Origin: Mumia flava
Lineage (GTDB): Bacteria > Actinomycetota > Actinomycetes > Propionibacteriales > Nocardioidaceae
NCBI RefSeq assembly: GCF_002797495.1
Contig: NZ_PGEZ01000001.1
Location: 2,965,215 to 3,029,214, forward strand
Reading direction: 5' to 3'
DNA: 64,000 nt
Shown here: in pieces, positions 1 through 64,000 of the stretch
Numbering within the stretch: the stretch's first letter is position 1
Layout: every line of letters begins with the position of its first letter
The notes under the pieces: model-generated
Databases searched by the model: none
What the model saw: only the letters and a program-made list of their open reading frames with translations
What the model was told of the DNA's origin: nothing
Position numbers and translations under genes: made by a program

Positions 1-91
1 GCGAGTCCGCACGGGTGTCGGCGACCCCCGCCACCCCCGTGAACTCGTGTCGGACGCGACCGGTGTCGTGTCGCACGCCCGAGGAGGGTCC

Positions 92-1504
92 GTGACCGAA
101 TTCATCCACAAGCACCGCGACGCGCTGGCGTTCGGTCTGCTCGCGGTCGTCGCAGCCAGCCTGCTGGCGTCGTTCCTGCGGATCGTCGACGGCGGCTACA
201 ACGGCGGGGTCGGGATCGCCGAGATCCTCGTCACCGGACTCGCCGTGCTGACCGCGCTGCGGGTCGGCGAGCCCGGGCGGCACGCACGCACGGTCGTGAT
301 CGTCGCGCTGGCCCTGCTGTCGGTGAGCGCGCTGCTCGGCTTCGTCGGCCTCGTCGTGGGCCTCGCCTCCGGCGTCTACGCCCCGTTCACCTTCGTGCTG
401 GGCGTGCTGGCGCGTCTCGGGCTGACGGCGATCGCCCTGCTGATCGGGGTCGCCGCGCTGCGCGAGGCCCCGGCCCCGGCCGGACGGCAGAACGCGTGGT
501 CGTCGACCGAGGCGCAGCCGGCGGCGTGGCAGCCGGCGCCGCAGGCCGAGGGGCAGCCCGCCGCGGACTGGTCGAACGCCTACGGGAACCAGGCAGCCTG
601 GGCCCCCGCGGCCGGGCAGGCCTGGGCGCAGCCCGCGGCGGCGGCCCAGGAGACTCCGAGCGAGGAGACCGCCCAGTGGTCCGCCCAGCCTGCAGCCGAG
701 GCCGTGGAGCAGCCGCGCGCGGCCGGTGCGGACGTGACCTTCGACCCGCCGGCCCGGCCCGCTGACGCGCCCGAGCAGCCGCAGTACGCCCAACCGACCT
801 CGTACGAGTCGTCGTACGGGCAGCAGCCGTCGTACGGACAGCCGTCGGGGTACGACCAGCAGTCGGGCTACGACCCGTCGGCGTACGGGCAGCAGCCGGC
901 CTACGGTCAGCAGACCTACGACCCGGCCGCCTACGGCCAGCCGTCGACGTACGACCCGGCCGCCTACGGCCAGCAGTCGACGTACGACCCGTCCGCGTAC
1001 GGGCAGCAGTCCGCCTACGGCCAGCAGCCGGCGTACGACCCCGCGGCGTACGGGCAGCAGTCCGGCTACGGCGAGCAGTCGACGTACGACCCGTCCGCGT
1101 ACGGGCAGCAGTCGGCGTACGACCCCGCGGCGTACGGGCAGCAGAGCTCGGATCCGGCGTCGGGCGGCTGGTCCTCCTCGACGACGAGCGCAGCCGACGA
1201 CGGCTCGGGCGCGGAGTCGAGCGGGTGGGCCCGCTCGGCCGCCGACGACCACCAGCCGACCGCGTACGGGCAGTGGACCTACGACCGCCAGGCCGTGTCG
1301 TGGTCGAGCGACGACGCGCGCGGGTCGGACTACGGCCGGTCGACCGAGTACGGTCGCAGCGCCGACGCGACGACGCCCGCGTCCGACCCGTGGAACCCGC
1401 GCGAGCAGTCGGCCGAGGAATCGGCCTCGGGCTCCGACGACGGGCGTCCGGGCACGCGCGGCAGCGACCAGGATCCGCCGTCCTGGTGGTCTCCGGACCG
1501 CTGA
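92..1504 (+). CDS. Membrane protein with four TM helices and a YGQQ-repeat disordered tail
   Basis: 470 residues if started at the GTG at 92, chosen because GAGGAGGG lies just upstream; an in-frame GTG at 47 lacks such a site. Residues about 10-130 form four hydrophobic segments. The rest is low complexity: Ala/Pro/Gln/Trp-rich to about residue 230, then about 120 residues of near-tandem YGQQ, AYDP and TYDP units, then Ser/Asp-rich sequence. The plan (four-helix membrane domain plus long disordered tail) recalls the mycobacterial 34-kDa antigen family (Rv0954, DUF5336), but that link is by architecture only. The Tyr/Gly/Gln/Ser repeats resemble prion-like domains that drive condensation. The function is unknown. 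A strong hairpin follows the stop. Confidence 0.75.
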   Translation: MTEFIHKHRDALAFGLLAVVAASLLASFLRIVDGGYNGGVGIAEILVTGLAVLTALRVGEPGRHARTVVIVALALLSVSALLGFVGLVVGLASGVYAPFTFVLGVLARLGLTAIALLIGVAALREAPAPAGRQNAWSSTEAQPAAWQPAPQAEGQPAADWSNAYGNQAAWAPAAGQAWAQPAAAAQETPSEETAQWSAQPAAEAVEQPRAAGADVTFDPPARPADAPEQPQYAQPTSYESSYGQQPSYGQPSGYDQQSGYDPSAYGQQPAYGQQTYDPAAYGQPSTYDPAAYGQQSTYDPSAYGQQSAYGQQPAYDPAAYGQQSGYGEQSTYDPSAYGQQSAYDPAAYGQQSSDPASGGWSSSTTSAADDGSGAESSGWARSAADDHQPTAYGQWTYDRQAVSWSSDDARGSDYGRSTEYGRSADATTPASDPWNPREQSAEESASGSDDGRPGTRGSDQDPPSWWSPDR

Positions 1505-1526
1505 TCGGAGCCCGTCCGCACCCGCG

Positions 1527-1560
1527 AGGCGGTCCGCACCACAGGAGGTGCGGACCGCCT
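1527..1560 (+). terminator. 14-bp perfect hairpin terminator
   Basis: Arms 1527-1540 and 1547-1560 are perfectly complementary with a 6-nt loop. The hairpin lies 23 nt after the stop of the membrane protein gene. The following TCTAACACCTTT is only a weak U-tract, which is usual for high-GC actinobacterial terminators. Confidence 0.7.
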
Positions 1561-1576
1561 TCTAACACCTTTCGAC

Positions 1577-1606
1577 TTGACGAGCGGGTATTGACAGGCT
1601 TGTAAT
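1577..1606 (+). promoter_or_regulatory. Candidate promoter of the whiB gene
   Basis: TTGACG (1577-1582) and TGTAAT (1601-1606) are separated by 18 bp. A second TTGACA starts at 1591 without a good partner -10. The start codon is about 150 nt downstream, so the whiB mRNA would have a long leader. The area is unusually AT-rich for this window. Confidence 0.5.
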
Positions 1607-1757
1607 TTCATACGTGTCGTCCTTTCGGGCGGCCCGGCACTCTCGATCCGACGTCGCCAGACCCGGATCGAGGCCCACGAGGGGTGTGGGTCGGGTGCCG
1701 GCGTCAGCGGACGGCGCACCACACGGGGATTCACGAGGGGTCGAGGAGGCGAGACTG

Positions 1758-2009
1758 ATGGACACGGAGATGTTCCATGCAGACGCCGAGGAGATGGGTT
1801 GGCAGGATCGCGCCCTGTGCGCGCAGACCGATCCGGAGGCGTTCTTCCCGGAGAAGGGCGGCTCCACACGCGAGGCGAAGCGGGTCTGCCTGACCTGCGA
1901 GGTGCGCGACGAGTGCCTGGAGTACGCGCTCGCGCACGACGAGCGGTTCGGGATCTGGGGCGGCCTGTCCGAGCGTGAGAGGCGCAAGGTCAAGAAGCGC
2001 GCCGTGTAG
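1758..2009 (+). CDS. whiB2: WhiB-family iron-sulfur regulator (WhiB2/WhmD-like)
   Basis: 83 residues. WhiB proteins bind a [4Fe-4S] cluster and control transcription with the principal sigma factor; WhiB2/WhmD is needed for septation in mycobacteria. Four cysteines are visible (C in ALCAQTD, the pair in CLTCEV, and C in DECLEY), followed by the GIWGGL turn and a basic C-terminus (ERRKVKKR). Assignment to WhiB2 rests on the sequence and on synteny with DUF3499, manB and mtrAB. The ATG at 1758 follows GAGGAGGCGAG. Confidence 0.92.
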   Translation: MDTEMFHADAEEMGWQDRALCAQTDPEAFFPEKGGSTREAKRVCLTCEVRDECLEYALAHDERFGIWGGLSERERRKVKKRAV

Positions 2010-2082
2010 CTCCGACGGCCCGCGAGGCCGAGCCCGACCGGGCCGCGAGGTCCCGACGGTCGGTCGCTGGGGTGCGGCTGGC

Positions 2083-2088
2083 TAGACT
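2083..2088 (+). promoter_or_regulatory. -10 element TAGACT for a near-leaderless glycosyltransferase gene
   Basis: TAGACT ends 9 nt before the ATG at 2098 and no Shine-Dalgarno sequence is present, so transcription would start at or within a few bases of the start codon. Confidence 0.45.
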
Positions 2089-2097
2089 CCGACTCCT

Positions 2098-4938
2098 ATG
2101 ATCGAAGGCGTCGACGAGGGGCTGGTGCCCTCCCGGAGCTGGATCGCCGACCCGCCGACCGTGACCGCGGTGATCGTCTGCCGCAACGGTTCGCGCTGGC
2201 TGCCGACCGTGCTCGACTCGCTCGCACGGCTGAGCCATCTGCCCAGCGCGGTGGTCGCCGTCGATGTCGCGTCGACCGACAACACCCGCGAGATCCTCGC
2301 GCGCTACCTCCACCCCGCCTCGATCCGGACCGCCCCGGCCGATGTGGGCTTCGGCGACGCCGTCCGGATCGCGCTCGACGGCGCCCCGGCGAGCGAGTGG
2401 GTCTGGCTGCTCCACGACGACGCCGCGCCCGGGGAGGACGCGCTCGCGCACCTCCTCGACCAGGTCACCCAGTCCGACGACATCGGCGCCGCGGGACCGA
2501 AGCTGCGTGAGTGGCCGTCGCTGAAGCGCCTCCTCGAGGTCGGCGTCACGATCACCGGCACCGGGTCGCGGGAGACCGGGCTGGAGCGCGGCGAGCCCGA
2601 CCAGGGTCAGCACGACCGCCCCCACGACGTGCTCGCCGTCAACACCGCCGGGATGCTCGTCCGCCGACGGGTGCTCGACGACCTCGACGGGTTCGACCCG
2701 AACCTCCCGCTGTTCTTCGACGACGTCGACTTCGGCTGGCGGGCGGCACGCCGGGGGTACCGCGTCCGCGCCGTCCCGGCGTCGGTGTTCTTCCACGTCG
2801 AGGCCGCGAGCACGGGGCTGCGGCCCGGCAGCCGCGCGCCGCGGCCGCGCCGCGAGCAGCGTCGCGCGGCGACGTACACCCTGCTCGCGAACGCCGGCCG
2901 CGCCGGCTTCGCCTGGCAGTCGGTCCGGCTGCTGCTGGGGACGGTGCTCCGCTCGCTCGCACTCCTGGTCGCCAAGGCGCCGCGCGAGGCCGCCGACGAG
3001 ATGCTCGGCGTGCTGGGGGTCTACCGCAGACCCTTCGCGATGATCGCCGCGCGTCGTCGCCGCGCGGCGGCGTCCCGGGTCGACCAGAGCGACGTCCGGG
3101 CGCGGCTCCTTCCCTCGCCCCTGCTTCCGTACCGGCACGGCCTGGACACGGTGGGCGACCTGGTCTCGACCCTCGTCGGGCCCACGCCGGAGTCCACCGG
3201 GCGGAGGGCGGCGGTCGAGGCCCGCCCGATCGGCGAGGTCGACGACGAGCTGCCGGTCAGCGGCTCCCTGCTGTCGCGCCACCCGTGGCTCGGCGCGACC
3301 GTCGTCCTGGCTCTGGCCGCCCTGGTCTCGGCGCGGTCCCTGATCGGGTCCGGCTTCCTGTCCGGCGGCGCCCTGCTGCCCGCGCCGGACACGGCGAGCG
3401 CGTGGTGGACCTTCTTCTTCGCCTCCTCCCACGACGTCTCCATCGGCAGCGACGTCGCCGCGCCCGGCTACGTCGTGCCGCTCGCCGCCGTGGGCACGGT
3501 GCTCGGCGGCAACGCCGACCTCGCGGTCTCGCTCGTGCTGCTCGCGGGCGTGCTGATCGCCGCACTCACCGCCCACCGGCTGTCGCGCCGCCTGTTCGCC
3601 TCGCCGTGGGTCCAGCTCTGGTGGGGTGCGACGTACGGCCTGCTGGTCGCCGCCTCCGGAGCCCTGGCGCAGGGCCGCATCGGCACCGTGGTCGCCCTCG
3701 CGGCCGCGCCGGCGATGGTGAACTCCGCGGCCGCGCTGATGACCCGTCCACGCGTCGCCGACGGGGTCAGGCTCGGCCTGTGGCTCACGCTGGCGACCGC
3801 CTTCGCACCGGTCACCTACCTCCTGGCGGGCATCCCGCTGCTGGTCGCAGCGGCCGTCCGGCTCCGCCGGCAGGGCTGGCCGAGCGTGCTCACGGCGCTG
3901 GTCCTGCCCTGGCTCGTGCTCGGCTCCTGGATGTGGTCGCGCGCCGTCGACCCCGGCGCCTGGTGGTGGGAGGCCGGGAGGGCCGACGCCGGCGTCGGCA
4001 GCCTCGACGTGGCCGCATGGCAGCTCGGCCTGGGGCACGCCGCAGGCCCGGGCACGGCGCCCGCTCTGCTCGGGATCGGCGTCGCGCTGGCCGGCACCGC
4101 CGCCCTGATGCGTCCGGCGACGCGACCGCGCGTGCTGGTCGCCTGGGCCGTGGGGCTGTGGGCGCTGGCGTGGGCCGTCGTCGCCGCCGGCACGACCTTC
4201 ACCGACGGCATCTCGACCGGCCCGGTGTGGGTCGGGGTGCCGGCGACCCTGTGGCTCGCGGCACTCGCTGCCGCCGCAGGCCTGGCGGCCGACGGGCTCG
4301 CCGAGCGGATGCGGGCCGGCGGCGACCTCGCCGTCGCCCTTCGCCCCGTGGTCGCGCTGCTGGTCGCGCTGGCGGTCGCCACCCCGGTCGTCGCCCTCGG
4401 CTGGTGGGTCGTGCGCGGCTCCGACGACCCGCTCGACCGCGGCTCGGCCGAGCAGGTCCCGGCCTACCTCGCAGCCCGCGCGGAGCAGGGCTCGTCGACG
4501 CTCGTGATCGAGGGCACCGCCGAGGGCGGTGTCTCCGCGCAGGTCGTCAGCGGCGACGGCATGCGCCTCGGTGACGAAGCGGTGCTCGCCGGCCCCGAGG
4601 CGTACGCCCCGCTCGACGACGACGTCCGGGCTCTCCTGTCCACCCCGACGACGCGGGTGCTGAGCGGACTCGCCGACTACGGCATCGGTGCGGTGTACCT
4701 GCCGTCCCCCGCCGACGACACGCTGGTCGACACCCTCGACGCCGCGCCGGGCCTCGAGGCGTCCGGCGGGCCGGAGGGGGCTCGCGTGTGGGTGTTCGAC
4801 GCCGAGCCCGACGACCCGTACGACCCCCCGACCTCGCAGCGCCGAGGCTGGGTGGCGTCGGTGCAGGTCGCGATCCTGCTCATCGCGCTCGTCGTCGCCG
4901 CACCGGGCCGCAACCGCACGAGAGGAGGGCCGCGATGA
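2098..4938 (+). CDS. Family 2 glycosyltransferase fused to a large multi-TM domain
   Basis: 946 residues. Residues about 20-290 form a GT2 (GT-A fold) domain: VIVCRNGSRWL, the nucleotide-binding DVASTDNT, the metal-binding HDDAAPG near residue 107 and FFDDVDFGWR near 206. From about residue 400 to 815 there are roughly ten or more hydrophobic helices, then an extracytoplasmic domain and a final TM near the C-terminus. Membrane-bound GT2 proteins of this layout transfer sugars onto lipid carriers or cell-wall polymers in actinobacteria; the substrate cannot be read from sequence. The next gene starts within the stop codon (ATGA), so the two are coupled and probably act together at the envelope. 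Confidence 0.85.
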   Translation: MIEGVDEGLVPSRSWIADPPTVTAVIVCRNGSRWLPTVLDSLARLSHLPSAVVAVDVASTDNTREILARYLHPASIRTAPADVGFGDAVRIALDGAPASEWVWLLHDDAAPGEDALAHLLDQVTQSDDIGAAGPKLREWPSLKRLLEVGVTITGTGSRETGLERGEPDQGQHDRPHDVLAVNTAGMLVRRRVLDDLDGFDPNLPLFFDDVDFGWRAARRGYRVRAVPASVFFHVEAASTGLRPGSRAPRPRREQRRAATYTLLANAGRAGFAWQSVRLLLGTVLRSLALLVAKAPREAADEMLGVLGVYRRPFAMIAARRRRAAASRVDQSDVRARLLPSPLLPYRHGLDTVGDLVSTLVGPTPESTGRRAAVEARPIGEVDDELPVSGSLLSRHPWLGATVVLALAALVSARSLIGSGFLSGGALLPAPDTASAWWTFFFASSHDVSIGSDVAAPGYVVPLAAVGTVLGGNADLAVSLVLLAGVLIAALTAHRLSRRLFASPWVQLWWGATYGLLVAASGALAQGRIGTVVALAAAPAMVNSAAALMTRPRVADGVRLGLWLTLATAFAPVTYLLAGIPLLVAAAVRLRRQGWPSVLTALVLPWLVLGSWMWSRAVDPGAWWWEAGRADAGVGSLDVAAWQLGLGHAAGPGTAPALLGIGVALAGTAALMRPATRPRVLVAWAVGLWALAWAVVAAGTTFTDGISTGPVWVGVPATLWLAALAAAAGLAADGLAERMRAGGDLAVALRPVVALLVALAVATPVVALGWWVVRGSDDPLDRGSAEQVPAYLAARAEQGSSTLVIEGTAEGGVSAQVVSGDGMRLGDEAVLAGPEAYAPLDDDVRALLSTPTTRVLSGLADYGIGAVYLPSPADDTLVDTLDAAPGLEASGGPEGARVWVFDAEPDDPYDPPTSQRRGWVASVQVAILLIALVVAAPGRNRTRGGPR

Positions 4939-6458
4939 GCAGGACCGGACCGGACGCGCCACGCCCCTCGCGCTCCAGCCGTGGCGGTGGTCGCCGGATC
5001 AAGGAGCAGGTCGTGGCCACCACCTCGGCCGCCTCGGCGCTCGCCGCCCGCTCGGGTCGGCTCGCGATCGCCGCGATCGCGGTGGCCGTCGGGCTCGTGG
5101 GGGTGGCCGCACTGCACGACCCGGCGCAGCCGGACGACGTCGAGGCGCCGACCCCCCAGACCGTGACCCGCCTCGCGTACGCCTGCCCGGCCTTCGCCGA
5201 GCGCGGTGGCGCCGACCCGTCGGCCGTGATGGTGGGCCGTCTCCCCGGTTCCGGGGCCGACGGCGAGCGCAGCGCCGTGCGGCTGCCCGGCGACGGGCGG
5301 GCGCCGGCCCTGACCGGGGCCGTCGCAGGTGGCTGGTCGATCGCCGCTCCGAAGGCGGACACCGAGGCCGTGCGGATCGTCGCCGACGGTGCCGTGGCGC
5401 CGGGCACGGCGGCGTACGCTGCCGTCGAGGCCTCGGACGACCTCGGAGGCGGCCTGGCCGTGACCGGCTGCGGTCGGGCCGGGACCGAGCACTGGTTCGC
5501 TGCCGCGGGGACCACCGCCGAGCACCGCACCGCGCTGCAGCTGACGACCACCACCGCGCAGCAGGCGGTCGTGGACGTCACGGTCTACGGCCCCTCGGGC
5601 CCGATCGAGGCCCCGGGCGGCGCGGGGATCGTGGTCGAGCCGGACGCACCGCGCACGGTGCGTCTCGACCGCCTCGCAGCCGGCGTGGACGAGCTCGCCG
5701 TGCGCGTCGACGTACGGCGCGGAGCGGTCTCCGTGGCCGCGGCGGACGTGCGGGCCGACGGCCTGCTGCCCGCCGGGAGCGAGTGGCTCCCCGAGGCCGC
5801 GGCGCCGGCGCGCGACCAGGTGCTGACCGGCGCGGTGAAGGCCGACGGCGAGCGGACGCTGGTGATCGCGAACCCGACCGACCGGCGAGCGGTCGTCGAG
5901 CCGAGCGTGCAGACCGCCGACGCGACCTTCACCCCGACCGGTCTGGAGTCGATCGAGGTCGGGCCGGAGTCCATCGCCACCGTGAAGCTTCCGGGCGACG
6001 TGGGCGAGGACGCCTTCACCCTGCGGCTGTCCTCCGACGTCGCCGTCACCGCTGCGCTGCGGACCGTCGTCGACGACGACGCGACCTACACGGCGGCGGG
6101 GGAGCCGTGGAAGGGGCAGGCGATCGTGCCGATGGACCTCGGTGACGCGCCGGCGCCGACGCGGCTGCTGCTCGGGACCGACGCCGAGGATCCGACGACC
6201 GTGCGGCTCGAGGCCTACGACGACACGGGCGAGCAGGTCGGGAGCACCCAGGTCGAGCTGCAGCCGGGTCGCACCGGCGATGTCGCCCTGAACGAGAAGA
6301 CCCTCGGGACCGACCCGTCCGACGCGTCCTACCTCACCCTCACCGCGAAGGACCCCGTCCGCGGCACCGTCGCCTTCACCGACGGCGGGCTGGCGTCGTA
6401 CCCGATGGTCGCGGCCCCGGTCGCCGAGCCGGCACCGGCGGTCCGACCCGCCCCCTGA
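4935..6458 (+). CDS. DUF5719 family secreted or membrane-anchored protein
   Basis: 507 residues. A basic, Ser/Arg-rich N-terminus is followed by one TM helix at about residues 42-61 and a large extracytoplasmic region of beta-rich repeats (GRTLVIANPTD-type segments), which is characteristic of DUF5719. The gene overlaps the GT2 stop by ATGA. The pairing GT2-DUF5719 between whiB2 and manB is conserved in actinobacteria. No catalytic motif is visible. A role in envelope polysaccharide assembly is inferred from context only. Confidence 0.75.
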   Translation: MSRTGPDAPRPSRSSRGGGRRIKEQVVATTSAASALAARSGRLAIAAIAVAVGLVGVAALHDPAQPDDVEAPTPQTVTRLAYACPAFAERGGADPSAVMVGRLPGSGADGERSAVRLPGDGRAPALTGAVAGGWSIAAPKADTEAVRIVADGAVAPGTAAYAAVEASDDLGGGLAVTGCGRAGTEHWFAAAGTTAEHRTALQLTTTTAQQAVVDVTVYGPSGPIEAPGGAGIVVEPDAPRTVRLDRLAAGVDELAVRVDVRRGAVSVAAADVRADGLLPAGSEWLPEAAAPARDQVLTGAVKADGERTLVIANPTDRRAVVEPSVQTADATFTPTGLESIEVGPESIATVKLPGDVGEDAFTLRLSSDVAVTAALRTVVDDDATYTAAGEPWKGQAIVPMDLGDAPAPTRLLLGTDAEDPTTVRLEAYDDTGEQVGSTQVELQPGRTGDVALNEKTLGTDPSDASYLTLTAKDPVRGTVAFTDGGLASYPMVAAPVAEPAPAVRPAP

Positions 6459-6494
6459 CCCCCTCCCGACCGCGACGGGGTCGGTTCGGGGAGG
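6459..6494. terminator. Hairpin between convergent genes
   Basis: CCGACC (6466-6471) pairs with GGTCGG (6479-6484), extended by an imperfect C-rich/G-rich outer stem. It lies directly after the DUF5719 stop and before the 3' end of the minus-strand gene, so it could serve both. Confidence 0.5.
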
Positions 6495-6544
6495 AACGGG
6501 CCGTGACGTTCGTGGCCGGATCGGCCGAGTCGCGCACGCGCGCG

Positions 6545-7000
6545 TCAGGAACGCGGGTCGATCTCGTCCGCGTCGGTCTGCCACAGGGTCGCGAGCTGGT
6601 CGACCAGCACCGTCAGGACAAGCTCGTCGAGCTCGGCACGGTCGGGTGCCCGGTGCTGGAGCGGCCAGCGGAACAGCACGACCCGGGGTCGTCGCGGGTG
6701 CGGATCGACGATGCCGAGGGGGACCTCGTCCGGCCAGCGTCGGGGCAGCACGGGGACGTCCTCGACGGCGACGTCGAGTGCGTCCAGTGCGTCGGCGTAG
6801 CGGGGCCGTAGCCGGGCGACGGCCCCGATCACGGCGGTGTCGAACCGGGCCCGCCGGTCCCAGGCTCCGGGGACGCCGTCGGGGCTCAGCGGGCCGGGCA
6901 GCGCGACGGGCCCGCGGAACCCGCGGCCGCGCCGGTCGCGTCGCGGCCCTCGCCGCGGCTCGTCCAGCGGGTCGGTCGTCGTGCGACGTCGGTTCGACAC
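6545..7000 (-). CDS. Metallopeptidase-like (Zincin_1, Rv3259-type) protein
   Basis: 151 residues, GTG start. The basic N-terminus (about 45 residues) is followed by a compact domain containing FDTAVIGAVARLRPRYADALDALDVAVEDVP and VVLFRWPLQHRA. The opposite orientation between whiB2 and DUF3499 is the same as Rv3259 in M. tuberculosis, which supports the family call. The zinc motif HExxH expected of active Zincin_1 proteins is absent: the corresponding C-terminal stretch reads LVDQLATLW. Catalytic activity is therefore doubtful. Confidence 0.7.
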   Translation of the reverse strand: MSNRRRTTTDPLDEPRRGPRRDRRGRGFRGPVALPGPLSPDGVPGAWDRRARFDTAVIGAVARLRPRYADALDALDVAVEDVPVLPRRWPDEVPLGIVDPHPRRPRVVLFRWPLQHRAPDRAELDELVLTVLVDQLATLWQTDADEIDPRS

Positions 7001-7081
7001 CCCCTCGTCCTACGCGATCGGCCCGTGCCGCGCAAGCGTCGGGAGCGGTGCGCCGCCGCGCCGCAGCGGGCGTGCGCACGC

Positions 7082-7087
7082 TAGTCT
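7082..7087 (+). promoter_or_regulatory. -10 element TAGTCT for a leaderless DUF3499 gene
   Basis: TAGTCT ends 7 nt before the GTG at 7095, with no Shine-Dalgarno in the gap. This spacing puts +1 on the start codon. Confidence 0.5.
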
Positions 7088-7094
7088 CGCGGGT

Positions 7095-7442
7095 GTGAGC
7101 CCCCAGCGTCGTTGCACCCGGCCGGCCTGCCTGCGTCCGGCCGTCGCGACCCTGACGTACGTCTACGCCGACCGCACCGCGGTGCTGGGTCCGCTCGCCG
7201 TCCACGCCGAGCCGCACAGCTACGACCTGTGCGAGCACCACAGCGAGCGCCTGTCCGCGCCGCGCGGCTGGGAGGTGCTGCGCCTCGCACTCGACCCCGT
7301 CGCCGCGTCGACGCCGTCCCACGACGACCTCGAGGCGCTGGCCGACGTGGTTCGCGAGGCCGCGCGCACCGCACCCCCAACGATCTCGGGTGCGGACGGT
7401 CCTCGCCGCGGGCACCTGCGGATCCTCGACCCCCAGGAGTGA
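7095..7442 (+). CDS. DUF3499 family protein (Rv3258c-like)
   Basis: 115 residues. The N-terminal RRCTRPACLRPAVATLTYVYADR and the CEHHSERL segment give a C...C...C...HH arrangement typical of a small zinc-binding domain. It is always next to manB in actinobacteria. Here it ends 2 nt before the manB start. No function is known. The start is taken as the leaderless GTG downstream of TAGTCT. Confidence 0.8.
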   Translation: MSPQRRCTRPACLRPAVATLTYVYADRTAVLGPLAVHAEPHSYDLCEHHSERLSAPRGWEVLRLALDPVAASTPSHDDLEALADVVREAARTAPPTISGADGPRRGHLRILDPQE

Positions 7443-7444
7443 AC

Positions 7445-8824
7445 GTGAGCGACTCGATCGGCGACCGGCTGGCCGTCCTGGTCAAGGCGTACGACGTCCG
7501 CGGAGCCGCACCCGAGGTGCTCTCCGGCGAGGTCGCCTACGCCCTGGGCGCCGCGTTCGCCGTCGAGAGCGGTGCTGCCTCCACGCCCGGCGGCGGTGTC
7601 GTGGTCGGGCGGGACATGCGTGTCTCGTCGCCCGCTCTGGCCGGGTCGATCTCCGACGGCATCCGGAGCACCGGGGCCGACGTCGTCGACATCGGCCTGG
7701 CCTCCACCGACATGCTCTACCTCGCCTCCGGGCTGTGGGACCTGCCGGGCGTCATGGTGACCGCGAGCCACAACCCGCCCGGGGACAACGGCCTGAAGCT
7801 GTGCCGCGCCGGTGCACGACCGGTCGGGCGCGACACGGGCCTCGCCGCGGTCGCCCGCCTCGCCTCCGGCGACCTCGAGCCGGCCCCCGAGCCCGGCCAC
7901 CTGGCCGAGCGGGACGCGCTCGCACCGTACGTCGCGCGGCTGCTCGAGCTCGTGCCGATGCCGCAGGGGGCTCGCCGGCTCAAGGTCGTCGTCGACACCG
8001 CGAACGGGATGGGCGGGCTGGTCGTCCCGCCGGTGCTGTCGCGGCTCGACGTCGACATGGTCGGCCTCTACCTGGACCTCGACGGCACCTTCCCCAACCA
8101 CCCCGCGAACCCGCTCGACGAAGCGAACCTCGTCGACCTCCGGCGGGCCGTCGTCGAGCAGGGGGCGGACCTCGGCCTCGCGTTCGACGGTGACGCCGAC
8201 CGCTGCTTCGTGATCGACGAGCGCGGCGAGCCGGTCTCGCCCTCGGCGATCACCGCGCTGATCGCGAGCCGCGCCCTGGTCGGGACGCCGGGGGCCACGA
8301 TCCTGCACAACGTGATCACGTCCCGGACGGTCCGCGAGGTGATCCTCGAGCAGGGCGGGACCCCGGTACGGACCCCCGTGGGCCACTCGCTGATCAAGGC
8401 GGAGATGGCCCGCACCGGCGCCGTGTTCGGGGGCGAGCACTCCGGCCACTACTACTTCCGCGACTTCTACCTCGCCGACTCCGGCATGCTCGCCGCGCTG
8501 CACGTGCTGGCGGCGCTGTCCGGCTCCGGCGGGACCCTCTCCGACCTGGCGGCGCAGTTCGACCGGTACCACGCCTCGGGGGAGATCAACCGCTCCGTCG
8601 CCGATGCCGCGGAGGTGACCGCCCGGGTGGCCGCGGCCTACGCTGAGCACGACACCGACCGGCTCGACGGGCTGACGGTGAACGCCGACGACTGGTGGTT
8701 CAACCTGCGCAGCTCGCAGACCGAGCCGCTGCTGCGGCTCAACGTCGAGGCCGTCGACGCCGAGCGGATGCGGCAGGTGCGCGACGACGTGCTCGCGCTC
8801 ATCGAGGACAAGGAGAACGCGTGA
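7445..8824 (+). CDS. manB: Phosphomannomutase/phosphoglucomutase
   Basis: 459 residues, the usual length for bacterial PMM/PGM. It interconverts hexose-6-phosphate and hexose-1-phosphate and supplies GDP-mannose for lipid and wall mannosylation. The phosphoserine loop is TASHNP with Ser108. The Mg site is DGDADR (Asp248/250/252). The sugar-specificity loop [10 protein letters not shown] and the phosphate-binding [15 protein letters not shown] are present near the end. The GTG at 7445 is preferred to the GTG at 7439 because CCAGGAG gives proper spacing. It sits in a tight cluster with the Trm112-like and SIS genes. Confidence 0.93.
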
Positions 8825-8994
8825 AGATCGATCCGACGCTGCTCGAGATCCTGGTCTGCCCGCAGTGCCGTGCGACGCCCGCCGTGGACGTCGACCGTGA
8901 GGAGCTGGTGTGCCACCTGTGCCGGCTCGCGTACCCGGTCCGTGACGACATCCCGGTGATGCTCGTCGACGAGGCCCGGCCGATCGGCGACTGA
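8821..8994 (+). CDS. Trm112-like small zinc-ribbon protein
   Basis: 57 residues. It has the compact Trm112/UPF0434 fold pattern: [11 protein letters not shown], then [20 protein letters not shown], with two CxxC pairs. In actinobacteria this gene sits between manB and the SIS gene. Trm112 proteins partner methyltransferases, but the partner here is unknown. It starts within the manB stop (GTGA overlap). Confidence 0.85.
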
Positions 8995-9009
8995 GAGTCC
9001 GGAGCCGAC

Positions 9010-10008
9010 GTGTTCGACGACGCGCTGCTCGACGAGGAGGCGGCGCTCGCACGCGCCGACGCGACGCTCCGTGAGCTCGCGGAGGCCGGCGCCCGCGTCC
9101 GCGTCGACGCTCGCAGCGCGACCGAGCACCAGGGGGCGGCGCCGCAGGACCTGTCCCCGCGGGCGGTGGTCGCGGTCGGCGCCGAGGCACGGTTGCTGCG
9201 GGCGGTGCTGGAGCCCGTGAGCCCGGTCCCGTTCGTCGCGTGGGACCGCCCGTCCCTGCCGGCCTGGGCGAGCAGCCTGGACCTGGTGGTCGTGACGTCC
9301 TCGGGCGACGCGGCCTCGCGCGCGGCGGTCGCCGAGGCGCAGCGCCGTGGCTGCATGCTGCTGGTCGCGGCGGCTCCGCACTCGGCGCTGGCCGAGGACG
9401 CGGCCGGGCGCTGGACGACCTTGCTCCCGGTCGTCACCGCCGACCCGTTGGCCGCGTGCGTGGCGGTGCTGCAGGCCCTGCACGCGGCCGGGCTCGCTCC
9501 GAGCACCGACGCCGAGGGCGTCGCCGGGTGCCTCGACGCCGTGGCGATCGCGTGCTCGCCGTTCCGCGATCTCGGGAGCAACCGGGCGAAGCAGGTCGCC
9601 GACGCCGTCGGCGACGCGCAGCCGTTGCTGTGGGGCGGCTCCGTGCTGGCGGCCCGCGCCGCGCGCAGATGGGCCGAAGGTCTGCGCAGGGTGGCGGGGC
9701 TGCCCACGTTCGCAGGCCCGGCGACCGACCTCGTCCCGCTGCTGGAGTCCGCAGGTCCGCGCGACGTCTTCGCCGATCCGGTCGACGGCGAGGCCTCGGC
9801 CCGACCCCGGCTGGTGGTGCTCGACGACGGCAGCGACGACCCGCGCGTCCGCGCCGAGCGCGGCGGTCTGGCCGGCGCCGCCGAGCGGCACGACGTCGGG
9901 GTGGACACCGTGGCCGCCCACGACGGCGACGCGCTCGGGCGGTACGCGGCGCTGGTCGCGACCGGTGGCTTCGTCGCGGCGTACGTCGCGGTCGGCCTCG
10001 GGCTCTGA
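9010..10008 (+). CDS. SIS-domain protein, phosphoglucose/phosphomannose isomerase-like (Rv3256c type)
   Basis: 332 residues in two tandem SIS-like halves. The first (about 50-150) contains VVVTSSGD in place of the canonical sugar-phosphate loop, and the second contains the C-terminal isomerase-like region. Family members resemble bifunctional phosphoglucose/phosphomannose isomerases. The position after manB suggests conversion of fructose-6-P to mannose-6-P for GDP-mannose supply. That activity is inferred. Confidence 0.75.
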   Translation: MFDDALLDEEAALARADATLRELAEAGARVRVDARSATEHQGAAPQDLSPRAVVAVGAEARLLRAVLEPVSPVPFVAWDRPSLPAWASSLDLVVVTSSGDAASRAAVAEAQRRGCMLLVAAAPHSALAEDAAGRWTTLLPVVTADPLAACVAVLQALHAAGLAPSTDAEGVAGCLDAVAIACSPFRDLGSNRAKQVADAVGDAQPLLWGGSVLAARAARRWAEGLRRVAGLPTFAGPATDLVPLLESAGPRDVFADPVDGEASARPRLVVLDDGSDDPRVRAERGGLAGAAERHDVGVDTVAAHDGDALGRYAALVATGGFVAAYVAVGLGL

Positions 10009-10074
10009 GCCCGGGAGGAGCCGCTGCCGGCCTCCGGATGTGCGTGCGCGCACTCCGTCGCGTGCCCGGCTGGC

Positions 10075-10080
10075 TACCAT
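10075..10080 (+). promoter_or_regulatory. -10 element TACCAT for leaderless ahcY
   Basis: TACCAT ends exactly 6 nt before the ATG at 10087, and no Shine-Dalgarno is present between them. Confidence 0.5.
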
Positions 10081-10086
10081 GTGCGC

Positions 10087-11517
<1,431 letters not shown>

Positions 11518-11531
11518 GCGGTGGCGCGACG

Positions 11532-12260
11532 ATGAACGAGGACAGCGCCGGCGCTGTCGACCCGGCGGGTGCGGCCGGTCCCGGCGGGGGCAAGGTCCTC
11601 GTCGTCGACGACGACGAGGCGCTCGCGGAGATGCTCACGATCGTGCTGCGCGCGGAGGGCTTCGAGCCGCACGTCGTGATGACGGGCACGGAGGCGATGG
11701 ACGCGTTCCACGCCTTCGAGCCCGACGTCGTCCTGCTCGACGTGATGCTGCCCGGGATCGACGGGATCGAGGTCGCCCGGCTCCTGAGGGCCGAGTCCGG
11801 GGTCCCGATCGTCATGCTGACCGCGAAGGGCGACACGACCGACGTGGTGCACGGGCTCGAGTCCGGGGCCGACGACTACGTCGTCAAGCCGTTCAAGCCG
11901 AAGGAGCTGATCGCGCGGATCCGTGCCCGCACCCGTGCGTACCAGCAGGCCGATCCGGAGACCCTGGCGATCGGCGACCTGACGATCGACGTGCCCGGGC
12001 ACGAGGTCACGCGCGACGGCGCTCCGCTGTCGCTGACCCCGCTCGAGTTCGACCTGCTCGTGTGCCTGGCTCGCAGTCCGCGCCAGGTCTTCACCCGCGA
12101 GGTGCTGCTCGAGCGGGTGTGGGGCTACCGCCACGCCGCCGACACGCGGCTGGTCAACGTCCACGTCCAGCGACTGCGCTCCAAGGTCGAGCCCGACCCG
12201 GACAACCCGACGGTGATCGTCACCGTCCGCGGCGTGGGCTACAAGGCCGGCGGCGCCTGA
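11532..12260 (+). CDS. mtrA: MtrA response regulator
   Basis: 242 residues. It is an OmpR/PhoB-type regulator with a receiver domain (VVDDDEA, phospho-acceptor Asp70 in LLDVMLPG, TAKGD, KPF) and a C-terminal winged helix (LTPLEFDLLVCLARSPRQVFTREVLLERVWGY, RLVNVHVQRLRSKVE). MtrA couples cell division, replication and wall remodelling in actinobacteria. A 20-residue Gly/Ala-rich leader precedes the receiver. It is followed after 4 nt by mtrB. Confidence 0.95.
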   Translation: MNEDSAGAVDPAGAAGPGGGKVLVVDDDEALAEMLTIVLRAEGFEPHVVMTGTEAMDAFHAFEPDVVLLDVMLPGIDGIEVARLLRAESGVPIVMLTAKGDTTDVVHGLESGADDYVVKPFKPKELIARIRARTRAYQQADPETLAIGDLTIDVPGHEVTRDGAPLSLTPLEFDLLVCLARSPRQVFTREVLLERVWGYRHAADTRLVNVHVQRLRSKVEPDPDNPTVIVTVRGVGYKAGGA

Positions 12261-12264
12261 TCCG

Positions 12265-13908
12265 ATGAGGGCGCGCCCCCCGACGTGGCTGCGCCGGGGG
12301 TTGCTGCGCGCCCGGCGGCTCGTCCTGCCCGCGGTGTCGCTGTGGCGTCGCTCGGTGCAGGCGCGGGTCGTGATCACCACGATGGCGACCTCGATCGTCG
12401 TGATCGGCGTCGTCGGGTGGCTGCTCCTCCAAGGCGTCGCCGACGGTCTCACGAACGCGCGGCTCTCCGTCGCGCTCTCGGAGTCCCGGTCGGGCTTCAG
12501 CGCGGCGCAGCAGTCGCTCGACGTCCGTGCGGTCTCCGAGGCCGCATCCGGCCCGGACGTCCTGCGCACGCTGGTCAACGACCTCGCCGAGCGCTCCGGC
12601 TCGCCGCCGTCGTACCTCGTGCTGCTCGAGGGGCCGATCACCGGCGGCACGGACCGCGGGCTGGAGCCGACGGTGGTGTCGTCGTCGGGCCTGGTCGCCG
12701 AGTCGATCCCGGACGACCTCGCCGCGAGCGTCGCCGCCGGTGACGGGCCCGCGTACACGTTCACGCGGCTGTCCACCGAGACCGGGGAGCCGGAGTCGTC
12801 GGCGATCGTCGTCGGCGACCTGCTGACGATGCCGGACGGGCAGCAGACGTACGCGCTGTACTACACGTTCTCGATGGCCGACCAGGAGGACACGCTCGCG
12901 CTGGTGCGCAACGCGCTCGTCTACGGCGGGATCGCCCTCGCGGTGCTCTCCTCCGGTGTCGCCTGGCTGGTGACGCGGCAGGTCGTCACGCCGGTGCGGC
13001 TCGCGCGCCGGATCGCGGAGCGCCTGGCCGACGGCCGGCTGGAGGAGCGGATGGTCGTCCGCGGCGAGGACGACATCGCTCGGCTGAGCGTGTCGTTCAA
13101 CAAGATGGCGGAGAGCCTCCAGCGTCAGATCCGTCAGCTGGAGGAGCTGTCCAGGCTCCAGCACCGGTTCGTCTCCGACGTGTCCCACGAGCTCCGGACG
13201 CCGCTCACGACTGTGCGGATGGCAGCCGACATCCTGCACGACGCCCGCGGCGAGCTCGATCCGTCGCTGGCCCGGTCGACCGAGCTGCTGCAGACCGAGC
13301 TCGCGCGGTTCGAGTCGCTGCTGGCCGACCTGCTGGAGATCAGCCGGTTCGACGCCGGCGCGGCCCGTCTCGAGGTCGAGCCGATCGACCTGGTCGACCT
13401 GGCCGAGCGGGTGTGCACCCAGTACGAGGCGCTCGCCGCCCGCCACGGCGTCAGCCTGCGCGTCGTCGCCGACGGGCCGGTGCCGGTCGAGGCGGACGTC
13501 CGCCGGATCGAGCGGATCGTCCGCAACCTCGTCGCGAACGCGATCCACTACTCCGGGTCCGAGCGTGTCGACGTCCTGGTCGCGCAGGGCACCACGAGCG
13601 CGGCGGTCGCGGTGCGCGACTACGGCGCCGGTCTGGAGCCGGGGCAGTCGCAGATGGTCTTCAACCGCTTCTGGCGCGCGGACCCCTCGCGCGAGCGCAG
13701 CCGCGGCGGGACCGGGCTGGGGCTGGCGATCGCGCTCGAGGACGCCGTCCTGCACAACGGCTGGCTCCAGGCGTGGGGCGAGCCGGGCCAGGGTGCGCAG
13801 TTCCGACTCACGCTGCCGCGCCGCGCAGGTGACGACCCGCAGCGCTCGCCGCTGCCTCTCGTCCCCGACGTGGAGGGCGGCGCGCTGGAGAGGAGGGGGG
13901 CGCCGTGA
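12265..13908 (+). CDS. mtrB: MtrB sensor histidine kinase
   Basis: 547 residues. TM1 (about 35-57) and TM2 (about 212-235) flank an extracellular sensor domain. They are followed by HAMP, the dimerisation domain with His308 in SHELRTPL, and the ATPase domain (NLVANAIHYS N-box, DYGAGLEPG G1, GGTGLGLAIA G2). It phosphorylates MtrA. LpqB binds the extracellular domain in mycobacteria. The next gene overlaps the stop by GTGA. Confidence 0.95.
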   Translation: MRARPPTWLRRGLLRARRLVLPAVSLWRRSVQARVVITTMATSIVVIGVVGWLLLQGVADGLTNARLSVALSESRSGFSAAQQSLDVRAVSEAASGPDVLRTLVNDLAERSGSPPSYLVLLEGPITGGTDRGLEPTVVSSSGLVAESIPDDLAASVAAGDGPAYTFTRLSTETGEPESSAIVVGDLLTMPDGQQTYALYYTFSMADQEDTLALVRNALVYGGIALAVLSSGVAWLVTRQVVTPVRLARRIAERLADGRLEERMVVRGEDDIARLSVSFNKMAESLQRQIRQLEELSRLQHRFVSDVSHELRTPLTTVRMAADILHDARGELDPSLARSTELLQTELARFESLLADLLEISRFDAGAARLEVEPIDLVDLAERVCTQYEALAARHGVSLRVVADGPVPVEADVRRIERIVRNLVANAIHYSGSERVDVLVAQGTTSAAVAVRDYGAGLEPGQSQMVFNRFWRADPSRERSRGGTGLGLAIALEDAVLHNGWLQAWGEPGQGAQFRLTLPRRAGDDPQRSPLPLVPDVEGGALERRGAP

Positions 13909-15656
13909 TCGCGCGACGCTGGGTGGTCCTGCTGGTGCTGCTCGGGTCCGTGCTGTGCGGCTGCGTGTCGATCCCCGACAGCGGCCCGGTCCGGACCGAC
14001 GAGGCCGGCCGGCCCCAGCAGCCGGCGCCGGCGCGGATCCGACCGGCGGGTCCGGCCGACGGAGCGAGCCCGCGCGACATCGTCAACGGCTACCTCCAGG
14101 CGATGATGGCCTCGCCCGTCCGCTACGACATCGCGCGCCGCTTCCTGACCGCCGATGCCGGAGCCGACTGGAATCCCCGGGCCTCCGTCACCGTCTACTC
14201 GCAGTCCTCGGTCTCCGAGCCGGAGGTGTCGGGTCCCGAGCAGGACGTCGCGCTCGACCTGGTGCGCGAGGCGGTGCTGACGTCCCAGGGCCGGTACGCG
14301 GTGCCGGGGCAGCGCGACCAGCACCTGGAGCTCAGGCTGGTCTCGGAGGACGACCAGTGGAGGATCGCCAACCCGCCGTCGGGGATCTTCGTGACCTCGT
14401 CGTTCTTCGAGAGCTACTACGACCTCGTGAGCGCGTACTTCTTCAACCCGACCGGGCAGCAGCTCGTCGCGGAGCCGGTCCACCTCCCCGACGACGAGAA
14501 CCGCGCCACGTACCTGATGGAGTCGCTGCTGGCCGGACCGGCCGGCCTGGTCGGGGGACAGGCGCGCACGTTCATCCCCGACACCTACACCCTCGCCCGG
14601 CCGGTCGAGATCGACGGCCAGGGGACTGCGCACGTCCAGCTCAGCGGGGCGGACTCGGGGATCGGGACCGAGGCGGCCGAGCGCATGTCCGCGCAGATCG
14701 TCTGGACGCTCCGACAGGTTCCCGGGGTGACCGGCGTCGAGATCCTGGTCGGTGACCAGCCGATCGCCCTCCCCGACATGCCGGACGTCCAGCGGGTCGA
14801 CTCGTGGAACCAGTTCGACCCGGCCGCGCAGCTGCCGGCGCAGCTGTTCGCGATGCGCGAGGGTCGGCTGGTCGTCGTGGACCGGGCGACGGTCAGCCCG
14901 TTCGCGGGGCCGTGGGGCTCGGAGCCCCACCCCGTGGACGACTTCCGGGTGTCGGCGGACGCGTCGTCGATCGCCGTCGTCTCCCGCACCCGCACCCTGG
15001 TCCAGGTCTCGCCGCTCAGCGACGAGCCGGAGCTGACGACGGTCACGACCGGTACGGATCTGCTCCGCCCGTCCTGGGACGCGGCCGGGCGGCTGTGGGT
15101 GGTCGACCGCAGCCGCGGGCAGACGACGATCACGGTGGGTGTCCCCGGTGAGCGGACCCGGTCCGTGGCCACGGGCCTGCTCGCGGAGGCGCGCGTCACC
15201 GGATTCGAGCTGACCGGGGACGGCGCGCGGGTGCTGGCGACCGCCACGGCCGACGGGGGGCGCCGGATCGTGCTCGTGGCTGCGGTCCGCTACGACCCGG
15301 AGACCGGCGCGGTGCTGGGGTTGTCCGACGTCCGCGAGCTTCCGTTGCCGGCGGGCACCGGGAGCCCGATGTCGGCCGCCTGGCGGTCGCCGACGTCGAT
15401 CGCGGTGCTCGCGCGGGCGCAGGACCGTGCGCCGCAGGTCTCGGTGATCTCGGTGGACGGCTCCAGCAGCCTGACCGGCGCCGTGCGCCTGGGGCTGCTC
15501 TCGCAGGGCAACGCCGTGCAGGTTCTCTGTCCGGGCCAGCTCACCGACCCGCTCTACGTGCACGGGACGGACGGGCTGCTGAGGACCCAGGACACCGACG
15601 GACGCTGGGAGCCGGTCGCCGAGGAGCCGGTGCGCGTGCCGAGCTTCGCCGGCTGA
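13905..15656 (+). CDS. lpqB: LpqB lipoprotein, accessory of MtrAB
   Basis: 583 residues. The signal peptide ends in the lipobox LCGC, with Cys20 as the lipidated residue. A GerMN-like domain (about 60-320, with SYYDLVSAYFF and two-module repeats) precedes a beta-propeller-like C-terminal half (DDFRVSADASSIAVVS, RVLATATADG). LpqB modulates MtrB signalling. The GTG start overlaps the mtrB stop, so mtrA-mtrB-lpqB form one operon. Confidence 0.93.
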   Translation: MIARRWVVLLVLLGSVLCGCVSIPDSGPVRTDEAGRPQQPAPARIRPAGPADGASPRDIVNGYLQAMMASPVRYDIARRFLTADAGADWNPRASVTVYSQSSVSEPEVSGPEQDVALDLVREAVLTSQGRYAVPGQRDQHLELRLVSEDDQWRIANPPSGIFVTSSFFESYYDLVSAYFFNPTGQQLVAEPVHLPDDENRATYLMESLLAGPAGLVGGQARTFIPDTYTLARPVEIDGQGTAHVQLSGADSGIGTEAAERMSAQIVWTLRQVPGVTGVEILVGDQPIALPDMPDVQRVDSWNQFDPAAQLPAQLFAMREGRLVVVDRATVSPFAGPWGSEPHPVDDFRVSADASSIAVVSRTRTLVQVSPLSDEPELTTVTTGTDLLRPSWDAAGRLWVVDRSRGQTTITVGVPGERTRSVATGLLAEARVTGFELTGDGARVLATATADGGRRIVLVAAVRYDPETGAVLGLSDVRELPLPAGTGSPMSAAWRSPTSIAVLARAQDRAPQVSVISVDGSSSLTGAVRLGLLSQGNAVQVLCPGQLTDPLYVHGTDGLLRTQDTDGRWEPVAEEPVRVPSFAG

Positions 15657-15765
15657 GCCGGCCGGGGACGCGGCCGCGTCCGGATCTCGTCCTCAGGGAG
15701 CGGTGGTCCGCAGAGCACCGACGGATCGGGTCCCGGGGCCGTGCACCCCGGCAGGATGGTGAGTC

Positions 15766-16551
15766 GTGCGTGCGACCTGGGACCGGCACCGGGAGGCGCT
15801 GGCGGATCTGGTCCTCGGCGTGAGGTGCGGCGGCTGCTCCAGCCCGGGCACCCGGCTGTGCGGGCAGTGCCGGGCGCGCCTGCGGGCGCGACCCGTCGCC
15901 CGATGGCCGGACCCACCTCCGGCTCTGCTCCGCGCGACCCTGGCGGCACCGCCGGCCGCGGCCCTCGACTACACCGGCCTCGTGCCGACGGTGCTCGCGG
16001 CCTACAAGGAGCAGGGCCGTGCCGACCTGGGGCCGATGCTCGGGGACCTGCTGGCCGTGGCCGTGCTGACGGCACTCGCGGGGGCAGTCGTGCCGGGTCC
16101 GGACGGGTCGGCCGGTCCGCCTCCGAGCGGGGACCTGTGGAGCCGCGTCGTGCTGGTGCCGGTGCCGTCGCGGCGGGCCGCGGTGCGCCGGCGCGGTCGG
16201 GACGCGGTCGGGGATCTTGCGCGGCAGGCGGCGAGACGGCTGGGCTCGGTGGGTCTGGACGTCCGCGTCGGCACTCTGCTGCGGGTGGTGCGGCCGGTCG
16301 CGGACCAGGCGGGGCTGGACGCCCGTGCCCGCGCCGAGAACGTCGCGGGCGTCTTCGGGCCGAGGGGTACGCATCGGTTCCGGACCGCTGCTCCTCGGGC
16401 GACGCTCGTCGTGGTCGACGACGTCGTCACCACCGGCGCGACGGTGGCCGAGGCGGTCCGGGCGCTCGGCGGCATGGGGGCGACGCCGGTCGCTGTCGCG
16501 TCGGTGGCGGCTGCGCGGCGACGGCGCGCGTCGGCGGCCGGCGACCCGTGA
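15766..16551 (+). CDS. comF: ComF-family phosphoribosyltransferase-like protein
   Basis: 261 residues. An N-terminal four-Cys zinc motif (VRCGGCSSPGTRLCGQCRARL) precedes a PRTase fold with VLVPVPSRRAAVRRRGRD and the PRPP loop VVVDDVVTTGAT. ComF proteins assist natural transformation and DNA repair in some bacteria; in actinobacteria the role is unproven. It matches Rv3242c by position. A possible -10 (CAGGAT, 15752-15757) lies 8 nt upstream of the GTG. Confidence 0.85.
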   Translation: MRATWDRHREALADLVLGVRCGGCSSPGTRLCGQCRARLRARPVARWPDPPPALLRATLAAPPAAALDYTGLVPTVLAAYKEQGRADLGPMLGDLLAVAVLTALAGAVVPGPDGSAGPPPSGDLWSRVVLVPVPSRRAAVRRRGRDAVGDLARQAARRLGSVGLDVRVGTLLRVVRPVADQAGLDARARAENVAGVFGPRGTHRFRTAAPRATLVVVDDVVTTGATVAEAVRALGGMGATPVAVASVAAARRRRASAAGDP

Positions 16552-16664
16552 CCATCTCTGGTGGAAAGCCGCGGACCCGACTACGGTCGGAGCATGTGAA
16601 CCGCATCCACCGCGACCCGGGCCACCCCTGACGCGGTGGTGGGTCGCCCACTCGAGGAGGCCTC

Positions 16665-17336
16665 GTGGAAGTCGTGATCAAGGGCCACAACTGCGAGATC
16701 AGCCAGCGTTTCCGGGACTACGTCGACGAGAAGATGCGCCGCATCGAGAAGCACGACCAGCGCAAGAAGATCCAGCGCGTCGTCGTCGAGGCCTGCAAGG
16801 AGCGCAACCCCCGGCAGAGCGACCGGGCGGCGCGAGTGGAGATCACGGTCCGCACCCGTGGCCCGGTGATCCGGGCCGAGGCCTGCGCCGACGAGCACCT
16901 GGCGGCGCTCGACGGCGCGATCGACAAGCTCGAGGCGCGACTGCGCAAGGCCGCCGACCGACGGCGGGTGCACCACGGCAACCGCACGCCCATGTCGGTG
17001 GCGGAGTTCGCCGCGACGAACGGCGACGGTGCGGAGGCGGTCGAGGAGGAGCCGATCGACGCCGTCCACTACGCCGGCCCGGTCGAGGTCCGCGGTGAGG
17101 GTCCGCTGGTGGTGCGGGAGAAGACCCACCGGGCGGCCCCGATGACGCTCGACCAGGCGCTCTACGAGATGGAGCTGGTCGGCCACGACTTCTACCTGTT
17201 CGTCGAGAAGGACTCCGGCCACCCGAGCGTGGTGTACCGGCGGCACGGCTACGACTACGGGGTGATCCACCTCGATCCGTCGGCGGCCGCCGCGCACGAC
17301 ATCGGCGCGCCCGGCATCGACGCGGCGTCCGGCTGA
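16665..17336 (+). CDS. hpf: Long-form ribosome hibernation promoting factor
   Basis: 223 residues, typical of long HPF. The N-terminal RaiA/YfiA domain (1-105, with VVIKGHNCEISQRFRDYVDEKM) binds the decoding centre. A linker leads to the C-terminal dimerisation domain (about 155-210: APMTLDQALYEMELVGHDFYLFVEKDSGHPSVVYRRHGYDYGVIHL), which makes 100S ribosomes. The GTG at 16665 has a strong GAGGAGG upstream. The position upstream of secA matches Rv3241c. Confidence 0.93.
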   Translation: MEVVIKGHNCEISQRFRDYVDEKMRRIEKHDQRKKIQRVVVEACKERNPRQSDRAARVEITVRTRGPVIRAEACADEHLAALDGAIDKLEARLRKAADRRRVHHGNRTPMSVAEFAATNGDGAEAVEEEPIDAVHYAGPVEVRGEGPLVVREKTHRAAPMTLDQALYEMELVGHDFYLFVEKDSGHPSVVYRRHGYDYGVIHLDPSAAAAHDIGAPGIDAASG

Positions 17337-17363
17337 CGGTGGGCGGTGGCATGATCGGGGGCG

Positions 17364-18035
17364 ATGGACGCTCCCGACGAGGCTGCCGAGCCGCTGCAGG
17401 TGCTGCTGGTCGATGACCAGGAGCTCTTCCGCCGCGGCCTGCGGCTGGTGCTGTCCGCCGAGCCCGGGATGGTGATCGAGGAGGCGCACGACGGTCCGTC
17501 GGGTGTGGAGGCGGCGGCGCGCAGCGCTCCGGACGTGGTGCTGCTCGACGTCCGGATGCCCGGGATGAGCGGGCCGCAGGCCGCGGCGGCGATCAAGGCG
17601 GTCGCTCCGTCGGCGCGCATCGTGATGCTGACGGCGAGCGACGAGGAGGCGGACCTGTTCGACTCGGTCCGCAACGGCGCGGCGGGCTACCTGCTCAAGG
17701 ACTCCTCGGTCGACCAGGTCAGCGACGCCGTGCGCAAGGTGGCGACCGGCCAGTCGCTGATCAGCCCGCCGATGGCCACCCGCCTGCTGGAGGAGTTCCG
17801 CCAGATGGCCAGCCGCGAGGGCGAGCCCGCGCGTGCGACCCACCTGAGCGACCGTGAGCTCGAGGTGCTGCGGCTGGTGGCGATGGGGCGCAACAACCGT
17901 GAGATCGCCGGCGAGCTGTTCATCAGCGAGAACACCGTGAAGAACCACGTCCGCAACATCCTGGAGAAGCTCCAGCTCCGTTCCCGGGTCGAGGCGGCGA
18001 CGTACGCCGTGCGCGAGCGGCTGCTCGACCCATGA
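17364..18035 (+). CDS. NarL/LuxR-type response regulator
   Basis: 223 residues. It has a receiver domain (VDDQELFRRGL, Asp62 in LLDVRMPG, TASD, LLKDSS) and a C-terminal LuxR HTH (LSDRELEVLRLVAMGRNNREIAG, ENTVKNHVRNILEKL). No sensor kinase is adjacent, so it is an orphan in this window. CATGAT (17350-17355) lies 8 nt before the start and may be a leaderless -10. The following gene overlaps its stop by ATGA. Confidence 0.9.
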   Translation: MDAPDEAAEPLQVLLVDDQELFRRGLRLVLSAEPGMVIEEAHDGPSGVEAAARSAPDVVLLDVRMPGMSGPQAAAAIKAVAPSARIVMLTASDEEADLFDSVRNGAAGYLLKDSSVDQVSDAVRKVATGQSLISPPMATRLLEEFRQMASREGEPARATHLSDRELEVLRLVAMGRNNREIAGELFISENTVKNHVRNILEKLQLRSRVEAATYAVRERLLDP

Positions 18036-19243
18036 CGGCGGCCCGACCGCTGTCCGCGGCGACCGCTCGCCGGGTCGCGCTCGCCGCGCAGGGATTCGCC
18101 GACCCTCCGCACCGCAAGGTCACGGCACGCACGATCGACCGTGCGGTCGCGCGCACGGGCGTGCTCCAGATCGACTCGGTGAACGTCCTGCAGCGCGCAC
18201 ACTACCTACCGCTGTTCAGCCGGGTCGGACCCTACGATCCCGACCTGCTGCACACCGCCGCCGAGCGCTCGCCGCGCTGCCTCGTCGAGTACTGGGCGCA
18301 CGTGGCCGCCTACATGCCGGTCGACCTCTGGCCCGTGATGCGGCACCGGATGGACGAGTACCGCCGCGACGGGCACGCGTGGTCCGGCGGGGCCGGGCGG
18401 CCGGCGGTCGCCGACGATCTCCTGGCCCGGGTGCGCGACCGGGGCCCGGTCACCTCGCGCGACCTCGAGGAGGCGACCGGTGCCCGGTCGAAGGAGCACT
18501 GGGGCTGGAACTGGTCGCTGACGAAGCGTGCGCTCGAGTATCTCTTCCTCTCCGGGGAGATCGCCGTCGTCCGGCGCAACCAGGCCTTCGAGCGGGTCTT
18601 CGACGTCGCCGAGCGGGTGGTCCCCGCCCGGTGGTGGGAGGCGCCGGCGCTGAGCGAGGCGGAGGCTGGTCGTGCGCTGGTCCGTCGGGCGGCCGCCTCG
18701 CACGGGGTGGCGACCGAGGCGCAGCTGCGTGACTACTTCCGGATGCCCGTCGGTCAGACTCGTCGGGCGGTCGCCGAGCTGGTCGAGTCCGGCGAGCTGG
18801 TCGAGGTGGCGGTGCAGGGGTGGAGCCGGCCCGGCTACCTCGCCGCCTCCGCACGAGTGCCTCGGCGCGTGCGCGCGGAGGCGCTGCTGAGCCCGTTCGA
18901 CCCGCTGGTGTGGGAGCGGTCGCGGACCGAGGGCCTGTTCGGGTTCCGCTACCGGATCGAGATCTACGTCCCGGCCTCGCGCCGGGTCCACGGCTACTAC
19001 GTGCTGCCGTTCCTGCTCGACGAGGCCCTGGTCGCGCGGGTGGACCTGAAGGCCGACCGGCCCGGTGGGCGGCTGCTGGTGAAGGCCGCGTGGGGCGAGT
19101 CCGGGATCGACGTCGACCGGGTCGCCGACCGGCTCGCGGACCACCTGCGTGCCCTCGGCGGATGGCTCGGACTGGACGACGTGGTCGTCGAGCCGCTGGG
19201 GGACCTGAGCAGCGCGCTGGCCGCGGCCGTCGCTCGTTCGTGA
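18032..19243 (+). CDS. Winged-helix (YcaQ/HTH_42) protein, possible crosslink-repair DNA glycosylase
   Basis: 403 residues. It is a full-length YcaQ/AlkX-like protein: the N-terminal [16 protein letters not shown] and [19 protein letters not shown], a central [16 protein letters not shown] containing the QxD-type region, then winged-helix repeats, and [30 protein letters not shown] near the C-terminus. E. coli YcaQ unhooks interstrand crosslinks. Activity here is inferred from family membership. It is coupled to the preceding response regulator. Confidence 0.82.
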
Positions 19244-19278
19244 CACCGACAGGGGTACGGTTGCGCCTGGCGGTCGCC

Positions 19279-19284
19279 TAGGAT
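19279..19284 (+). promoter_or_regulatory. -10 element TAGGAT of secA
   Basis: TAGGAT lies 74 nt before the secA GTG. The leader ends in TCTCAGGAG, a regular ribosome binding site, in contrast to the leaderless genes nearby. Confidence 0.4.
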
Positions 19285-19358
19285 GGAGGCGATCTGCCGT
19301 CGCTGGCCACCGGCCCGGCCGCTGCGGCTTCCCCGCAAGTTCTCAGGAGTGCGTTTCC

Positions 19359-22088
<2,730 letters not shown>

Positions 22089-22111
22089 CCCGGCCGGTCC
22101 GCACGGGCCGG

Positions 22112-22636
22112 TCAGCTCCAGCAGAACGCCGTGCAGACCCAGGTCGGCTCGCGTCGCTCGCGGTCGTACTCGATCCGCGCGGCGACGGCGCGCGACCGTC
22201 CGTCCTGGACGACCCGGACGCTGATCTCCGCGGCGTCGGGGTGCGGCTGGTAGGCCCGGGCCGAGGCGACCCGGGCACGCGGCGGAGGTGTCGGCCGCGG
22301 GCGTCGGGTGCGTGCGAGCAGGGTCAGGCGACGCTGGAGCTGGTCGTGCACGTCGGTCCGGAGCACGCGTGCCAGCTGCCCGAGAGGTCGGGTGCCGGCC
22401 TGCACCTCGAGGACCGCCTGGACCAGTCGGGCGCCGCGCGCCGCGAGGTCCTCGTCCTCGACCGCGCGCAGGCGTACCGGTGGCGGCCCCACCCGCACGT
22501 CGGGACGTGGTGGAGCATCGAGCGCGAGAGCGTTCGCGCCGTCGGTCAGCGGCAGGGCCCACTGGCCGCGGACCTGGGGGATCGGTGCCGGGTGGTCGCC
22601 ACGGACGAGCGTCAGGTCGGTGCTGCGGATGGTCAT
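22112..22636 (-). CDS. Rv3235-like protein (DUF6459)
   Basis: 174 residues, conserved directly after secA in actinobacteria. The core is LAARGARLVQAVLEVQAGTRPLGQLARVLRTDVHDQLQRRL followed by a beta-rich C-terminus ending in TWVCTAFCWS. The function is unknown. It overlaps the end of the upstream LysM gene and is convergent with secA across about 20 bp that contain a GGCC-rich inverted repeat. Confidence 0.75.
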   Translation of the reverse strand: MTIRSTDLTLVRGDHPAPIPQVRGQWALPLTDGANALALDAPPRPDVRVGPPPVRLRAVEDEDLAARGARLVQAVLEVQAGTRPLGQLARVLRTDVHDQLQRRLTLLARTRRPRPTPPPRARVASARAYQPHPDAAEISVRVVQDGRSRAVAARIEYDRERREPTWVCTAFCWS

Positions 22637-23481
22637 CGGTCTCCTCGGTGCTCACGGGGGTCGGTGAGGGTCGTGGCTGCTGGGCTGCGGGACGGTCGTG
22701 CCGCGTCGCCCGCCGCCGCGGACGTCGGTCGGCGTGCTGTGGTCCGCCCGGGCGGTCGCAGCGGCGTGCCAGGCACGAGGAGGTCGGGATCGGGACCGAC
22801 GACGGAGCGGTTCGCGGCGTACCAGCGGCGCCAACGGCGGTCGACGACGCGGACGGTGGCCGAGCGGCGGGAGCCGGCCAGCTCGCGAGCGGCGATCGAC
22901 CACAGCGAGTCGCCGGCGCGGACGACGTAGTGTCCACCGGATCCCGGTGCGCTCGTGCGCGGGCGCACCTCAGGCAGGGCAGGGCGGCTGCGGTCGGCGG
23001 GCGGGGCGTCGGAGGCCCGGACGACCGACCGTGCCGGACGGTCCGGGAGCGCGAGACCCACGACCCGTTCGAGCGGGGCGCGCTCCGCGCGTCCCGGGTG
23101 TGCGCTCGACCCGTCGGCGGCCACCGAGGTCGGTGCGAGCGCGATCGTCGAACAGCCGGCCAGCGTCATGATCACCCAGCGCCACGGCCGTGGGGTCGCG
23201 CGGAGCAGCCAGCCCGTCCCGGTGCCGAGCACGCGGGCGAGACAGGCGAGCAGGACGGTCGCGGCCAGCCAGCCGGTCGCCACCGCGGCGACCACCGTGG
23301 GGATCGCGGCGAGCGCGGCGGCGGTCGCGTCGCCCGGGGTTGCTCCGGCTCCGGCCGGTTGCCGCACCGAGGGGTCGAACGTCGCGGCGAGGACCAGGGC
23401 GGCTGCGCTCGCCCTGGGCACGAGCCAGACCGACAGCACCACCGGCGCGAGCGCGAGCACGACGGTCGCAGCACGACGCAT
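22633..23481 (-). CDS. Membrane protein with extracytoplasmic LysM domain
   Basis: 282 residues. It has an N-terminal signal-anchor and further hydrophobic segments (about 5-30, 55-85 and 100-120), then a low-complexity linker and a LysM domain (about 182-240: HYVVRAGDSLWSIAARELAG ... VVDRRWRRWYAANRSVVG). LysM binds peptidoglycan. The position in front of the Rv3235-like gene is conserved. AAAGGAGAG precedes the ATG. Upstream are four or five 10-bp phased repeats (see 23491-23540). Confidence 0.8.
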   Translation of the reverse strand: MRRAATVVLALAPVVLSVWLVPRASAAALVLAATFDPSVRQPAGAGATPGDATAAALAAIPTVVAAVATGWLAATVLLACLARVLGTGTGWLLRATPRPWRWVIMTLAGCSTIALAPTSVAADGSSAHPGRAERAPLERVVGLALPDRPARSVVRASDAPPADRSRPALPEVRPRTSAPGSGGHYVVRAGDSLWSIAARELAGSRRSATVRVVDRRWRRWYAANRSVVGPDPDLLVPGTPLRPPGRTTARRPTSAAAGDAARPSRSPAATTLTDPREHRGDR

Positions 23482-23490
23482 GGGACTCTC

Positions 23491-23540
23491 CTTTCATGAC
23501 GTTGACTTACGTTTGCCTACGTCTGATGACGCTGTCAATC
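23491..23540. repeat. 10-bp phased direct repeats in a divergent promoter region
   Basis: Successive decamers starting at 23501, 23511 and 23521 are GTTGACTTAC, GTTTGCCTAC and GTCTGATGAC; 23491 (CTTTCATGAC) and 23531 (GCTGTCAATC) are degenerate copies. The exact helical period and the position between divergent genes suggest an operator bound along one DNA face. A minus-strand TTGACA (23538-23533) lies inside it. Confidence 0.5.
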
Positions 23541-23567
23541 GGTTGTCCACAGGACGAGGCTGCTCGC

Positions 23568-23573
23568 TAGAGT
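23568..23573 (+). promoter_or_regulatory. -10 element TAGAGT for a leaderless gene
   Basis: TAGAGT ends exactly 6 nt before the ATG at 23580, with no Shine-Dalgarno in between. Confidence 0.5.
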
Positions 23574-23579
23574 TCCGCC

Positions 23580-24089
23580 ATGACCTGGTCCGAACGCCTC
23601 GCCGACCTCGAGTCCGACCTCCTCCAGCAGGCCGAGGGCGCCGACCTCGCCGACCGCGACCGGTTGATCGACGAGCTCGCGCAGGAGCGCAGCGCCGAGG
23701 TCTCCTGGGTCGACCGGTGCCTGGGGACGACGGTGCAGGTTCGCGTCAACGGGGCCGGGGTCGTCCGCGGCGAGCTCGCGCTCGCGACGGCGCAGTGGAT
23801 CCTGGTCCACCACGACGCCCTCACCGACTGGGTCGTCTCGCTGGACCAGGTCGCCTCGGTGCGCTCGGACGAGCGCAGTCCGGCGCTCGCGCGCGGGGAG
23901 GTCCAGCGGCGGCTGTCGTGGCGCTACGCCTGGGCGGCGCTGCACCGCGACGCCGACGAGGTCCACGTCATCCTGATCGACGGATCGACGCTGTACGGCG
24001 CGCCGACACGGGTCGGGAAGGACTACGTCGAGATCGCGGGCGAGATCGTGCCGTTCGCTTCGGTGGTCGCGCTCAGATGTCCGCGCTGA
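23580..24089 (+). CDS. Conserved actinobacterial protein of unknown function
   Basis: 169 residues. An N-terminal amphipathic helix (WSERLADLESDLLQQAEGADLADRDRLIDELAQERS) leads into a beta-rich domain that resembles a small-barrel fold (GTTVQVRVNGAGVVRGELALATAQWILV, DYVEIAGEIVPFASVVAL). The last segment looks like an SH3/LSM-type barrel, but no family is recognised with certainty. It is leaderless. Its 3' end overlaps by 17 bp the end of the convergent HTH gene. Confidence 0.7.
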   Translation: MTWSERLADLESDLLQQAEGADLADRDRLIDELAQERSAEVSWVDRCLGTTVQVRVNGAGVVRGELALATAQWILVHHDALTDWVVSLDQVASVRSDERSPALARGEVQRRLSWRYAWAALHRDADEVHVILIDGSTLYGAPTRVGKDYVEIAGEIVPFASVVALRCPR

Positions 24090-24324
24090 CGTCCTCGTCG
24101 GCGAACGGGTGTGCCGCGATGTGGTCGGCAGCCGCCTGGTAGGCGCCCGAGATGTACTCCTCCAGCGCGCTCGTCTCGACCCGCCACGTCCCCTTGCCGC
24201 CGACCCTGATCGCACGGAGCTCGCCGCGCCGGACCAGGGCGTAGGCCTGGCGCTCGGAGACGTTCAGCACCTCGGCGACGTCGGCCAGCGTGAGGAAACG
24301 CGGGGTCGAGGAACCGATGGGCAT
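24073..24324 (-). CDS. Excisionase/BldC-type helix-turn-helix protein
   Basis: 83 residues. It carries one MerR-like winged HTH: FLTLADVAEVLNVSERQAYALVRRGELRAIRVGGKGTWRVETSALEEYI. Such proteins are chromosomal regulators in actinobacteria (BldC group) or phage excisionases. There is no phage context here and the gene sits beside pilus genes, so a transcription regulator is more likely. BldC-type proteins bind tandem direct repeats, and the phased repeats 0.6 kb away are a candidate target. Confidence 0.8.
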   Translation of the reverse strand: MPIGSSTPRFLTLADVAEVLNVSERQAYALVRRGELRAIRVGGKGTWRVETSALEEYISGAYQAAADHIAAHPFADEDVSADI

Positions 24325-24425
24325 GGGTCACAGTCTGCCAGCCGCCGGCTCCCACGCGACGACGGACCGCCGGGCTGTGGACAAGGGGTAGACGGATCGC
24401 GCCGAGCACGGCATGAATAGTCCGC

Positions 24426-25097
24426 ATGCCCCGCGCAGCCTCCACGACCTCCCCGCCGACCCACGGCCCCGCCGACGTCCGACGCCTGACCCGACCGGGG
24501 TGGCAGCACCCGCGCACGCTCGGCGGGATCGCGCTGGTCGCCGTCGCCGCGGTCCTCGGTGCGCTCCTGGTGACCTCGGTCGCCGACACCACGACGGTGT
24601 GGACCGTCCGGACCGACGTCCGGGCCGGCCAGCCGGTCTCCGAGACGGTGCTCGAGCCGACCGAGGCCAGGCTGCCGGACGGCAGTCTCGGGAGCTACGC
24701 CCTCGCCTCCGAGGACCTGTCGGCGGACACCGAGGCCGTGTGGGCCCACGCGATGCCGGCCGGGTCGCTGGTCCCGCGATCGGCGGTGACCAGCGTGGAG
24801 GCCTCCGAGGCGGCCGAGCTGCCGGTCCCGGTCGCGGCCGGTTCCATGCCTGCCGACCTGGCTGCGGGCGACCGGGTCGACGTCTGGGTCGCGCCGCACT
24901 CGGGGGAGCGCGGACCCGCACGCCGGGTCCTGCGCGACGTCGTCGTCGCGTCGGTCGGCGAGCCCGACGCGTTCTCGGGCGACCCCGCGGGCCACGTCCT
25001 GGTCGACGTGCCCTCGTCGCGCGACACCCTGGCCGGGGCGATCGGCGCCCTCGGTGACGGCCGGGTCACCCTCGTGCGGGTCCGGGGCGACCGGTGA
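24426..25097 (+). CDS. cpaB: SAF-domain (CpaB/RcpC-like) pilus assembly protein
   Basis: 223 residues. One TM helix (about 37-58) precedes an SAF domain (VWTVRTDVRAGQPVSETVLEPTEARLP) and a C-terminal CpaB-like part (LPVPVAAGSMPADLAAGDRVDVWV). CpaB/RcpC proteins act at the outer face in Tad/Flp pilus assembly; in Gram-positives they are thought to support pilus passage through the wall. The following CpaE-like gene overlaps its stop, which supports a Tad role. The remaining tad genes are 20 kb downstream. Confidence 0.75.
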   Translation: MPRAASTTSPPTHGPADVRRLTRPGWQHPRTLGGIALVAVAAVLGALLVTSVADTTTVWTVRTDVRAGQPVSETVLEPTEARLPDGSLGSYALASEDLSADTEAVWAHAMPAGSLVPRSAVTSVEASEAAELPVPVAAGSMPADLAAGDRVDVWVAPHSGERGPARRVLRDVVVASVGEPDAFSGDPAGHVLVDVPSSRDTLAGAIGALGDGRVTLVRVRGDR

Positions 25098-26392
25098 GCG
25101 TCCCGGTGCTGCTGGCGGCCGGGGGCGAGCCGTGGGAGGCCGACCTGGTCGCGGCAGCCGTGGCGGCCGACGGCCTCGTGGTCGTGCGGCGCTGCGTCGA
25201 CGTGGCCGACGCCGTGGCGACGGCGGCCGGCGGAGGCGTACGGGTCGCGCTGGTCTCGGCGTCGCTGCCAGGTCTCGACACCGACGTCGTGCGTCGGATC
25301 GCTGAGCAGGAGGTGCTGGTCGCCGCGGTCGAGGGGCCGGGTCCGGGGAGCGCACGAGAGCGAGCGGGCGCCCTCGGGATCGGTCACGTGCTGAGCCTCA
25401 CCGAGCTCGACCAGGTCGCGGAGCTGGCTCGCCGGCGCTCGGCCGAGCGCGCGTCGACGGGGCCGGCCACGGCCGGCGGCTCCGGCAGGGCGCCGCACGC
25501 GCGCCCGGTCGAGCCGGGTGGGACGCCGGGAGACGAGGTGACCGGCCACGTGGGGGCCGGGCACGTGGAGGCCGGACGGGAGGGGGCCGGCGGCGGTGGC
25601 GGCTCCGCGGACGGCCGCGTGATCGCGGTCTGGGGGCCGCACGGTGCGCCGGGCCGGAGCACCGTGGCGCTGGGGCTCGCCGGCGAGCTCGCCGCCGCAG
25701 GTCGTGACACGATCCTCGCGGACGCCGACCTGCGCGGCGGCTCCCAGGCGCAGGCGCTCGCCATGCTGGACGAGGTCAGCGGGCTGCTCGCGGCAGCGCG
25801 GCAGGCGTCCGCGGGCCGGCTGGACGAGGCCGGGCTGCTCGCGTGCCTGCGCGGCGTCGGGCCTCGCCTGTCGGTGCTCACCGGTCCGAGCCACCCGCGT
25901 CGCTCCGGCGGGATCCGCCCCGCGGCGCTGGAGATCGTGCTCGAGACCGGACGCCGCCTGGGCGACGTGGTGGTCGACCTGGGGCCCGGCCTCGAGGCGG
26001 TCGACGACGCGCGCGGGCGCAGCCTGTCGCTCAACCGCGAGGCGCTGCTGGCGGCCGACGTCGTGGTGGTGGTCGGGACCCCCGACCCCGTCGGGCTGGC
26101 GAGGCTCAGCCGCGCGCTGCTCGACCTGGCCGAGCTCGTGGTCGACCCGCCGGTCGTCGTCGTCAACCAGGTGCGAGGGAGCCTGGGCTGGAGCGAGGCG
26201 GAGATCACGTCGACGCTGCGTCGGCTCGCCGGGGTGGAGCCGAGGTCGTTCGTCGCGCTCGACCGGACGGCCACCGACCGCTGTCTCGTGCACGGCCGCA
26301 CGCCGGCCGAGGCGGTGCCGGCGAGCGCGCTGCGGCAGTCGCTGACGCGGCTGGCGCGCGACATCACGGCCGGCGTGCTCCGACTGGCGTAG
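25094..26392 (+). CDS. cpaE: CpaE/TadZ-like ParA-family ATPase
   Basis: 432 residues. The N-terminal atypical receiver-like domain (1-110) is followed by a Gly/Ala-rich linker (about 120-175) and a ParA/MinD-type ATPase. The Walker A site is changed: GPHGAPGRST replaces the usual KGGxGKT, so the signature lysine is missing. ADADLRGG and VVVDLGPGLEA remain as switch and Walker B regions. TadZ/CpaE proteins place Tad pili at the pole, and several members have degenerate Walker A motifs. It is coupled to cpaB by a GTGA overlap. Confidence 0.8.
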   Translation: MSVPVLLAAGGEPWEADLVAAAVAADGLVVVRRCVDVADAVATAAGGGVRVALVSASLPGLDTDVVRRIAEQEVLVAAVEGPGPGSARERAGALGIGHVLSLTELDQVAELARRRSAERASTGPATAGGSGRAPHARPVEPGGTPGDEVTGHVGAGHVEAGREGAGGGGGSADGRVIAVWGPHGAPGRSTVALGLAGELAAAGRDTILADADLRGGSQAQALAMLDEVSGLLAAARQASAGRLDEAGLLACLRGVGPRLSVLTGPSHPRRSGGIRPAALEIVLETGRRLGDVVVDLGPGLEAVDDARGRSLSLNREALLAADVVVVVGTPDPVGLARLSRALLDLAELVVDPPVVVVNQVRGSLGWSEAEITSTLRRLAGVEPRSFVALDRTATDRCLVHGRTPAEAVPASALRQSLTRLARDITAGVLRLA

Positions 26393-26395
26393 CCT
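26390..26395 (+). promoter_or_regulatory. -10 element TAGCCT overlapping the cpaE stop
   Basis: The hexamer includes the TAG stop of the previous gene and ends exactly 6 nt before the GTG at 26402, so the acyltransferase gene would be read as a leaderless mRNA. Confidence 0.45.
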
Positions 26396-26401
26396 GTCTG
26401 C

Positions 26402-27838
26402 GTGCCGCACCGACTCGACCCTCTGGACGTCACCTTCCTCGCGGAGGAGACCTCGAACGAGCCGCGTCAGGTGATGACCCTGCTGATCCTCGAGCACGGC
26501 GACCGCCGGTTCGACTACGAGACGCTGCTGCGCGTGATCGAGGAGCGGATCGCGCTCGTCCCGCGCTACCGGATGCGGGTCGTCGGGGTGCCGGGCGGGC
26601 TGGGACCGCCCGTCTGGATCGACGACGAGGCGTTCGATCTCACCTACCACGTACGACGGTCCGCGCTGCCGGCACCGGGGACGTACGAGGGCCTGCGCGA
26701 GCTCGTCGCCCGGCTCGTCGCTCGCCGCCTCGACGTCTCCCGCCCGCTGTGGGAGGCCTACCTGATCGAGGGGCTCGAGCAGGACCGGGTCGCTCTGCTG
26801 ATCAAGTCCCACCAGGCGCTGGTCGACGGGTCCGTGACGGTCGATCTCGCCCAGGTGCTGCTCGACGAGTCGGCGCACGACCGCGACGTCCCGCCCGACG
26901 GGTGGGCTCCGCGCCCGCGCCCGCCGCGTGGCTCGCTGCTCGCGGGCTCTCTCGTCGACGCGGCGCTGCACCCGACCCGGGCGATCGACCGCGTCGGCGT
27001 CGGGTTCGACCGTGCCCAGACCCGCCTGACCCGGTTCGCGCAGACCCTCCCGGTGATCAAGGCGGTCGGGCCGGACGGTGACGGCCCGTTCCACGCACGG
27101 CTCAGCCAGCACCGACGCTACGTCACGGTGAGCACGTCGCTCGACGACTACCGGCAGGTGCGCGACGTGCACGGCGGCACCGTCAACGACGTGGTGATGG
27201 CCACCGTCGCCGGTGCGATCCGGGGCTACCTGCTGGCGCAGGGGTTCCCGGTGACCGACGCGACGCGGGTGCGCGCGCTGGTGCCGATGTCGGTGGCCAC
27301 GGACGACGGGCTGCCCACCTCCTACGGCAGCACCGTGCGTGGTCACCTGCTCGCCCTGCCGGTCGGCGAGTCGAACCCGGTCGTCCGCCTGCACCAGGTC
27401 TCCTACGTGCTCAAGGCGCACAAGGAGACCGGTGTCGCGGTCGCCGCGAACACCCTCGCATCGCTGCCCGGATTCGCTCCGACGACGTTCCACGCGGTGG
27501 GGGCGCGCGTCGCGCAGGGCCAGCCCGAGCACAGCTACGACGTGGTGGTCACGAACGTCCCCGGCCCGCGCGAGCCGATGTACGTCGCCGGCGCCCGGGT
27601 CGCGGAGACCTACCCGGGGATCCCGCTGTCGGGCGACCACACGATCTCGATCGGCGTGACGTCCTACGAGGGACAGGTCGGCTACGGCGTGCTCGCGGAC
27701 CGGCAGGCGGTCGCGGGTGCCGACGTGCTGGGCCAGTGCCTGCGCGAGGCGCTCGACGAGCTCGTCGAGACGGCGAGCCCGAACCGCCTGCGTGCCCCCC
27801 GGGGCGTCCCCGCGCCGCGGTCCGAGGAGGGCGCATGA
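26402..27838 (+). CDS. WS/DGAT-family acyltransferase with HQxxxDG motif
   Basis: 478 residues, the normal family length. Wax ester synthase/diacylglycerol acyltransferases esterify fatty alcohols or diacylglycerol with acyl-CoA. The family's HHxxxDG motif reads HQALVDG (residues 137-143), so the second histidine, held to be catalytic in studied members, is glutamine. Other family segments are intact: RVLDVSRPLWEAYLIEGL-like context, GGTVNDVVMATVAGAIRGYL, VPMSV, and VVTNVPGPREPMYVAGA. It may be inactive in esterification or have another role. Confidence 0.85.
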   Translation: MPHRLDPLDVTFLAEETSNEPRQVMTLLILEHGDRRFDYETLLRVIEERIALVPRYRMRVVGVPGGLGPPVWIDDEAFDLTYHVRRSALPAPGTYEGLRELVARLVARRLDVSRPLWEAYLIEGLEQDRVALLIKSHQALVDGSVTVDLAQVLLDESAHDRDVPPDGWAPRPRPPRGSLLAGSLVDAALHPTRAIDRVGVGFDRAQTRLTRFAQTLPVIKAVGPDGDGPFHARLSQHRRYVTVSTSLDDYRQVRDVHGGTVNDVVMATVAGAIRGYLLAQGFPVTDATRVRALVPMSVATDDGLPTSYGSTVRGHLLALPVGESNPVVRLHQVSYVLKAHKETGVAVAANTLASLPGFAPTTFHAVGARVAQGQPEHSYDVVVTNVPGPREPMYVAGARVAETYPGIPLSGDHTISIGVTSYEGQVGYGVLADRQAVAGADVLGQCLREALDELVETASPNRLRAPRGVPAPRSEEGA

Positions 27839-28149
27839 GCAGGCGCGCGTACCTCGCGACCGACCGGCCGGCCTTGCGGGCGCTCAGCGACGTCGGGCAG
27901 CTCGCGGCGGGTTCGTACGCCGTCGTCGAGGCGGCGAGCACGGACGAGCAGGACGAGTACGACGCGATGGTGGAGGCCGGGGAGCTGGCGGAGCAGCGGT
28001 GGGGCGAGGCTCTGGTGGTGGCCGTCGAGGCGGCCGCCGTCACGCCGCCCGGTGACGTCGACCGGGCGGACGTCGCCTCGTTGCACGTCGGTGAGGACCT
28101 CGCCTGGTACGCGACGCAGGAGCTGGAGACGCTGCTCGCGGAGGAGTAG
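27835..28149 (+). CDS. Small conserved actinobacterial protein (DUF6912-like)
   Basis: 104 residues. It begins RRAYLATDRPALRALSDVGQL and ends AWYATQELETLLAEE. It is acidic, with no TM helix and no known catalytic motif. The ATGA overlap with the acyltransferase suggests co-translation. The family name is given with moderate confidence. Confidence 0.65.
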   Translation: MSRRAYLATDRPALRALSDVGQLAAGSYAVVEAASTDEQDEYDAMVEAGELAEQRWGEALVVAVEAAAVTPPGDVDRADVASLHVGEDLAWYATQELETLLAEE

Positions 28150-28183
28150 GCGCCGTTGCAGCGCCGAGGGGGCGCCGGTGGAC

Positions 28184-28189
28184 TAGGTT
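28184..28189 (+). promoter_or_regulatory. -10 element TAGGTT for a leaderless repeat-protein gene
   Basis: TAGGTT ends exactly 6 nt before the GTG at 28196. Confidence 0.45.
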
Positions 28190-28195
28190 CGGGGG

Positions 28196-29026
28196 GTGGA
28201 CCCGTCACCGTCAGACTCCCGTGCCGACCGCCCGGGTGGAGCGGATGTGCCGGTGGCCGACCTCGTCGTGGGCGTGGCCGACCTGGCCGCGACGCTCGGT
28301 GGTCGCGGGGTGGTCGCGGTGCGCGCCGTCGCCGGACCTGCTCTGGTCGCGCTCGGTCGGCGCGCTGCGTACCCGCCGCTGGTGCCGGCCGCGGTCGCGC
28401 CCGGGCCGGCCGTCGCGCGTCTGGCGTCGCGCGGAGCGGAGCGCCGTCGCGAGCTCGGCCGTCGGGCCGTCGGGTCGGCGCGGGCGCTGGTCCCGGTCGT
28501 GGTCGACCGGGTGCTCGACGAGCTCGACCTGACTCGCCTGGTGCTCGACCGGGTCGATCTCGCGGTGGTGGTGACGGTGGCCTTGGACGAGCTCGACCTC
28601 ACCGAGGTCGTGACCGGACGGGTCGACCTCGGGCGTGTGGTGAGCGCGGCGCTGGGTGCGCTGGACCTGACCGACGTGGTCCTGACGCAGGTCGACCTGG
28701 GGCAGGTCGTGGCCGCGGCGCTGGACGACCTCGACCTCACCGCGACCGTCCTCGACCGCGTCGACCTGCACCGCGTCGTGATGCAGGTTCTCGACGGGTT
28801 GGACCTCACGGCGCTCGTGCGCGACCGCGTCGATCTCGATGCGCTCGCGAACGAGGTGATCGAGGACGTCGACCTGCCGGAGATCATCCGGGAGTCCTCC
28901 ACCGGGATCGCGACCGACATGGTCGTGGAGGCCCGCACCGGTGCCGCGAGCGCCGACGAGGCCGTCGCCCGGGTCGTGGATCGCATCCTGCTGCGGCGGC
29001 GCCGGCAGAGCGCGGGCACCCGGTGA
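28196..29026 (+). CDS. Repeat protein with alternating LDLT/RVDL 17-residue units
   Basis: 276 residues. Residues about 106-226 consist of about seven 17-residue units that alternate LDELDLTxVV and DRVDLxxVV, giving an evenly spaced Asp-Leu pattern that could form a solenoid or an amphipathic helical stack. The N-terminal 100 residues are Ala/Arg-rich, and the C-terminus is a short helix with RRRRQ. No function is recognised. It is coupled to the RDD membrane protein by a GTGA overlap, so it may act at the membrane with it. Confidence 0.7.
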   Translation: MDPSPSDSRADRPGGADVPVADLVVGVADLAATLGGRGVVAVRAVAGPALVALGRRAAYPPLVPAAVAPGPAVARLASRGAERRRELGRRAVGSARALVPVVVDRVLDELDLTRLVLDRVDLAVVVTVALDELDLTEVVTGRVDLGRVVSAALGALDLTDVVLTQVDLGQVVAAALDDLDLTATVLDRVDLHRVVMQVLDGLDLTALVRDRVDLDALANEVIEDVDLPEIIRESSTGIATDMVVEARTGAASADEAVARVVDRILLRRRRQSAGTR

Positions 29027-29490
29027 GCGCCTCGCACGGCCCCGGTGCCGACCTCCAGGGCCGTCCCGCCGGTGTGGTGACGCGCACGATCGCCGGTGCC
29101 GTCGACTACGGGCTGGGCGTGGCTGCGGCGGCGGGGACGTACGCGGCGGTGGCCGCCTTGTCGTTCCTGGTCAACCCGGTGGGCTGGAGCTGGCCGCGGT
29201 GGCCCTTCATCGTGTTCCTCGCCCTCGGCGCGGCCTACCTGTTCGTCTACCTGGTGACGTGCTGGGCTACGAGCGGGCGGACGCTCGGAGGGGTGCTGAT
29301 GGGCGTGCGGGTGGTCCACCACGGCGAGCGGGTGCGGCTCCCGCGAGCGATGCTGCGCGGGCTGATCGTCGTGGCGTTCCCGGTCGGCCTGTTCTGGTCG
29401 GCGGTCGACCACCGCTCCCGCTCGGTGCAGGACCTGCTCACCCGCACGAGCGTCGTCTACGCCTGGCGCAGCAGCGCCGCGACCGTGTGA
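29023..29490 (+). CDS. RDD-family membrane protein
   Basis: 155 residues with three hydrophobic segments. The RDD signature is seen as VTRTIAGAVDYGLG near the N-terminus (Arg, then Asp), TSGRTLGGVLMGVRVV in the middle, and the C-terminal VDHRSRSVQDLLTRTSVVY. RDD proteins are small membrane proteins of mostly unknown role; some are linked to ion or osmotic stress. It starts inside the stop of the repeat-protein gene. Confidence 0.8.
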   Translation: MSASHGPGADLQGRPAGVVTRTIAGAVDYGLGVAAAAGTYAAVAALSFLVNPVGWSWPRWPFIVFLALGAAYLFVYLVTCWATSGRTLGGVLMGVRVVHHGERVRLPRAMLRGLIVVAFPVGLFWSAVDHRSRSVQDLLTRTSVVYAWRSSAATV

Positions 29491-29496
29491 GGGCCC

Positions 29497-29988
29497 TCAG
29501 GCCTGGAGCCGGAGGCGGCCCTGCTCGGCCTCGGTGCGCAGAGCCGCACTGATCACCTGCCCGATCATCGGCTCGACCTTCTTGCCGATGAACGGGATCT
29601 TCACGGTGACCTCGCCCTCGACGAGCACCTCGGCGCCCGAGGCCGTACGGCGGATCGTGCCGGTGGCCGCCATCGACGCCGGCTGACCCTTCACCACCAT
29701 GTCGATCCGCCCGTGCCGCACACCGTCGGCGTCGGCGGGTCCCCAGACCTCGGTCTGGCGGACGTCGACGACGTCGCCGGTGAGCTTCTTGATGAAGTCC
29801 GGCAGGTCGGCGGGCAGGGTCCGGTCGATCACGATGCGGGTGTCCTCGCCCTCGTGGGTGACGGTGACCTCGTAGGCGATCGCGTCGATCTTCTCGCAGA
29901 CCTCGGCCCGGAAGTCGTCGTCGGTGACCAGCGCGAACACCTGTTCGCAGGTGGCCCCGGGGTACTCGGCGGACTCGCGCAGCTTCAT
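29497..29988 (-). CDS. DUF2505 (START-like) protein
   Basis: 163 residues. It matches DUF2505 in length and pattern: an N-terminal MKLRESAEYPGATCEQVFALVTD, a central VWGPADADGVRHGRIDM, and a C-terminal VTVKIPFIGKKVEPMIGQVISAAL. The fold is predicted to be a START/Bet v1-like ligand-binding cavity. The ligand is unknown. It converges on the RDD gene with only 6 bp between the stops. Confidence 0.85.
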   Translation of the reverse strand: MKLRESAEYPGATCEQVFALVTDDDFRAEVCEKIDAIAYEVTVTHEGEDTRIVIDRTLPADLPDFIKKLTGDVVDVRQTEVWGPADADGVRHGRIDMVVKGQPASMAATGTIRRTASGAEVLVEGEVTVKIPFIGKKVEPMIGQVISAALRTEAEQGRLRLQA

Positions 29989-30028
29989 GGGAAGCCATCA
30001 TGCCAGCCGGTCCCCGACCGTCGAAGGT

Positions 30029-30034
30029 TAGTGT
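30029..30034 (+). promoter_or_regulatory. -10 element TAGTGT of the glutamate dehydrogenase gene
   Basis: TAGTGT lies 41 nt upstream of the GTG at 30076. The short leader ends in AAGGAGGGG, a strong ribosome binding site. Confidence 0.45.
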
Positions 30035-30075
30035 GCTGGGGAGTCATCCCGACGTACGCGAAGGAGGGGACAACG

Positions 30076-33000
30076 GTGTCCCTCGACCGATCGCACGACG
30101 TCGACGAGATCGTCGACGCCATGCTGCACAGCTACTACCTGCACGTTCCCGAGGAGGAGACCGCCCGGCGCAGCCGCGCGCGCCTGGTGGGCGCCGTCCG
30201 CAACCACGCCGAGCTGGCGGCGCGCCGCCGCCCCGGTGAGACCCTCGTCAAGGTGTGGCGGCCGGAGGGCCGCGAGGACGGCTGGGACGCCGGGGGGCAC
30301 CTCGTCCTCCAGGTCGTCACCGACGACCGTGCGTTCCTGGTCGACTCCACCGTGGGGTACCTCGGCCGCGCCGGCTACGAGGTCGACTGGCTGGTGCACC
30401 CGCAGCCGGTGGTCGAGCGGGACGCCGACGGGCGTCTGCTCAGCTTCCTGGGCCCCCACGGCGCCGCGGACGTCGGTGTCCGCGAGTCGTGGATGCATCT
30501 CGAGATCGACGCGGTCGACGACCCGGACGCCGCGAGCACGATCGAGGCGGGGGTCCGACGGGTGCTGCGCGACGTCGCGGTCGTCAACGACGACTGGGAC
30601 CCGATGCGCTCCCGTGCCCGTGAGATCGTCGCGGAGCTGCGATCCGACCCGCCGCGGCTGCCGCACGACGAGGTGCAGGAGGCCGCTCAGCTGCTCGCGT
30701 GGCTCGCGGACGACAACTTCACGTTCCTGGGCTATCGGGAGTACGACCTGGTCGGGGAGCCGGGCGACGAGCGTCTCGCGCCGGTGGGATCCAGCGGTCT
30801 GGGCATCCTGAGGACGCCGTCGCGCAGCCGCGGACGCGACGGCTCGTCGTTCGACCGGCTGCCGCCGCAGGTCCGCGCGCGGGCCCGCGAACGGACCCTG
30901 CTGGTGATCACGAAGGCGAACTCCCGCGCCACCGTGCACCGCACCGCGTACCTCGACTACATCGGCGTGAAGACGTTCGACGCGGCCGGCAACGTGGTCG
31001 GGGAGCGTCGCTTCCTCGGCCTGCTCGCGTCGTCGGCGTACACCGGCAGCGTGACGCGGATCCCGATCCTGTCGAGCAAGGTCGCCGGGGTGGTGACGGC
31101 TCTCGGGTACGAGCCGGACAGCCATGCCGCGAAGGCGATCCTGGACCTGCTCGAGACCTACCCGCGCGACGAGCTCTTCCAGGTGCCCGCGGACTCGCTG
31201 GCGCACATCGCGGAGACGTTGATCCATCTCCAGGAGCGACGCCAGGTCCGGCTGTTCGTCCGGCGTGACACCTACGACCGGTTCCTGTCGGTGCTGGTGT
31301 ACCTGCCGCGCGACCGCTACACCACGACGGTCCGGCGCGAGGTGGAGCGGATGGTCGCCGAGCGGGTCGGCGGGGACCCCACGATCGACTACAGCGTGTG
31401 GGTGAGCGAGTCGCGGCTCGCGCGGGTCAACCTGGTGGTCCGGCCACGGCGGGGCAACGCGCTCGGGACGCTGGACGCCGACCGCCTCCAGGCGGACGTC
31501 GCGGCGGTGGTGCGCTCGTGGGAGGACGGTCTCGCCGACGCCGTCGACGCGCGGCTCGGCTCGTCGCGCACGGCGGAGACGCTCGCCGGGTTCGAAGGGG
31601 CGTTCGGTGCCAACTACACCGAGGACGTGAGCCCGTCGGAGGCCGTCGACGACCTGATCGCGGTCCGCTCGATGCTCGCCGCCGGTCGCGACATCGCGGT
31701 GCGGGTGCTGCGTGATCCCGACGACCCCGTGTCGCTGACGCTGCGCCTGTGCACGACCGCGCCGGCGGCGCTGACCGACGTGCTGCCGGTGTTCGCGTCG
31801 CTCGGCGTGGACGTGCTGGACGAGCGGCCGTACGAGTGGGCCAGCCGGCCCCGCCCGGTGTGGGTGTACGCGTTCTCGGCACGGGTGTCCGGACGACCCG
31901 ACGACGCCGGTCTCGCGCGGCTGACCGACGCCTTCGTCGCGTGCTGGGAGGATCGCGCGGAGGTCGACGGGTTCAACCGTCTGGTGCTCGCCGCCGAGCT
32001 GTCGTGGCGCCAGGTCGTGGTGCTCCGTGCCTATGCCCGCTACATGCAGCAGGCCGGGACGCCGTTCAGCCCGGAGTCCCTGCAGGCGGTGCTGCTGGCC
32101 GAGACGGCTGCGGTGCGGTGCCTGCTCGACCTGTTCGAGGCGCGCTTCGACCCGGCTCGCGAGGGCGACCGGGGCACGTCGGTCGACGGGGTCGAGTCGT
32201 TGCTGCGCACGCTGCTGGACGACGTCGAGGGGCTGGACGCGGACCGCGTGCTGCGCTCGTACCGGACACTGATCCGCGCGACGCTGCGCACGTCGTTCTT
32301 CCAGCGGGACGACCGGGGGAGGCCCCGCTCGTACGTGGGGTTCAAGCTGTCTCCGCGCGACATCCCGGACCTGCCCGAGCCGCGGCCCGCGTACGAGATC
32401 TTCTGCTACTCGCCCCGCGTCGAGGGCGTCCACCTGCGCTTCGGTGCGGTCGCGCGCGGCGGGCTGCGCTGGTCGGACCGTCGCGACGACTTCCGCACGG
32501 AGGTGCTCGGGCTGGTCAAGGCGCAGATGGTGAAGAACGCCGTGATCGTGCCCGTCGGGGCGAAGGGCGGGTTCTTCTGCAAGCGCCTGCCCGATCCGGC
32601 CAAGGATCGGCAGGCCTGGCAGGCGGAGGGGATCGCGTGCTACGAGACGTTCGTCTCGGCGATGCTCGACCTGACCGACAACCGGGTCGGCGACGCGGTG
32701 GTCCCGCCGCCGGACCTCGTGCGGCACGACGGCGACGACTCGTACCTCGTCGTGGCCGCGGACAAGGGGACCGCGAGCTTCTCCGACATCGCGAACCGGA
32801 TCTCGCTCGACCGCGGGTTCTGGCTCGGTGACGCGTTCGCCTCGGGCGGGTCGGCGGGCTACGACCACAAGGAGATGGGGATCACCGCGCGCGGCGCCTG
32901 GGTGTCGGTGCAGCGGCACTTCCGCGAGATGGGGGTCGACTGCCAGCGGGAGGACTTCACCTGCGTCGGGGTCGGCGACATGTCGGGCGACGTGTTCGGC

Positions 33001-34854
33001 AACGGGATGCTGCTCTCGGAGCACACGCGCCTGGTCGCGGCGTTCGACCACCGGCACATCTTCGTCGACCCCGATCCGGACGCGGCGCGCTCGTTCGTCG
33101 AGCGGCAGCGGATGTTCGCGCTGCCCCGGTCGAGCTGGGACGACTACGACCGCGACCTGATCAGCGCCGGCGGTGGGGTGTTCTCCCGCACGGCCAAGTC
33201 GATCCCGGTCTCGGTGCAGATGCGCGAGGCGCTCGGGATCGACGACGACGTGGACTCGATGCGTCCGCCGGAGCTGCTGCGGGCGATCCTGCTCGCCCCG
33301 GTCGACCTGTTGTGGAACGGCGGGATCGGCACCTACGTCAAGGCGTCGACCGAGTCGCACGCCGACGTGGGCGACAAGGCCAACAACACCATCCGCGTCG
33401 ACGGCGCGGAGCTGCGCTGCCGCTGCGTCGGCGAGGGCGGCAACCTCGGGCTGACCCAGCTGGGCCGGATCGAGTACGCGCTGGCCGGGGGACGGATCAA
33501 CACCGACTTCATCGACAACTCGGCCGGGGTCGACACCTCGGACCACGAGGTCAACATCAAGATCCTCCTGGACCGGGTGGTCGACCGCGGCGACCTCGAG
33601 CCCCAGGCCCGCGACCGCCTGCTGGCGACGATGACCGACGACGTGGCGCGCCTGGTGCTCGAGCACAACGACGCGCAGAACGTGTCGCTCGCCGGCTCGG
33701 TCGCCGACTCGGTGAGTCTCCTGCACGCGCACGCCGGTTGGATGATGCGGCTGGAGAAGGCGGGCTACCTGGACCGTGGGCTCGAGGACCTGCCGTCGGA
33801 CAAGCAGCTGGCCGAACGGCGGTCGCAGGGAGTCGGGATGACGGCGCCGGAGCTCGCGGTGCTGCTCGCGTACACGAAGATCGTCCTGACCGACGAGCTG
33901 ATGGACTCCGGCCTGGTGAGCGACGACTACTACCGTGCGCACCTGTACCGCTACTTCCCCGAGGCGCTGCGGCAGGACTACCGCCAGGAGATGCTCGCCC
34001 ACCCGCTGCGCAAGGAGATCGTCGTCACCGCGGTGGCGAACGAGATGGTGGACCGGGCGGGCATCTCGTTCTTCCACCGGTTGTCCGGCGAGACCGGAGC
34101 ATCGGCCTCGGACCTGGCCCGGGCGCGGTCGATCGCCGCGGAGATCTGCGGTGAGGGCGAGCTCGTCGAGCGGGTCGACACCCTGAACAACCGGGTCGGC
34201 TCCGACGTCCAGGAGCAGATGCGCGGCGCGGTCCAGGCGCTGGTCGAGCGGATGGCGCGCTGGTTGATCAACCACCGGCGCTACGCCGACGTCGACGAGA
34301 CGGTGACGCACTTCGACCCGGTCGTGCACCGGCTGCGGCGCGAGCTGCCCGAGCTGATGGTCGGTCGGGAGCGGGAGGCGTGGCAGGAGCGCGTCGACTC
34401 CTACGCCGCGTCCGGCGTGCCGGAGCAGGACGCGCGGGAGTTCGCGGCACTGCCCACGGCGTACGCCGCGATCGCGGTCGCGGACGTGGCGCTCGGCTCC
34501 GGTGCCGACGCCGACGAGGTCGGGCGGGTGTTCTTCGAGCTGTCCCAGCAGCTCGGGCTCGACCTGCTGAGCCATCGGGTCCAGGCGCTGCCGCGCGACG
34601 ACCGCTGGCGCTCGATGGCGCGGGCGGCGCTGCGCGACGACCTGATGGGCGTGCAGGCGGAGCTGACCCGCCAGGTCCTCGCCTCCACCGACCCCGAGCA
34701 GTCGCCGCACGAGCGGGTCAAGGCCTGGGGGGAGTCGGAGGCTGCGGTCCTGGCGCGGGCCGAGGAGACGCTCGAGGAGATCTGGGGCGCCGACACCCCC
34801 GACCTGGCGCGTCTCTCGGTGGGCCTGCGGGTCGTGCGCACGCTGCTGACCTGA
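30076..34854 (+). CDS. gdh: Large NAD-specific glutamate dehydrogenase (GDH-2 type)
   Basis: 1592 residues, close to Rv2476c and the other ~180-kDa L-GDH enzymes. It deaminates glutamate to 2-oxoglutarate with NAD. The N-terminal ~700 residues hold the regulatory ACT/PAS-like parts. The catalytic core includes VARGGLRWSDRRDDFRTEVLGLVKAQMVKNAVIVPVGAKGGFF with the substrate lysines, then GVGDMSGDVFGNGMLLS, the NAD domain, and CRCVGEGGNLGLTQ. Its large size is normal for this class. In mycobacteria it is controlled by GarA binding. The GTG start is fixed by AAGGAGGGG. Confidence 0.95.
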   Translation: MSLDRSHDVDEIVDAMLHSYYLHVPEEETARRSRARLVGAVRNHAELAARRRPGETLVKVWRPEGREDGWDAGGHLVLQVVTDDRAFLVDSTVGYLGRAGYEVDWLVHPQPVVERDADGRLLSFLGPHGAADVGVRESWMHLEIDAVDDPDAASTIEAGVRRVLRDVAVVNDDWDPMRSRAREIVAELRSDPPRLPHDEVQEAAQLLAWLADDNFTFLGYREYDLVGEPGDERLAPVGSSGLGILRTPSRSRGRDGSSFDRLPPQVRARARERTLLVITKANSRATVHRTAYLDYIGVKTFDAAGNVVGERRFLGLLASSAYTGSVTRIPILSSKVAGVVTALGYEPDSHAAKAILDLLETYPRDELFQVPADSLAHIAETLIHLQERRQVRLFVRRDTYDRFLSVLVYLPRDRYTTTVRREVERMVAERVGGDPTIDYSVWVSESRLARVNLVVRPRRGNALGTLDADRLQADVAAVVRSWEDGLADAVDARLGSSRTAETLAGFEGAFGANYTEDVSPSEAVDDLIAVRSMLAAGRDIAVRVLRDPDDPVSLTLRLCTTAPAALTDVLPVFASLGVDVLDERPYEWASRPRPVWVYAFSARVSGRPDDAGLARLTDAFVACWEDRAEVDGFNRLVLAAELSWRQVVVLRAYARYMQQAGTPFSPESLQAVLLAETAAVRCLLDLFEARFDPAREGDRGTSVDGVESLLRTLLDDVEGLDADRVLRSYRTLIRATLRTSFFQRDDRGRPRSYVGFKLSPRDIPDLPEPRPAYEIFCYSPRVEGVHLRFGAVARGGLRWSDRRDDFRTEVLGLVKAQMVKNAVIVPVGAKGGFFCKRLPDPAKDRQAWQAEGIACYETFVSAMLDLTDNRVGDAVVPPPDLVRHDGDDSYLVVAADKGTASFSDIANRISLDRGFWLGDAFASGGSAGYDHKEMGITARGAWVSVQRHFREMGVDCQREDFTCVGVGDMSGDVFGNGMLLSEHTRLVAAFDHRHIFVDPDPDAARSFVERQRMFALPRSSWDDYDRDLISAGGGVFSRTAKSIPVSVQMREALGIDDDVDSMRPPELLRAILLAPVDLLWNGGIGTYVKASTESHADVGDKANNTIRVDGAELRCRCVGEGGNLGLTQLGRIEYALAGGRINTDFIDNSAGVDTSDHEVNIKILLDRVVDRGDLEPQARDRLLATMTDDVARLVLEHNDAQNVSLAGSVADSVSLLHAHAGWMMRLEKAGYLDRGLEDLPSDKQLAERRSQGVGMTAPELAVLLAYTKIVLTDELMDSGLVSDDYYRAHLYRYFPEALRQDYRQEMLAHPLRKEIVVTAVANEMVDRAGISFFHRLSGETGASASDLARARSIAAEICGEGELVERVDTLNNRVGSDVQEQMRGAVQALVERMARWLINHRRYADVDETVTHFDPVVHRLRRELPELMVGREREAWQERVDSYAASGVPEQDAREFAALPTAYAAIAVADVALGSGADADEVGRVFFELSQQLGLDLLSHRVQALPRDDRWRSMARAALRDDLMGVQAELTRQVLASTDPEQSPHERVKAWGESEAAVLARAEETLEEIWGADTPDLARLSVGLRVVRTLLT

Positions 34855-34880
34855 AGGCTCTCGACCTGACCAAGGTTCTG

Positions 34881-34906
34881 TGGTTCACTAGTCATGTAAT
34901 GAACCA
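34881..34906. promoter_or_regulatory. 26-bp palindromic operator before the ABC exporter operon
   Basis: TGGTTCA (34881-34887) and TGAACCA (34900-34906) are perfect inverted arms, with further symmetry (CTA ... TAA) towards the centre. A TGTAAT (34895-34900) inside it fits a -10, so a bound repressor would block transcription. The form resembles operators of GntR/YtrA-type repressors of ABC transporters. No such repressor gene is adjacent. Confidence 0.7.
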
Positions 34907-34929
34907 GTAGAGGCGGCGGAGGGAGAGAC

Positions 34930-35832
34930 ATGGGACTGCGGGTCGAGGCCGATCACCTCGAGATGGCGTACGGCGCCGTCCGTGCGGCCGACGACGTGTC
35001 CTTCACCGTGGAGCCCGGGGAGTTCTTCGGACTCCTCGGGCCGAACGGTGCGGGCAAGACGACGACGCTGGAGATGCTGGAGGGCTTGCGGCGTCCCCAG
35101 GGCGGGCAGGCGCGCATCGACGGCCGGGACCCGTCGAAGCGGGAGCCCGAGCTGCTGTCACGGTTCGGGGTGCAGCTGCAGTCGTCGGCGTTCTTCGACC
35201 GGCTGAGTGCACGCGAGCAGCTCGACACGTTCGGGGCGCTCTACGGCGCGGAGCCCGGCCGGACCGACGCTCTGCTGGCGGAGGTCGGGCTGGCCGAGCA
35301 CGCCGGGGTCCGGGCGGAGAAGCTGTCCGGCGGGCAGCGTCAGCGCCTGTCGATCGCGTGCGCGCTCGTCCACGATCCCGATCTGGTGTTCCTGGACGAG
35401 CCCACCGCCGCGCTCGACCCGCAGGCGCGGCGCAACCTGTGGGACCTGCTGGAGCAGCTCAACGACTCCGGCCGCACGGTCGTCCTCACCACCCACTACA
35501 TGGAGGAGGCCGAGGCGCTGTGCGACCGTGTCGCGATCATGGACCACGGACGGGTCCTGACCGTGGACACGCCGGCCGCCCTCGTGCGCGGTCTCGACCG
35601 GCCCGTCCGGATCGGGGTGGCGACCGACGTCCTGTCCGCTGCCGACGGAGCGTCGATCGGCGGCGTCGAGGAGGCCTCCGAGGACGGCGACGGCATCGTC
35701 CTCACGACCCGGCGCCCCGCTGACGTCCTCACCGAGCTCGCTGCCCGGGACGCGCTGGCCGGACTCTCGGTCCGGGGCGCCACCCTCGAGGACGTCTTCC
35801 TCGAGCTGACCGGGCGGGAGTACCGCGCATGA
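34930..35832 (+). CDS. ABC transporter ATP-binding protein (DrrA/ABC-2 type)
   Basis: 300 residues. Walker A is GPNGAGKTT (about 35-43), followed by the Q-loop QLQSSAF, the signature LSGGQRQR, Walker B LVFLDEP, and the H-loop TTHYMEEAEAL. The C-terminal ~80 residues are the DrrA-type extension. It pairs with the permease that starts in its stop codon. Substrates of such exporters include drugs and lipids; none is implied here. The operator at 34881-34906 controls it. Confidence 0.93.
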   Translation: MGLRVEADHLEMAYGAVRAADDVSFTVEPGEFFGLLGPNGAGKTTTLEMLEGLRRPQGGQARIDGRDPSKREPELLSRFGVQLQSSAFFDRLSAREQLDTFGALYGAEPGRTDALLAEVGLAEHAGVRAEKLSGGQRQRLSIACALVHDPDLVFLDEPTAALDPQARRNLWDLLEQLNDSGRTVVLTTHYMEEAEALCDRVAIMDHGRVLTVDTPAALVRGLDRPVRIGVATDVLSAADGASIGGVEEASEDGDGIVLTTRRPADVLTELAARDALAGLSVRGATLEDVFLELTGREYRA

Positions 35833-36890
35833 GGGCGTTCCGCAGCCTGTCGTTGGCCATGACCCGCGGGTTCCTGCGGGACCGGATGGCCTTGTTCTGG
35901 TCGCTCGCCTTCCCGCTGATGTTCCTGCTCCTGCTCGGCAGCCTGTTCGCCGACGCCGGGACGCCGAAGAGCGAGGTCGTCCAGGTGGGTGCGGTCTCGG
36001 TGATCGACGACGCACCAGCGCAGACCCGAGCCGCGCTGGACGACGCGCTCGACATCACGCGCACCGACGACCGGGACGCAGCCATCGCCGACGTCCGCGC
36101 CGGCGATGCCGACGCGGCGATCGAGATGGACGGCGATCAGGTGGTGCTGTGGTACTCCGCGGCCGACCAGGTCGGCTCGGCCGTCGTCCAGGGCACCGTC
36201 TCGGCGATCGTCCAGAGCGCCAATCTCGCCGCGTCCGGCCAGCCCCCGACGTACACCCTGGACCCGCAGCAGGTCGAGGACGAGTCGCTGGAGCCGATCC
36301 AGTTCTTCACGCCGTCGCTGCTCGGCTGGGCGATCGCGATGGGAGCGGCGTTCGGAGCCGCCGCGAACCTCGTCGTCTGGCGGCGCGACGGTCTGCTCCG
36401 CCGGCTGCGTCTCTCGCCCGTCGGGACACCGTCGGTCGTCGGCGCCCGCGTGACCACCGCGCTGCTGCTCGCCGGGATGCAGACCGTCGTGTTCCTCGTG
36501 CCCGCGGTGGCGTTCATGGGCCTGCAGCTCACCGACTCGTGGTGGCTGAGTCTGCCTCTGATCGCGGCGGCGACGCTGGCGTTCCTGTCGCTCGGGCTGT
36601 TCATCGGGTCGTTCTCCAAGACCGAGGAGGGCGCCACCGGGCTCGCGAACTTCGTCATCCTGCCGATGGCGTTCCTGTCCGGCTCGTTCTTCCCGCTCGA
36701 CGGCGCGCCGGCCTGGCTCCAGGCGCTGTCACGGGTGCTGCCGCTGCGCTGGCTCAACGAGGGCATGTCGGACGTGATGGTGCGCGGCCAGGGTGTCGAG
36801 GCGATCATCGCGCCGATGCTGGGGCTGCTCGCGTTCGCTGCGGTGATGACCGCGCTGGCGACCCGGTTCTTCCGCTGGGACCCGGCGTGA
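35829..36890 (+). CDS. ABC-2 type permease
   Basis: 353 residues. One N-terminal TM (about 20-38) precedes an extracellular loop of ~120 residues (VGAVSVIDDAPAQTRAALDDALDITRTDD), then five TM helices (from about 160 on) that include FVILPMAFLSGSFFPLDGAPAWLQALSRVLPLRWLNEGM, the ABC-2 signature. It forms an exporter with the preceding ATPase, with an ATGA overlap. Confidence 0.92.
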   Translation: MRAFRSLSLAMTRGFLRDRMALFWSLAFPLMFLLLLGSLFADAGTPKSEVVQVGAVSVIDDAPAQTRAALDDALDITRTDDRDAAIADVRAGDADAAIEMDGDQVVLWYSAADQVGSAVVQGTVSAIVQSANLAASGQPPTYTLDPQQVEDESLEPIQFFTPSLLGWAIAMGAAFGAAANLVVWRRDGLLRRLRLSPVGTPSVVGARVTTALLLAGMQTVVFLVPAVAFMGLQLTDSWWLSLPLIAAATLAFLSLGLFIGSFSKTEEGATGLANFVILPMAFLSGSFFPLDGAPAWLQALSRVLPLRWLNEGMSDVMVRGQGVEAIIAPMLGLLAFAAVMTALATRFFRWDPA

Positions 36891-36918
36891 CGACGCGGGT
36901 GTGAGGCGACCGAGGCCG

Positions 36919-36954
36919 CGGCACGCTCACGACCACGGGTGCGTGAGCGTGCCG
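36919..36954. terminator. 13-bp perfect hairpin between convergent genes
   Basis: Arms 36919-36931 and 36942-36954 are perfectly complementary with a 10-nt loop. It lies between the ABC permease stop and the stop of the minus-strand PspA-like gene, so it likely terminates both transcripts. There is no U-tract. Confidence 0.65.
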
Positions 36955-36956
36955 GG

Positions 36957-39629
36957 TCACCCGCTGTCGTCGCGGCGCGGGCGCAAGGGGTAGACCGTCG
37001 CGTCCCGGCCACCGTCCGGGTGGTCGAGGAAGCTCGGGTGCCGTGGCGGCTGCGGCGGCTGCGCGGGCGTGTCGTAGGCCACCTCGTACGCCGAGGGCAC
37101 CCCGTTGCCGAAGCGACGCTGCGGGCGCGCACGGTCCCGCCGAGGGGTGTCGCCGTCGTCCGGCCGGCCTTCGGCCCGGTCCCCGTCGAGGGTCGCAGAC
37201 CCGTCTCCCGGCTCCTCACCACGCTTCTGCGGCGGCTCGGCGCCATCGCGCGGCTCGGCCCCGGTCTCGGGCGCATCGGCCCGGTCGCCGTCGGCGAAGG
37301 CCGGGAGATCGACCTGGGTCTCGAGCTGGGAGCGGGCGATCCGGTACGACTTCTCCGCATCGCCCACCCGCGCGCGGCGCGGCGACGAGGCGACCCCGGT
37401 GAACTGCCCTGCCGCAGCGCGCTGGTCGGCCGACCCGGTGGGGCCGCCGGCGGACGTGTCCGGGTCGTCGTTCGACGCCCGACCGCGCGGCGCCCGGGCC
37501 GACGCGTCGTGCGGGTCAGCCGGCTCCTCCCGCGGGGTCCCGCGACGCCGACCGCCGGTGGGTGCGGGCGACGGCTGCTCCTGGGCGGGCCCCCCGAGCG
37601 CCGCCTCCGTGTCGGTCGGGACGTCGCGCAGGCGCCTCCCCGGCGCGCCGCTGGGCGTGGGCCGCTCGTCGTCGCTCGCACGCTCGCCCAGGGGCTCCGG
37701 GTCCGACGGCCCGGTGGCGGCCGCGGACGGGTCCTGCGGCGGCTCCGGCTCGGAGCCGAACACCTCGGACCGCCCGCGGGCGACCCGCCGTCGAAGCTCG
37801 GGAACCGCGGTCGCGAACCACTCCTGAGCCGGGTCGGCAGGACCGGTGCCGTTCGGTCGCGGATCGGCGGGCCGATCGTCCGTCGAGGTTGCCGGAGGCG
37901 CCGGTGGGCTCGGCGGGACCGGTGCGCTCGGAGGCTCCGGGGGGCTCGACGTGCCGGCGGACGGAGGCGCCGCAGGGTTCGCGAAGTCGATGACCACGGT
38001 CGGCTCGCGCTCGGCGGAGCTCGCCCGTCGAGCGGAGTCGGAGGGCCCTTCGCCGCCGACGACGTCGGTCCGCTGGTCGGGCTGGTCGGCGTGCTCAGCC
38101 TCGACCTGCCGAGGCTCGTCGAGCGTGTGGGTGGCCTCTTCCTCGGCCGTCGCGCGCTCGACGGACCGCCCGCCTCGCCGTTCGTCGAAGGCTGCTTCCG
38201 GTGCGTCGTCCGCAGTGGGCTCGGCCTCCGCGACGGGTGCGTCGTCCGCGGTGCTCTCGGCCTCCGCGACGGGTGCGTCCTCCGCAACGGGTTCGGCGGC
38301 GTCGTCGGGCGCCTCGTCCGCAGGCGCTCCCACGGGCGCGGCATCCACCGGGTCGGCTCCTGCGGCCTCGCGCACCGCCGCCTCCACGGCGTCAGGCTCC
38401 GGCCGGTCGGCCGGAGCCGCTGCCTCCTCAGCTGCCTCCGGCGTCTCGGCCTCCGGTGCTGCTGCCTCCGGCGTCTCGGCCTCCGGCGCTGCTGCCTCCG
38501 GCGTCTCGGCCTCCGGCGCTGCTGCCTCCGGCGTCTCGGCCTCCGGCGCCGCTGCCTCCGGCGTCGATGCACCCGGCGTCTCAGCGTCCTGCGTCTCAGC
38601 GTCCTGCGTCTCAGCGTCCTGCGTCTCGGCTTCCGACACCTCGGCACCGGCGTCTGCCGGCCGGTCGTCGAAGGGCTCGCCGGACTCCGTGCTGCGGGGG
38701 GCCTCGTGCTCGGCGACGTCCCCGCCCAAAGACGCGTCGTCGCCCTCCGGATCCTCGCCGGGCGACGCGTCGTCGGCGTCGTCGCGCAGACCCATCGCGC
38801 GCGCCAGGGCGTCCTCCGAGAACGCGTCGGCCTCGCGCTGCGCCTGCGCGGCGACGCGCTCCGCCTCCTCGGCCATCCGCGACGCGGCCTCGGCCGTACG
38901 CGTGGTCAGGGCCTCCACGAGCTGGTCCTCGTCGGGGCGCAGGAGCTCGAGCCGCTCGTCGACCTGCGCACGCAGGGCGGGGTCTGCCGGGTGCGTGAAC
39001 CAGGCGTCGAGGTAGGACGGCACGCTCGCCGTCCCGCTGTGACGCTCCTCCTCGCGGTGGAGCTTCAGCTCGAACGTCGTCAGCTCGGTGGTCGGGTCGA
39101 GGACGTTGGGCGTCTCGGTGTCGAGCACGCGCCCGTCGCCGGGCTCGACGGTCCCCAGCTGGCGTGCCCGACGGTCCTCCAGCACCGCGAGCTGCTCCTT
39201 CGCGCTCGCGAGAGCACGGCTCAGCTCCGTGACGAACGTGCCGAGCACCCGGATCCGCTCGCGGGTCTGCTCGAGCTCCCGCTCGGTGGCCACCTGGCGG
39301 GTCAGGGCGATCCGGGCGAGCTCGTCGAACGCGTCCGCCCCCGCCGGGTTGCCCTCGATCCGCAGCTCGGCGGCTCGGTAGGCCGCCGTGGCCGCCTGGG
39401 CTCCCCAGTCGTCGACGCTCTCCTCGTCCTCGTCCCGGTCGTGCTCGGCAAGCCGGAGCGAGGCACGCGCGTGCGCCAGCTCCTCCTCGGCCTCGCTCAG
39501 CGTGCTCGAGAAAGCTCGCCCGAGGGCGAGGAAGAGGGCCTCCGGATCGGCAGCGCTGTCGACGAGCGTGTCGACGTCGGCCTGCGCCAGTGCTGCGACG
39601 CGGCCGAGGACGGACTGCTTCTCAGCCAT
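36957..39629 (-). CDS. PspA/IM30-like coiled coil fused to a long disordered repeat region
   Basis: 890 residues. Residues 1-180 match the PspA/Vipp1 pattern: VLGRVAALAQADVDTLVDSAADPEALF, then long coiled coils (LSEAEEELAHARASLRLAEHD, ELEQTRERIRVLGTFVTELSRALASAKEQLAVLE). PspA proteins bind and repair the cytoplasmic membrane under stress. A second helical stretch runs to about 285. Beyond it, roughly 600 residues are disordered, acidic and Ala/Pro/Glu-rich, with tandem AETQD and AETPEAAAPE repeats, ending in an Arg/Pro-rich tail. PspA proteins are usually 220-280 residues, so the extension is exceptional. Confidence 0.75.
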   Translation of the reverse strand: MAEKQSVLGRVAALAQADVDTLVDSAADPEALFLALGRAFSSTLSEAEEELAHARASLRLAEHDRDEDEESVDDWGAQAATAAYRAAELRIEGNPAGADAFDELARIALTRQVATERELEQTRERIRVLGTFVTELSRALASAKEQLAVLEDRRARQLGTVEPGDGRVLDTETPNVLDPTTELTTFELKLHREEERHSGTASVPSYLDAWFTHPADPALRAQVDERLELLRPDEDQLVEALTTRTAEAASRMAEEAERVAAQAQREADAFSEDALARAMGLRDDADDASPGEDPEGDDASLGGDVAEHEAPRSTESGEPFDDRPADAGAEVSEAETQDAETQDAETQDAETPGASTPEAAAPEAETPEAAAPEAETPEAAAPEAETPEAAAPEAETPEAAEEAAAPADRPEPDAVEAAVREAAGADPVDAAPVGAPADEAPDDAAEPVAEDAPVAEAESTADDAPVAEAEPTADDAPEAAFDERRGGRSVERATAEEEATHTLDEPRQVEAEHADQPDQRTDVVGGEGPSDSARRASSAEREPTVVIDFANPAAPPSAGTSSPPEPPSAPVPPSPPAPPATSTDDRPADPRPNGTGPADPAQEWFATAVPELRRRVARGRSEVFGSEPEPPQDPSAAATGPSDPEPLGERASDDERPTPSGAPGRRLRDVPTDTEAALGGPAQEQPSPAPTGGRRRGTPREEPADPHDASARAPRGRASNDDPDTSAGGPTGSADQRAAAGQFTGVASSPRRARVGDAEKSYRIARSQLETQVDLPAFADGDRADAPETGAEPRDGAEPPQKRGEEPGDGSATLDGDRAEGRPDDGDTPRRDRARPQRRFGNGVPSAYEVAYDTPAQPPQPPRHPSFLDHPDGGRDATVYPLRPRRDDSG
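38431..38625. repeat. Coding minisatellite in the PspA-like gene
   Basis: Four complete 30-bp units begin at 38431, 38461, 38491 and 38521, with a partial fifth at 38551. Three 15-bp units (TCAGCGTCCTGCGTC) follow from 38581 to 38625. Both periods are multiples of 3, so copy-number change keeps the frame. They encode AETPEAAAPE and AETQD units. Confidence 0.85.
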
Positions 39630-39734
39630 CAGGCGATCGTCCTTCGGTGGGAGGTCGGTTGGTCCCTGACTATCTCGTATCAGACCGCACGACCGGTGCC
39701 CGGGTCCAGCCCTGCGCCTCCGTGGTGCCGATCC

Positions 39735-40772
39735 TCACGCCGTCGCGGCGCGGACCCGGGCGGCCTCGCGCTGGGCGGTGTCGTTGCGCACACCGGCACG
39801 CGAGCCGGCGAGCTTCGCGCTGATGTGCTCGGCCACCGTGATCGGCTCGTACCGGCTGCCCTCGCCCACGCACGAAGGGAGGGTCGAGATCAGGGCGTCG
39901 ATGTTGCCGTCGTGGAAGTAGGCCGCGGATCGGCGACGCTGGATCGTCCCCTCGACGATCGGAGGCTTCACGCGGTGCAGCGTCGACATCCAGCGTTCGT
40001 TCGTCCACCGCGCCATCAGGTCACCGAGGTTGACCAGGAGGGCGCCGTCGGCGGGGCTGACGTCGTGCCACGCGCCGTCGTGGCCGAGCACCTGGAGCCC
40101 CGCGACCTGGTCGGCCCACAGCACGGTGCAGATCCCGTAGTCGGTGTGCTCGCCCATGCCGGTCAGGTCGCCGTCGAGCGTGATGTCGCCCGGCGGGAGC
40201 GCGTAGTTGTTCATCCGCAGGACGTCGAGCGAGTGGTCGGTGTAGGGGGCGAAGTAGCCGGGCTCGAGGTCGAGCGCGTCGGCGAAGATCCGCGTCAGCG
40301 TGCGGGCGACGCGGCCGGCCTCGGCGAAGTAGGCCTGCACGGGCGCCGGGAAGTCCGGCGTCTCGCTCGGCCACAGGTTCTCGGCGTAGTCGTCGGCCGG
40401 CAGGTCGAGGTCCGGGTACGCGTCCGCGGTCACGCCGACGTTGAACGCCTCGAAGAAGTCGTTCATCCGGTTCGCGGACTCCACCCCGAGGCTCAAGGAC
40501 AGCGACTCGGTCTTGGGTGGGGCGTACCCACGGTTGATCCGCGGGGGAGTGCGGTACTCCTTCTTCGTCTCCAGCGGGAGACCGAAGAAGGAGTCGAGCG
40601 CGTCGGCGAACGCGGCGATCGTCTCGGCCGGCACCCCGTGGCCCACCACCTGGATGAAGCCGACCTCGCTGCACGCCCGGTCGATCGCCTCGGCGACCCC
40701 CGCGCGCTGCTCGCCGGTGCCCTCGGTGACGTACGGGGTGATGTCGACGATGGGGACGTGGAACTCGGTCAC
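39735..40772 (-). CDS. 2-oxoglutarate/Fe(II)-dependent oxygenase (isopenicillin N synthase family)
   Basis: 345 residues, GTG start. The double-stranded beta-helix iron site is His209 and Asp211 (in GEHTDYG) and His266 (in STLHRV), and the 2OG-binding Arg lies in RRRSAAYF near 277. The N-terminal DIOX_N region carries VPIVDITPYV and GFIQVVGHGVP. The substrate is unknown. It is co-transcribed with the upstream adenosine deaminase (GTGA overlap), which suggests a modified nucleoside or purine as substrate. That is inferred from context only. Confidence 0.88.
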   Translation of the reverse strand: MTEFHVPIVDITPYVTEGTGEQRAGVAEAIDRACSEVGFIQVVGHGVPAETIAAFADALDSFFGLPLETKKEYRTPPRINRGYAPPKTESLSLSLGVESANRMNDFFEAFNVGVTADAYPDLDLPADDYAENLWPSETPDFPAPVQAYFAEAGRVARTLTRIFADALDLEPGYFAPYTDHSLDVLRMNNYALPPGDITLDGDLTGMGEHTDYGICTVLWADQVAGLQVLGHDGAWHDVSPADGALLVNLGDLMARWTNERWMSTLHRVKPPIVEGTIQRRRSAAYFHDGNIDALISTLPSCVGEGSRYEPITVAEHISAKLAGSRAGVRNDTAQREAARVRAATA

Positions 40773-41887
40773 GGTGCGGTCCTTCCGGTCGTGGCGGCGT
40801 GGAGCGGTGCGGGAGCGCCCGGCGGACGGTCGAGCGCCGTCGGGTCGAGGACGGTCGGGTCGAGCGCGGCGATCGCCTCGGTCACGCGGCCGCGCAGCGT
40901 CGTACGGTCGGTCTCGTCGAGCCAGGTCGCCGCGACGGCGTCGAGGCTGATCCGGGCGAGGTCGGTGGTGGTGAGCCCGAGTGCGGTGGAGATCACCGCG
41001 TGGTCGCGGGTCGGGTCCGTCCCGAACATCGGCGGGTCGTCGGAGTCGATCGTGATCCGCAGTCCGGCGGCGTGCATCGCGGCGATCCGCTCGTGCCGGC
41101 CGTCGCCGGAGCCGGAGTAGCGTCCGATGTCGGAGCTGACCGGCGTGCAGGTGAACGTGACGCCCTCGTCGAGGCAGCGCTGCACGATCCGGGGGTCGGT
41201 GACGACGTGGTAGCCGTGGTCGATCCGGCTGCACCCGAGGTCGTCGAGGATCACCTCGATGTGGCGCGGGGGGCCGCTCTCGGAGTGCGCGGTGCGTTCC
41301 AGACCCGCGCGCCCCGCGTGCACGAACGCGTCGGCGAACAGCCCGGGCGGACCGTTCACCTCGGCGTAGTCGAGCCCGACCCCGACGACCTCGTCGATGC
41401 GATGCTCGACCACCGCATCGACCAGCGCCTCGGCCTCGGACGCGGAGCGCTCCCGGTGCAGCGCGACGACGATCCGGCTGTCGATGCCCGCGTCGGCGCG
41501 GGCGTCGGCCATCGCGGCACGCATCCCGTCGAGCAGCACCGCGTACGGGACGCCGACCGGGTGCGGGGACACGAAGATCTCACGGTAGAGGACACCGTGC
41601 TCCGACCCGTACGTCGTGAGCGACTCGTAGGTGATCCGGTGCACGTCCTCGACGTCGCGCACGAGCGACCCGACCACGTCGTACGTCGCGAGGAACGCGC
41701 CGAGGTCCTCGTACGCCTCGATCTCGTACAGGTCGGCTGCGCTCCGGCCGTACGGCAGGGTCTCGCCGTGCTTGCGGGCCAGGTCCGCGACCGTGGCCGC
41801 GTGGACCGAGCCGAGCAGGTGGCAGTGCAGGCTGACCTTCGGCCAGGCCCGCACCACGTCGTACGGGATCGTCGGTGCGGAGGTCAT
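40769..41887 (-). CDS. Adenosine deaminase family protein
   Basis: 372 residues. The metal site is His21 and His23 (HCH), with a third His in RTAHSE and Asp in TIDSDDPPMF; the IDHGYH motif is intact. The usual HxHLDGS reads HCHLLGS, so the Asp of that motif is Leu. This is frequent in adenosine-deaminase-like proteins with altered substrates. The ATG at 41887 gives a normal N-terminus; a longer frame exists upstream. The gene is divergent from an XRE-cupin regulator, with an inverted repeat between them. Confidence 0.85.
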   Translation of the reverse strand: MTSAPTIPYDVVRAWPKVSLHCHLLGSVHAATVADLARKHGETLPYGRSAADLYEIEAYEDLGAFLATYDVVGSLVRDVEDVHRITYESLTTYGSEHGVLYREIFVSPHPVGVPYAVLLDGMRAAMADARADAGIDSRIVVALHRERSASEAEALVDAVVEHRIDEVVGVGLDYAEVNGPPGLFADAFVHAGRAGLERTAHSESGPPRHIEVILDDLGCSRIDHGYHVVTDPRIVQRCLDEGVTFTCTPVSSDIGRYSGSGDGRHERIAAMHAAGLRITIDSDDPPMFGTDPTRDHAVISTALGLTTTDLARISLDAVAATWLDETDRTTLRGRVTEAIAALDPTVLDPTALDRPPGAPAPLHAATTGRTAP

Positions 41888-41930
41888 CGGGCTCCCGGGA
41901 TGTGTGCGAGGATGGGGCGCCGGCCCCACC

Positions 41931-41951
41931 GTGATTGCTCTCATCAATCAC
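41931..41951. promoter_or_regulatory. Inverted-repeat operator between the deaminase and XRE-cupin genes
   Basis: GTGATTG (41931-41937) and CAATCAC (41945-41951) are perfect 7-bp arms around a 7-nt spacer. The site is central in the 120-bp divergent promoter region and is the likely binding site of the adjacent regulator. Confidence 0.6.
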
Positions 41952-42007
41952 TATGCAGCGGCGACGTCTCGTCCGGGTGTGCGCCGCGTGTCCAGGAGGT
42001 AACGCCG

Positions 42008-42598
42008 GTGTCAGCAGGGATCGAGGCGGAGCAGGAGACCACGCTCGCACGCCGCGTCGGGGCGGCGATCCGCGCGGCTCGTGAGAAGTCAGGCTTCTCG
42101 ATGCGCGAGCTCGCTGGGCGTGCCGGCATCAGCCAGCCGTTCCTGAGCCAGGTCGAGCGAGGGCTGTCGATGCCGTCGATGGTGACGACGTACCGGCTGG
42201 CGCAGGCCCTCGGTGCCTCCCCGGGAGACCTCCTGCCCGTCGAGGACGCCGAGCAGGTGCAGGTCGTACGCGCGGGGCAGGGACGGCTGGTCCCGGTCGC
42301 CGACCGCCCTGACGCCGCCCTCGGCCGGGTCGCGATGGTGCACCCGACGACCGGTCTCGAGGTCACCGAGTACCGGATCGCGCCCGGCGAGCACATCGCG
42401 GAGTGGTTCGAGTCGCCCGGGACGTTGACGATCTTCCTCGTCGACGGTGCGCTGGAGGTCGAGGTCGACCGCGCCGGCACGTACCGGCTCGGGCCCGGCG
42501 ACCTGCTCACCCACCCGGCGACCCTGCGGCACCGCTGGCAGCTCGTCGACGACCGTCCGGCTCACGTCCTCCTCCTGATGGACCACCCGCGGCTGTGA
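42008..42598 (+). CDS. XRE-family regulator with C-terminal cupin domain
   Basis: 196 residues. The HTH_3 domain occupies residues 11-68 (SMRELAGRAGISQPFLSQVERGLSMPSMVTTYRLAQAL) and the cupin sensor about 95-193 (IAPGEHIAEWFE, GTYRLGPGDLLTHPATLRHRW). Such regulators usually sense a metabolite through the cupin and control a neighbouring catabolic operon. Here that would be the divergent adenosine deaminase/oxygenase pair. The GTG start follows AGGAGGT with normal spacing. Confidence 0.88.
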   Translation: MSAGIEAEQETTLARRVGAAIRAAREKSGFSMRELAGRAGISQPFLSQVERGLSMPSMVTTYRLAQALGASPGDLLPVEDAEQVQVVRAGQGRLVPVADRPDAALGRVAMVHPTTGLEVTEYRIAPGEHIAEWFESPGTLTIFLVDGALEVEVDRAGTYRLGPGDLLTHPATLRHRWQLVDDRPAHVLLLMDHPRL

Positions 42599-42637
42599 CA
42601 GGCTGACCCCACCACCGGTGCCCGGACGGAGGCTGCG

Positions 42638-43903
42638 TTGGACGTCGTGGCGATCGCCGCCGTCGGGTTGGCGTGCGCGGTGCTGACCCGGCGCCGCCTC
42701 CCCGCGCGCCGGCATCTCAGCGTCGCGGCGACCACGATCCTGTCGCTGATCGGTGCGCTCGTGGCCGGGGCCGTCGCGCTGGCCCTGCTCGACGATCCCG
42801 TGCAGGTGCCGGTCGCGCTCGTCGCCTCCGCGGGCGCGGCGCTCGGGCTCGTCCAGGTCGGCGCCTGGACCAACCGGACGGCGCGTGAGCGCGCCCGCGC
42901 CTTCGGGTGGATCGACGGCGAAGGGCCGACGATGCCGGAGCGCGTGGAGACGTTCGCCGAACGGCACCCCTGGTGGGTCGGGCCGTACCAGCTCCCGTTG
43001 CTGCTGGTCCGGGTCTGGCGCCGGACCGTCGACGTCCGGATCACCGGGCTGGCCGCCGAGATGACGTACTACGCGCTGATCTCGCTCGTGCCCCTCGTCA
43101 CCGCGCTCGGGGCCGCCCTGGGCTACCTGGAGCGCGTCGTGGGTGCTGACGCGGTCGCCACGATCGAGGAGCAGGCGATCGACGCGGTCACGAACGTGTT
43201 CGCCGAGCAGGTCACGACCGACGTCATGGCCCCGATGATCGAGGACCTGCTGCACGAGGAGCGCGCCGGCGTCGCCATCGGCAGCGTCGCGGTCGCGATC
43301 TGGCTGGCGAGCCGGATGTTCCGGGCGGCGATCCGTGCGCTCGACGACACCTACGAGGTCGAGGAGCGCCGCGGGCTGCCGGAGCAGTGGCTGCTCGGTG
43401 TCGCCCTCGCGATCGGTGCGGTGATCACGATCGCGGTCGTGCTCGCGATGGTCGTCGTCGGACCGCTGCTCGGGGGCGGGAAGCCGATCGCCGACTCGTT
43501 CGGTCTCGGCACCACCTTCGAGATCCTGTGGGAGCTGCTGCGCTGGCCGTTGGTGGGGGCGGTGTCGGTGTCGTTCCTCGTGATCCTCTACCGGTACGGA
43601 CCGAACGTCCGCAACACCTGGCAGGGCTGCGTCCCGGGTGCGATCGTCGGCACGGTCGGGGTCGTGCTCGTCGCGTTCGGGTTCCAGCTGTACCTCGGCT
43701 GGGCGGGCCCGGGTGGTCCGGCGCGGCCGGACATCCAGGAAGGCAGCCTCGCGGTGCTGGTCGCAGGCCAGGTCGTCGGCGCGATCCTGGCGGGCGTGAT
43801 CTGGCTCTGGCTGAGCGCGACGGCCACGCTCGTCGGCGGCGTGGTCAACGCCGAGCTGGGCCGGATGCGGCGCGAGGCGGAACGGAGCCGTCGCCGGCGC
43901 TGA
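42638..43903 (+). CDS. YihY/BrkB-family membrane protein
   Basis: 421 residues, TTG start with GGAGG upstream. Two N-terminal TM helices precede the YihY core (from about 145): EMTYYALISLVPLVTALGAALGYL, IWLASRMFRAAIRALDDTY, then TM helices around LLRWPLVGAVSVSFLVILYRYGPN and GQVVGAILAGVIWLWLSATATLVGGVVNAEL. Family members are inner-membrane proteins of unclear function (once misnamed RNase BN). The two extra N-terminal helices are an actinobacterial variation. Confidence 0.85.
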   Translation: MDVVAIAAVGLACAVLTRRRLPARRHLSVAATTILSLIGALVAGAVALALLDDPVQVPVALVASAGAALGLVQVGAWTNRTARERARAFGWIDGEGPTMPERVETFAERHPWWVGPYQLPLLLVRVWRRTVDVRITGLAAEMTYYALISLVPLVTALGAALGYLERVVGADAVATIEEQAIDAVTNVFAEQVTTDVMAPMIEDLLHEERAGVAIGSVAVAIWLASRMFRAAIRALDDTYEVEERRGLPEQWLLGVALAIGAVITIAVVLAMVVVGPLLGGGKPIADSFGLGTTFEILWELLRWPLVGAVSVSFLVILYRYGPNVRNTWQGCVPGAIVGTVGVVLVAFGFQLYLGWAGPGGPARPDIQEGSLAVLVAGQVVGAILAGVIWLWLSATATLVGGVVNAELGRMRREAERSRRRR

Positions 43904-43948
43904 CGTGCGCGGCCGCCGAGCCGTGCGGAGGGCTGCGCGCAGCCGGCT

Positions 43949-43983
43949 CGTGGGTCTCGACATCGACGTGGGTCTCGACATCG
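43949..43983. repeat. Tandem 17-bp direct repeat
   Basis: CGTGGGTCTCGACATCG occurs at 43949-43965 and again at 43967-43983 (18-bp period). The second copy runs into the first hairpin of the extragenic palindrome pair. Confidence 0.75.
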
Positions 43984-44011
43984 CCGTTGCCCGGGCGACG
44001 GGAATGTCGAG
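43974..44011. repeat. Extragenic palindrome, copy 1
   Basis: CTCGACAT (43974-43981) pairs with ATGTCGAG (44004-44011), and inner CCGT/ACGG and GCCC/GGGC pairs extend the stem. The sequence resembles copy 2, 60 bp away. GGTCTCGACA-type palindromes recur as REP-like elements in actinobacterial genomes. Confidence 0.65.
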
Positions 44012-44046
44012 GGTCACGTGATCCTGCCAGGAGCCGTGGACGTGCG

Positions 44047-44086
44047 TCTCGACACTTGCGTTGCTGGGGCCACCGCAGTGTCGAGA
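44047..44086. repeat. Extragenic palindrome, copy 2
   Basis: TCTCGACACT (44047-44056) pairs perfectly with AGTGTCGAGA (44077-44086); the interior TTGCTGGGGCCACCGCA matches the interior of copy 1 loosely. Both lie in the 266-bp gap between convergent genes, where they may also terminate transcription. Confidence 0.65.
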
Positions 44087-44169
44087 TGCCGCTCGGCAGC
44101 ACGGAGATGTCGGGATTCGCGTCGCCGAACCTGCGCGCTGGTCTCCGTGGCACCAGGTCCCGTGGACAG

Positions 44170-45417
44170 CTACGCCGCCGGAGCGGTCGTCCCCAGGTGT
44201 GCCAGCACCGCGTCGGCCGTACGGCGCCCCGAGACGAGCGCGCCCTGGATCGACGGCGTGTCCCGGTGGTCGCCGCACACGAACACCCCGTCGCCGAGCG
44301 CGACCCGGCGCCGCAGCGGCTGCCCGGGCGGGTGCGCGGGGAGGGCGTGCTCGATCACGTCGGCGCGCAGCAGCTCCCAGTCGCGGGCGTCCGTGGCGTA
44401 CAGGACCCCGGCGTGCCGCCGCGCAGCCTCCGCACCGCGGCGGTGGGCACCGACCTCGGTGGCGGCGATCAGGGCCCGGCCGGGTGGCGCGTAGCTCGTC
44501 GCGGCCTCCGTCATCACGACGGTGTTGGCGAGGGGGCCGCGGCGCTCGGCATCGACGTGCAGCACCGCGCCCGTCCCTGGCGACTCGTCGGCGGCGAACC
44601 ACCAGGTCGTCAGAGCGCGCATCGGCGCCCCGGGCAGGCCGAGCCGGCCGGCGGCGTGCCCGTCGACCGCGCTGACGACCGCGCGGGCCTGTACTTTCCC
44701 GTCGTCCGTCTGAGCGCATCCGGGTGCGAGGTCGGTGACGGTGACGCCGAGGTGGACGGTGCCGGGACGCAGACGTGCGGCGAGCTGGTCCGGGATCGCC
44801 TGCATGCCGTCGGCCGGGACGGCGGGCCGCCCACGGACGAAGGCGCGTACGAGCATCCCGACGACCCGCTGGGAGGTGGTGAGGTCCGCGTCAGCGAGCA
44901 CACCGGACAGGAACGGCTGGAGCGCGGAGGTGATCAGGTCGTCGCCGATCCCGCGGGCCCTCAGCTCGTCGAGCGCCGGACGGTCCTGCCGGGCGCGGAG
45001 GAGCCCGCCGGGAGCCAGCCCGAGCGCGGCCGCCCAGGCTGCCAGCGCTGCCTTGTCACGCCACGATCCGACCGGCGCGCGCACGTCGTCGACGATCGTG
45101 GACGGCATCCGCACCGGGTCACCCAGCGCGTACGACGCGAGTCCCGTCGAGACCACGACGCCCGCATCGAAGGGGCGGAGGTCCAGGGCGTCCAGGTCCA
45201 GGGTGCGCCGGGCCTCCGGATAGGCGGGGTTGAGGAGCTGGAAGCCGCGGTCGAGGCGGAACCCGTCGACGAGGTCGGTCCGGATCCGGCCGCCGACCCC
45301 GTCCGAGCGTTCCAGGACCACCACGTCGAGGCCGGCGTCCTGCAGCCGCGCGGCGGCGGTGAGTCCGGCCAGGCCGGCCCCCGCCACGACCACGTCGGCA
45401 CGCCTCGGGATCCCCAC
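44170..45417 (-). CDS. FAD-dependent oxidoreductase (phytoene desaturase/amine oxidase-like)
   Basis: 415 residues from GTG 45417. The Rossmann FAD motif is at the N-terminus: VVVAGAGLAGLTAAARLQDAGLDVVVLERSDGVGGR. The C-terminal FAD motif is GVFVCGDHRDTPSIQGALVSGRRTADAVL. This layout is that of the NAD(P)-binding amine oxidase/carotenoid desaturase-like family. The substrate is unknown; no carotenoid genes are nearby. It diverges from the Tad operon. Confidence 0.85.
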   Translation of the reverse strand: MGIPRRADVVVAGAGLAGLTAAARLQDAGLDVVVLERSDGVGGRIRTDLVDGFRLDRGFQLLNPAYPEARRTLDLDALDLRPFDAGVVVSTGLASYALGDPVRMPSTIVDDVRAPVGSWRDKAALAAWAAALGLAPGGLLRARQDRPALDELRARGIGDDLITSALQPFLSGVLADADLTTSQRVVGMLVRAFVRGRPAVPADGMQAIPDQLAARLRPGTVHLGVTVTDLAPGCAQTDDGKVQARAVVSAVDGHAAGRLGLPGAPMRALTTWWFAADESPGTGAVLHVDAERRGPLANTVVMTEAATSYAPPGRALIAATEVGAHRRGAEAARRHAGVLYATDARDWELLRADVIEHALPAHPPGQPLRRRVALGDGVFVCGDHRDTPSIQGALVSGRRTADAVLAHLGTTAPAA

Positions 45418-45602
45418 CGGCACCACCGTAGTCGCGACCGGCGGCCACGGCTGGCGGGCGATCCGGCGCTCGCGAAAGCCGACCTTCCTCGCGAATCGGG
45501 TCAGGCCGGACGCGCTCGTCCACAGGGCGTGACAACGGGGTTCCGCCTGACCCTCCGGATGCGCAACGATGCCGTGCGTTCGCCCCCGACCGAGAGGTCC
45601 CG

Positions 45603-46303
45603 ATGTCGTCGTCGCAGGTGCTCGCCGAGCAGGTCCGTGCGCACGTGCGTGCGGAGGGGATCGACCCGGTACGCGAGGCCGAGCGGGTGCGGGTGATCGC
45701 ACAACGGGTGGCGGCCGAGCACGACGAGTCGTCGCTGACGGGTGCGGTCGCCCCGCTGGCCGATCCCGAGGCGATGGTCGGCGAGGTGGTGGCGCGGGTC
45801 TCCGGGCTGGGTCCGCTCCAGCCCTTCCTCGACGATCCCGAGGTCGAGGAGATCTGGATCAACGATCCGTCGCGGGTGTTCGTGGCGCGCGGTGGGCGGC
45901 ACGAGCTGACGTCGGTGATCCTGACGACCGAGGACGTGCGCGAGCTGGTCGAGCGCATGCTCGCCTCGACCGGCCGCCGCCTCGACCTGAGCCAGCCGTT
46001 CGTGGATGCCACCCTTCCCGGCGGCCACCGGCTCCACGTGGTGCTGGAGGGGATCAGCCGCGGTTTCGCGGCCGTCAACATCCGCAAGTTCGTGCCGCGG
46101 CTGCGCAGGCTGGCCGACCTCGTCGCGCACGGGGCGCTCACGCCGCAGGCCGCTGCGTTCCTGCGTGCCGCGGTGCAGTCCGGCCACAACGTCGTCGTCT
46201 CCGGCGGCACGCAGTGCGGCAAGACGACGCTGCTCAACGCCCTCGCCGGGGAGATCGGCGGCGGCGAGCGGGTCGTCAGCGCGGAGGAGGTCTTCGAGCT
46301 GCG
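45603..46303 (+). pseudogene. cpaF: cpaF (TadA) pilus assembly ATPase, 5' part, cut by an integrative element
   Basis: Residues 1-234 of a secretion/pilus ATPase. The N-terminal domain is followed by GGHRLHVVLEGISRGFAAVNIRKF and Walker A SGGTQCGKTTLLNAL (about 200-214). The gene is interrupted after codon 234 (Arg) at the GCTGCG core. As it stands the frame runs into the element and stops at 46580 after 91 foreign residues. Walker B, the His box and the C-terminal domain are lost to the distant 3' part at 59770-60294. Joined, the two parts give 408 residues in frame. The product powers Tad/Flp pilus extension, so the inserted state should lack pili unless another cpaF exists. Confidence 0.93.
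46298..46303. other. attL core
   Basis: GCTGCG at 46298-46303 is repeated at 59763-59768. Flanking sequences differ on the element side only, which gives exact element ends. Short shared cores are typical of serine integrases. Confidence 0.85.
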
Positions 46304-46312
46304 AATATCTGG

Positions 46313-46318
46313 CATAAT
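46313..46318 (+). promoter_or_regulatory. -10 element CATAAT for leaderless integrase
   Basis: CATAAT ends exactly 6 nt before the integrase ATG at 46325 and there is no Shine-Dalgarno. The hexamer lies 10 bp inside the element, so the -35 region is cpaF DNA in the integrated state and right-end element DNA in the excised circle. Confidence 0.55.
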
Positions 46319-46324
46319 ACACAC

Positions 46325-47695
46325 ATGCGGGCGTTTGTGTACCTTCGACAATCGCTCGACCGCTCTGGCGATGGCGCCGCGGTCGAGCGGCAGCGCATCG
46401 ACTGCGAGAAGCTCTGCGCCGAACGCGGCTGGGAAGTCACGCGGACGTTCGTCGACAACGACACCTCCGCATCGTCGAAGAAGCCGCGGCCGCAGTACAG
46501 CGCGCTGCTCGAGGCCCTGGAGGCCGGCGGGGCCGAGGTCGTGGTCGCCTGGCACGTCGACCGCCTCACGCGCCGTCTGAGCGAGCTCGAGGAGCTGATC
46601 GACCTGGCGCAGCGCACCGGTGTGCGCATTGCCACGGTGACGGGGGATATCGACCTGTCGACCGACGCCGGTCGGCTCGTGGGCCGGATCCTGGCGTCAG
46701 TCGCGCGTGGTGAGGTCGAGCGCAAGGGCGCGAGGCAGCGGCGCGCACAGCAGCAGGCCGCGGCCGAGGGGCGACCGGCCGGAGGCCGACGCGCGTTCGG
46801 CTACAGCAACGACGGGATGCAGATCGTCGAGGATGAGGCGGTTCTCGTGCGCGAGGGGTTCGCGCGGATCCTCGAGGGCGGAACGCTCAAGGGCATCGCG
46901 AAGGACTGGAACAACCGTGGCGCGACGACGCCTCTCGGGAAGCCGTGGGAGCACAGCAACGTGCGCTACGTGCTCAAGAACCCCCGCTACGCCGCGCGGC
47001 GGACGTACAGGGGCGAGACGGTCGGGCCCGCGGTCTGGCCGGCGATCGTCGACGGGGACGTGTTTGACGCCGTGCACGCCGTGCTCTCTGCTCCCGAGCG
47101 CCGCACAACCGACGTGCCGCGGGTGCGGCGGTACCTGCTCCCGAACCTGGCTCGCTGCTACTGCGGCGCGCGGGTGCTGACCGGCCGCACACAGCACGGG
47201 ACGCGCACGTACCGGTGCGAGCGGCAGAAGGGCCACATGTCCCGAGCTGCTCAGCCAATCGACGAGCTCGTGGAGGCAGTCGTCGTCGAGCGACTCTCGA
47301 GGCCCGACGCGGGCGAGCTGCTGTCGGACCCCGTGCGGGCGGACCTCGGGACGTACCGCGAGCGTGTCTCTGCGATCCGTGATCGCCTCGACGACCTCGC
47401 GACCGCTCTCGCTGACGGCCTGCTGACGCTGGACGCCGTCCGGCGAGCAAGCGCGGGGCTGCACGCCGAGCTCGAGAAGGCCGAGGAGCAGATCGCCACC
47501 CTGAGCAATGCCGACGTCCTCGGTCGGTTCGTCGGCGCGGCCGACGTCCGCGGGACCTGGGATGCGGCAGAGCTGGCGACGAAGCGAGCCGTGATCGACG
47601 CGCTGATGACGGTGATCCTGCTCAAGCCGCCAATGGGTCGAGCGCCGTTCGACCCGGAGACGGTGCGAATCGAGTGGAAGGGCGGCGAGGCATGA
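46325..47695 (+). CDS. int: Serine integrase (large serine recombinase)
   Basis: 456 residues. The N-terminal catalytic domain starts FVYLRQSLDRSGDG with nucleophile Ser10. The DRLTRRLSELEELIDLA and EVERKGARQRRAQ segments complete the resolvase core. The recombinase domain (about 155-260: GRRAFGYSNDGMQIVEDEA) and zinc ribbon (CYCGARVLTGR ... YRCERQKGH) follow, then a coiled coil (YRERVSAIRDRLDDLATALADG). It would join attP and attB by a 2-bp staggered cut and excise with a directionality factor. The length matches the phiRv1 integrase group. The frame is open further upstream, but ATG 46325 fits the leaderless promoter. Confidence 0.95.
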   Translation: MRAFVYLRQSLDRSGDGAAVERQRIDCEKLCAERGWEVTRTFVDNDTSASSKKPRPQYSALLEALEAGGAEVVVAWHVDRLTRRLSELEELIDLAQRTGVRIATVTGDIDLSTDAGRLVGRILASVARGEVERKGARQRRAQQQAAAEGRPAGGRRAFGYSNDGMQIVEDEAVLVREGFARILEGGTLKGIAKDWNNRGATTPLGKPWEHSNVRYVLKNPRYAARRTYRGETVGPAVWPAIVDGDVFDAVHAVLSAPERRTTDVPRVRRYLLPNLARCYCGARVLTGRTQHGTRTYRCERQKGHMSRAAQPIDELVEAVVVERLSRPDAGELLSDPVRADLGTYRERVSAIRDRLDDLATALADGLLTLDAVRRASAGLHAELEKAEEQIATLSNADVLGRFVGAADVRGTWDAAELATKRAVIDALMTVILLKPPMGRAPFDPETVRIEWKGGEA

Positions 47696-47964
47696 CCGAG
47701 GGGCGCACGCTGGTACGCATCCGTCACAAGCGTTGCGGGCGAGTGCTTGCGGAGATCACCGAAGCCACGTCGGCTCAAGGGTCGACGTTCGCGGTCCTGA
47801 TGTGCGAGAAGTGTGAACGTCCGTCGCCGGCACGGGTCGCCGCAGTGGCAGCCCGAAAGGGCGCCGACGGGCTGCCGATCACACGCGAGATCCCGTGGGC
47901 CGAGCTGCGACCGTTCATCGCTGATGCGAAGCGAACGGGCAAGACTGTCGACGTGGTAACCTAA
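47692..47964 (+). CDS. Small zinc-ribbon protein coupled to the integrase
   Basis: 90 residues starting in the integrase stop (ATGA). It has KRCGRVL and a CEKCERPS pair, spaced for a small zinc ribbon, then a basic helical C-terminus. Small genes right after a serine integrase often encode recombination directionality factors, but no family match is recognised, so that remains a guess. Confidence 0.65.
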   Translation: MTEGRTLVRIRHKRCGRVLAEITEATSAQGSTFAVLMCEKCERPSPARVAAVAARKGADGLPITREIPWAELRPFIADAKRTGKTVDVVT

Positions 47965-48023
47965 TCTCAATGTTGTAGTTTGTCCCCGGCGGGACCGCCG
48001 GAAGTTGATGTTTGATGCACGCG

Positions 48024-48057
48024 GGGCACGTGCGAACCGTGGAGGTTCGCCGTGCCC
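48024..48057 (+). promoter_or_regulatory. Hairpin burying the ribosome binding site and start codon
   Basis: GGGCACG-T-GCGAACC (48024-48038) pairs with GGTTCGC-CGTGCCC (48044-48057): 14 base pairs, one bulged T, and a 5-nt loop. GGAGG (48041-48045) lies in the loop and stem, and the GTG start at 48052 is inside the stem, so folding would block initiation of the next gene. Confidence 0.65.
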
Positions 48058-48291
48058 ACTTCTATGCGTGGCAGCACACTCGCTCAGACCCGCTCCCGCG
48101 TCGCGGTTGCTACTCGTCTCGGGACGCCGGAGGACGTCACCGAGGCCCGTCGCAATCACGCGGCCGCGAAGCTCGAGGACTACATCCGCCGCACGGTCGA
48201 CGCCGCGCCGCCGCTGACCGAGGCGCAACGTGACCGGCTCGCCGCCCTGCTCCGTCCGACGGCGAGCGGAGGTGATGCCGATGCTGCGTAG
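48052..48291 (+). CDS. Small phage protein (phiRv1-like early gene)
   Basis: 79 residues. The core TRLGTPEDVTEARRNHAAAKLEDYIRRTVDAAPPLTEAQRDRLAALL is a conserved pattern in actinobacterial prophage early regions. Its role is unknown. GTG 48052 is 6 nt from GGAGG; ATG 48064 is the alternative and would free the start from the hairpin stem but not the ribosome site. Confidence 0.75.
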   Translation: MPTSMRGSTLAQTRSRVAVATRLGTPEDVTEARRNHAAAKLEDYIRRTVDAAPPLTEAQRDRLAALLRPTASGGDADAA

Positions 48292-48598
48292 CCAACGAGG
48301 AGCCCGCCCACAGCTCTCGGGTGCCGGGGCGGGCCGTGAACTCGACAGCGGCGAAACCTCAAGTTCGCTTCACAGTCTACCCCTGACCGACGCCGAGGCG
48401 ATGCTGTCCGAGCCGTACCACGTGATTGTGCTGCGCCTCCAGCAGAGGAACGGCGTCTGGATGACCAAGACGTACCGCTCGTTGCCAGCCGCTGAGAAGG
48501 CCCTGCTGCGCGCCCGAGAGCGCGAGGCGGCGGTCTCGCTCTCGATCGCCCGGCTCGTCCACGTCGGAATCGTCGCGGTGGGTGGTGGTGACCGATGA
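48281..48598 (+). CDS. Hypothetical phage protein
   Basis: 105 residues from ATG 48281, which has GGAGGT at a good distance; the ATG at 48275 is too close to it. It contains LPLTDAEAMLSEPYHVIVLRLQQRNGVWMTKTYRSLPAAEKALLRAREREAAVSLSIARLV, a mixed alpha/beta domain. The function is unrecognised. It overlaps the preceding stop by 11 nt and the next start by ATGA. Confidence 0.6.
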   Translation: MLRSQRGARPQLSGAGAGRELDSGETSSSLHSLPLTDAEAMLSEPYHVIVLRLQQRNGVWMTKTYRSLPAAEKALLRAREREAAVSLSIARLVHVGIVAVGGGDR

Positions 48599-48978
48599 AC
48601 GCCCGTCGGAGCTGGGCTCGACGGATGATCGACAAGGCTCGCGGCGCCGTGCTGCCGCCGTACGGGTCGGAGGCGTGGTTGACGCTGCCCGATGGCGACC
48701 CGGTGAAGGTCGCCGCCGTGGTGGTCGCGGCCGAGGCGTGGGCGCAGTCCGGCGACACGCTCGCCGACGACCTGCGCGCCGAGGCCTACGCGCGTCGCGC
48801 CTCGGAGAAGGCGGCCGAGGACGCCGAGTACGCCGAGGCTCAGCGGGCACACCGCGAGCGCTGGGCGCCGGTCGCCCGGTCGACTGTGGTCCCGTTCGCC
48901 AAGCGACGCCGCCGCCAGCTCGAGGCAGCCGGGCCGCGGCCCGGTGACCACCCGGGAGGGGCGGTGGCGCCATGGTGA
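48595..48978 (+). CDS. Phage protein, DUF2742-like
   Basis: 127 residues. AWLTLPDGDPVKVAAVVVAAEAWAQSGDTLADDLRAEAYARRASEKAAEDAEYAEAQRAHRERWAP follows a pattern common to small mycobacterial prophage proteins of the phiRv1/phiRv2 type (the DUF2742 assignment is tentative). It is helical and charged, without catalytic motifs. It is coupled to both neighbours by overlaps. Confidence 0.65.
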   Translation: MNARRSWARRMIDKARGAVLPPYGSEAWLTLPDGDPVKVAAVVVAAEAWAQSGDTLADDLRAEAYARRASEKAAEDAEYAEAQRAHRERWAPVARSTVVPFAKRRRRQLEAAGPRPGDHPGGAVAPW

Positions 48979-50366
48979 GCGACGCGTGGGTGCCGGACCC
49001 GGTCGACAGCGCGAGCGTGCTCGCCGGGGCGCACGAGACGTTCCGTCGGTGGTTCGGGAATGAGTACGACGGTGACGCGCTCAACGCGATGCTGGCGACC
49101 GCGGCAGTGGAGCGGCTTGAGGGTGACCCGCTGTGGCTGCTGCTGATCTCGGGCTCGGGGAACGCGAAGACGGAGACGGCGCAGGCGCTCGACGGGGCCG
49201 GCGCGGTGGTGACGTCGACGATCAGCTCGCCGGGAGCGCTGCTGTCGGCGTCGCCGGCGAGGGAGAAGGCCAAGGACGCCACCGGTGGATTGCTGCGCAA
49301 GCTCGGCGAGCGTGGCGTGCTGGTGATCAAGGACGTGACCAGCGTGCTGTCGATGAATCGCGACATGCGCGCCGAGGTTCTGGGCGCGCTGCGCGAGGTC
49401 TACGACGGACGGTGGAGCCGCAACGTCGGGACCGACGGCGGCCGAACGCTGGACTGGCACGGGCGCCTCACGGTCGTCGGAGCGGTCACGACCGCCTGGG
49501 ACCGCGCGCACGACGTGGTCGCGGCGATGGGTGACCGGTTCGTGCTGCTGCGGATGGACTCGACGACGGGCCGGCAGGCCGCTGGCCGTCGCGCGATCGG
49601 GAACACCGGCCGCGAGGTGCCGATGCGATCCCAGCTCGCCGCGGCAGTCGGGGAGGTGCTGGCCGGCGTCGACCCGGGGCAGGCGGTCGACCTGAGCGAC
49701 GTCGAAACCGATCGGCTGCTCGCCGCGGCGGACCTGGTCACGCTCGCGCGCACCGGCGTCGAGTACGACTACCGCGGCGACGTCATCGACGCGCATGCGC
49801 CGGAGATGCCGACGAGGTTCGCCAAGCAGTTGGCGCAGGTGGTCCGCGGCGGGGTGGCGATCGGGATGGACCGACCCGACGCGGTCCGGCTCGCGATCCG
49901 ATGCGCTCGCGACTCGATGCCGCCGCTGCGGCTGGCGATCGTCGACGACGTCGCGGAACACCCGGATTCATCCACGGCAGACGTCCGCAAGCGGGTCAAC
50001 AAGCCGCGCAACACCGTCGACCGACAGCTCCAGGCGCTGCACATGCTGGGCGTGCTCGAGTGTGACGAGGAGGAGACCGAGTGGGCCGGTCGGCCCGCGA
50101 CACGGTGGTACTACCGACTCGCCGACGGCATCGACCCCGGCGCGCTCAACCCCCAATCAGTTCCAGATTTGTCAGTACCCACCCCTAGCCCCCATGAAGA
50201 GCGAGGGGAGAACGGGACTACGCCTCTCGCCCCTACTGACATTTCTGGAACTGATTCCGACCCGCCTGGTACGGGAGCGGCGAGGGCACGAGAGGTGGCG
50301 GATCGTCGGAACCGGGCCTCGCTCGACCTCGACGAGTACCTCGCCCGACGGAAGGCCTCGTCATGA
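48972..50366 (+). CDS. AAA ATPase with winged-helix C-terminal domain
   Basis: 464 residues. The N-terminal P-loop domain has SGSGNAKTE as a modified Walker A (lacking the usual GKT) and VLVIKDVTSVL as Walker B, then an arginine-rich MGDRFVLLRM. The C-terminal part (about 320-385) is a winged helix (STADVRKRVNKPRNTVDRQLQALHMLGVLE) followed by a disordered tail. The pattern is that of phage or plasmid replication or helicase-loader proteins of actinobacteria. A role in element replication is inferred. Confidence 0.7.
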   Translation: MVSDAWVPDPVDSASVLAGAHETFRRWFGNEYDGDALNAMLATAAVERLEGDPLWLLLISGSGNAKTETAQALDGAGAVVTSTISSPGALLSASPAREKAKDATGGLLRKLGERGVLVIKDVTSVLSMNRDMRAEVLGALREVYDGRWSRNVGTDGGRTLDWHGRLTVVGAVTTAWDRAHDVVAAMGDRFVLLRMDSTTGRQAAGRRAIGNTGREVPMRSQLAAAVGEVLAGVDPGQAVDLSDVETDRLLAAADLVTLARTGVEYDYRGDVIDAHAPEMPTRFAKQLAQVVRGGVAIGMDRPDAVRLAIRCARDSMPPLRLAIVDDVAEHPDSSTADVRKRVNKPRNTVDRQLQALHMLGVLECDEEETEWAGRPATRWYYRLADGIDPGALNPQSVPDLSVPTPSPHEERGENGTTPLAPTDISGTDSDPPGTGAARAREVADRRNRASLDLDEYLARRKASS

Positions 50367-50491
50367 CCGACCCGGGCGCCTGCTCTGGCTGTGGAGCAAG
50401 CCGCGGTGCGTGCAGCGGCAAGAAGCTCATCTCCGGTCGACCGTGCTGCGATGGCTGCTCCCACTCGTCGCCTGGGTCGTCCCGGCCATGA
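50363..50491 (+). CDS. 42-residue Cys-rich micro-protein
   Basis: A short frame starting in the ATPase stop (ATGA) and ending in the start of the next gene (ATGA), which strongly supports translation. It has six cysteines in 42 residues (CSGCGAS, GACSG, PCCDGCS), a zinc-knuckle-like arrangement. No family is recognised. Confidence 0.55.
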   Translation: MTDPGACSGCGASRGACSGKKLISGRPCCDGCSHSSPGSSRP

Positions 50492-50892
50492 CCGGGCGGC
50501 GCAACCCGCACCTGGTCGGGTTCGAGGGCCCCGCGGTGGTGGTGCCGGCGCGTGTTGCCGCGGTGCTGGAGCGGTATGCGGACCTGACGTCGCTGCGAGT
50601 GCGCACGCGCGGGGTGGATCCGGAGGCGTCTGCGGTGCTCGAGGCCCTGCGAGCGGCGGCGATGTCGTGGCGCGCTTCCGCTACCGGAAGCGCGGGCGAC
50701 ACGGAGGCGGAACCGGGCACAGACTCGCAGCAGTGGCTATCGACGACCGAGGCCGCACGGGTGATCGGAGTCTCGTCCCGGGCGATCCGCATGGCGATCG
50801 CCCGGGGCGGGATCCCGGCACAGAGCGTCGGGGATCGGTACCGCATCAGCCGCGAGGACGTGGAGCATTTCCGCGCAGGACGAGGAGACTGA
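50488..50892 (+). CDS. Excisionase-like HTH protein
   Basis: 134 residues. The N-terminal half is VVVPARVAAVLERYADLTSLRVRTRGVDPEASAVLEALR. The C-terminal half is a MerR/AlpA-type winged HTH: WLSTTEAARVIGVSSRAIRMAIARGGIPAQSVGDRYRISREDVEHF. Within an integrase-bearing element this fold is typical of excisionases. It could be the directionality factor or a regulator. Confidence 0.75.
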   Translation: MTGRRNPHLVGFEGPAVVVPARVAAVLERYADLTSLRVRTRGVDPEASAVLEALRAAAMSWRASATGSAGDTEAEPGTDSQQWLSTTEAARVIGVSSRAIRMAIARGGIPAQSVGDRYRISREDVEHFRAGRGD

Positions 50893-50894
50893 GG

Positions 50895-51530
50895 ATGGAC
50901 GCAACGCACATCGAGACCGCTCGCTACTGGCGCGGCAAGTTCGACGAGACCGTCGAGGGGATCCGCAGGGACCGGGCCCTGAGCGACGAGGGGCGCCGCG
51001 TACGGATGGCGCAGGCGTATCTCGAGGCCGCCGACAAGATCGACGCAGCACGCACCAAGCACGAGGCCGCGGTCGCGGACCGTCGGCGCAAGCTGGAGGC
51101 GTCCCTGTTCGGGAGCCAGGGGAGCGCCGACCCCTCATCGGCCATCTCCTACCGGGATGCCCTGGACCGGGTCGACGCCCTGCCCCGAGGCGAGCAGGGC
51201 GAACGCCAGAGCAGCAAGCTGTTCGACCGGGCCGTCATGACCGGGGACGAGCAGCTCCAGCGCGCACTGCTGTTCCGCGGCTGGCGTGAGGGTTGGGACG
51301 ACGTCGTCAACGGGTACATCGCGCAGCGTCCGGGCGCTCAGGACTCTCTGCGTGAGCTCGGCGGACTGATCGAGGCTGCCGACTCGCGGGAAGGTCGACT
51401 CGGCATCACTGCGGCGTTCCGCGTTCCGAAGCCGACCGAGCTGGGCTCGAGGTCGCGCTCGCAGATCGAGGCGTTGGCCGAAGACGACGCTCGATCGCCG
51501 AAGTCCGGTCCGCGGTACGTCGCTATCTGA
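50895..51530 (+). CDS. Hypothetical phage protein, helical
   Basis: 211 residues. The N-terminal coiled-coil-like region (HIETARYWRGKFDETVEGIRRD ... KIDAARTKHEAAVADRRRKLEASLFG) precedes an alpha-helical domain (YRDALDRVDALPRGEQGERQSSKLFDRAVMTGDEQLQRALLFRGWREGWDDVVNGYI). It might be a scaffold or head-tail protein by position before the tape-measure gene, but there is no sequence support. GAGG precedes the ATG. Confidence 0.6.
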   Translation: MDATHIETARYWRGKFDETVEGIRRDRALSDEGRRVRMAQAYLEAADKIDAARTKHEAAVADRRRKLEASLFGSQGSADPSSAISYRDALDRVDALPRGEQGERQSSKLFDRAVMTGDEQLQRALLFRGWREGWDDVVNGYIAQRPGAQDSLRELGGLIEAADSREGRLGITAAFRVPKPTELGSRSRSQIEALAEDDARSPKSGPRYVAI

Positions 51531-51639
51531 CTCGAGCGGGCGCGGGACCTGGGGGCATGCCCTCCCCACCCCCTCAAGTCGCCCCCTCTCGGCATAGCGA
51601 TCTCTCTCCCCGCCAGAAAAACGAACCTCAGGAGGAGCC

Positions 51640-51861
51640 GTGACCATCCTCGAAGCCGCCGAGTCCGGCGACCGTCTCGCACTGCTGGCAGCGATGCGTG
51701 GGCGACTCGCGGGTGCGATCGACGACCCAGCGACGCCGCCCTACGCACTCTCGAGCCTCTGCAAGGAGCTGCTGGCGCTTGACCGTGAGTGCCGCGCGGA
51801 GTCCGAGCCAGCACTGCCGTCCCTGCAAGCGGTTCGCACCTTCGATCCGGAGGCGATCTGA
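51640..51861 (+). CDS. Small phage protein resembling terminase-small-subunit-associated proteins
   Basis: 73 residues, GTG start after AGGAGGAG. TILEAAESGDRLALLAAMRGRLAGAIDDPATPPYALSSLCKELLALDREC follows the pattern of short helical proteins located near packaging genes of actinobacterial phages. No large terminase follows here. It overlaps the next start (TGATG). Confidence 0.6.
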   Translation: MTILEAAESGDRLALLAAMRGRLAGAIDDPATPPYALSSLCKELLALDRECRAESEPALPSLQAVRTFDPEAI

Positions 51862-52265
51862 TGGCGCCGCCCCTGAAATCTCCGTGTGTGAAAGTCGCTA
51901 TGCCGGGAGGGGACGACGTCGACCGGGGGCAGGGGGTACCCGGCCACCCCGTCCCGACACCGCAGCCCTCGTGGATCGTGGTGGCGATCAGTCGAGTGGT
52001 CACTCAGCAGGCTGCCGGCAAGCTGTGGCCCTGCATCCACCTCGAGGTCGATCGGTCGCGGGTCGGTGCCGTCGTCCTCGGAGAGTCGGCACTGCTGTGC
52101 GCGACCTGCACCGGCGAGCTCGGAGACAACCGGCTGGAGGCCTGCTCGAGGTGCGGCAAGAGCCGCCGCGCGCTGACGCCGGTCCTGTTCGACGCCTCGC
52201 CGACGATCCGTGTCGTCGCCGGCGTGTGCACGTCCTGCTTCGAAGGAGGCTCCAATGGCCGTTGA
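51861..52265 (+). CDS. Zinc-ribbon phage protein
   Basis: 134 residues. A Pro/Gly-rich N-terminus leads into a domain with LLCATCTGELGDNRLEACSRCGKSRRA and a later CTSCFEG, so three CxxC pairs can bind zinc. The function is unrecognised. Its end overlaps the tape-measure start by 11 nt, and the tape-measure ribosome site lies within it. Confidence 0.6.
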   Translation: MAPPLKSPCVKVAMPGGDDVDRGQGVPGHPVPTPQPSWIVVAISRVVTQQAAGKLWPCIHLEVDRSRVGAVVLGESALLCATCTGELGDNRLEACSRCGKSRRALTPVLFDASPTIRVVAGVCTSCFEGGSNGR

Positions 52266-54885
52266 GCTTGCAACCGCGTACGTCTCGCTGGTCCCATCCA
52301 CCCGTGGGATGGGGGCGGGGATCGTCAAGAGCCTCAAGGGCTCCGAGCGCACCCTTGAGAAGTCCGGCAGCAACCTCGGCGGCCGGGTCAAGGCCGGGTT
52401 CGGGAAGGCACTCAAGGCCGGCGCGCTCGGGGCGTCGATCGTCGGCGCGCTGACGGTCAAGAAGGGCCTCGACCGTGCGCTCGGCATCGAGGAGGCGCAG
52501 GCCAAGCTGCGCGGCCTCGGGCACGACGCCGAGTCGATCCAGACCATCATGGAGTCGGCGCTCAAGTCGGTGCAGGGGACGGCGTTCGGCCTCGACGCTG
52601 CGGCGACTACGGCGGCCGGTGCGGTCGCGGCCGGCATCAAGCCGGGCCAGGAGCTGACGAAGTACCTGACGGCCGCCGCCGACGCCGCGACGATCGCCGG
52701 GGTCGACGTCGCCGAGATGGGCTCCATCTTCAACAAGGTGGAGTCGAACACCGTCGCCTACACCGACGACCTCCAGCAGCTCGCCGACCGCGGCATCCCG
52801 ATCTTCCAGTGGCTCCGCGACGAGTTCGACGTGTCGGCCAAGGGCCTTCGGAAGATGGTCGAGGGCGGCGAGGTCGACTCGGACACGTTCCGCAAGGTCA
52901 TCACCGACAACATCGGCGGCGCTGCGCAGGAGTCGGGCAAGACGACCACCGGCGCGTGGAAGAACCTCCTCGCTTCCCTGGGTCGCGTCGGGGCGAACCT
53001 GCTGTCCGGCCTGCTGCCAGACATCCGCGGCGGCTTCGGGAGCATCACCGAAGCGCTCGGCCCCGTCGAGGCGAAGGCCAAGGACTTCGGGGCTGCGCTC
53101 GGGGCCGGCATCGACTTCGTGGTGCCCAAGATCCAGGCGCTGACCCGGTTCGTCCGCGAGAACGCCGACGTCATCACCATCGTCGGCGGCGCGATCCTCG
53201 GCGCGGCAGCCGCGATCAAGACGATCACGACCGTCACGAAGCTGTGGGCTGCCGCTCAGGCGTTGCTGAACGCGCAGTGGCTCGCGAACCCCATCGGCAT
53301 CATCATCGTGGCCGTGGCTGCGCTCGCAGCGGCCTTCGTCGTCGCCTACAGGCGCTCCAAGACGTTCCGCACGATCGTCGACAAGGCCTGGGCGGGCATC
53401 AAGAAGGCGATCTCGATCGCGTGGAAGATCATCAGCCCGATCCTCAAGGCGTACTGGGCGTACCTGACCAAGGTGCTGATCCCGGTGATCGTGTTCCTGT
53501 GGAAGAACGTCGTGAAGCCGGTGTTCGCCTTCATCTGGAAGGCGATCAAGAAGGCCTGGGAGTACATCAAGCCGCGTCTCGAGGCGTGGTGGAAGTTCAC
53601 GACCGACGTCCTCATTCCGGCGATCCGGCAGCTGTGGCGCGACGTCATCAAGCCGGTGTTCGGGTCGATCTGGAAGGCCATCAAGTCGGCCTGGACCGAC
53701 CGCATCAAGCCGGTGTTCGAGGCGGTGCGGGACTTCGTGAAGGACACCCTGCCGACCGTGTTCAAGCGCGGCATCGACGCGGTGAAGCGGCAGTGGGACC
53801 GGCTCAAGAACACCGCCAAGGCGCCCGTCCGGTTCGTCATCGACACGATCTGGAACAACGGCCTGCGCAAGCTCATCGGCGCGATCCCCGGGGTCGACAC
53901 CCCGGATCGGGTCAACGTCGGCTTCCGGCGCGGCGGCTACACCGGCAACGGTCACCCCTCGCAGGTCGCCGGCGTCGTGCACGGTCGCGAGTGGGTCATC
54001 CCCGCCGACGCGACGCGCCGCCTGATGCGCGACCGGGGGCCGGGCTTCCTGCGCGCCCTGAACGGCTACCGCAACGGCGGCTACGTCTGGCCTGCGACGG
54101 GCGGCGTGACGCGCCACAGCGGCTACCCGTGGGCGACCTGGGCGGGCGACATCAACGAGCCCGGCGCCGGCGACTACGGCAACCCCGTGCGCGCCTACAT
54201 GGACGGCGTGGTCGCCTCGACGGCGAAGCTCGGCACGTCGTACGGCTGGCACGTCCGCATGAACCACCCGGGCAACGGTTCGACGCTGTACGCGCACCTG
54301 TCCGACATCCTCGTCAGTGCAGGCCAGCGGCTAAGCGCCGGCGACCTCCTCGGCCGGGTCGGCTCGACGGGCAACAGCTCGGGGCCGCACCTGCACTTCG
54401 AGATCCTCGGCGGCCGCGCTCCCGAGGTGTCCTCGAGCAGCGGCGGCAACAGCTCGTGGCTGTCGGTCATCGGCAACGTGAAGGACTTCCTCTCGGACGT
54501 CCCGGACTGGCTGTCGACGGTGAAGGGCTACGGCGGCACCTGGGGCACGGTGCTCAACAGCGCCGTGCGCAGCGTCGGGTCCGACCTCATCCAGTGGGTG
54601 AACGACAAGATCCCGAACCGCTTCCTGCCCGACAACCCGATCCCCGACCTGTTCGACAACGGCGGGATGCTGACGGGCTTCGGCGTGAACCGCACGGGAC
54701 GCCCCGAGCCGGTGCTGACCGACCGTCAGTGGGATGCGGTCGAGCGGCACCTTCCGCTCGGTGCAGGCATGAGCGATGCCCGTGTGATGCGTCTGTTCCG
54801 CGAGGCGCTGCGTGAGGGCTCGTACGAAGGCACACGAGACGGCCTGGTCGACGCCAGCCGGGGAGCACGGAGGCAGGGCCGATGA
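52255..54885 (+). CDS. Phage tape-measure protein with M23 peptidase domain
   Basis: 876 residues. Tape-measure proteins set tail length and sit in the tail tube. The start is VELATAYVSLVPSTRGMGAGI, typical of actinobacteriophage minor tail proteins. Two hydrophobic segments (about 318-340 and 365-390) and Trp-rich repeats (KAIKKAWEYIKP, WKAIKSAWTDRIKP) follow. An M23/LytM peptidase domain lies at about 610-730, with the first His and Asp in HSGYPWATWAGD and HLHF. It would loosen peptidoglycan at infection. It is the only clear structural gene in the element, yet it is intact. Confidence 0.9.
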   Translation: MAVELATAYVSLVPSTRGMGAGIVKSLKGSERTLEKSGSNLGGRVKAGFGKALKAGALGASIVGALTVKKGLDRALGIEEAQAKLRGLGHDAESIQTIMESALKSVQGTAFGLDAAATTAAGAVAAGIKPGQELTKYLTAAADAATIAGVDVAEMGSIFNKVESNTVAYTDDLQQLADRGIPIFQWLRDEFDVSAKGLRKMVEGGEVDSDTFRKVITDNIGGAAQESGKTTTGAWKNLLASLGRVGANLLSGLLPDIRGGFGSITEALGPVEAKAKDFGAALGAGIDFVVPKIQALTRFVRENADVITIVGGAILGAAAAIKTITTVTKLWAAAQALLNAQWLANPIGIIIVAVAALAAAFVVAYRRSKTFRTIVDKAWAGIKKAISIAWKIISPILKAYWAYLTKVLIPVIVFLWKNVVKPVFAFIWKAIKKAWEYIKPRLEAWWKFTTDVLIPAIRQLWRDVIKPVFGSIWKAIKSAWTDRIKPVFEAVRDFVKDTLPTVFKRGIDAVKRQWDRLKNTAKAPVRFVIDTIWNNGLRKLIGAIPGVDTPDRVNVGFRRGGYTGNGHPSQVAGVVHGREWVIPADATRRLMRDRGPGFLRALNGYRNGGYVWPATGGVTRHSGYPWATWAGDINEPGAGDYGNPVRAYMDGVVASTAKLGTSYGWHVRMNHPGNGSTLYAHLSDILVSAGQRLSAGDLLGRVGSTGNSSGPHLHFEILGGRAPEVSSSSGGNSSWLSVIGNVKDFLSDVPDWLSTVKGYGGTWGTVLNSAVRSVGSDLIQWVNDKIPNRFLPDNPIPDLFDNGGMLTGFGVNRTGRPEPVLTDRQWDAVERHLPLGAGMSDARVMRLFREALREGSYEGTRDGLVDASRGARRQGR

Positions 54886-54955
54886 TCCGTTACCCGCGGG
54901 TCGCGTTCGGTGCGCCTCCGGGAACTCGGGCGAGCAGTTCGCCATGCTTCCGGGC

Positions 54956-55846
54956 ATGTCTTCGGTAGACCCGAACTGGCTTCCCTCCACGCTCGCGCAG
55001 TCGACGGCGGCATTGGTCGCAATCGTCGGTGGCTTCCTCGTGGGCCGCCTGGTGTCGCTGGCCGGTGAAGCCACGGCCCTCGCGCACCGACTTGATGAGC
55101 TCGACGAGCGCCGTCGACTGCGGGCAGCCGCCCTGCTGGAGGTCCACCGTGAACGACTCGACGTCAGTGAGCAATGGTTTCGCGAGCACCACCTTGAGGA
55201 CTTCGTCCGAGCCGAAGGCGCAGTGGATGTCGACGCTGCGGTCGAGAGCTTCATCCCGCTCGGTAGCAGCGCCGCCGAGATGCGCCCGTACGCGGCCACG
55301 CTGGCTGATGCTGTTCGCGAAGCGTTCGACCTCATCAGGCAGCTCTACCCTGCACCGAAGCTCCCTCCACGCAAGTTTCCGCATGCCGTAGACGAACTGG
55401 CCGGCGTCCCACAGGACGTTTACGAACAGGTGGCCGGGCGTCTGATCGACCAGCGGAGGTCGCGGGTGTTGCCGTTTCAGGCCATGATCTCCTCGCCAAG
55501 GGGTGACGTGATCTACCGGAGACAGGATGCGCGGATCGCACGCGAGGAGGAGTTGCGCGCAGAGGTGACGATGCTCGAAGCGGAGCGTGTCCTATTGGAT
55601 GACCAACGCTCTAGGATGGCTCGACCGGAAGGCGTGCGCGGTGGCCTCATCGTCCTCGGCTTGTTCGCCGCGCTGGGCGTTGTCTTCCCAATGATCGTGA
55701 TGAGCCTGCGGCCGGTTCCTTCGGGGCCTGGCGTCCGAGTCTCGCTGATCCTCGCCTTCGTAGTGGGCTTCGTTGCCCTCACCGGCTACATGGTGAGCCA
55801 GGTCCGAACGCTTCGAACGCGGGCAGCGCCGGCAACCGCGGATTGA
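54956..55846 (+). CDS. Element cargo membrane protein, unrecognised
   Basis: 296 residues (ATG 54956; ATG 54944 also possible). An N-terminal TM (about 12-33: STAALVAIVGGFLVGRLVS) is followed by a ~200-residue cytoplasmic region with coiled-coil stretches and then two C-terminal TM helices (about 230-250 and 265-285). It is not a known phage structural or lysis type. Base composition is lower in GC than the tape-measure gene. The position beside a TAC operon makes a defence or superinfection-exclusion role possible. Confidence 0.6.
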   Translation: MSSVDPNWLPSTLAQSTAALVAIVGGFLVGRLVSLAGEATALAHRLDELDERRRLRAAALLEVHRERLDVSEQWFREHHLEDFVRAEGAVDVDAAVESFIPLGSSAAEMRPYAATLADAVREAFDLIRQLYPAPKLPPRKFPHAVDELAGVPQDVYEQVAGRLIDQRRSRVLPFQAMISSPRGDVIYRRQDARIAREEELRAEVTMLEAERVLLDDQRSRMARPEGVRGGLIVLGLFAALGVVFPMIVMSLRPVPSGPGVRVSLILAFVVGFVALTGYMVSQVRTLRTRAAPATAD

Positions 55847-55871
55847 GGTGGCTCCTGCGACTCGAACTGCC

Positions 55872-55886
55872 TCGCGTCCGACGCGA
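55872..55886. promoter_or_regulatory. Palindrome and -10 upstream of the TAC operon
   Basis: TCGCGT-CCG-ACGCGA is a perfect inverted repeat. A TAAGGT (55893-55898) just downstream fits a -10, and GTCACG repeats follow it. HigA-type antitoxins repress their own operons through such sites. Confidence 0.45.
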
Positions 55887-55968
55887 ACCCGCTAAGGTCA
55901 CGGTCACGTCACGGAGGGCCGCGCCCCTCATCCAGAAGTTGAAAAAGCCGGCCCGATGGAGTTAAGTT

Positions 55969-56361
55969 TTGTCTACAGTGCAACCTCATGAGGTCCTCGA
56001 GCGAGGGGCCAAGGGGCAAGTGGTTGCGCTGAAGGAGTCGAAAGGTCGATGTCCGGCAAGGGAGTTCCTCGCCAGGTTGGACAAGCAGGCGAAAGGGCAG
56101 TTTCGTGCTGCGTTTCAGAGGTTAGTGACGACGGGGACGCTCAAGTCGCCCGAGCGGTACCGGCGACTCGAGGTCCCAGGCAAGCCGCCAGTGTTCGAGA
56201 TCAAGGCGCCAGCCGGCCCCGGATGGCGCCTGTACGTCATCCGCGAGGGCGACATCTGGATCGCTACGCACGGGGCGAAGAAGCCATCCGATCGGAAGGT
56301 AGCGCGCGAGGCCGACCGCGCCAGGACCATGCACAGGGAGTGTTGGAATGGGCACGTTTGA
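55969..56361 (+). CDS. higB: HigB/RelE-type toxin of a TAC system
   Basis: 130 residues from TTG 55969 (GTG 55978 is an alternative). The RelE-fold pattern is visible: CPAREFLARLDKQAKGQFRAAFQRLVTTGTLKSPERYRRLEVPGKPPVFEIKAPAGPGWRLYVIREGDIWIATHGAKKPSDRKVAREADRA. Such toxins cleave mRNA at the ribosome. The gene precedes its antitoxin and overlaps it by 14 nt, the HigBA order. A short 11-codon frame begins at the ATG at 55955 and overlaps its start. Confidence 0.82.
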   Translation: MSTVQPHEVLERGAKGQVVALKESKGRCPAREFLARLDKQAKGQFRAAFQRLVTTGTLKSPERYRRLEVPGKPPVFEIKAPAGPGWRLYVIREGDIWIATHGAKKPSDRKVAREADRARTMHRECWNGHV

Positions 56362-56743
56362 TTGGTACGAGGACGACGACGAGAGCCGTCGGATCCTTGC
56401 CGAGGAGACCCTCGTGCTCGATGTCGCTGAGGAGATGCAGGACGCAATCGAGAGGCGGGACTGCTCCCGGCAGGACCTTGCCCGGGCAATCGGCGTCTCG
56501 CCATCCGAGCTTAGCCAGCGCCTCAGTGGGAAGCGGAATCTGACCTTACGGAGCCTTGCCTGCATGGCCGACGCGCTTGACTATGACGTTCAGCTTGGGC
56601 TCATTGATCGACGCGCCTCCGTGACGCCCCTCCCGCGGCTCACTCAGCGACAGGGCGCATGGGCGGGAGATCGTCGGAACTACAATCGGACAGCCCCGCA
56701 TCTTCGGGCGGTATCCTCGGACTCGAATTCGGGGGCCGCGTGA
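56348..56743 (+). CDS. higA: HigA-type XRE antitoxin with C-terminal extension
   Basis: 131 residues. The HTH occupies about 38-82 (SRQDLARAIGVSPSELSQRLSGKRNLTLRSLACMADAL). Residues 88-131 are an unstructured tail with Trp105 and Tyr112. In the M. tuberculosis TAC system the antitoxin has a similar C-terminal 'chaperone addiction' tail that the SecB-like partner must bind. The stop overlaps the chaperone start (GTGA). Confidence 0.83.
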   Translation: MGTFDWYEDDDESRRILAEETLVLDVAEEMQDAIERRDCSRQDLARAIGVSPSELSQRLSGKRNLTLRSLACMADALDYDVQLGLIDRRASVTPLPRLTQRQGAWAGDRRNYNRTAPHLRAVSSDSNSGAA

Positions 56744-57261
56744 GCGAGCGGGACTTGACGATCGCTGAGATGCGGGAGTTCGCCATCAGGGTTCGCGACG
56801 CTACTGCGCTGCGCGACGTGCGGCTTGAGTCCATGACCTGCTCCTCGCGTCAGCCGATCCTCGATGTCCCAATGTCGGTAGACACCGACGTTGCCGTCTC
56901 CGTTCGTCGGGAGAGTGACCAGGCCCTGGCTGCCCGCTCGCGCTACAACGTCGTCGCGAAAGACGAAGGCGATGAGGAGGCTTGGTCCGCATCCTTCGTT
57001 GTGCTGGGGGAGTTTCACTCAGTTAGCGACGACCCGCTGCCCGACTGGGGAGGCGACGCCCAGGCGTCCTTTGGGCTCCTGGTGAGTGCCATGGCACTGC
57101 ACCCGTTTGCGCGCGAGCTTGCCCAGTCGCTCTCGGCGCGGATGGGCTACCCATCGTTCACCCTTGACTTGCTTCCGTCGCTTGCCGAGGAGCCGCCGGA
57201 CAGGGTGGTCACCGTCACGGTTGAGGACGATTCCGAGATGCTCGGCGAGGGGAACCGATGA
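56740..57261 (+). CDS. SecB-like chaperone of the TAC system
   Basis: 173 residues from GTG 56740, close to Rv1957 (181). The SecB pattern is seen: DVRLESMTCSSR, the beta-strand series VAVSVRRESDQALAARSRYNVV and ASFVVLGEFHSVS, and the C-terminal LHPFARELAQSLSARMGYPSFTLDLL, which lines up with SecB FPYARE...PQLNLAPVNF. SecB homologues in TAC operons fold and protect the antitoxin and so gate toxin activity. The order toxin-antitoxin-chaperone is that of Rv1955-Rv1957. Confidence 0.8.
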   Translation: MSERDLTIAEMREFAIRVRDATALRDVRLESMTCSSRQPILDVPMSVDTDVAVSVRRESDQALAARSRYNVVAKDEGDEEAWSASFVVLGEFHSVSDDPLPDWGGDAQASFGLLVSAMALHPFARELAQSLSARMGYPSFTLDLLPSLAEEPPDRVVTVTVEDDSEMLGEGNR

Positions 57262-57413
57262 CCAGCGCGCATCCCTCTCGCTCCTGGCGCGGCTGCGCGA
57301 TGTGCAAGCCGCAGAAGCGACGCGGACAGGGCCGACGCCAGCGTGACCCGATCGCCGTACAGCGCAAGCTCGGCAAACGCCGGCGGTACACCCGCACCGA
57401 CGTCGGGGATTGA
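57258..57413 (+). CDS. 51-residue basic protein, fourth gene of the TAC operon
   Basis: A short frame that begins in the chaperone stop (ATGA). It is strongly basic with a single CxxC (CAMC) in SRSWRGCAMCKPQKRRGQGR and a VQRKLGKRRRYTRTDVGD end. It is probably nucleic-acid or ribosome binding by charge. No family is recognised. Coupling to the TAC genes suggests joint expression. Confidence 0.5.
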   Translation: MTSAHPSRSWRGCAMCKPQKRRGQGRRQRDPIAVQRKLGKRRRYTRTDVGD

Positions 57414-57414
57414 A

Positions 57415-57558
57415 CTAGACGGGCTCGCGGTAGCCGCAGCGTTGGTCCGTGCAGAGACGCTCTCGGTCGGGCTCGCCGCGACCGACAAGTCGGCGAGGTC
57501 GCCTTCCTTGCCGCTCGACCATCGGTGCGCCGCACTTCGGACACGCTTCCGTTGCCAT
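57415..57558 (-). CDS. 47-residue zinc-ribbon protein
   Basis: The frame runs from ATG 57558 to TAG 57415. CPKCGAPMVERQGRR and RERLCTDQRCGYREP give two Cys pairs 30 residues apart, a classic zinc-ribbon layout as in topoisomerase or rubredoxin-like small proteins. It fills the gap between the plus-strand cargo genes. Confidence 0.5.
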   Translation of the reverse strand: MATEACPKCGAPMVERQGRRPRRLVGRGEPDRERLCTDQRCGYREPV

Positions 57559-57605
57559 GAGAACTACCTACCACGCGCATCGTGCAATCTGACAGGGTTG
57601 CGCTC

Positions 57606-58298
57606 GTGGATTGGTCTGCACTGTGGAACGGCACCCTCGACTTCCTGTCCGTCGCGGCCTGGCCGATCGTCGCGTGCGTCGCGCTGTTCATGTTCCGCAA
57701 GCGGATACGTGATGTCACGTCTATCAACGCTGGCGGCCTCGGCCTCGAACTGGAGCCTCCAACGCTGGCGGGCGTTGAAGCGGAGTTCTCCGAGTCAGTC
57801 GCACCTGCGTTCACGCCGGTCCTCGACGAGCCTCCCGAGCCAGGCGCCCCCACCGCACCCGAAGCGCGCGATCCGGCGCTGCCCGACAGCAAAGCGGACG
57901 TCGAGGTTGTAATCCGAGCGGCGGCTCGGGCGGGGTACATGGTCGCCGCGACAGAGCAGTTCAAGTCGATCCCCGAGCCAGAGGTCGAGTGGACAGACGA
58001 AGGCCCGCGAATCGCGTACTGGAAGGGAACCAGCGAGCCGGCGCCTGCGACGGTTACGCCGGCGGACGTTGCGACGCCTCCCCAGCCGCAGCGGACACTG
58101 AGCGCGCTGGAGCGGATCGCTCGGCTAGCACCTGCGAAGTCTGCAAAGCAGCAACTGGAAGATGAGATCCGCGAGCAGATCAAGCGGCAACCTTCGCACA
58201 TGACCGAGTCCGGCCAAGACTCTCCGCTCGTCCGCCGGCTGCGGATGCAGCTCACACACATCGATCCGAACTCCCCGTACGCCTACAAGAAGCCGTGA
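57606..58298 (+). CDS. Element cargo protein with a single N-terminal TM
   Basis: 230 residues from GTG 57606 (GTG 57582 is possible). A TM helix (about 10-29: LDFLSVAAWPIVACVALFMF) ends in the positive FRKRIRD, so the rest is cytoplasmic. A Pro/Glu-rich linker follows, then a charged C-terminal region. It is not recognised. The context (between TAC operon and attR) suggests cargo rather than phage structure. Confidence 0.6.
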   Translation: MDWSALWNGTLDFLSVAAWPIVACVALFMFRKRIRDVTSINAGGLGLELEPPTLAGVEAEFSESVAPAFTPVLDEPPEPGAPTAPEARDPALPDSKADVEVVIRAAARAGYMVAATEQFKSIPEPEVEWTDEGPRIAYWKGTSEPAPATVTPADVATPPQPQRTLSALERIARLAPAKSAKQQLEDEIREQIKRQPSHMTESGQDSPLVRRLRMQLTHIDPNSPYAYKKP

Positions 58299-58390
58299 GC
58301 GGACGAGTAAGGATTCCGCGAACGGGTTCCGCGAGACTTCATCCGTCATGGTGGGCACCGTAGCGTGACAGCGCGCCCCTCCCGCCGGCC

Positions 58391-58582
58391 TTAGCGCGAG
58401 CTGCTGAACCGACCCAACCAGTACAGGGCGACAAGCCCACCGATCGCAAGGGGGATCGCAGCGAGCAGGTTGCCGTCGACTAGTGCCTCCCAGAACCACA
58501 CGTAGCCAAGCACGGCACCAGCGCCCAGGCCGATGAGGATGACCGCGCTGCCTACGGCGCGCGAAATGTCGTCCTTCTCCAT
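58391..58582 (-). CDS. Small two-helix membrane protein
   Basis: 63 residues from ATG 58582: EKDDISRAVGSAVILIGLGAGAVLGYVWFWEALVDGNLLAAIPLAIGGLVALYWLGRF. Two TM helices are joined by a short acidic loop. The size would suit a holin or an immunity/exclusion protein, but no lysin is next to it and no family is recognised. Confidence 0.55.
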   Translation of the reverse strand: MEKDDISRAVGSAVILIGLGAGAVLGYVWFWEALVDGNLLAAIPLAIGGLVALYWLGRFSSSR

Positions 58583-58923
58583 GCCGGTCAATCGTGCTCC
58601 TTCAGACAGGCTGCCGCAGCGGTTTGCACAGTCGTCCGGAAAGCCAGCGGACCACCCGGGGGTGGGCAGGCCTCTTGGACCCCCCCAAACGGCCGACCCC
58701 GCCTCGTCCACCCAGGCAGCACCTCGAGCCCGCCGCCGGACGGCGACAGGCTGGCACCTCAGACCCCACCCGACGTTCTGCAGCTCGACGAGGGGGCGCA
58801 CGTGGCCGGTTCCACGCGCTGGGGGTCAACACCGGACGCTCTCGTGTTGGTTCGGACGTCCTCGACGGGGGCGAGGGCGTACGGGCGGCTGACGCGCTCT
58901 CAGCGCCGCCCCGGGGGGCCCAA
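58583..58923. other. Non-coding stretch
   Basis: 341 bp between two minus-strand genes. All frames here have shadow-like composition. C-rich and G-rich runs are present (for example near 58680), but no hairpin, repeat or gene stands out. Confidence 0.4.
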
Positions 58924-59115
58924 CTACTGAGTGGTGACGCCCTCGAGCTCGAGGACACGCGCGGCGACCTGCACGCGCTCATCCGTCGCCAGAGCGGCGT
59001 CGATGAGCAGCAGACCGGGCCCGGGGACGAAGATCGACCCCTCGGCGAGGTCGCGGACTTCCCGCACGCGGTAGCCAAGCAGCATGAGGCCGGCGAACGG
59101 CTCCACGTCAGACAC
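58924..59115 (-). CDS. Small right-arm element protein
   Basis: 63 residues from GTG 59115, whose GTGTCTGA overlaps the previous stop; a longer TTG start at 59142 is less likely. SDVEPFAGLMLLGYRVREVRDLAEGSIFVPGPGLLLIDAALATDERVQVAARVLELE resembles the N-terminal part of ImmA-like phage peptidases but has no HExxH. The function is unknown. Confidence 0.45.
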   Translation of the reverse strand: MSDVEPFAGLMLLGYRVREVRDLAEGSIFVPGPGLLLIDAALATDERVQVAARVLELEGVTTQ

Positions 59116-59230
59116 CGCTTCCAGGCGCCGCGAGGCCCGCAAGAGCCGGAAGCACGACGAACACCACGGTGACGGCGCAGGAGCCCGCTGCGAGCCTCAC
59201 GAGGGCGCGCAGGGCCGTTCGGGCTGTCAC
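59108..59230 (-). CDS. 40-residue hydrophobic micro-protein
   Basis: The frame starts in the stop of the DUF6907 gene (GTGA) and ends overlapping the next start. One TM helix (CAVTVVFVVLPALAGLAA) follows a basic N-terminus. Overlaps on both sides support translation. Confidence 0.4.
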   Translation of the reverse strand: MTARTALRALVRLAAGSCAVTVVFVVLPALAGLAAPGSGV

Positions 59231-59673
59231 TGGATGCCTGCGATGTAGGCGGCGGCTCGCACGAGGTCCTCTGCGAGCGCCTGAGCGCCGGACGGCGTGT
59301 AGTAGGCCTCGCCGCCGTCCTCGTGGTCGAGCACGACGCGCGGATCCTCGCTCACGGACTGGTCGAGGACGACCGAGACGACCTCACTGATCTTGTGCTC
59401 GTGCCAGCCGACCTCGCCGGGGTCGCTCGAGAAGCCGTGCGCGGTGCACCACGGGAGCGCCTGCGGGCACGGGCCGGTGCGAGGCGGCAGGGCGTTGTCG
59501 GCGACCGCGAGCCAGAACACATCCGCGGGGATGGTGGTCGGATCGTCGAGGTCGGCGTCCAGAAGCGTCGCGACGATGCCGCCGACGTCGTACAGCTCGG
59601 CGGACGTGCTGAGCGTTTCCGTGACGGTGCGGTACAGCGCTGCGGGGTCGATAGTGTTCTGCGTACGGTTCAC
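59227..59673 (-). CDS. DUF6907-like phage protein
   Basis: 148 residues, GTG start. CPQALPWCTAHGFSSDPGEVGWHEHKISEVVSVVLDQSVSEDPRVVLDHEDGGEAYYTPSGAQALAEDLVRAAAYI matches the DUF6907 pattern (Cys-rich start, His, then a beta domain ending in a TPxxAxxLA helix). DUF6907 proteins are common on actinobacterial plasmids and prophages. It is the first gene of the minus-strand right-arm operon that starts 90 bp from attR. Confidence 0.7.
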   Translation of the reverse strand: MNRTQNTIDPAALYRTVTETLSTSAELYDVGGIVATLLDADLDDPTTIPADVFWLAVADNALPPRTGPCPQALPWCTAHGFSSDPGEVGWHEHKISEVVSVVLDQSVSEDPRVVLDHEDGGEAYYTPSGAQALAEDLVRAAAYIAGIQ

Positions 59674-59762
59674 GGTTGCCTCCGTGGATCGAGGCCCCGC
59701 GGCCGGCGCTCCAACGCCGCCCGGGGCCGTTCTGCCGTTGTGTGTAGTTGGCTTCGCTTTGT

Positions 59763-59768
59763 GCTGCG
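59763..59768. other. attR core
   Basis: GCTGCG, identical to 46298-46303. Joining bases up to 46303 with those from 59769 restores cpaF codons ...Glu-Leu-Arg-Phe-Gly-His... in frame. Confidence 0.85.
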
Positions 59769-59769
59769 C

Positions 59770-60294
59770 TTCGGACACCCGGACTGGGTCGCCCTCCAGA
59801 CCCGACAGGCGGGGCTCGAGGGAACCGGCGAGATCCGGCTCCGCGCACTGGTGAAGGAGGCGCTGCGGATGCGTCCGACCCGGTTGCTGATCGGCGAGGT
59901 GCGTGCGGAGGAGTGCTTCGACCTCCTCCTCGCGCTCAACGCCGGTCTGCCGGGGATGGTCACGCTGCACGCGAGCTCGGCACGCCAGGCGCTGGTCAAG
60001 CTCTGCACCCTCCCGTTGCTGGCCGGCGAGAACATCTCGGCACGCTTCGTGGTCCCGACCGTCGCCTCCTGCGTCGACCTCGTGGTGCAGGTCGGGATGG
60101 ATGCCGAGGGCCGACGGTGCGTCCGTGAGATCGCCGCTCCGAGCGGACGGGTCGAGAACGACGTGATCGAGGCCGAGTCTCTCTACGTGCTCCGCGACGG
60201 GCAGCTGGTCCGCGGTGCGGGCACGCCCACTCGCACCGACCGGTTCACGGCTGCCGGGATCGACGTCCACGCGCTCCTCCAGGCAGGCACCTGA
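59770..60294 (+). pseudogene. cpaF: cpaF (TadA) pilus assembly ATPase, 3' part
   Basis: Residues 235-408 of the split ATPase: FGHPDWVALQTRQAGLEGTGEIRLRALVKEALRMRPTRLLIGEVRAEE with Walker B near 272-278, then VTLHASSARQALVKL (His box) and the C-terminal domain. No start codon or ribosome site suited to separate translation is seen at the junction, so this part is probably silent. Downstream tad genes overlap its stop (TGATG) and would lose both their transcript and translational coupling. Confidence 0.93.
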
Positions 60295-61157
60295 TGGGAA
60301 CGATCGTCGGCCTGGTGATGGGGATCGGGCTGCTGCTGACCTGGTCCGGGTTGACGACAGCCGACGCTCGCCGCTCCCGCCGCGCTGGACGCGGGCCGTC
60401 CTCCGCGCTCACCGGTCTTCTGATCCGTGCCGGGGTCGAGTCCGTCCGTCCACGAGGGCTCGTGCTCGTCTGCATCGCGTGCGCGACGCTCGGCGCCCTC
60501 GTCGCACTCGTCGTGTCGGCCGTCCCCGCGATCGCGCTGATCGGCGGGCTCGCTGCTGGCTGGACTCCGGTCGTCGTTCTGCGGGCTCGAGCGCATCGCA
60601 TCGCCGAGGAGCGCGCAGCCTGCTGGCCCGAGGCCGTCGATCACCTGGCCTCGGGCGTACGGGCGGGTCTGTCGCTCCCCGAGGCGATCGCGGCGGTCGG
60701 GGAACGCGGCCCGGAGCCGCTGCGCGAGCCGTTCGCCGTGTTCGCGCGGGACTACCAGCGCAGCGGTCGGTTCCACGACTGCCTGGACGCGTTGAAGGAG
60801 CGCCTCGCGGACCCGGTCGGGGACCGGCTCGCCGAGGCGCTGAGGGTCGCGCGCGATGTCGGTGGCGGCGACCTCGGGCGGATGCTGCGAACGCTGTCCG
60901 CCTTCCTCCGCGACGAGGCCCGGACGCGTGGCGAGCTGGTCGCGCGGCAGTCCTGGACGGTCAACGGGGCCCGCCTCGCGGTCAGCGCGCCGTGGATCGT
61001 GCTGGCGCTGATGTCGTTGCGTCGGGACGCGATCAGCGCGTTCGGCACGTCCGAGGGCCTGGTCGTCCTGCTCGGTGGCCTGGCCGCGTGCGTCGTCGCG
61101 TACCGGCTGATGCTGCGGATCGGTCGCCTGCCCCGCGAACCGAGGGTGCTGCGGTGA
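60294..61157 (+). CDS. tadB: TadB-like type II/IV secretion F-domain membrane protein
   Basis: 287 residues. TM helices near 1-20 and 55-90 precede the T2SSF domain (about 105-230: WPEAVDHLASGVRAGLSLPEAIAAVGERGPEPLREPF, LAEALRVARDVGGGDLGRMLRTLSAFLRDE), and the C-terminal TMs are at about 230-275. With TadC it forms the platform on which the CpaF ATPase works. It is coupled to cpaF and tadC by overlaps. Confidence 0.9.
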   Translation: MGTIVGLVMGIGLLLTWSGLTTADARRSRRAGRGPSSALTGLLIRAGVESVRPRGLVLVCIACATLGALVALVVSAVPAIALIGGLAAGWTPVVVLRARAHRIAEERAACWPEAVDHLASGVRAGLSLPEAIAAVGERGPEPLREPFAVFARDYQRSGRFHDCLDALKERLADPVGDRLAEALRVARDVGGGDLGRMLRTLSAFLRDEARTRGELVARQSWTVNGARLAVSAPWIVLALMSLRRDAISAFGTSEGLVVLLGGLAACVVAYRLMLRIGRLPREPRVLR

Positions 61158-62080
61158 GCGCCGCGCTGGGCGGCCTCGCCGGCGCCCTCGCAGCGCTCGG
61201 TCTGCTGCGGCTCGTCGGCGTCCTCCGGCTACGCCGCCGCCCGTCGCTCCTGGCGCGGGTCGCGCCGTACGTCCACGACGTCTCGCTGGGTCCGCGTGCG
61301 GGCGTCCCGGCGCCGGTCGGCGGGGCCGGCTGGGCCGTCTTCGGACCGCTGCTCGAGCGGGCCGCCGAGGTCGTCGAGCGCCTCGTCGGGGGTACGGCCT
61401 CGGTCCGAAGACGTCTGCAGCGGCTCGGTGCGCCTGCGGACCTCGAGGCGTTCCGGATCAGCCAGGTCGCCTGGGGTGCCGGTGCGTTCGCCGCGGCGTC
61501 CATCCTCCTGCTGGCATGGGGCTCGCTCGTCGGTGTGCAGCCGCTCGCTGCGGTCCTCCTCTGTGCGACGGCGGGCGTCAGCGGCGTCCTCGCGCGCGAT
61601 CTCGCGCTGACGCGCGCGGTCCGTCGTCGGGAGGAGCGCATCGTCCAGGAGTTCCCGACGCTCGCGGACCTGCTCGCGCTCGCCGTCGCCGCAGGGGAGG
61701 GACCGGTCTCTGCGCTCGAGCGCGCGGGCCGTTCCGGCACCGGCGCGATGTCCCAGGAGCTCCGCACGCTCGTCGGCCAGGTCCGGACCGGGACTCCGCT
61801 CAACGTGGCGCTCGACGACCTCGCCGCACGGACCGGCGTGATCCCGGTGGCACGGTTCGCCGAGGCTCTCGCCGTCGCGGTCGAGCGTGGTACGCCGCTC
61901 GTCGACGTCCTTCACGCGCAGGCGGCCGACGTACGCGATGCGGGGAGGCGAGCACTGGTCGAGTCCGGCGCCCGTCGGGAGGTGCTGATGCTCGTCCCGG
62001 TCGTCTTCCTCGTCCTCCCCGTGACCGTGATCTTCGCCTTCTATCCCGGCCTCGTGACCATCACGGTCGGCGGACCGTGA
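61154..62080 (+). CDS. tadC: TadC-like T2SSF membrane protein
   Basis: 308 residues from GTG 61154 (overlaps the tadB stop). An N-terminal TM, then two TMs at about 105-150, then the T2SSF domain (EFPTLADLLALAVAAGEGPVSALERAGRSGTGAMSQELRTLVGQVRTGTPLNVALDDLAARTGV) and a C-terminal TM (VLMLVPVVFLVLPVTVIFAFYPGL). It is the partner of TadB in the pilus platform. Confidence 0.9.
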   Translation: MSAALGGLAGALAALGLLRLVGVLRLRRRPSLLARVAPYVHDVSLGPRAGVPAPVGGAGWAVFGPLLERAAEVVERLVGGTASVRRRLQRLGAPADLEAFRISQVAWGAGAFAAASILLLAWGSLVGVQPLAAVLLCATAGVSGVLARDLALTRAVRRREERIVQEFPTLADLLALAVAAGEGPVSALERAGRSGTGAMSQELRTLVGQVRTGTPLNVALDDLAARTGVIPVARFAEALAVAVERGTPLVDVLHAQAADVRDAGRRALVESGARREVLMLVPVVFLVLPVTVIFAFYPGLVTITVGGP

Positions 62081-62160
62081 TCCGGCGCGCGCCGTGCCCC
62101 GGGGTGCAGACCGCGCGCCCCACCCCAGTCCCTCGACGCCCACCACCCGAAGGAGATCCC

Positions 62161-62355
62161 ATGTCCCGCTTCCTCGGCCGGCGCCGCTCGACGGCGCAAC
62201 CCGACCGATCGCGCCGGCGCGACGAGAGAGGAGACGTCCCCGGCTGGGTCATGATCACGGTCATGTCGGCGGGGATCGTCGCCGCCCTCACCGCCGTCGC
62301 GGGCCCTCGGCTGCAGAGCATGCTGGAGGCAGCGCTGGCCTCGGTGGGCGGTTGA
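62161..62355 (+). CDS. Small Flp-like pilin
   Basis: 64 residues: a basic N-terminus ending ERGDVPG, then one hydrophobic helix WVMITVMSAGIVAALTAVAGPRLQSMLEAAL. Size and position (after tadC, before TadE-like genes) are those of a Flp/Tad major pilin. The helix start deviates from the classical G/xxxxEY Flp site, so cleavage by a prepilin peptidase is uncertain. No peptidase gene is in the window. Confidence 0.72.
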   Translation: MSRFLGRRRSTAQPDRSRRRDERGDVPGWVMITVMSAGIVAALTAVAGPRLQSMLEAALASVGG

Positions 62356-62744
62356 CACGACGGCGGCGGGCGGGTGACCGCGGCTCGGCGGTCGCGGACT
62401 ACTGCCTGGTGATGGTTCTGCTCGTGCCGCTGGTCCTCGGTGTCCTCCAGGTCGGGTTCGTGCTCCATGTCAGGAACACCCTGACGGCCGCGGCGGCCGA
62501 CGGAGCGCGGGTCGCGGCGCGGGCGGACGGCAGTGCGGACAGCGGCGCCGATCGCACCCGCGAGGCGATCAGCCGAGCGCTCTCCCCCCGGCACGCTCGT
62601 CAGGTCACGGTCACGACCGAGAAGGTGGCGGGTCAGCCGGTCGTCGTCGTCCGGGCGGAGTCGACCGTGCCGGCCCTGGGAGTGTTCGGCCCTCAGATGG
62701 ACGTGTCCGGCACGGGTCGAGCGATCCTGGAGCCGAGGCTGTGA
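62352..62744 (+). CDS. TadE-like minor pilin
   Basis: 130 residues, TTG start overlapping the pilin stop (TTGA). AGDRGSAVADYCLVMVLLVPLVLGVLQVGFVLHVRNTLTAAAADGARVAA is a TadE signature with the N-terminal TM; the rest is exported. It is a pseudopilin-like subunit of the Tad pilus. Confidence 0.85.
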   Translation: MTRRRRAGDRGSAVADYCLVMVLLVPLVLGVLQVGFVLHVRNTLTAAAADGARVAARADGSADSGADRTREAISRALSPRHARQVTVTTEKVAGQPVVVVRAESTVPALGVFGPQMDVSGTGRAILEPRL

Positions 62745-63211
62745 ACCTCCGACCAGCACCCCGGGCCGATCCCGGGCTCTCAGCACGGCGCAGCGCCGAC
62801 CAGGGCAGCGCGGTGGTGGAGACCGTCTGGCTCGGCCTCGTCCTCCTGGTTCCGCTCGTGTACGTGATCCTCGCCGTCGCCGAGGTCCAGTCGGCCGCCT
62901 ACGGCGCGAGCGCCGCGGCTCGATCCGCGGGCCGCGCCTACGTCCTCGCACCGGACGTGGCGAGCGCCGGCGAGCGCGCCCGCGCAGCTGCGCGTCTCAG
63001 CCTCGCGGATCACGGCATCGTCGAGGCGACGACCGATCTCACGTGTACCGGAGGTCCGTGCCTGAGTCCCGGGTCGTCGGTCGATGTCACGGTGACGACG
63101 TCGGTGGACCTTCCGTTCATCCCGGACGTGCTCGGCGGGGCCAGGGGCGCCGTCACCGTGCGCGGCGAGCACACCGTGCCGTACGGCCGCTTCCGGGAGG
63201 ACCGCTCGTGA
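62741..63211 (+). CDS. Second TadE-like pilus protein
   Basis: 156 residues, GTG start overlapping the previous stop. ADQGSAVVETVWLGLVLLVPLVYVILAVAEVQSAAYGASAAARSAGRAY is the TadE-type N-terminal TM with its Glu, followed by an exported domain with a single Cys pair (CTGGPC). Confidence 0.82.
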   Translation: MNLRPAPRADPGLSARRSADQGSAVVETVWLGLVLLVPLVYVILAVAEVQSAAYGASAAARSAGRAYVLAPDVASAGERARAAARLSLADHGIVEATTDLTCTGGPCLSPGSSVDVTVTTSVDLPFIPDVLGGARGAVTVRGEHTVPYGRFREDRS

Positions 63212-63639
63212 AGGAGGACGCTGCGACCGGGGCCGGAGACCAGACCGGCCAGATCAGCGTGACGATCATCGGCTTCGCGCTGGTCGTCGGACTCATGGTG
63301 GCGGCGGTCGTCGACGCAACGGCCCTGTACCTCGAGCACCGCCGCCTGGCGGATCTCGCGGACGGCGCCGCCCTCGCTGCCTCCGAGGGTGTGCAACGGG
63401 ACCGCCTGTACGGGCAGCTGGGCGGGACGGCACCGCTCGATGCCAACGCCGCGCGCCGCGACGTGGCGCGGTACTTCGCGGAAGCGAGCGTCAGCGACGT
63501 CCGCTGGCGGATCGCACAGGCCGGCGCCGGGGTGCGCGTCGAGCTCGTACGAACGGTCGCACTGCCGATCGTGCCGCCGGGATGGGACTCAGCGGTCACG
63601 GTACGCAGCGACGCGGGGGTCGTCCTGAGGACCGAATAG
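63208..63639 (+). CDS. TadG-like (Flp pilus assembly) protein
   Basis: 143 residues, GTG start overlapping the previous stop. The N-terminal TM GQISVTIIGFALVVGLMVAAVVDATALYLEHRRLADLADGAALAASEG is typical of the TadG N-terminal domain. It is shorter than most TadG proteins and has no von Willebrand domain. It is the last gene of the operon. Confidence 0.78.
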   Translation: MKEDAATGAGDQTGQISVTIIGFALVVGLMVAAVVDATALYLEHRRLADLADGAALAASEGVQRDRLYGQLGGTAPLDANAARRDVARYFAEASVSDVRWRIAQAGAGVRVELVRTVALPIVPPGWDSAVTVRSDAGVVLRTE

Positions 63640-63711
63640 AGGGCTCTGCACGCGCCTCGCGCGCATCGCCGCAGGTCAGAGGCCTGTTGCGCAGGAAGGG
63701 GGACCCCCCCT

Positions 63712-63740
63712 TTGCGTGCCCTGGGAGCACCCTGTAGTGT
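63712..63740 (+). promoter_or_regulatory. rRNA operon promoter
   Basis: TTGCGT (63712-63717) and TAGTGT (63735-63740) with a 17-bp spacer. It lies upstream of a leader that ends with an rRNA-type motif at the edge of the window. Confidence 0.6.
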
Positions 63741-64000
63741 TCTTCTTGTTGCCGGGGACGGCGGCGGGCAAGGCCGAGAAGGCCGGGCACGCGGCCCTGG
63801 TAACCACCACCTCAGACGCGAACCTAGCTGGTTCCGCAAGTCGGAACGAGTCGGGGTCGCCATCTGGTGCGCTACGGGACCCTCTGATGGGCCCCTCGGC
63901 ACTCGCTGGTAGGTTTGGGGTTTGCGCGCTTTGTTCTGGTGTTTCTGCCTGTGTGGTGGGGATGGCTGGGGTTTGTGTGTGTGATGTTTGAGAACTCAAC
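63741..64000 (+). other. 5' leader of an rRNA operon
   Basis: The last bases, TGTTTGAGAACTCAAC, are the conserved element found upstream of 16S rRNA in actinobacteria (compare TTGAGAACTCAATAG in M. tuberculosis rrs leaders), where antitermination and RNase processing signals lie. The 16S gene itself begins beyond the window. The stretch from 63640 holds no gene. Confidence 0.75.

Follow-up and report, generated by a model that had tools for sequence, protein, structure and literature searches.

Why does a phage-related mobile element lie within the Tad pilus ATPase gene cpaF of Mumia flava, and does its position serve the element, its host, or neither? In the window (the whole stretch of 64,000 nt that was analysed), cpaF opens a tad pilus operon and is interrupted by a 13,465-bp element of this kind, which lies between two copies of GCTGCG. 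The features at the two ends are as follows.

45603..46303, + strand: 5' portion of cpaF, encoding the N-terminal domain with Walker A and running through the left core
46298..46303, + strand: left GCTGCG core (attL), its shared letters narrowed to GCT by sister element G104
46318..46325, + strand: arm of an attP-type inverted repeat, TACACACA, whose distance to the predicted crossover step is 19-26 bp
59739..59746, + strand: second arm of this repeat, TGTGTGTA
59763..59768, + strand: right GCTGCG core (attR)
59763..60294, + strand: 3' portion of cpaF from the right core on, with the Walker B side and the C-terminus

A restorable insertion in cpaF

The initial annotation had proposed that the cpaF halves rejoin in frame between the cores, and the computed join confirmed this: the flanks without the 13,465 bp form a single open frame of 408 residues plus a stop. 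Walker A (GGTQCGKTT, residues 201-209) precedes the junction (codons 232-234) and LLIGEVR follows it from residue 273. The further proposal of a precise integrase-mediated insertion separating Walker A from Walker B is supported by the integrase gene, the in-frame join, and the attP-type repeat. Among relatives, four genomes of the same genus (G002-G005) have an uninterrupted gene with identical local sequence, i.e., the empty site, and cpaF was also found broken repeatedly across the family. A 6-bp core could by itself arise by chance. Here chance is unlikely because of the exact frame, the integrase start 21 bp beyond the left core, and the register of the attP-type repeat with that of two sister elements, taken together. 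Since the integrase and the cpaF 3' half each occur once at the cut-offs used, no excised form of the element is seen in the assembly.

Two sister elements occupy the same cpaF codon, and their integrases are 60-65% identical. The inverted repeat at the ends of all three elements has a common centre step, as expected of the attP of a large serine integrase (LSR). The predicted step was the best even centre in each of the three, with individually modest shuffle P values (0.011, 0.020, and 0.004; 26-bp arms). The attB of the integrase probably lies within the conserved EEVFELRF motif. A tRNA-type attachment site was ruled out, the window having no tRNA or tmRNA. A promoter for int across the core was also rejected, as the sole promoter-like match was on the opposite strand, and the right end had none.

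Genes of the element include the following.

46325..47695, + strand: LSR, 456 aa (Resolvase PF00239, Recombinase PF07508, phrog_95)
48595..48978, + strand: DUF2742 protein
48972..50366, + strand: protein of 464 aa with a possible P-loop (by eye); no match to a family exceeded the cut-off
50488..50892, + strand: HTH_17 protein (phrog_66, phrog_7506), a candidate for the recombination directionality factor
52255..54885, + strand: phage tape measure protein with an M23 peptidase domain
55969..56743, + strand: possible toxin-antitoxin pair, Gp49/HigB-like (below the Pfam cut-off) and HigA-like (HTH_3)

The integrase was classed as an LSR because it has both Resolvase and Recombinase domains, is of LSR length, and is encoded at one end of the element. 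Close phage relatives were sought for it and discounted: IMG/VR gave 4 loci, 25-27% identical over part of the protein. The HTH_17 protein has a 68% identical counterpart in the element of G221. Among the element proteins tested, the tape measure protein was the only phage structural protein recognised, and no capsid, protease, or terminase-like gene was found (PHROGs on 10 proteins), so that the element falls short of a complete prophage; sister element G104 carries a capsid gene.

The operon continues beyond the element with six genes.

60294..61157, + strand: tadB (T2SSF, Pfam)
61154..62080, + strand: tadC (T2SSF, Pfam)
62164..62355, + strand: small pilin-like protein, named by eye, without Pfam match
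62349..62744, + strand: TadE-like protein (PF07811)
62741..63211, + strand: second TadE-like protein, named by eye, without Pfam match
63205..63639, + strand: TadE/G-like protein (PF13400)

These downstream pilus genes had been described as intact, and all six frames are indeed open, with four of the six proteins matching Pfam (T2SSF twice, TadE, and Tad). The genome has three tad loci and ComEC. The initial annotation had named another intact cpaF serving the operon as evidence against its reading, and this was found in part: there are two further intact CpaF/TadA paralogs (39% and 36% identical), each in its own tad locus.

Recurrent breakage of cpaF in Nocardioidaceae

Among the matches listed for 197 Nocardioidaceae genomes, cpaF was broken in at least 36 of approximately 172 holders, or about a fifth, and missing or degraded in approximately 20 of the 197. 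A tadB-anchored sample (n=80, genomes overlapping those of the census) contained 15 insertion-broken and 56 intact loci, 8 contig ends, and 1 frameshift. Outside Nocardioidaceae, cpaF was short in approximately 11 of approximately 128 rows (open-frame counts, which miss late breaks), and because the gene is seldom short there, any benefit of breakage does not hold for the class as a whole.

The census was read from the matches listed (about 150 rows in each of two piece searches). Holders comprised 164 genomes with the C-terminal piece and 8 with only an ortholog-level N part (G021, G029, G045, G136, G142, G174, G187, and G204); in a 130-genome subset they numbered 109 (104 + 5). The 20 broken genes of the subset were those of G000, G001, G006, G008, G010, G027, G037, G043, G046, G047, G050, G056, G099, G104, G128, G132, G133, G139, G147, and G156, and the 16 outside it those of G167, G173, G177, G178, G181, G188, G190, G196, G204, G210, G212, G217, G218, G220, G221, and G223. 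Counted as broken were G006 and G050, which lack an ortholog-level N part among the matches listed, G204, whose C part was not found, and G099, G128, G132, G147, G212, and G223, whose N part is beyond the retrieved stretch. We excluded contig edges and unclear cases (G007, G014, G021, G026, G031, G034, G040, G045, G191, and G209), and left uncounted G024 (degraded) and G101 (partial duplication adjoining an intact copy).

The genes compared were the two paralogs (TadA1 and TadA2) and tadB only. In the same 130 genomes, cpaF was broken in 20 of about 109 holders, compared with 2 of 124 for TadA1 (Fisher P 8e-6) and 0 of 39 for TadA2 (P 0.002). Of the paralog rows that needed judgement, G051 (TadA1) and G107 (TadA2) were partial but contiguous with a shifted frame, G155 was a contig edge, and G126 and G025 (TadA1), with the C-terminal part absent within about 3 kb, were counted as broken. 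Among 127 of the 149 genomes with a match, none had tadB in two fragments.

Breaks in cpaF fell mostly at conserved motifs (IWIND, VNIRKF, Walker A, EEVFELRF, and TLHASS) and formed about six site clusters. An LSR of one of several lineages adjoined the break in about 21 of the 36 broken genes; none was found beside the other 15, one of which had an IS110-like transposase (by eye). In the LSR tree, seven site labels needed 10 changes compared with a shuffled mean of 16.5, and at least two separate LSR clades have arrived at the 202-208 site. Divergent integrases occupy distinct cpaF sites across genera. The mapped elements were mostly small (about 4-18 kb), and those tested were not complete prophages.

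One possible though doubtful explanation is that cpaF is a bystander, in that several LSR families recognise a conserved stretch of a pilus gene that the host can do without, and losing the pilus brings the element no benefit. The grouping of breaks at conserved motifs is consistent with this, as is the dispensability of cpaF implied by the approximately 20 of 197 genomes (matches listed) that lack it or have it degraded. Within the genus, furthermore, the cpaF 3' half is more conserved than TadA1 (82-85% vs 71-75%), so cpaF may in part offer a more stable DNA target. However, paralogs with the same motifs were rarely broken, tadB in the same operon showed no split in the genomes above, and cpaF has been reached by an IS as well as by several unrelated lineages of LSR.

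Possible function of the disruption

Given that unrelated elements break cpaF repeatedly at other codons, we favour selection for disabling the gene over a switch peculiar to one element. Specifically, we propose, with a probability of roughly one half, that these elements are selected to disable the tad pilus, likely against DNA uptake, and that exact excision would restore cpaF. The integrase would have inserted the element at attB in the EEVFELRF motif, and the split would abolish the pilus motor, with polar effects from tadB onward. The pilus would then stay off until the element leaves, whereupon the reading frame would be exactly restored, and the HTH_17 protein may direct this excision. 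Recurrent breakage would reflect selection on the elements. In Micrococcus luteus, transformation needs two tad clusters (PMC4322843), and by this analogy the Tad pilus here, putatively a counterpart of that of tad-1 or tad-2, would most likely serve DNA uptake, in keeping with the presence of ComEC. A broken pilus might thereby protect small chromosomal elements from replacement by imported empty-site DNA. Counting against this reading are the three tad loci of the genome, the higher conservation of cpaF compared with TadA1, the scarcity of short cpaF genes outside the family, and the 15 breaks with no LSR found beside them. More tentatively, an arms race in Nocardioidaceae could centre on cpaF, with many unrelated integrase lineages each having acquired an attachment site there that shuts off DNA uptake; as exact excision would restore the gene, their insertions would jointly form a family-wide reversible off-switch for transformation.

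Loss of a phage receptor is an unlikely alternative, in which the pilus is a phage entry point and its breakage shields the host of the element from further phages. Tad pilus receptors of this kind are described for Caulobacter (PMC11067988), and the window element and its sisters carry phage genes. Nevertheless, the small size of most mapped elements and the incompleteness of those tested as prophages argue against it, and the literature searched yielded no Nocardioidaceae phage using this pilus.

Least probable in our view is active lysogeny proper, the analogy drawn in the initial annotation, with loss-free excision on a host cue and the element serving the host as a regulated pilus switch. 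The exactly restorable frame, the candidate directionality factor, and the open downstream genes would all suit such a switch, as would the finding that broken cpaF diverges no faster relative to tadB than intact cpaF (medians 0.74 vs 0.74, P 0.72; 16 broken vs 56 intact loci). Omega between the M. flava cpaF halves and five same-genus genomes was 0.12-0.29, and 0.04-0.19 among those five; the corresponding values for tadB (0.25-0.28 vs 0.10-0.22) indicated the same longer branch. We therefore rejected decay of the broken gene, as the tadB branch is equally long and divergence does not differ. Nevertheless, lack of decay is equally expected from young insertions, the assembly contains no excised form, and no lasting host-element partnership is visible because elements differ between species.

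Comparison with known systems

Small mycobacterial elements of the phiRv1 type have a serine integrase, and one of their arms holds an excisionase-like gene together with one for DUF2742. The window element is similarly small and shares these three genes, but it has a lone tape measure gene, and no capsid, protease, or terminase gene was recognised among the proteins tested. Like the comK element of Listeria in active lysogeny, it is inserted precisely in a coding gene whose in-frame restoration is predicted from sequence, whereas it is not a complete prophage, it occupies a different gene in a different host phylum, and its excision is a prediction.

What is new here is that cpaF is an insertion hotspot across Nocardioidaceae. 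Breakage of cpaF by serine integrases was not reported in the literature searched, which included few subscription journals and passages of PMC12637031 and PMC9903846. If our preferred reading of selection against the pilus is true, the conflict between elements and DNA uptake argued for comYC, comFA, comK, and comM extends to Tad pili and Actinomycetota, and among several tad loci the one encoding the DNA-uptake pilus can be predicted. The survey also yields a set of LSRs with mapped natural target sites.

Flp/Tad pili are competence pili in M. luteus (PMC4322843), whereas an uptake role for the present operon is presumed by analogy. The closest parallel is the argument (PMC4774983) that mobile elements disrupt the competence genes comYC, comFA, comK, and comM through convergent integrases. 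Unlike in those cases, the gene hit here encodes a Tad pilus ATPase of Actinomycetota and has about six site clusters, and its competence role would follow from M. luteus. As in those cases, divergent integrases converge on distinct sites of one gene, the targets are orthologous across genera, and the argument of a small benefit against chromosomal curing would apply.

The split pilus motor gene and its element

The Tad pilus ATPase gene cpaF is interrupted in the window by a mobile element of 13,465 bp. The initial annotation of a split gene was confirmed, as both parts and both copies of the GCTGCG core were found, and their join is in frame and yields 408 residues. The predicted parting of Walker A from the Walker B side was likewise borne out, with the junction at codons 232-234, Walker A at 201-209 and LLIGEVR starting at 273. 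Among relatives, cpaF is uninterrupted in four genomes of the same genus (G002-G005), and in a fifth (G001) it is broken too, at another place. An intact CpaF of the genus matched solved CpaF chains (e.g., 8rkd, E 8.6e-59). Site-specific insertion into cpaF is well supported.

Features of the element (coordinates are those of the window)
Large serine integrase (LSR), 456 aa, starting 21 bp past the left core
DUF2742 protein
Protein of 464 aa in which inspection by eye suggests a possible P-loop
HTH_17 protein, with hits to families of excisionases and recombination directionality factors and a weak small-terminase match
52255-54885, tape measure protein that includes an M23 peptidase domain, the only tape measure gene of the element
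HigB/HigA-like pair and several unknown proteins

Pfam searches of 16 element proteins, 10 of which were compared with PHROGs as well, recognised no gene for a head, portal or large terminase, and the element is therefore not a complete prophage; we infer a satellite-like integrative element. Together with two sister elements inserted at the same cpaF codon in genomes G104 and G221, it possibly belongs to satellites that alter the particle of a helper phage. The G221 element has a single tape-measure or tape-measure-like gene (L085:7220-10474), as in the window, and the G104 element a single HK97-type capsid gene (L081:5022-6428).

cpaF as an insertion hotspot

We searched 197 genomes of the family Nocardioidaceae with C-terminal and N-terminal cpaF pieces and fetched the suspicious places. 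Among the matches listed, cpaF was broken (parts far apart, on separate contigs, or one part not found) in 36 of approximately 172 gene-holding genomes, with distances between parts from 2.6 kb (G133) to more than 200 kb (G173). The breaks lay mostly near residues 83-92, 152-163, 202-216, 231-235 (the window site), 298-305 and 317-331; those of G223 (about 130) and the named locus L150 (about 176-181) fell off these sites. An LSR gene adjoined 21 of the 36 breaks (19 including the window, plus G099 and G204), G173 and G196 being the least clear cases. In G133, a short insert splits cpaF near residue 82-83, and its ORF (L098:3113-4435) looks by eye like an IS110-family transposase. Beside cpaF in the other broken genomes, no LSR was found. 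A 6-kb cpaF element in G178 (Aeromicrobium) carries a GmrSD-type restriction protein (L091:3631-4695), and in G101 (L192) the 5' half of cpaF is partly duplicated in tandem beside an intact copy.

A second sample, of named genomes partly the same as in the census, was picked by tadB and thus blind to the state of cpaF. Its 80 loci comprised 56 intact, 15 insertion-broken, 8 contig ends and 1 frameshift (a Demequina MAG). Named examples with broken cpaF include Mumia xiangluensis, Aeromicrobium endophyticum, A. stalagmiti, Nocardioides alkalitolerans and Nocardioides sp. AX2bis. Eight named contigs (L107, L114, L116, L145, L152, L164, L180 and L166) end in cpaF or at most about 200 bp from its part. 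Populations mixed for presence and absence of an element could lie behind broken assemblies at cpaF. Several of the eight ends coincide with residues of insertions elsewhere.

A search of the genome for further cpaF copies found two paralogous motors (TadA1 and TadA2) with 39% and 36% identity, each in a separate tad locus; one locus has a ParA-like gene upstream and the other a Flp-like pilin, both under Pfam cut-offs. Across the same 130 genomes, cpaF was broken in 20 of approximately 109, TadA1 orthologs in 2 of 124 (P 8e-6) and TadA2 orthologs in 0 of 39 (P 0.002). The neighbouring gene tadB, present in 127 of 149 genomes (9 rows partial, 2 with an internal stop), was in two fragments in none of the 127; it was without a stop in all 25 broken-cpaF genomes of this set, partly covered in G006. 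We consider cpaF well supported as an insertion hotspot. LSR genes also occur 1-2 kb 3' of tadB in L146, L178 and L190 (G051), so a second insertion target may lie later in the tad operon.

Integrase lineages and crossover

In a tree of 20 LSRs adjoining cpaF and 6 from elsewhere, the LSRs of the window, G104 and G221 formed their own clade (site 234-235), the Walker A site was held by two separate clades and site 89-91 by a pair, and the remaining LSRs were single. The seven site labels required 10 changes against a shuffled mean of 16.5, and 0 of 200 shuffles were as low; seven open forks and four long-branch rows make some placements unsure. The tree indicates that several integrase lineages came to cpaF separately and that some hold one cpaF site across genera.

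The integrases of G104 (65%) and G221 (60%), whose hosts belong to genus g7, were the closest among those adjoining cpaF, both at the window's codon. The core letters in common are reduced to GCT in G104 and longer in G221. Read as attP, the element ends have an inverted repeat 19-26 bp from one common step in all three elements, with arms TACACACA and TGTGTGTA in the window and CAGAC-type arms in the sisters. Of the even centres, this step scored best in all three elements (P 0.011, 0.020 and 0.004 by shuffling, with 26-bp arms), the register of the two sisters being placed by hand. The HTH_17 protein has a 68% identical counterpart in the G221 element and the next gene matches at 29%; no element gene besides these and the integrase matched there. 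Retention of HTH_17 alongside the integrase fits a role as its partner, judging from sequence.

Predicted reversibility and possible benefit to the elements

In the sequence, the cpaF parts still join in frame at exactly the expected length, with a shared word of at least 4 bp, in 11 of 19 loci analysed, although shared words of 4-5 bp may arise by chance. The rejoined cpaF of G167 was one residue longer, the G104 parts join at a 3-bp core as judged by eye, and exact in-frame rejoining was absent in 6 of the 19. We found no faster divergence of broken cpaF parts than of intact genes, which fits young insertions, selective loss of broken lineages, or occasional excision. The assembly holds no excised form, and regulated switching of the pilus by the element is unproven.

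Extension and retraction of the Tad pilus are driven by CpaF as a single motor (PMC12019362), so the pilus would be expected not to work once the gene is split. Transformation of Micrococcus luteus needs two tad clusters (PMC4322843), and the window's genome has a ComEC match. We infer that cpaF disruption benefits the elements; that they would thereby evade removal through transformation we rate at roughly even odds. The main rival is that elements merely use cpaF as a convenient conserved target. Counted against benefit are the higher within-genus conservation of the 3' half (82-85% in cpaF vs 71-75% in TadA1) and, among the matches listed, open frames below 340 in approximately 11 of approximately 128 outside the family vs 37 of approximately 150 within it, a class-wide search blind to breaks late in cpaF. 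In G087, of the same order outside the family, cpaF parts lie approximately 45 kb apart (L193, L194), and an LSR-like gene adjoins one.

We found no earlier report of this cpaF finding in the literature searched; "tad" and "pilus" had no match in the consulted portion of a survey of actinobacterial prophages (PMC9903846). Croucher et al. argue that elements breaking competence genes escape removal via transformation, and take convergent integrases as evidence (PMC4774983). A 2025 pneumococcal study carries this argument further, and "tad" and "actinobacteria" had no match in its main text (PMC12637031). The cpaF pattern agrees with this argument and adds further sites within a single gene.
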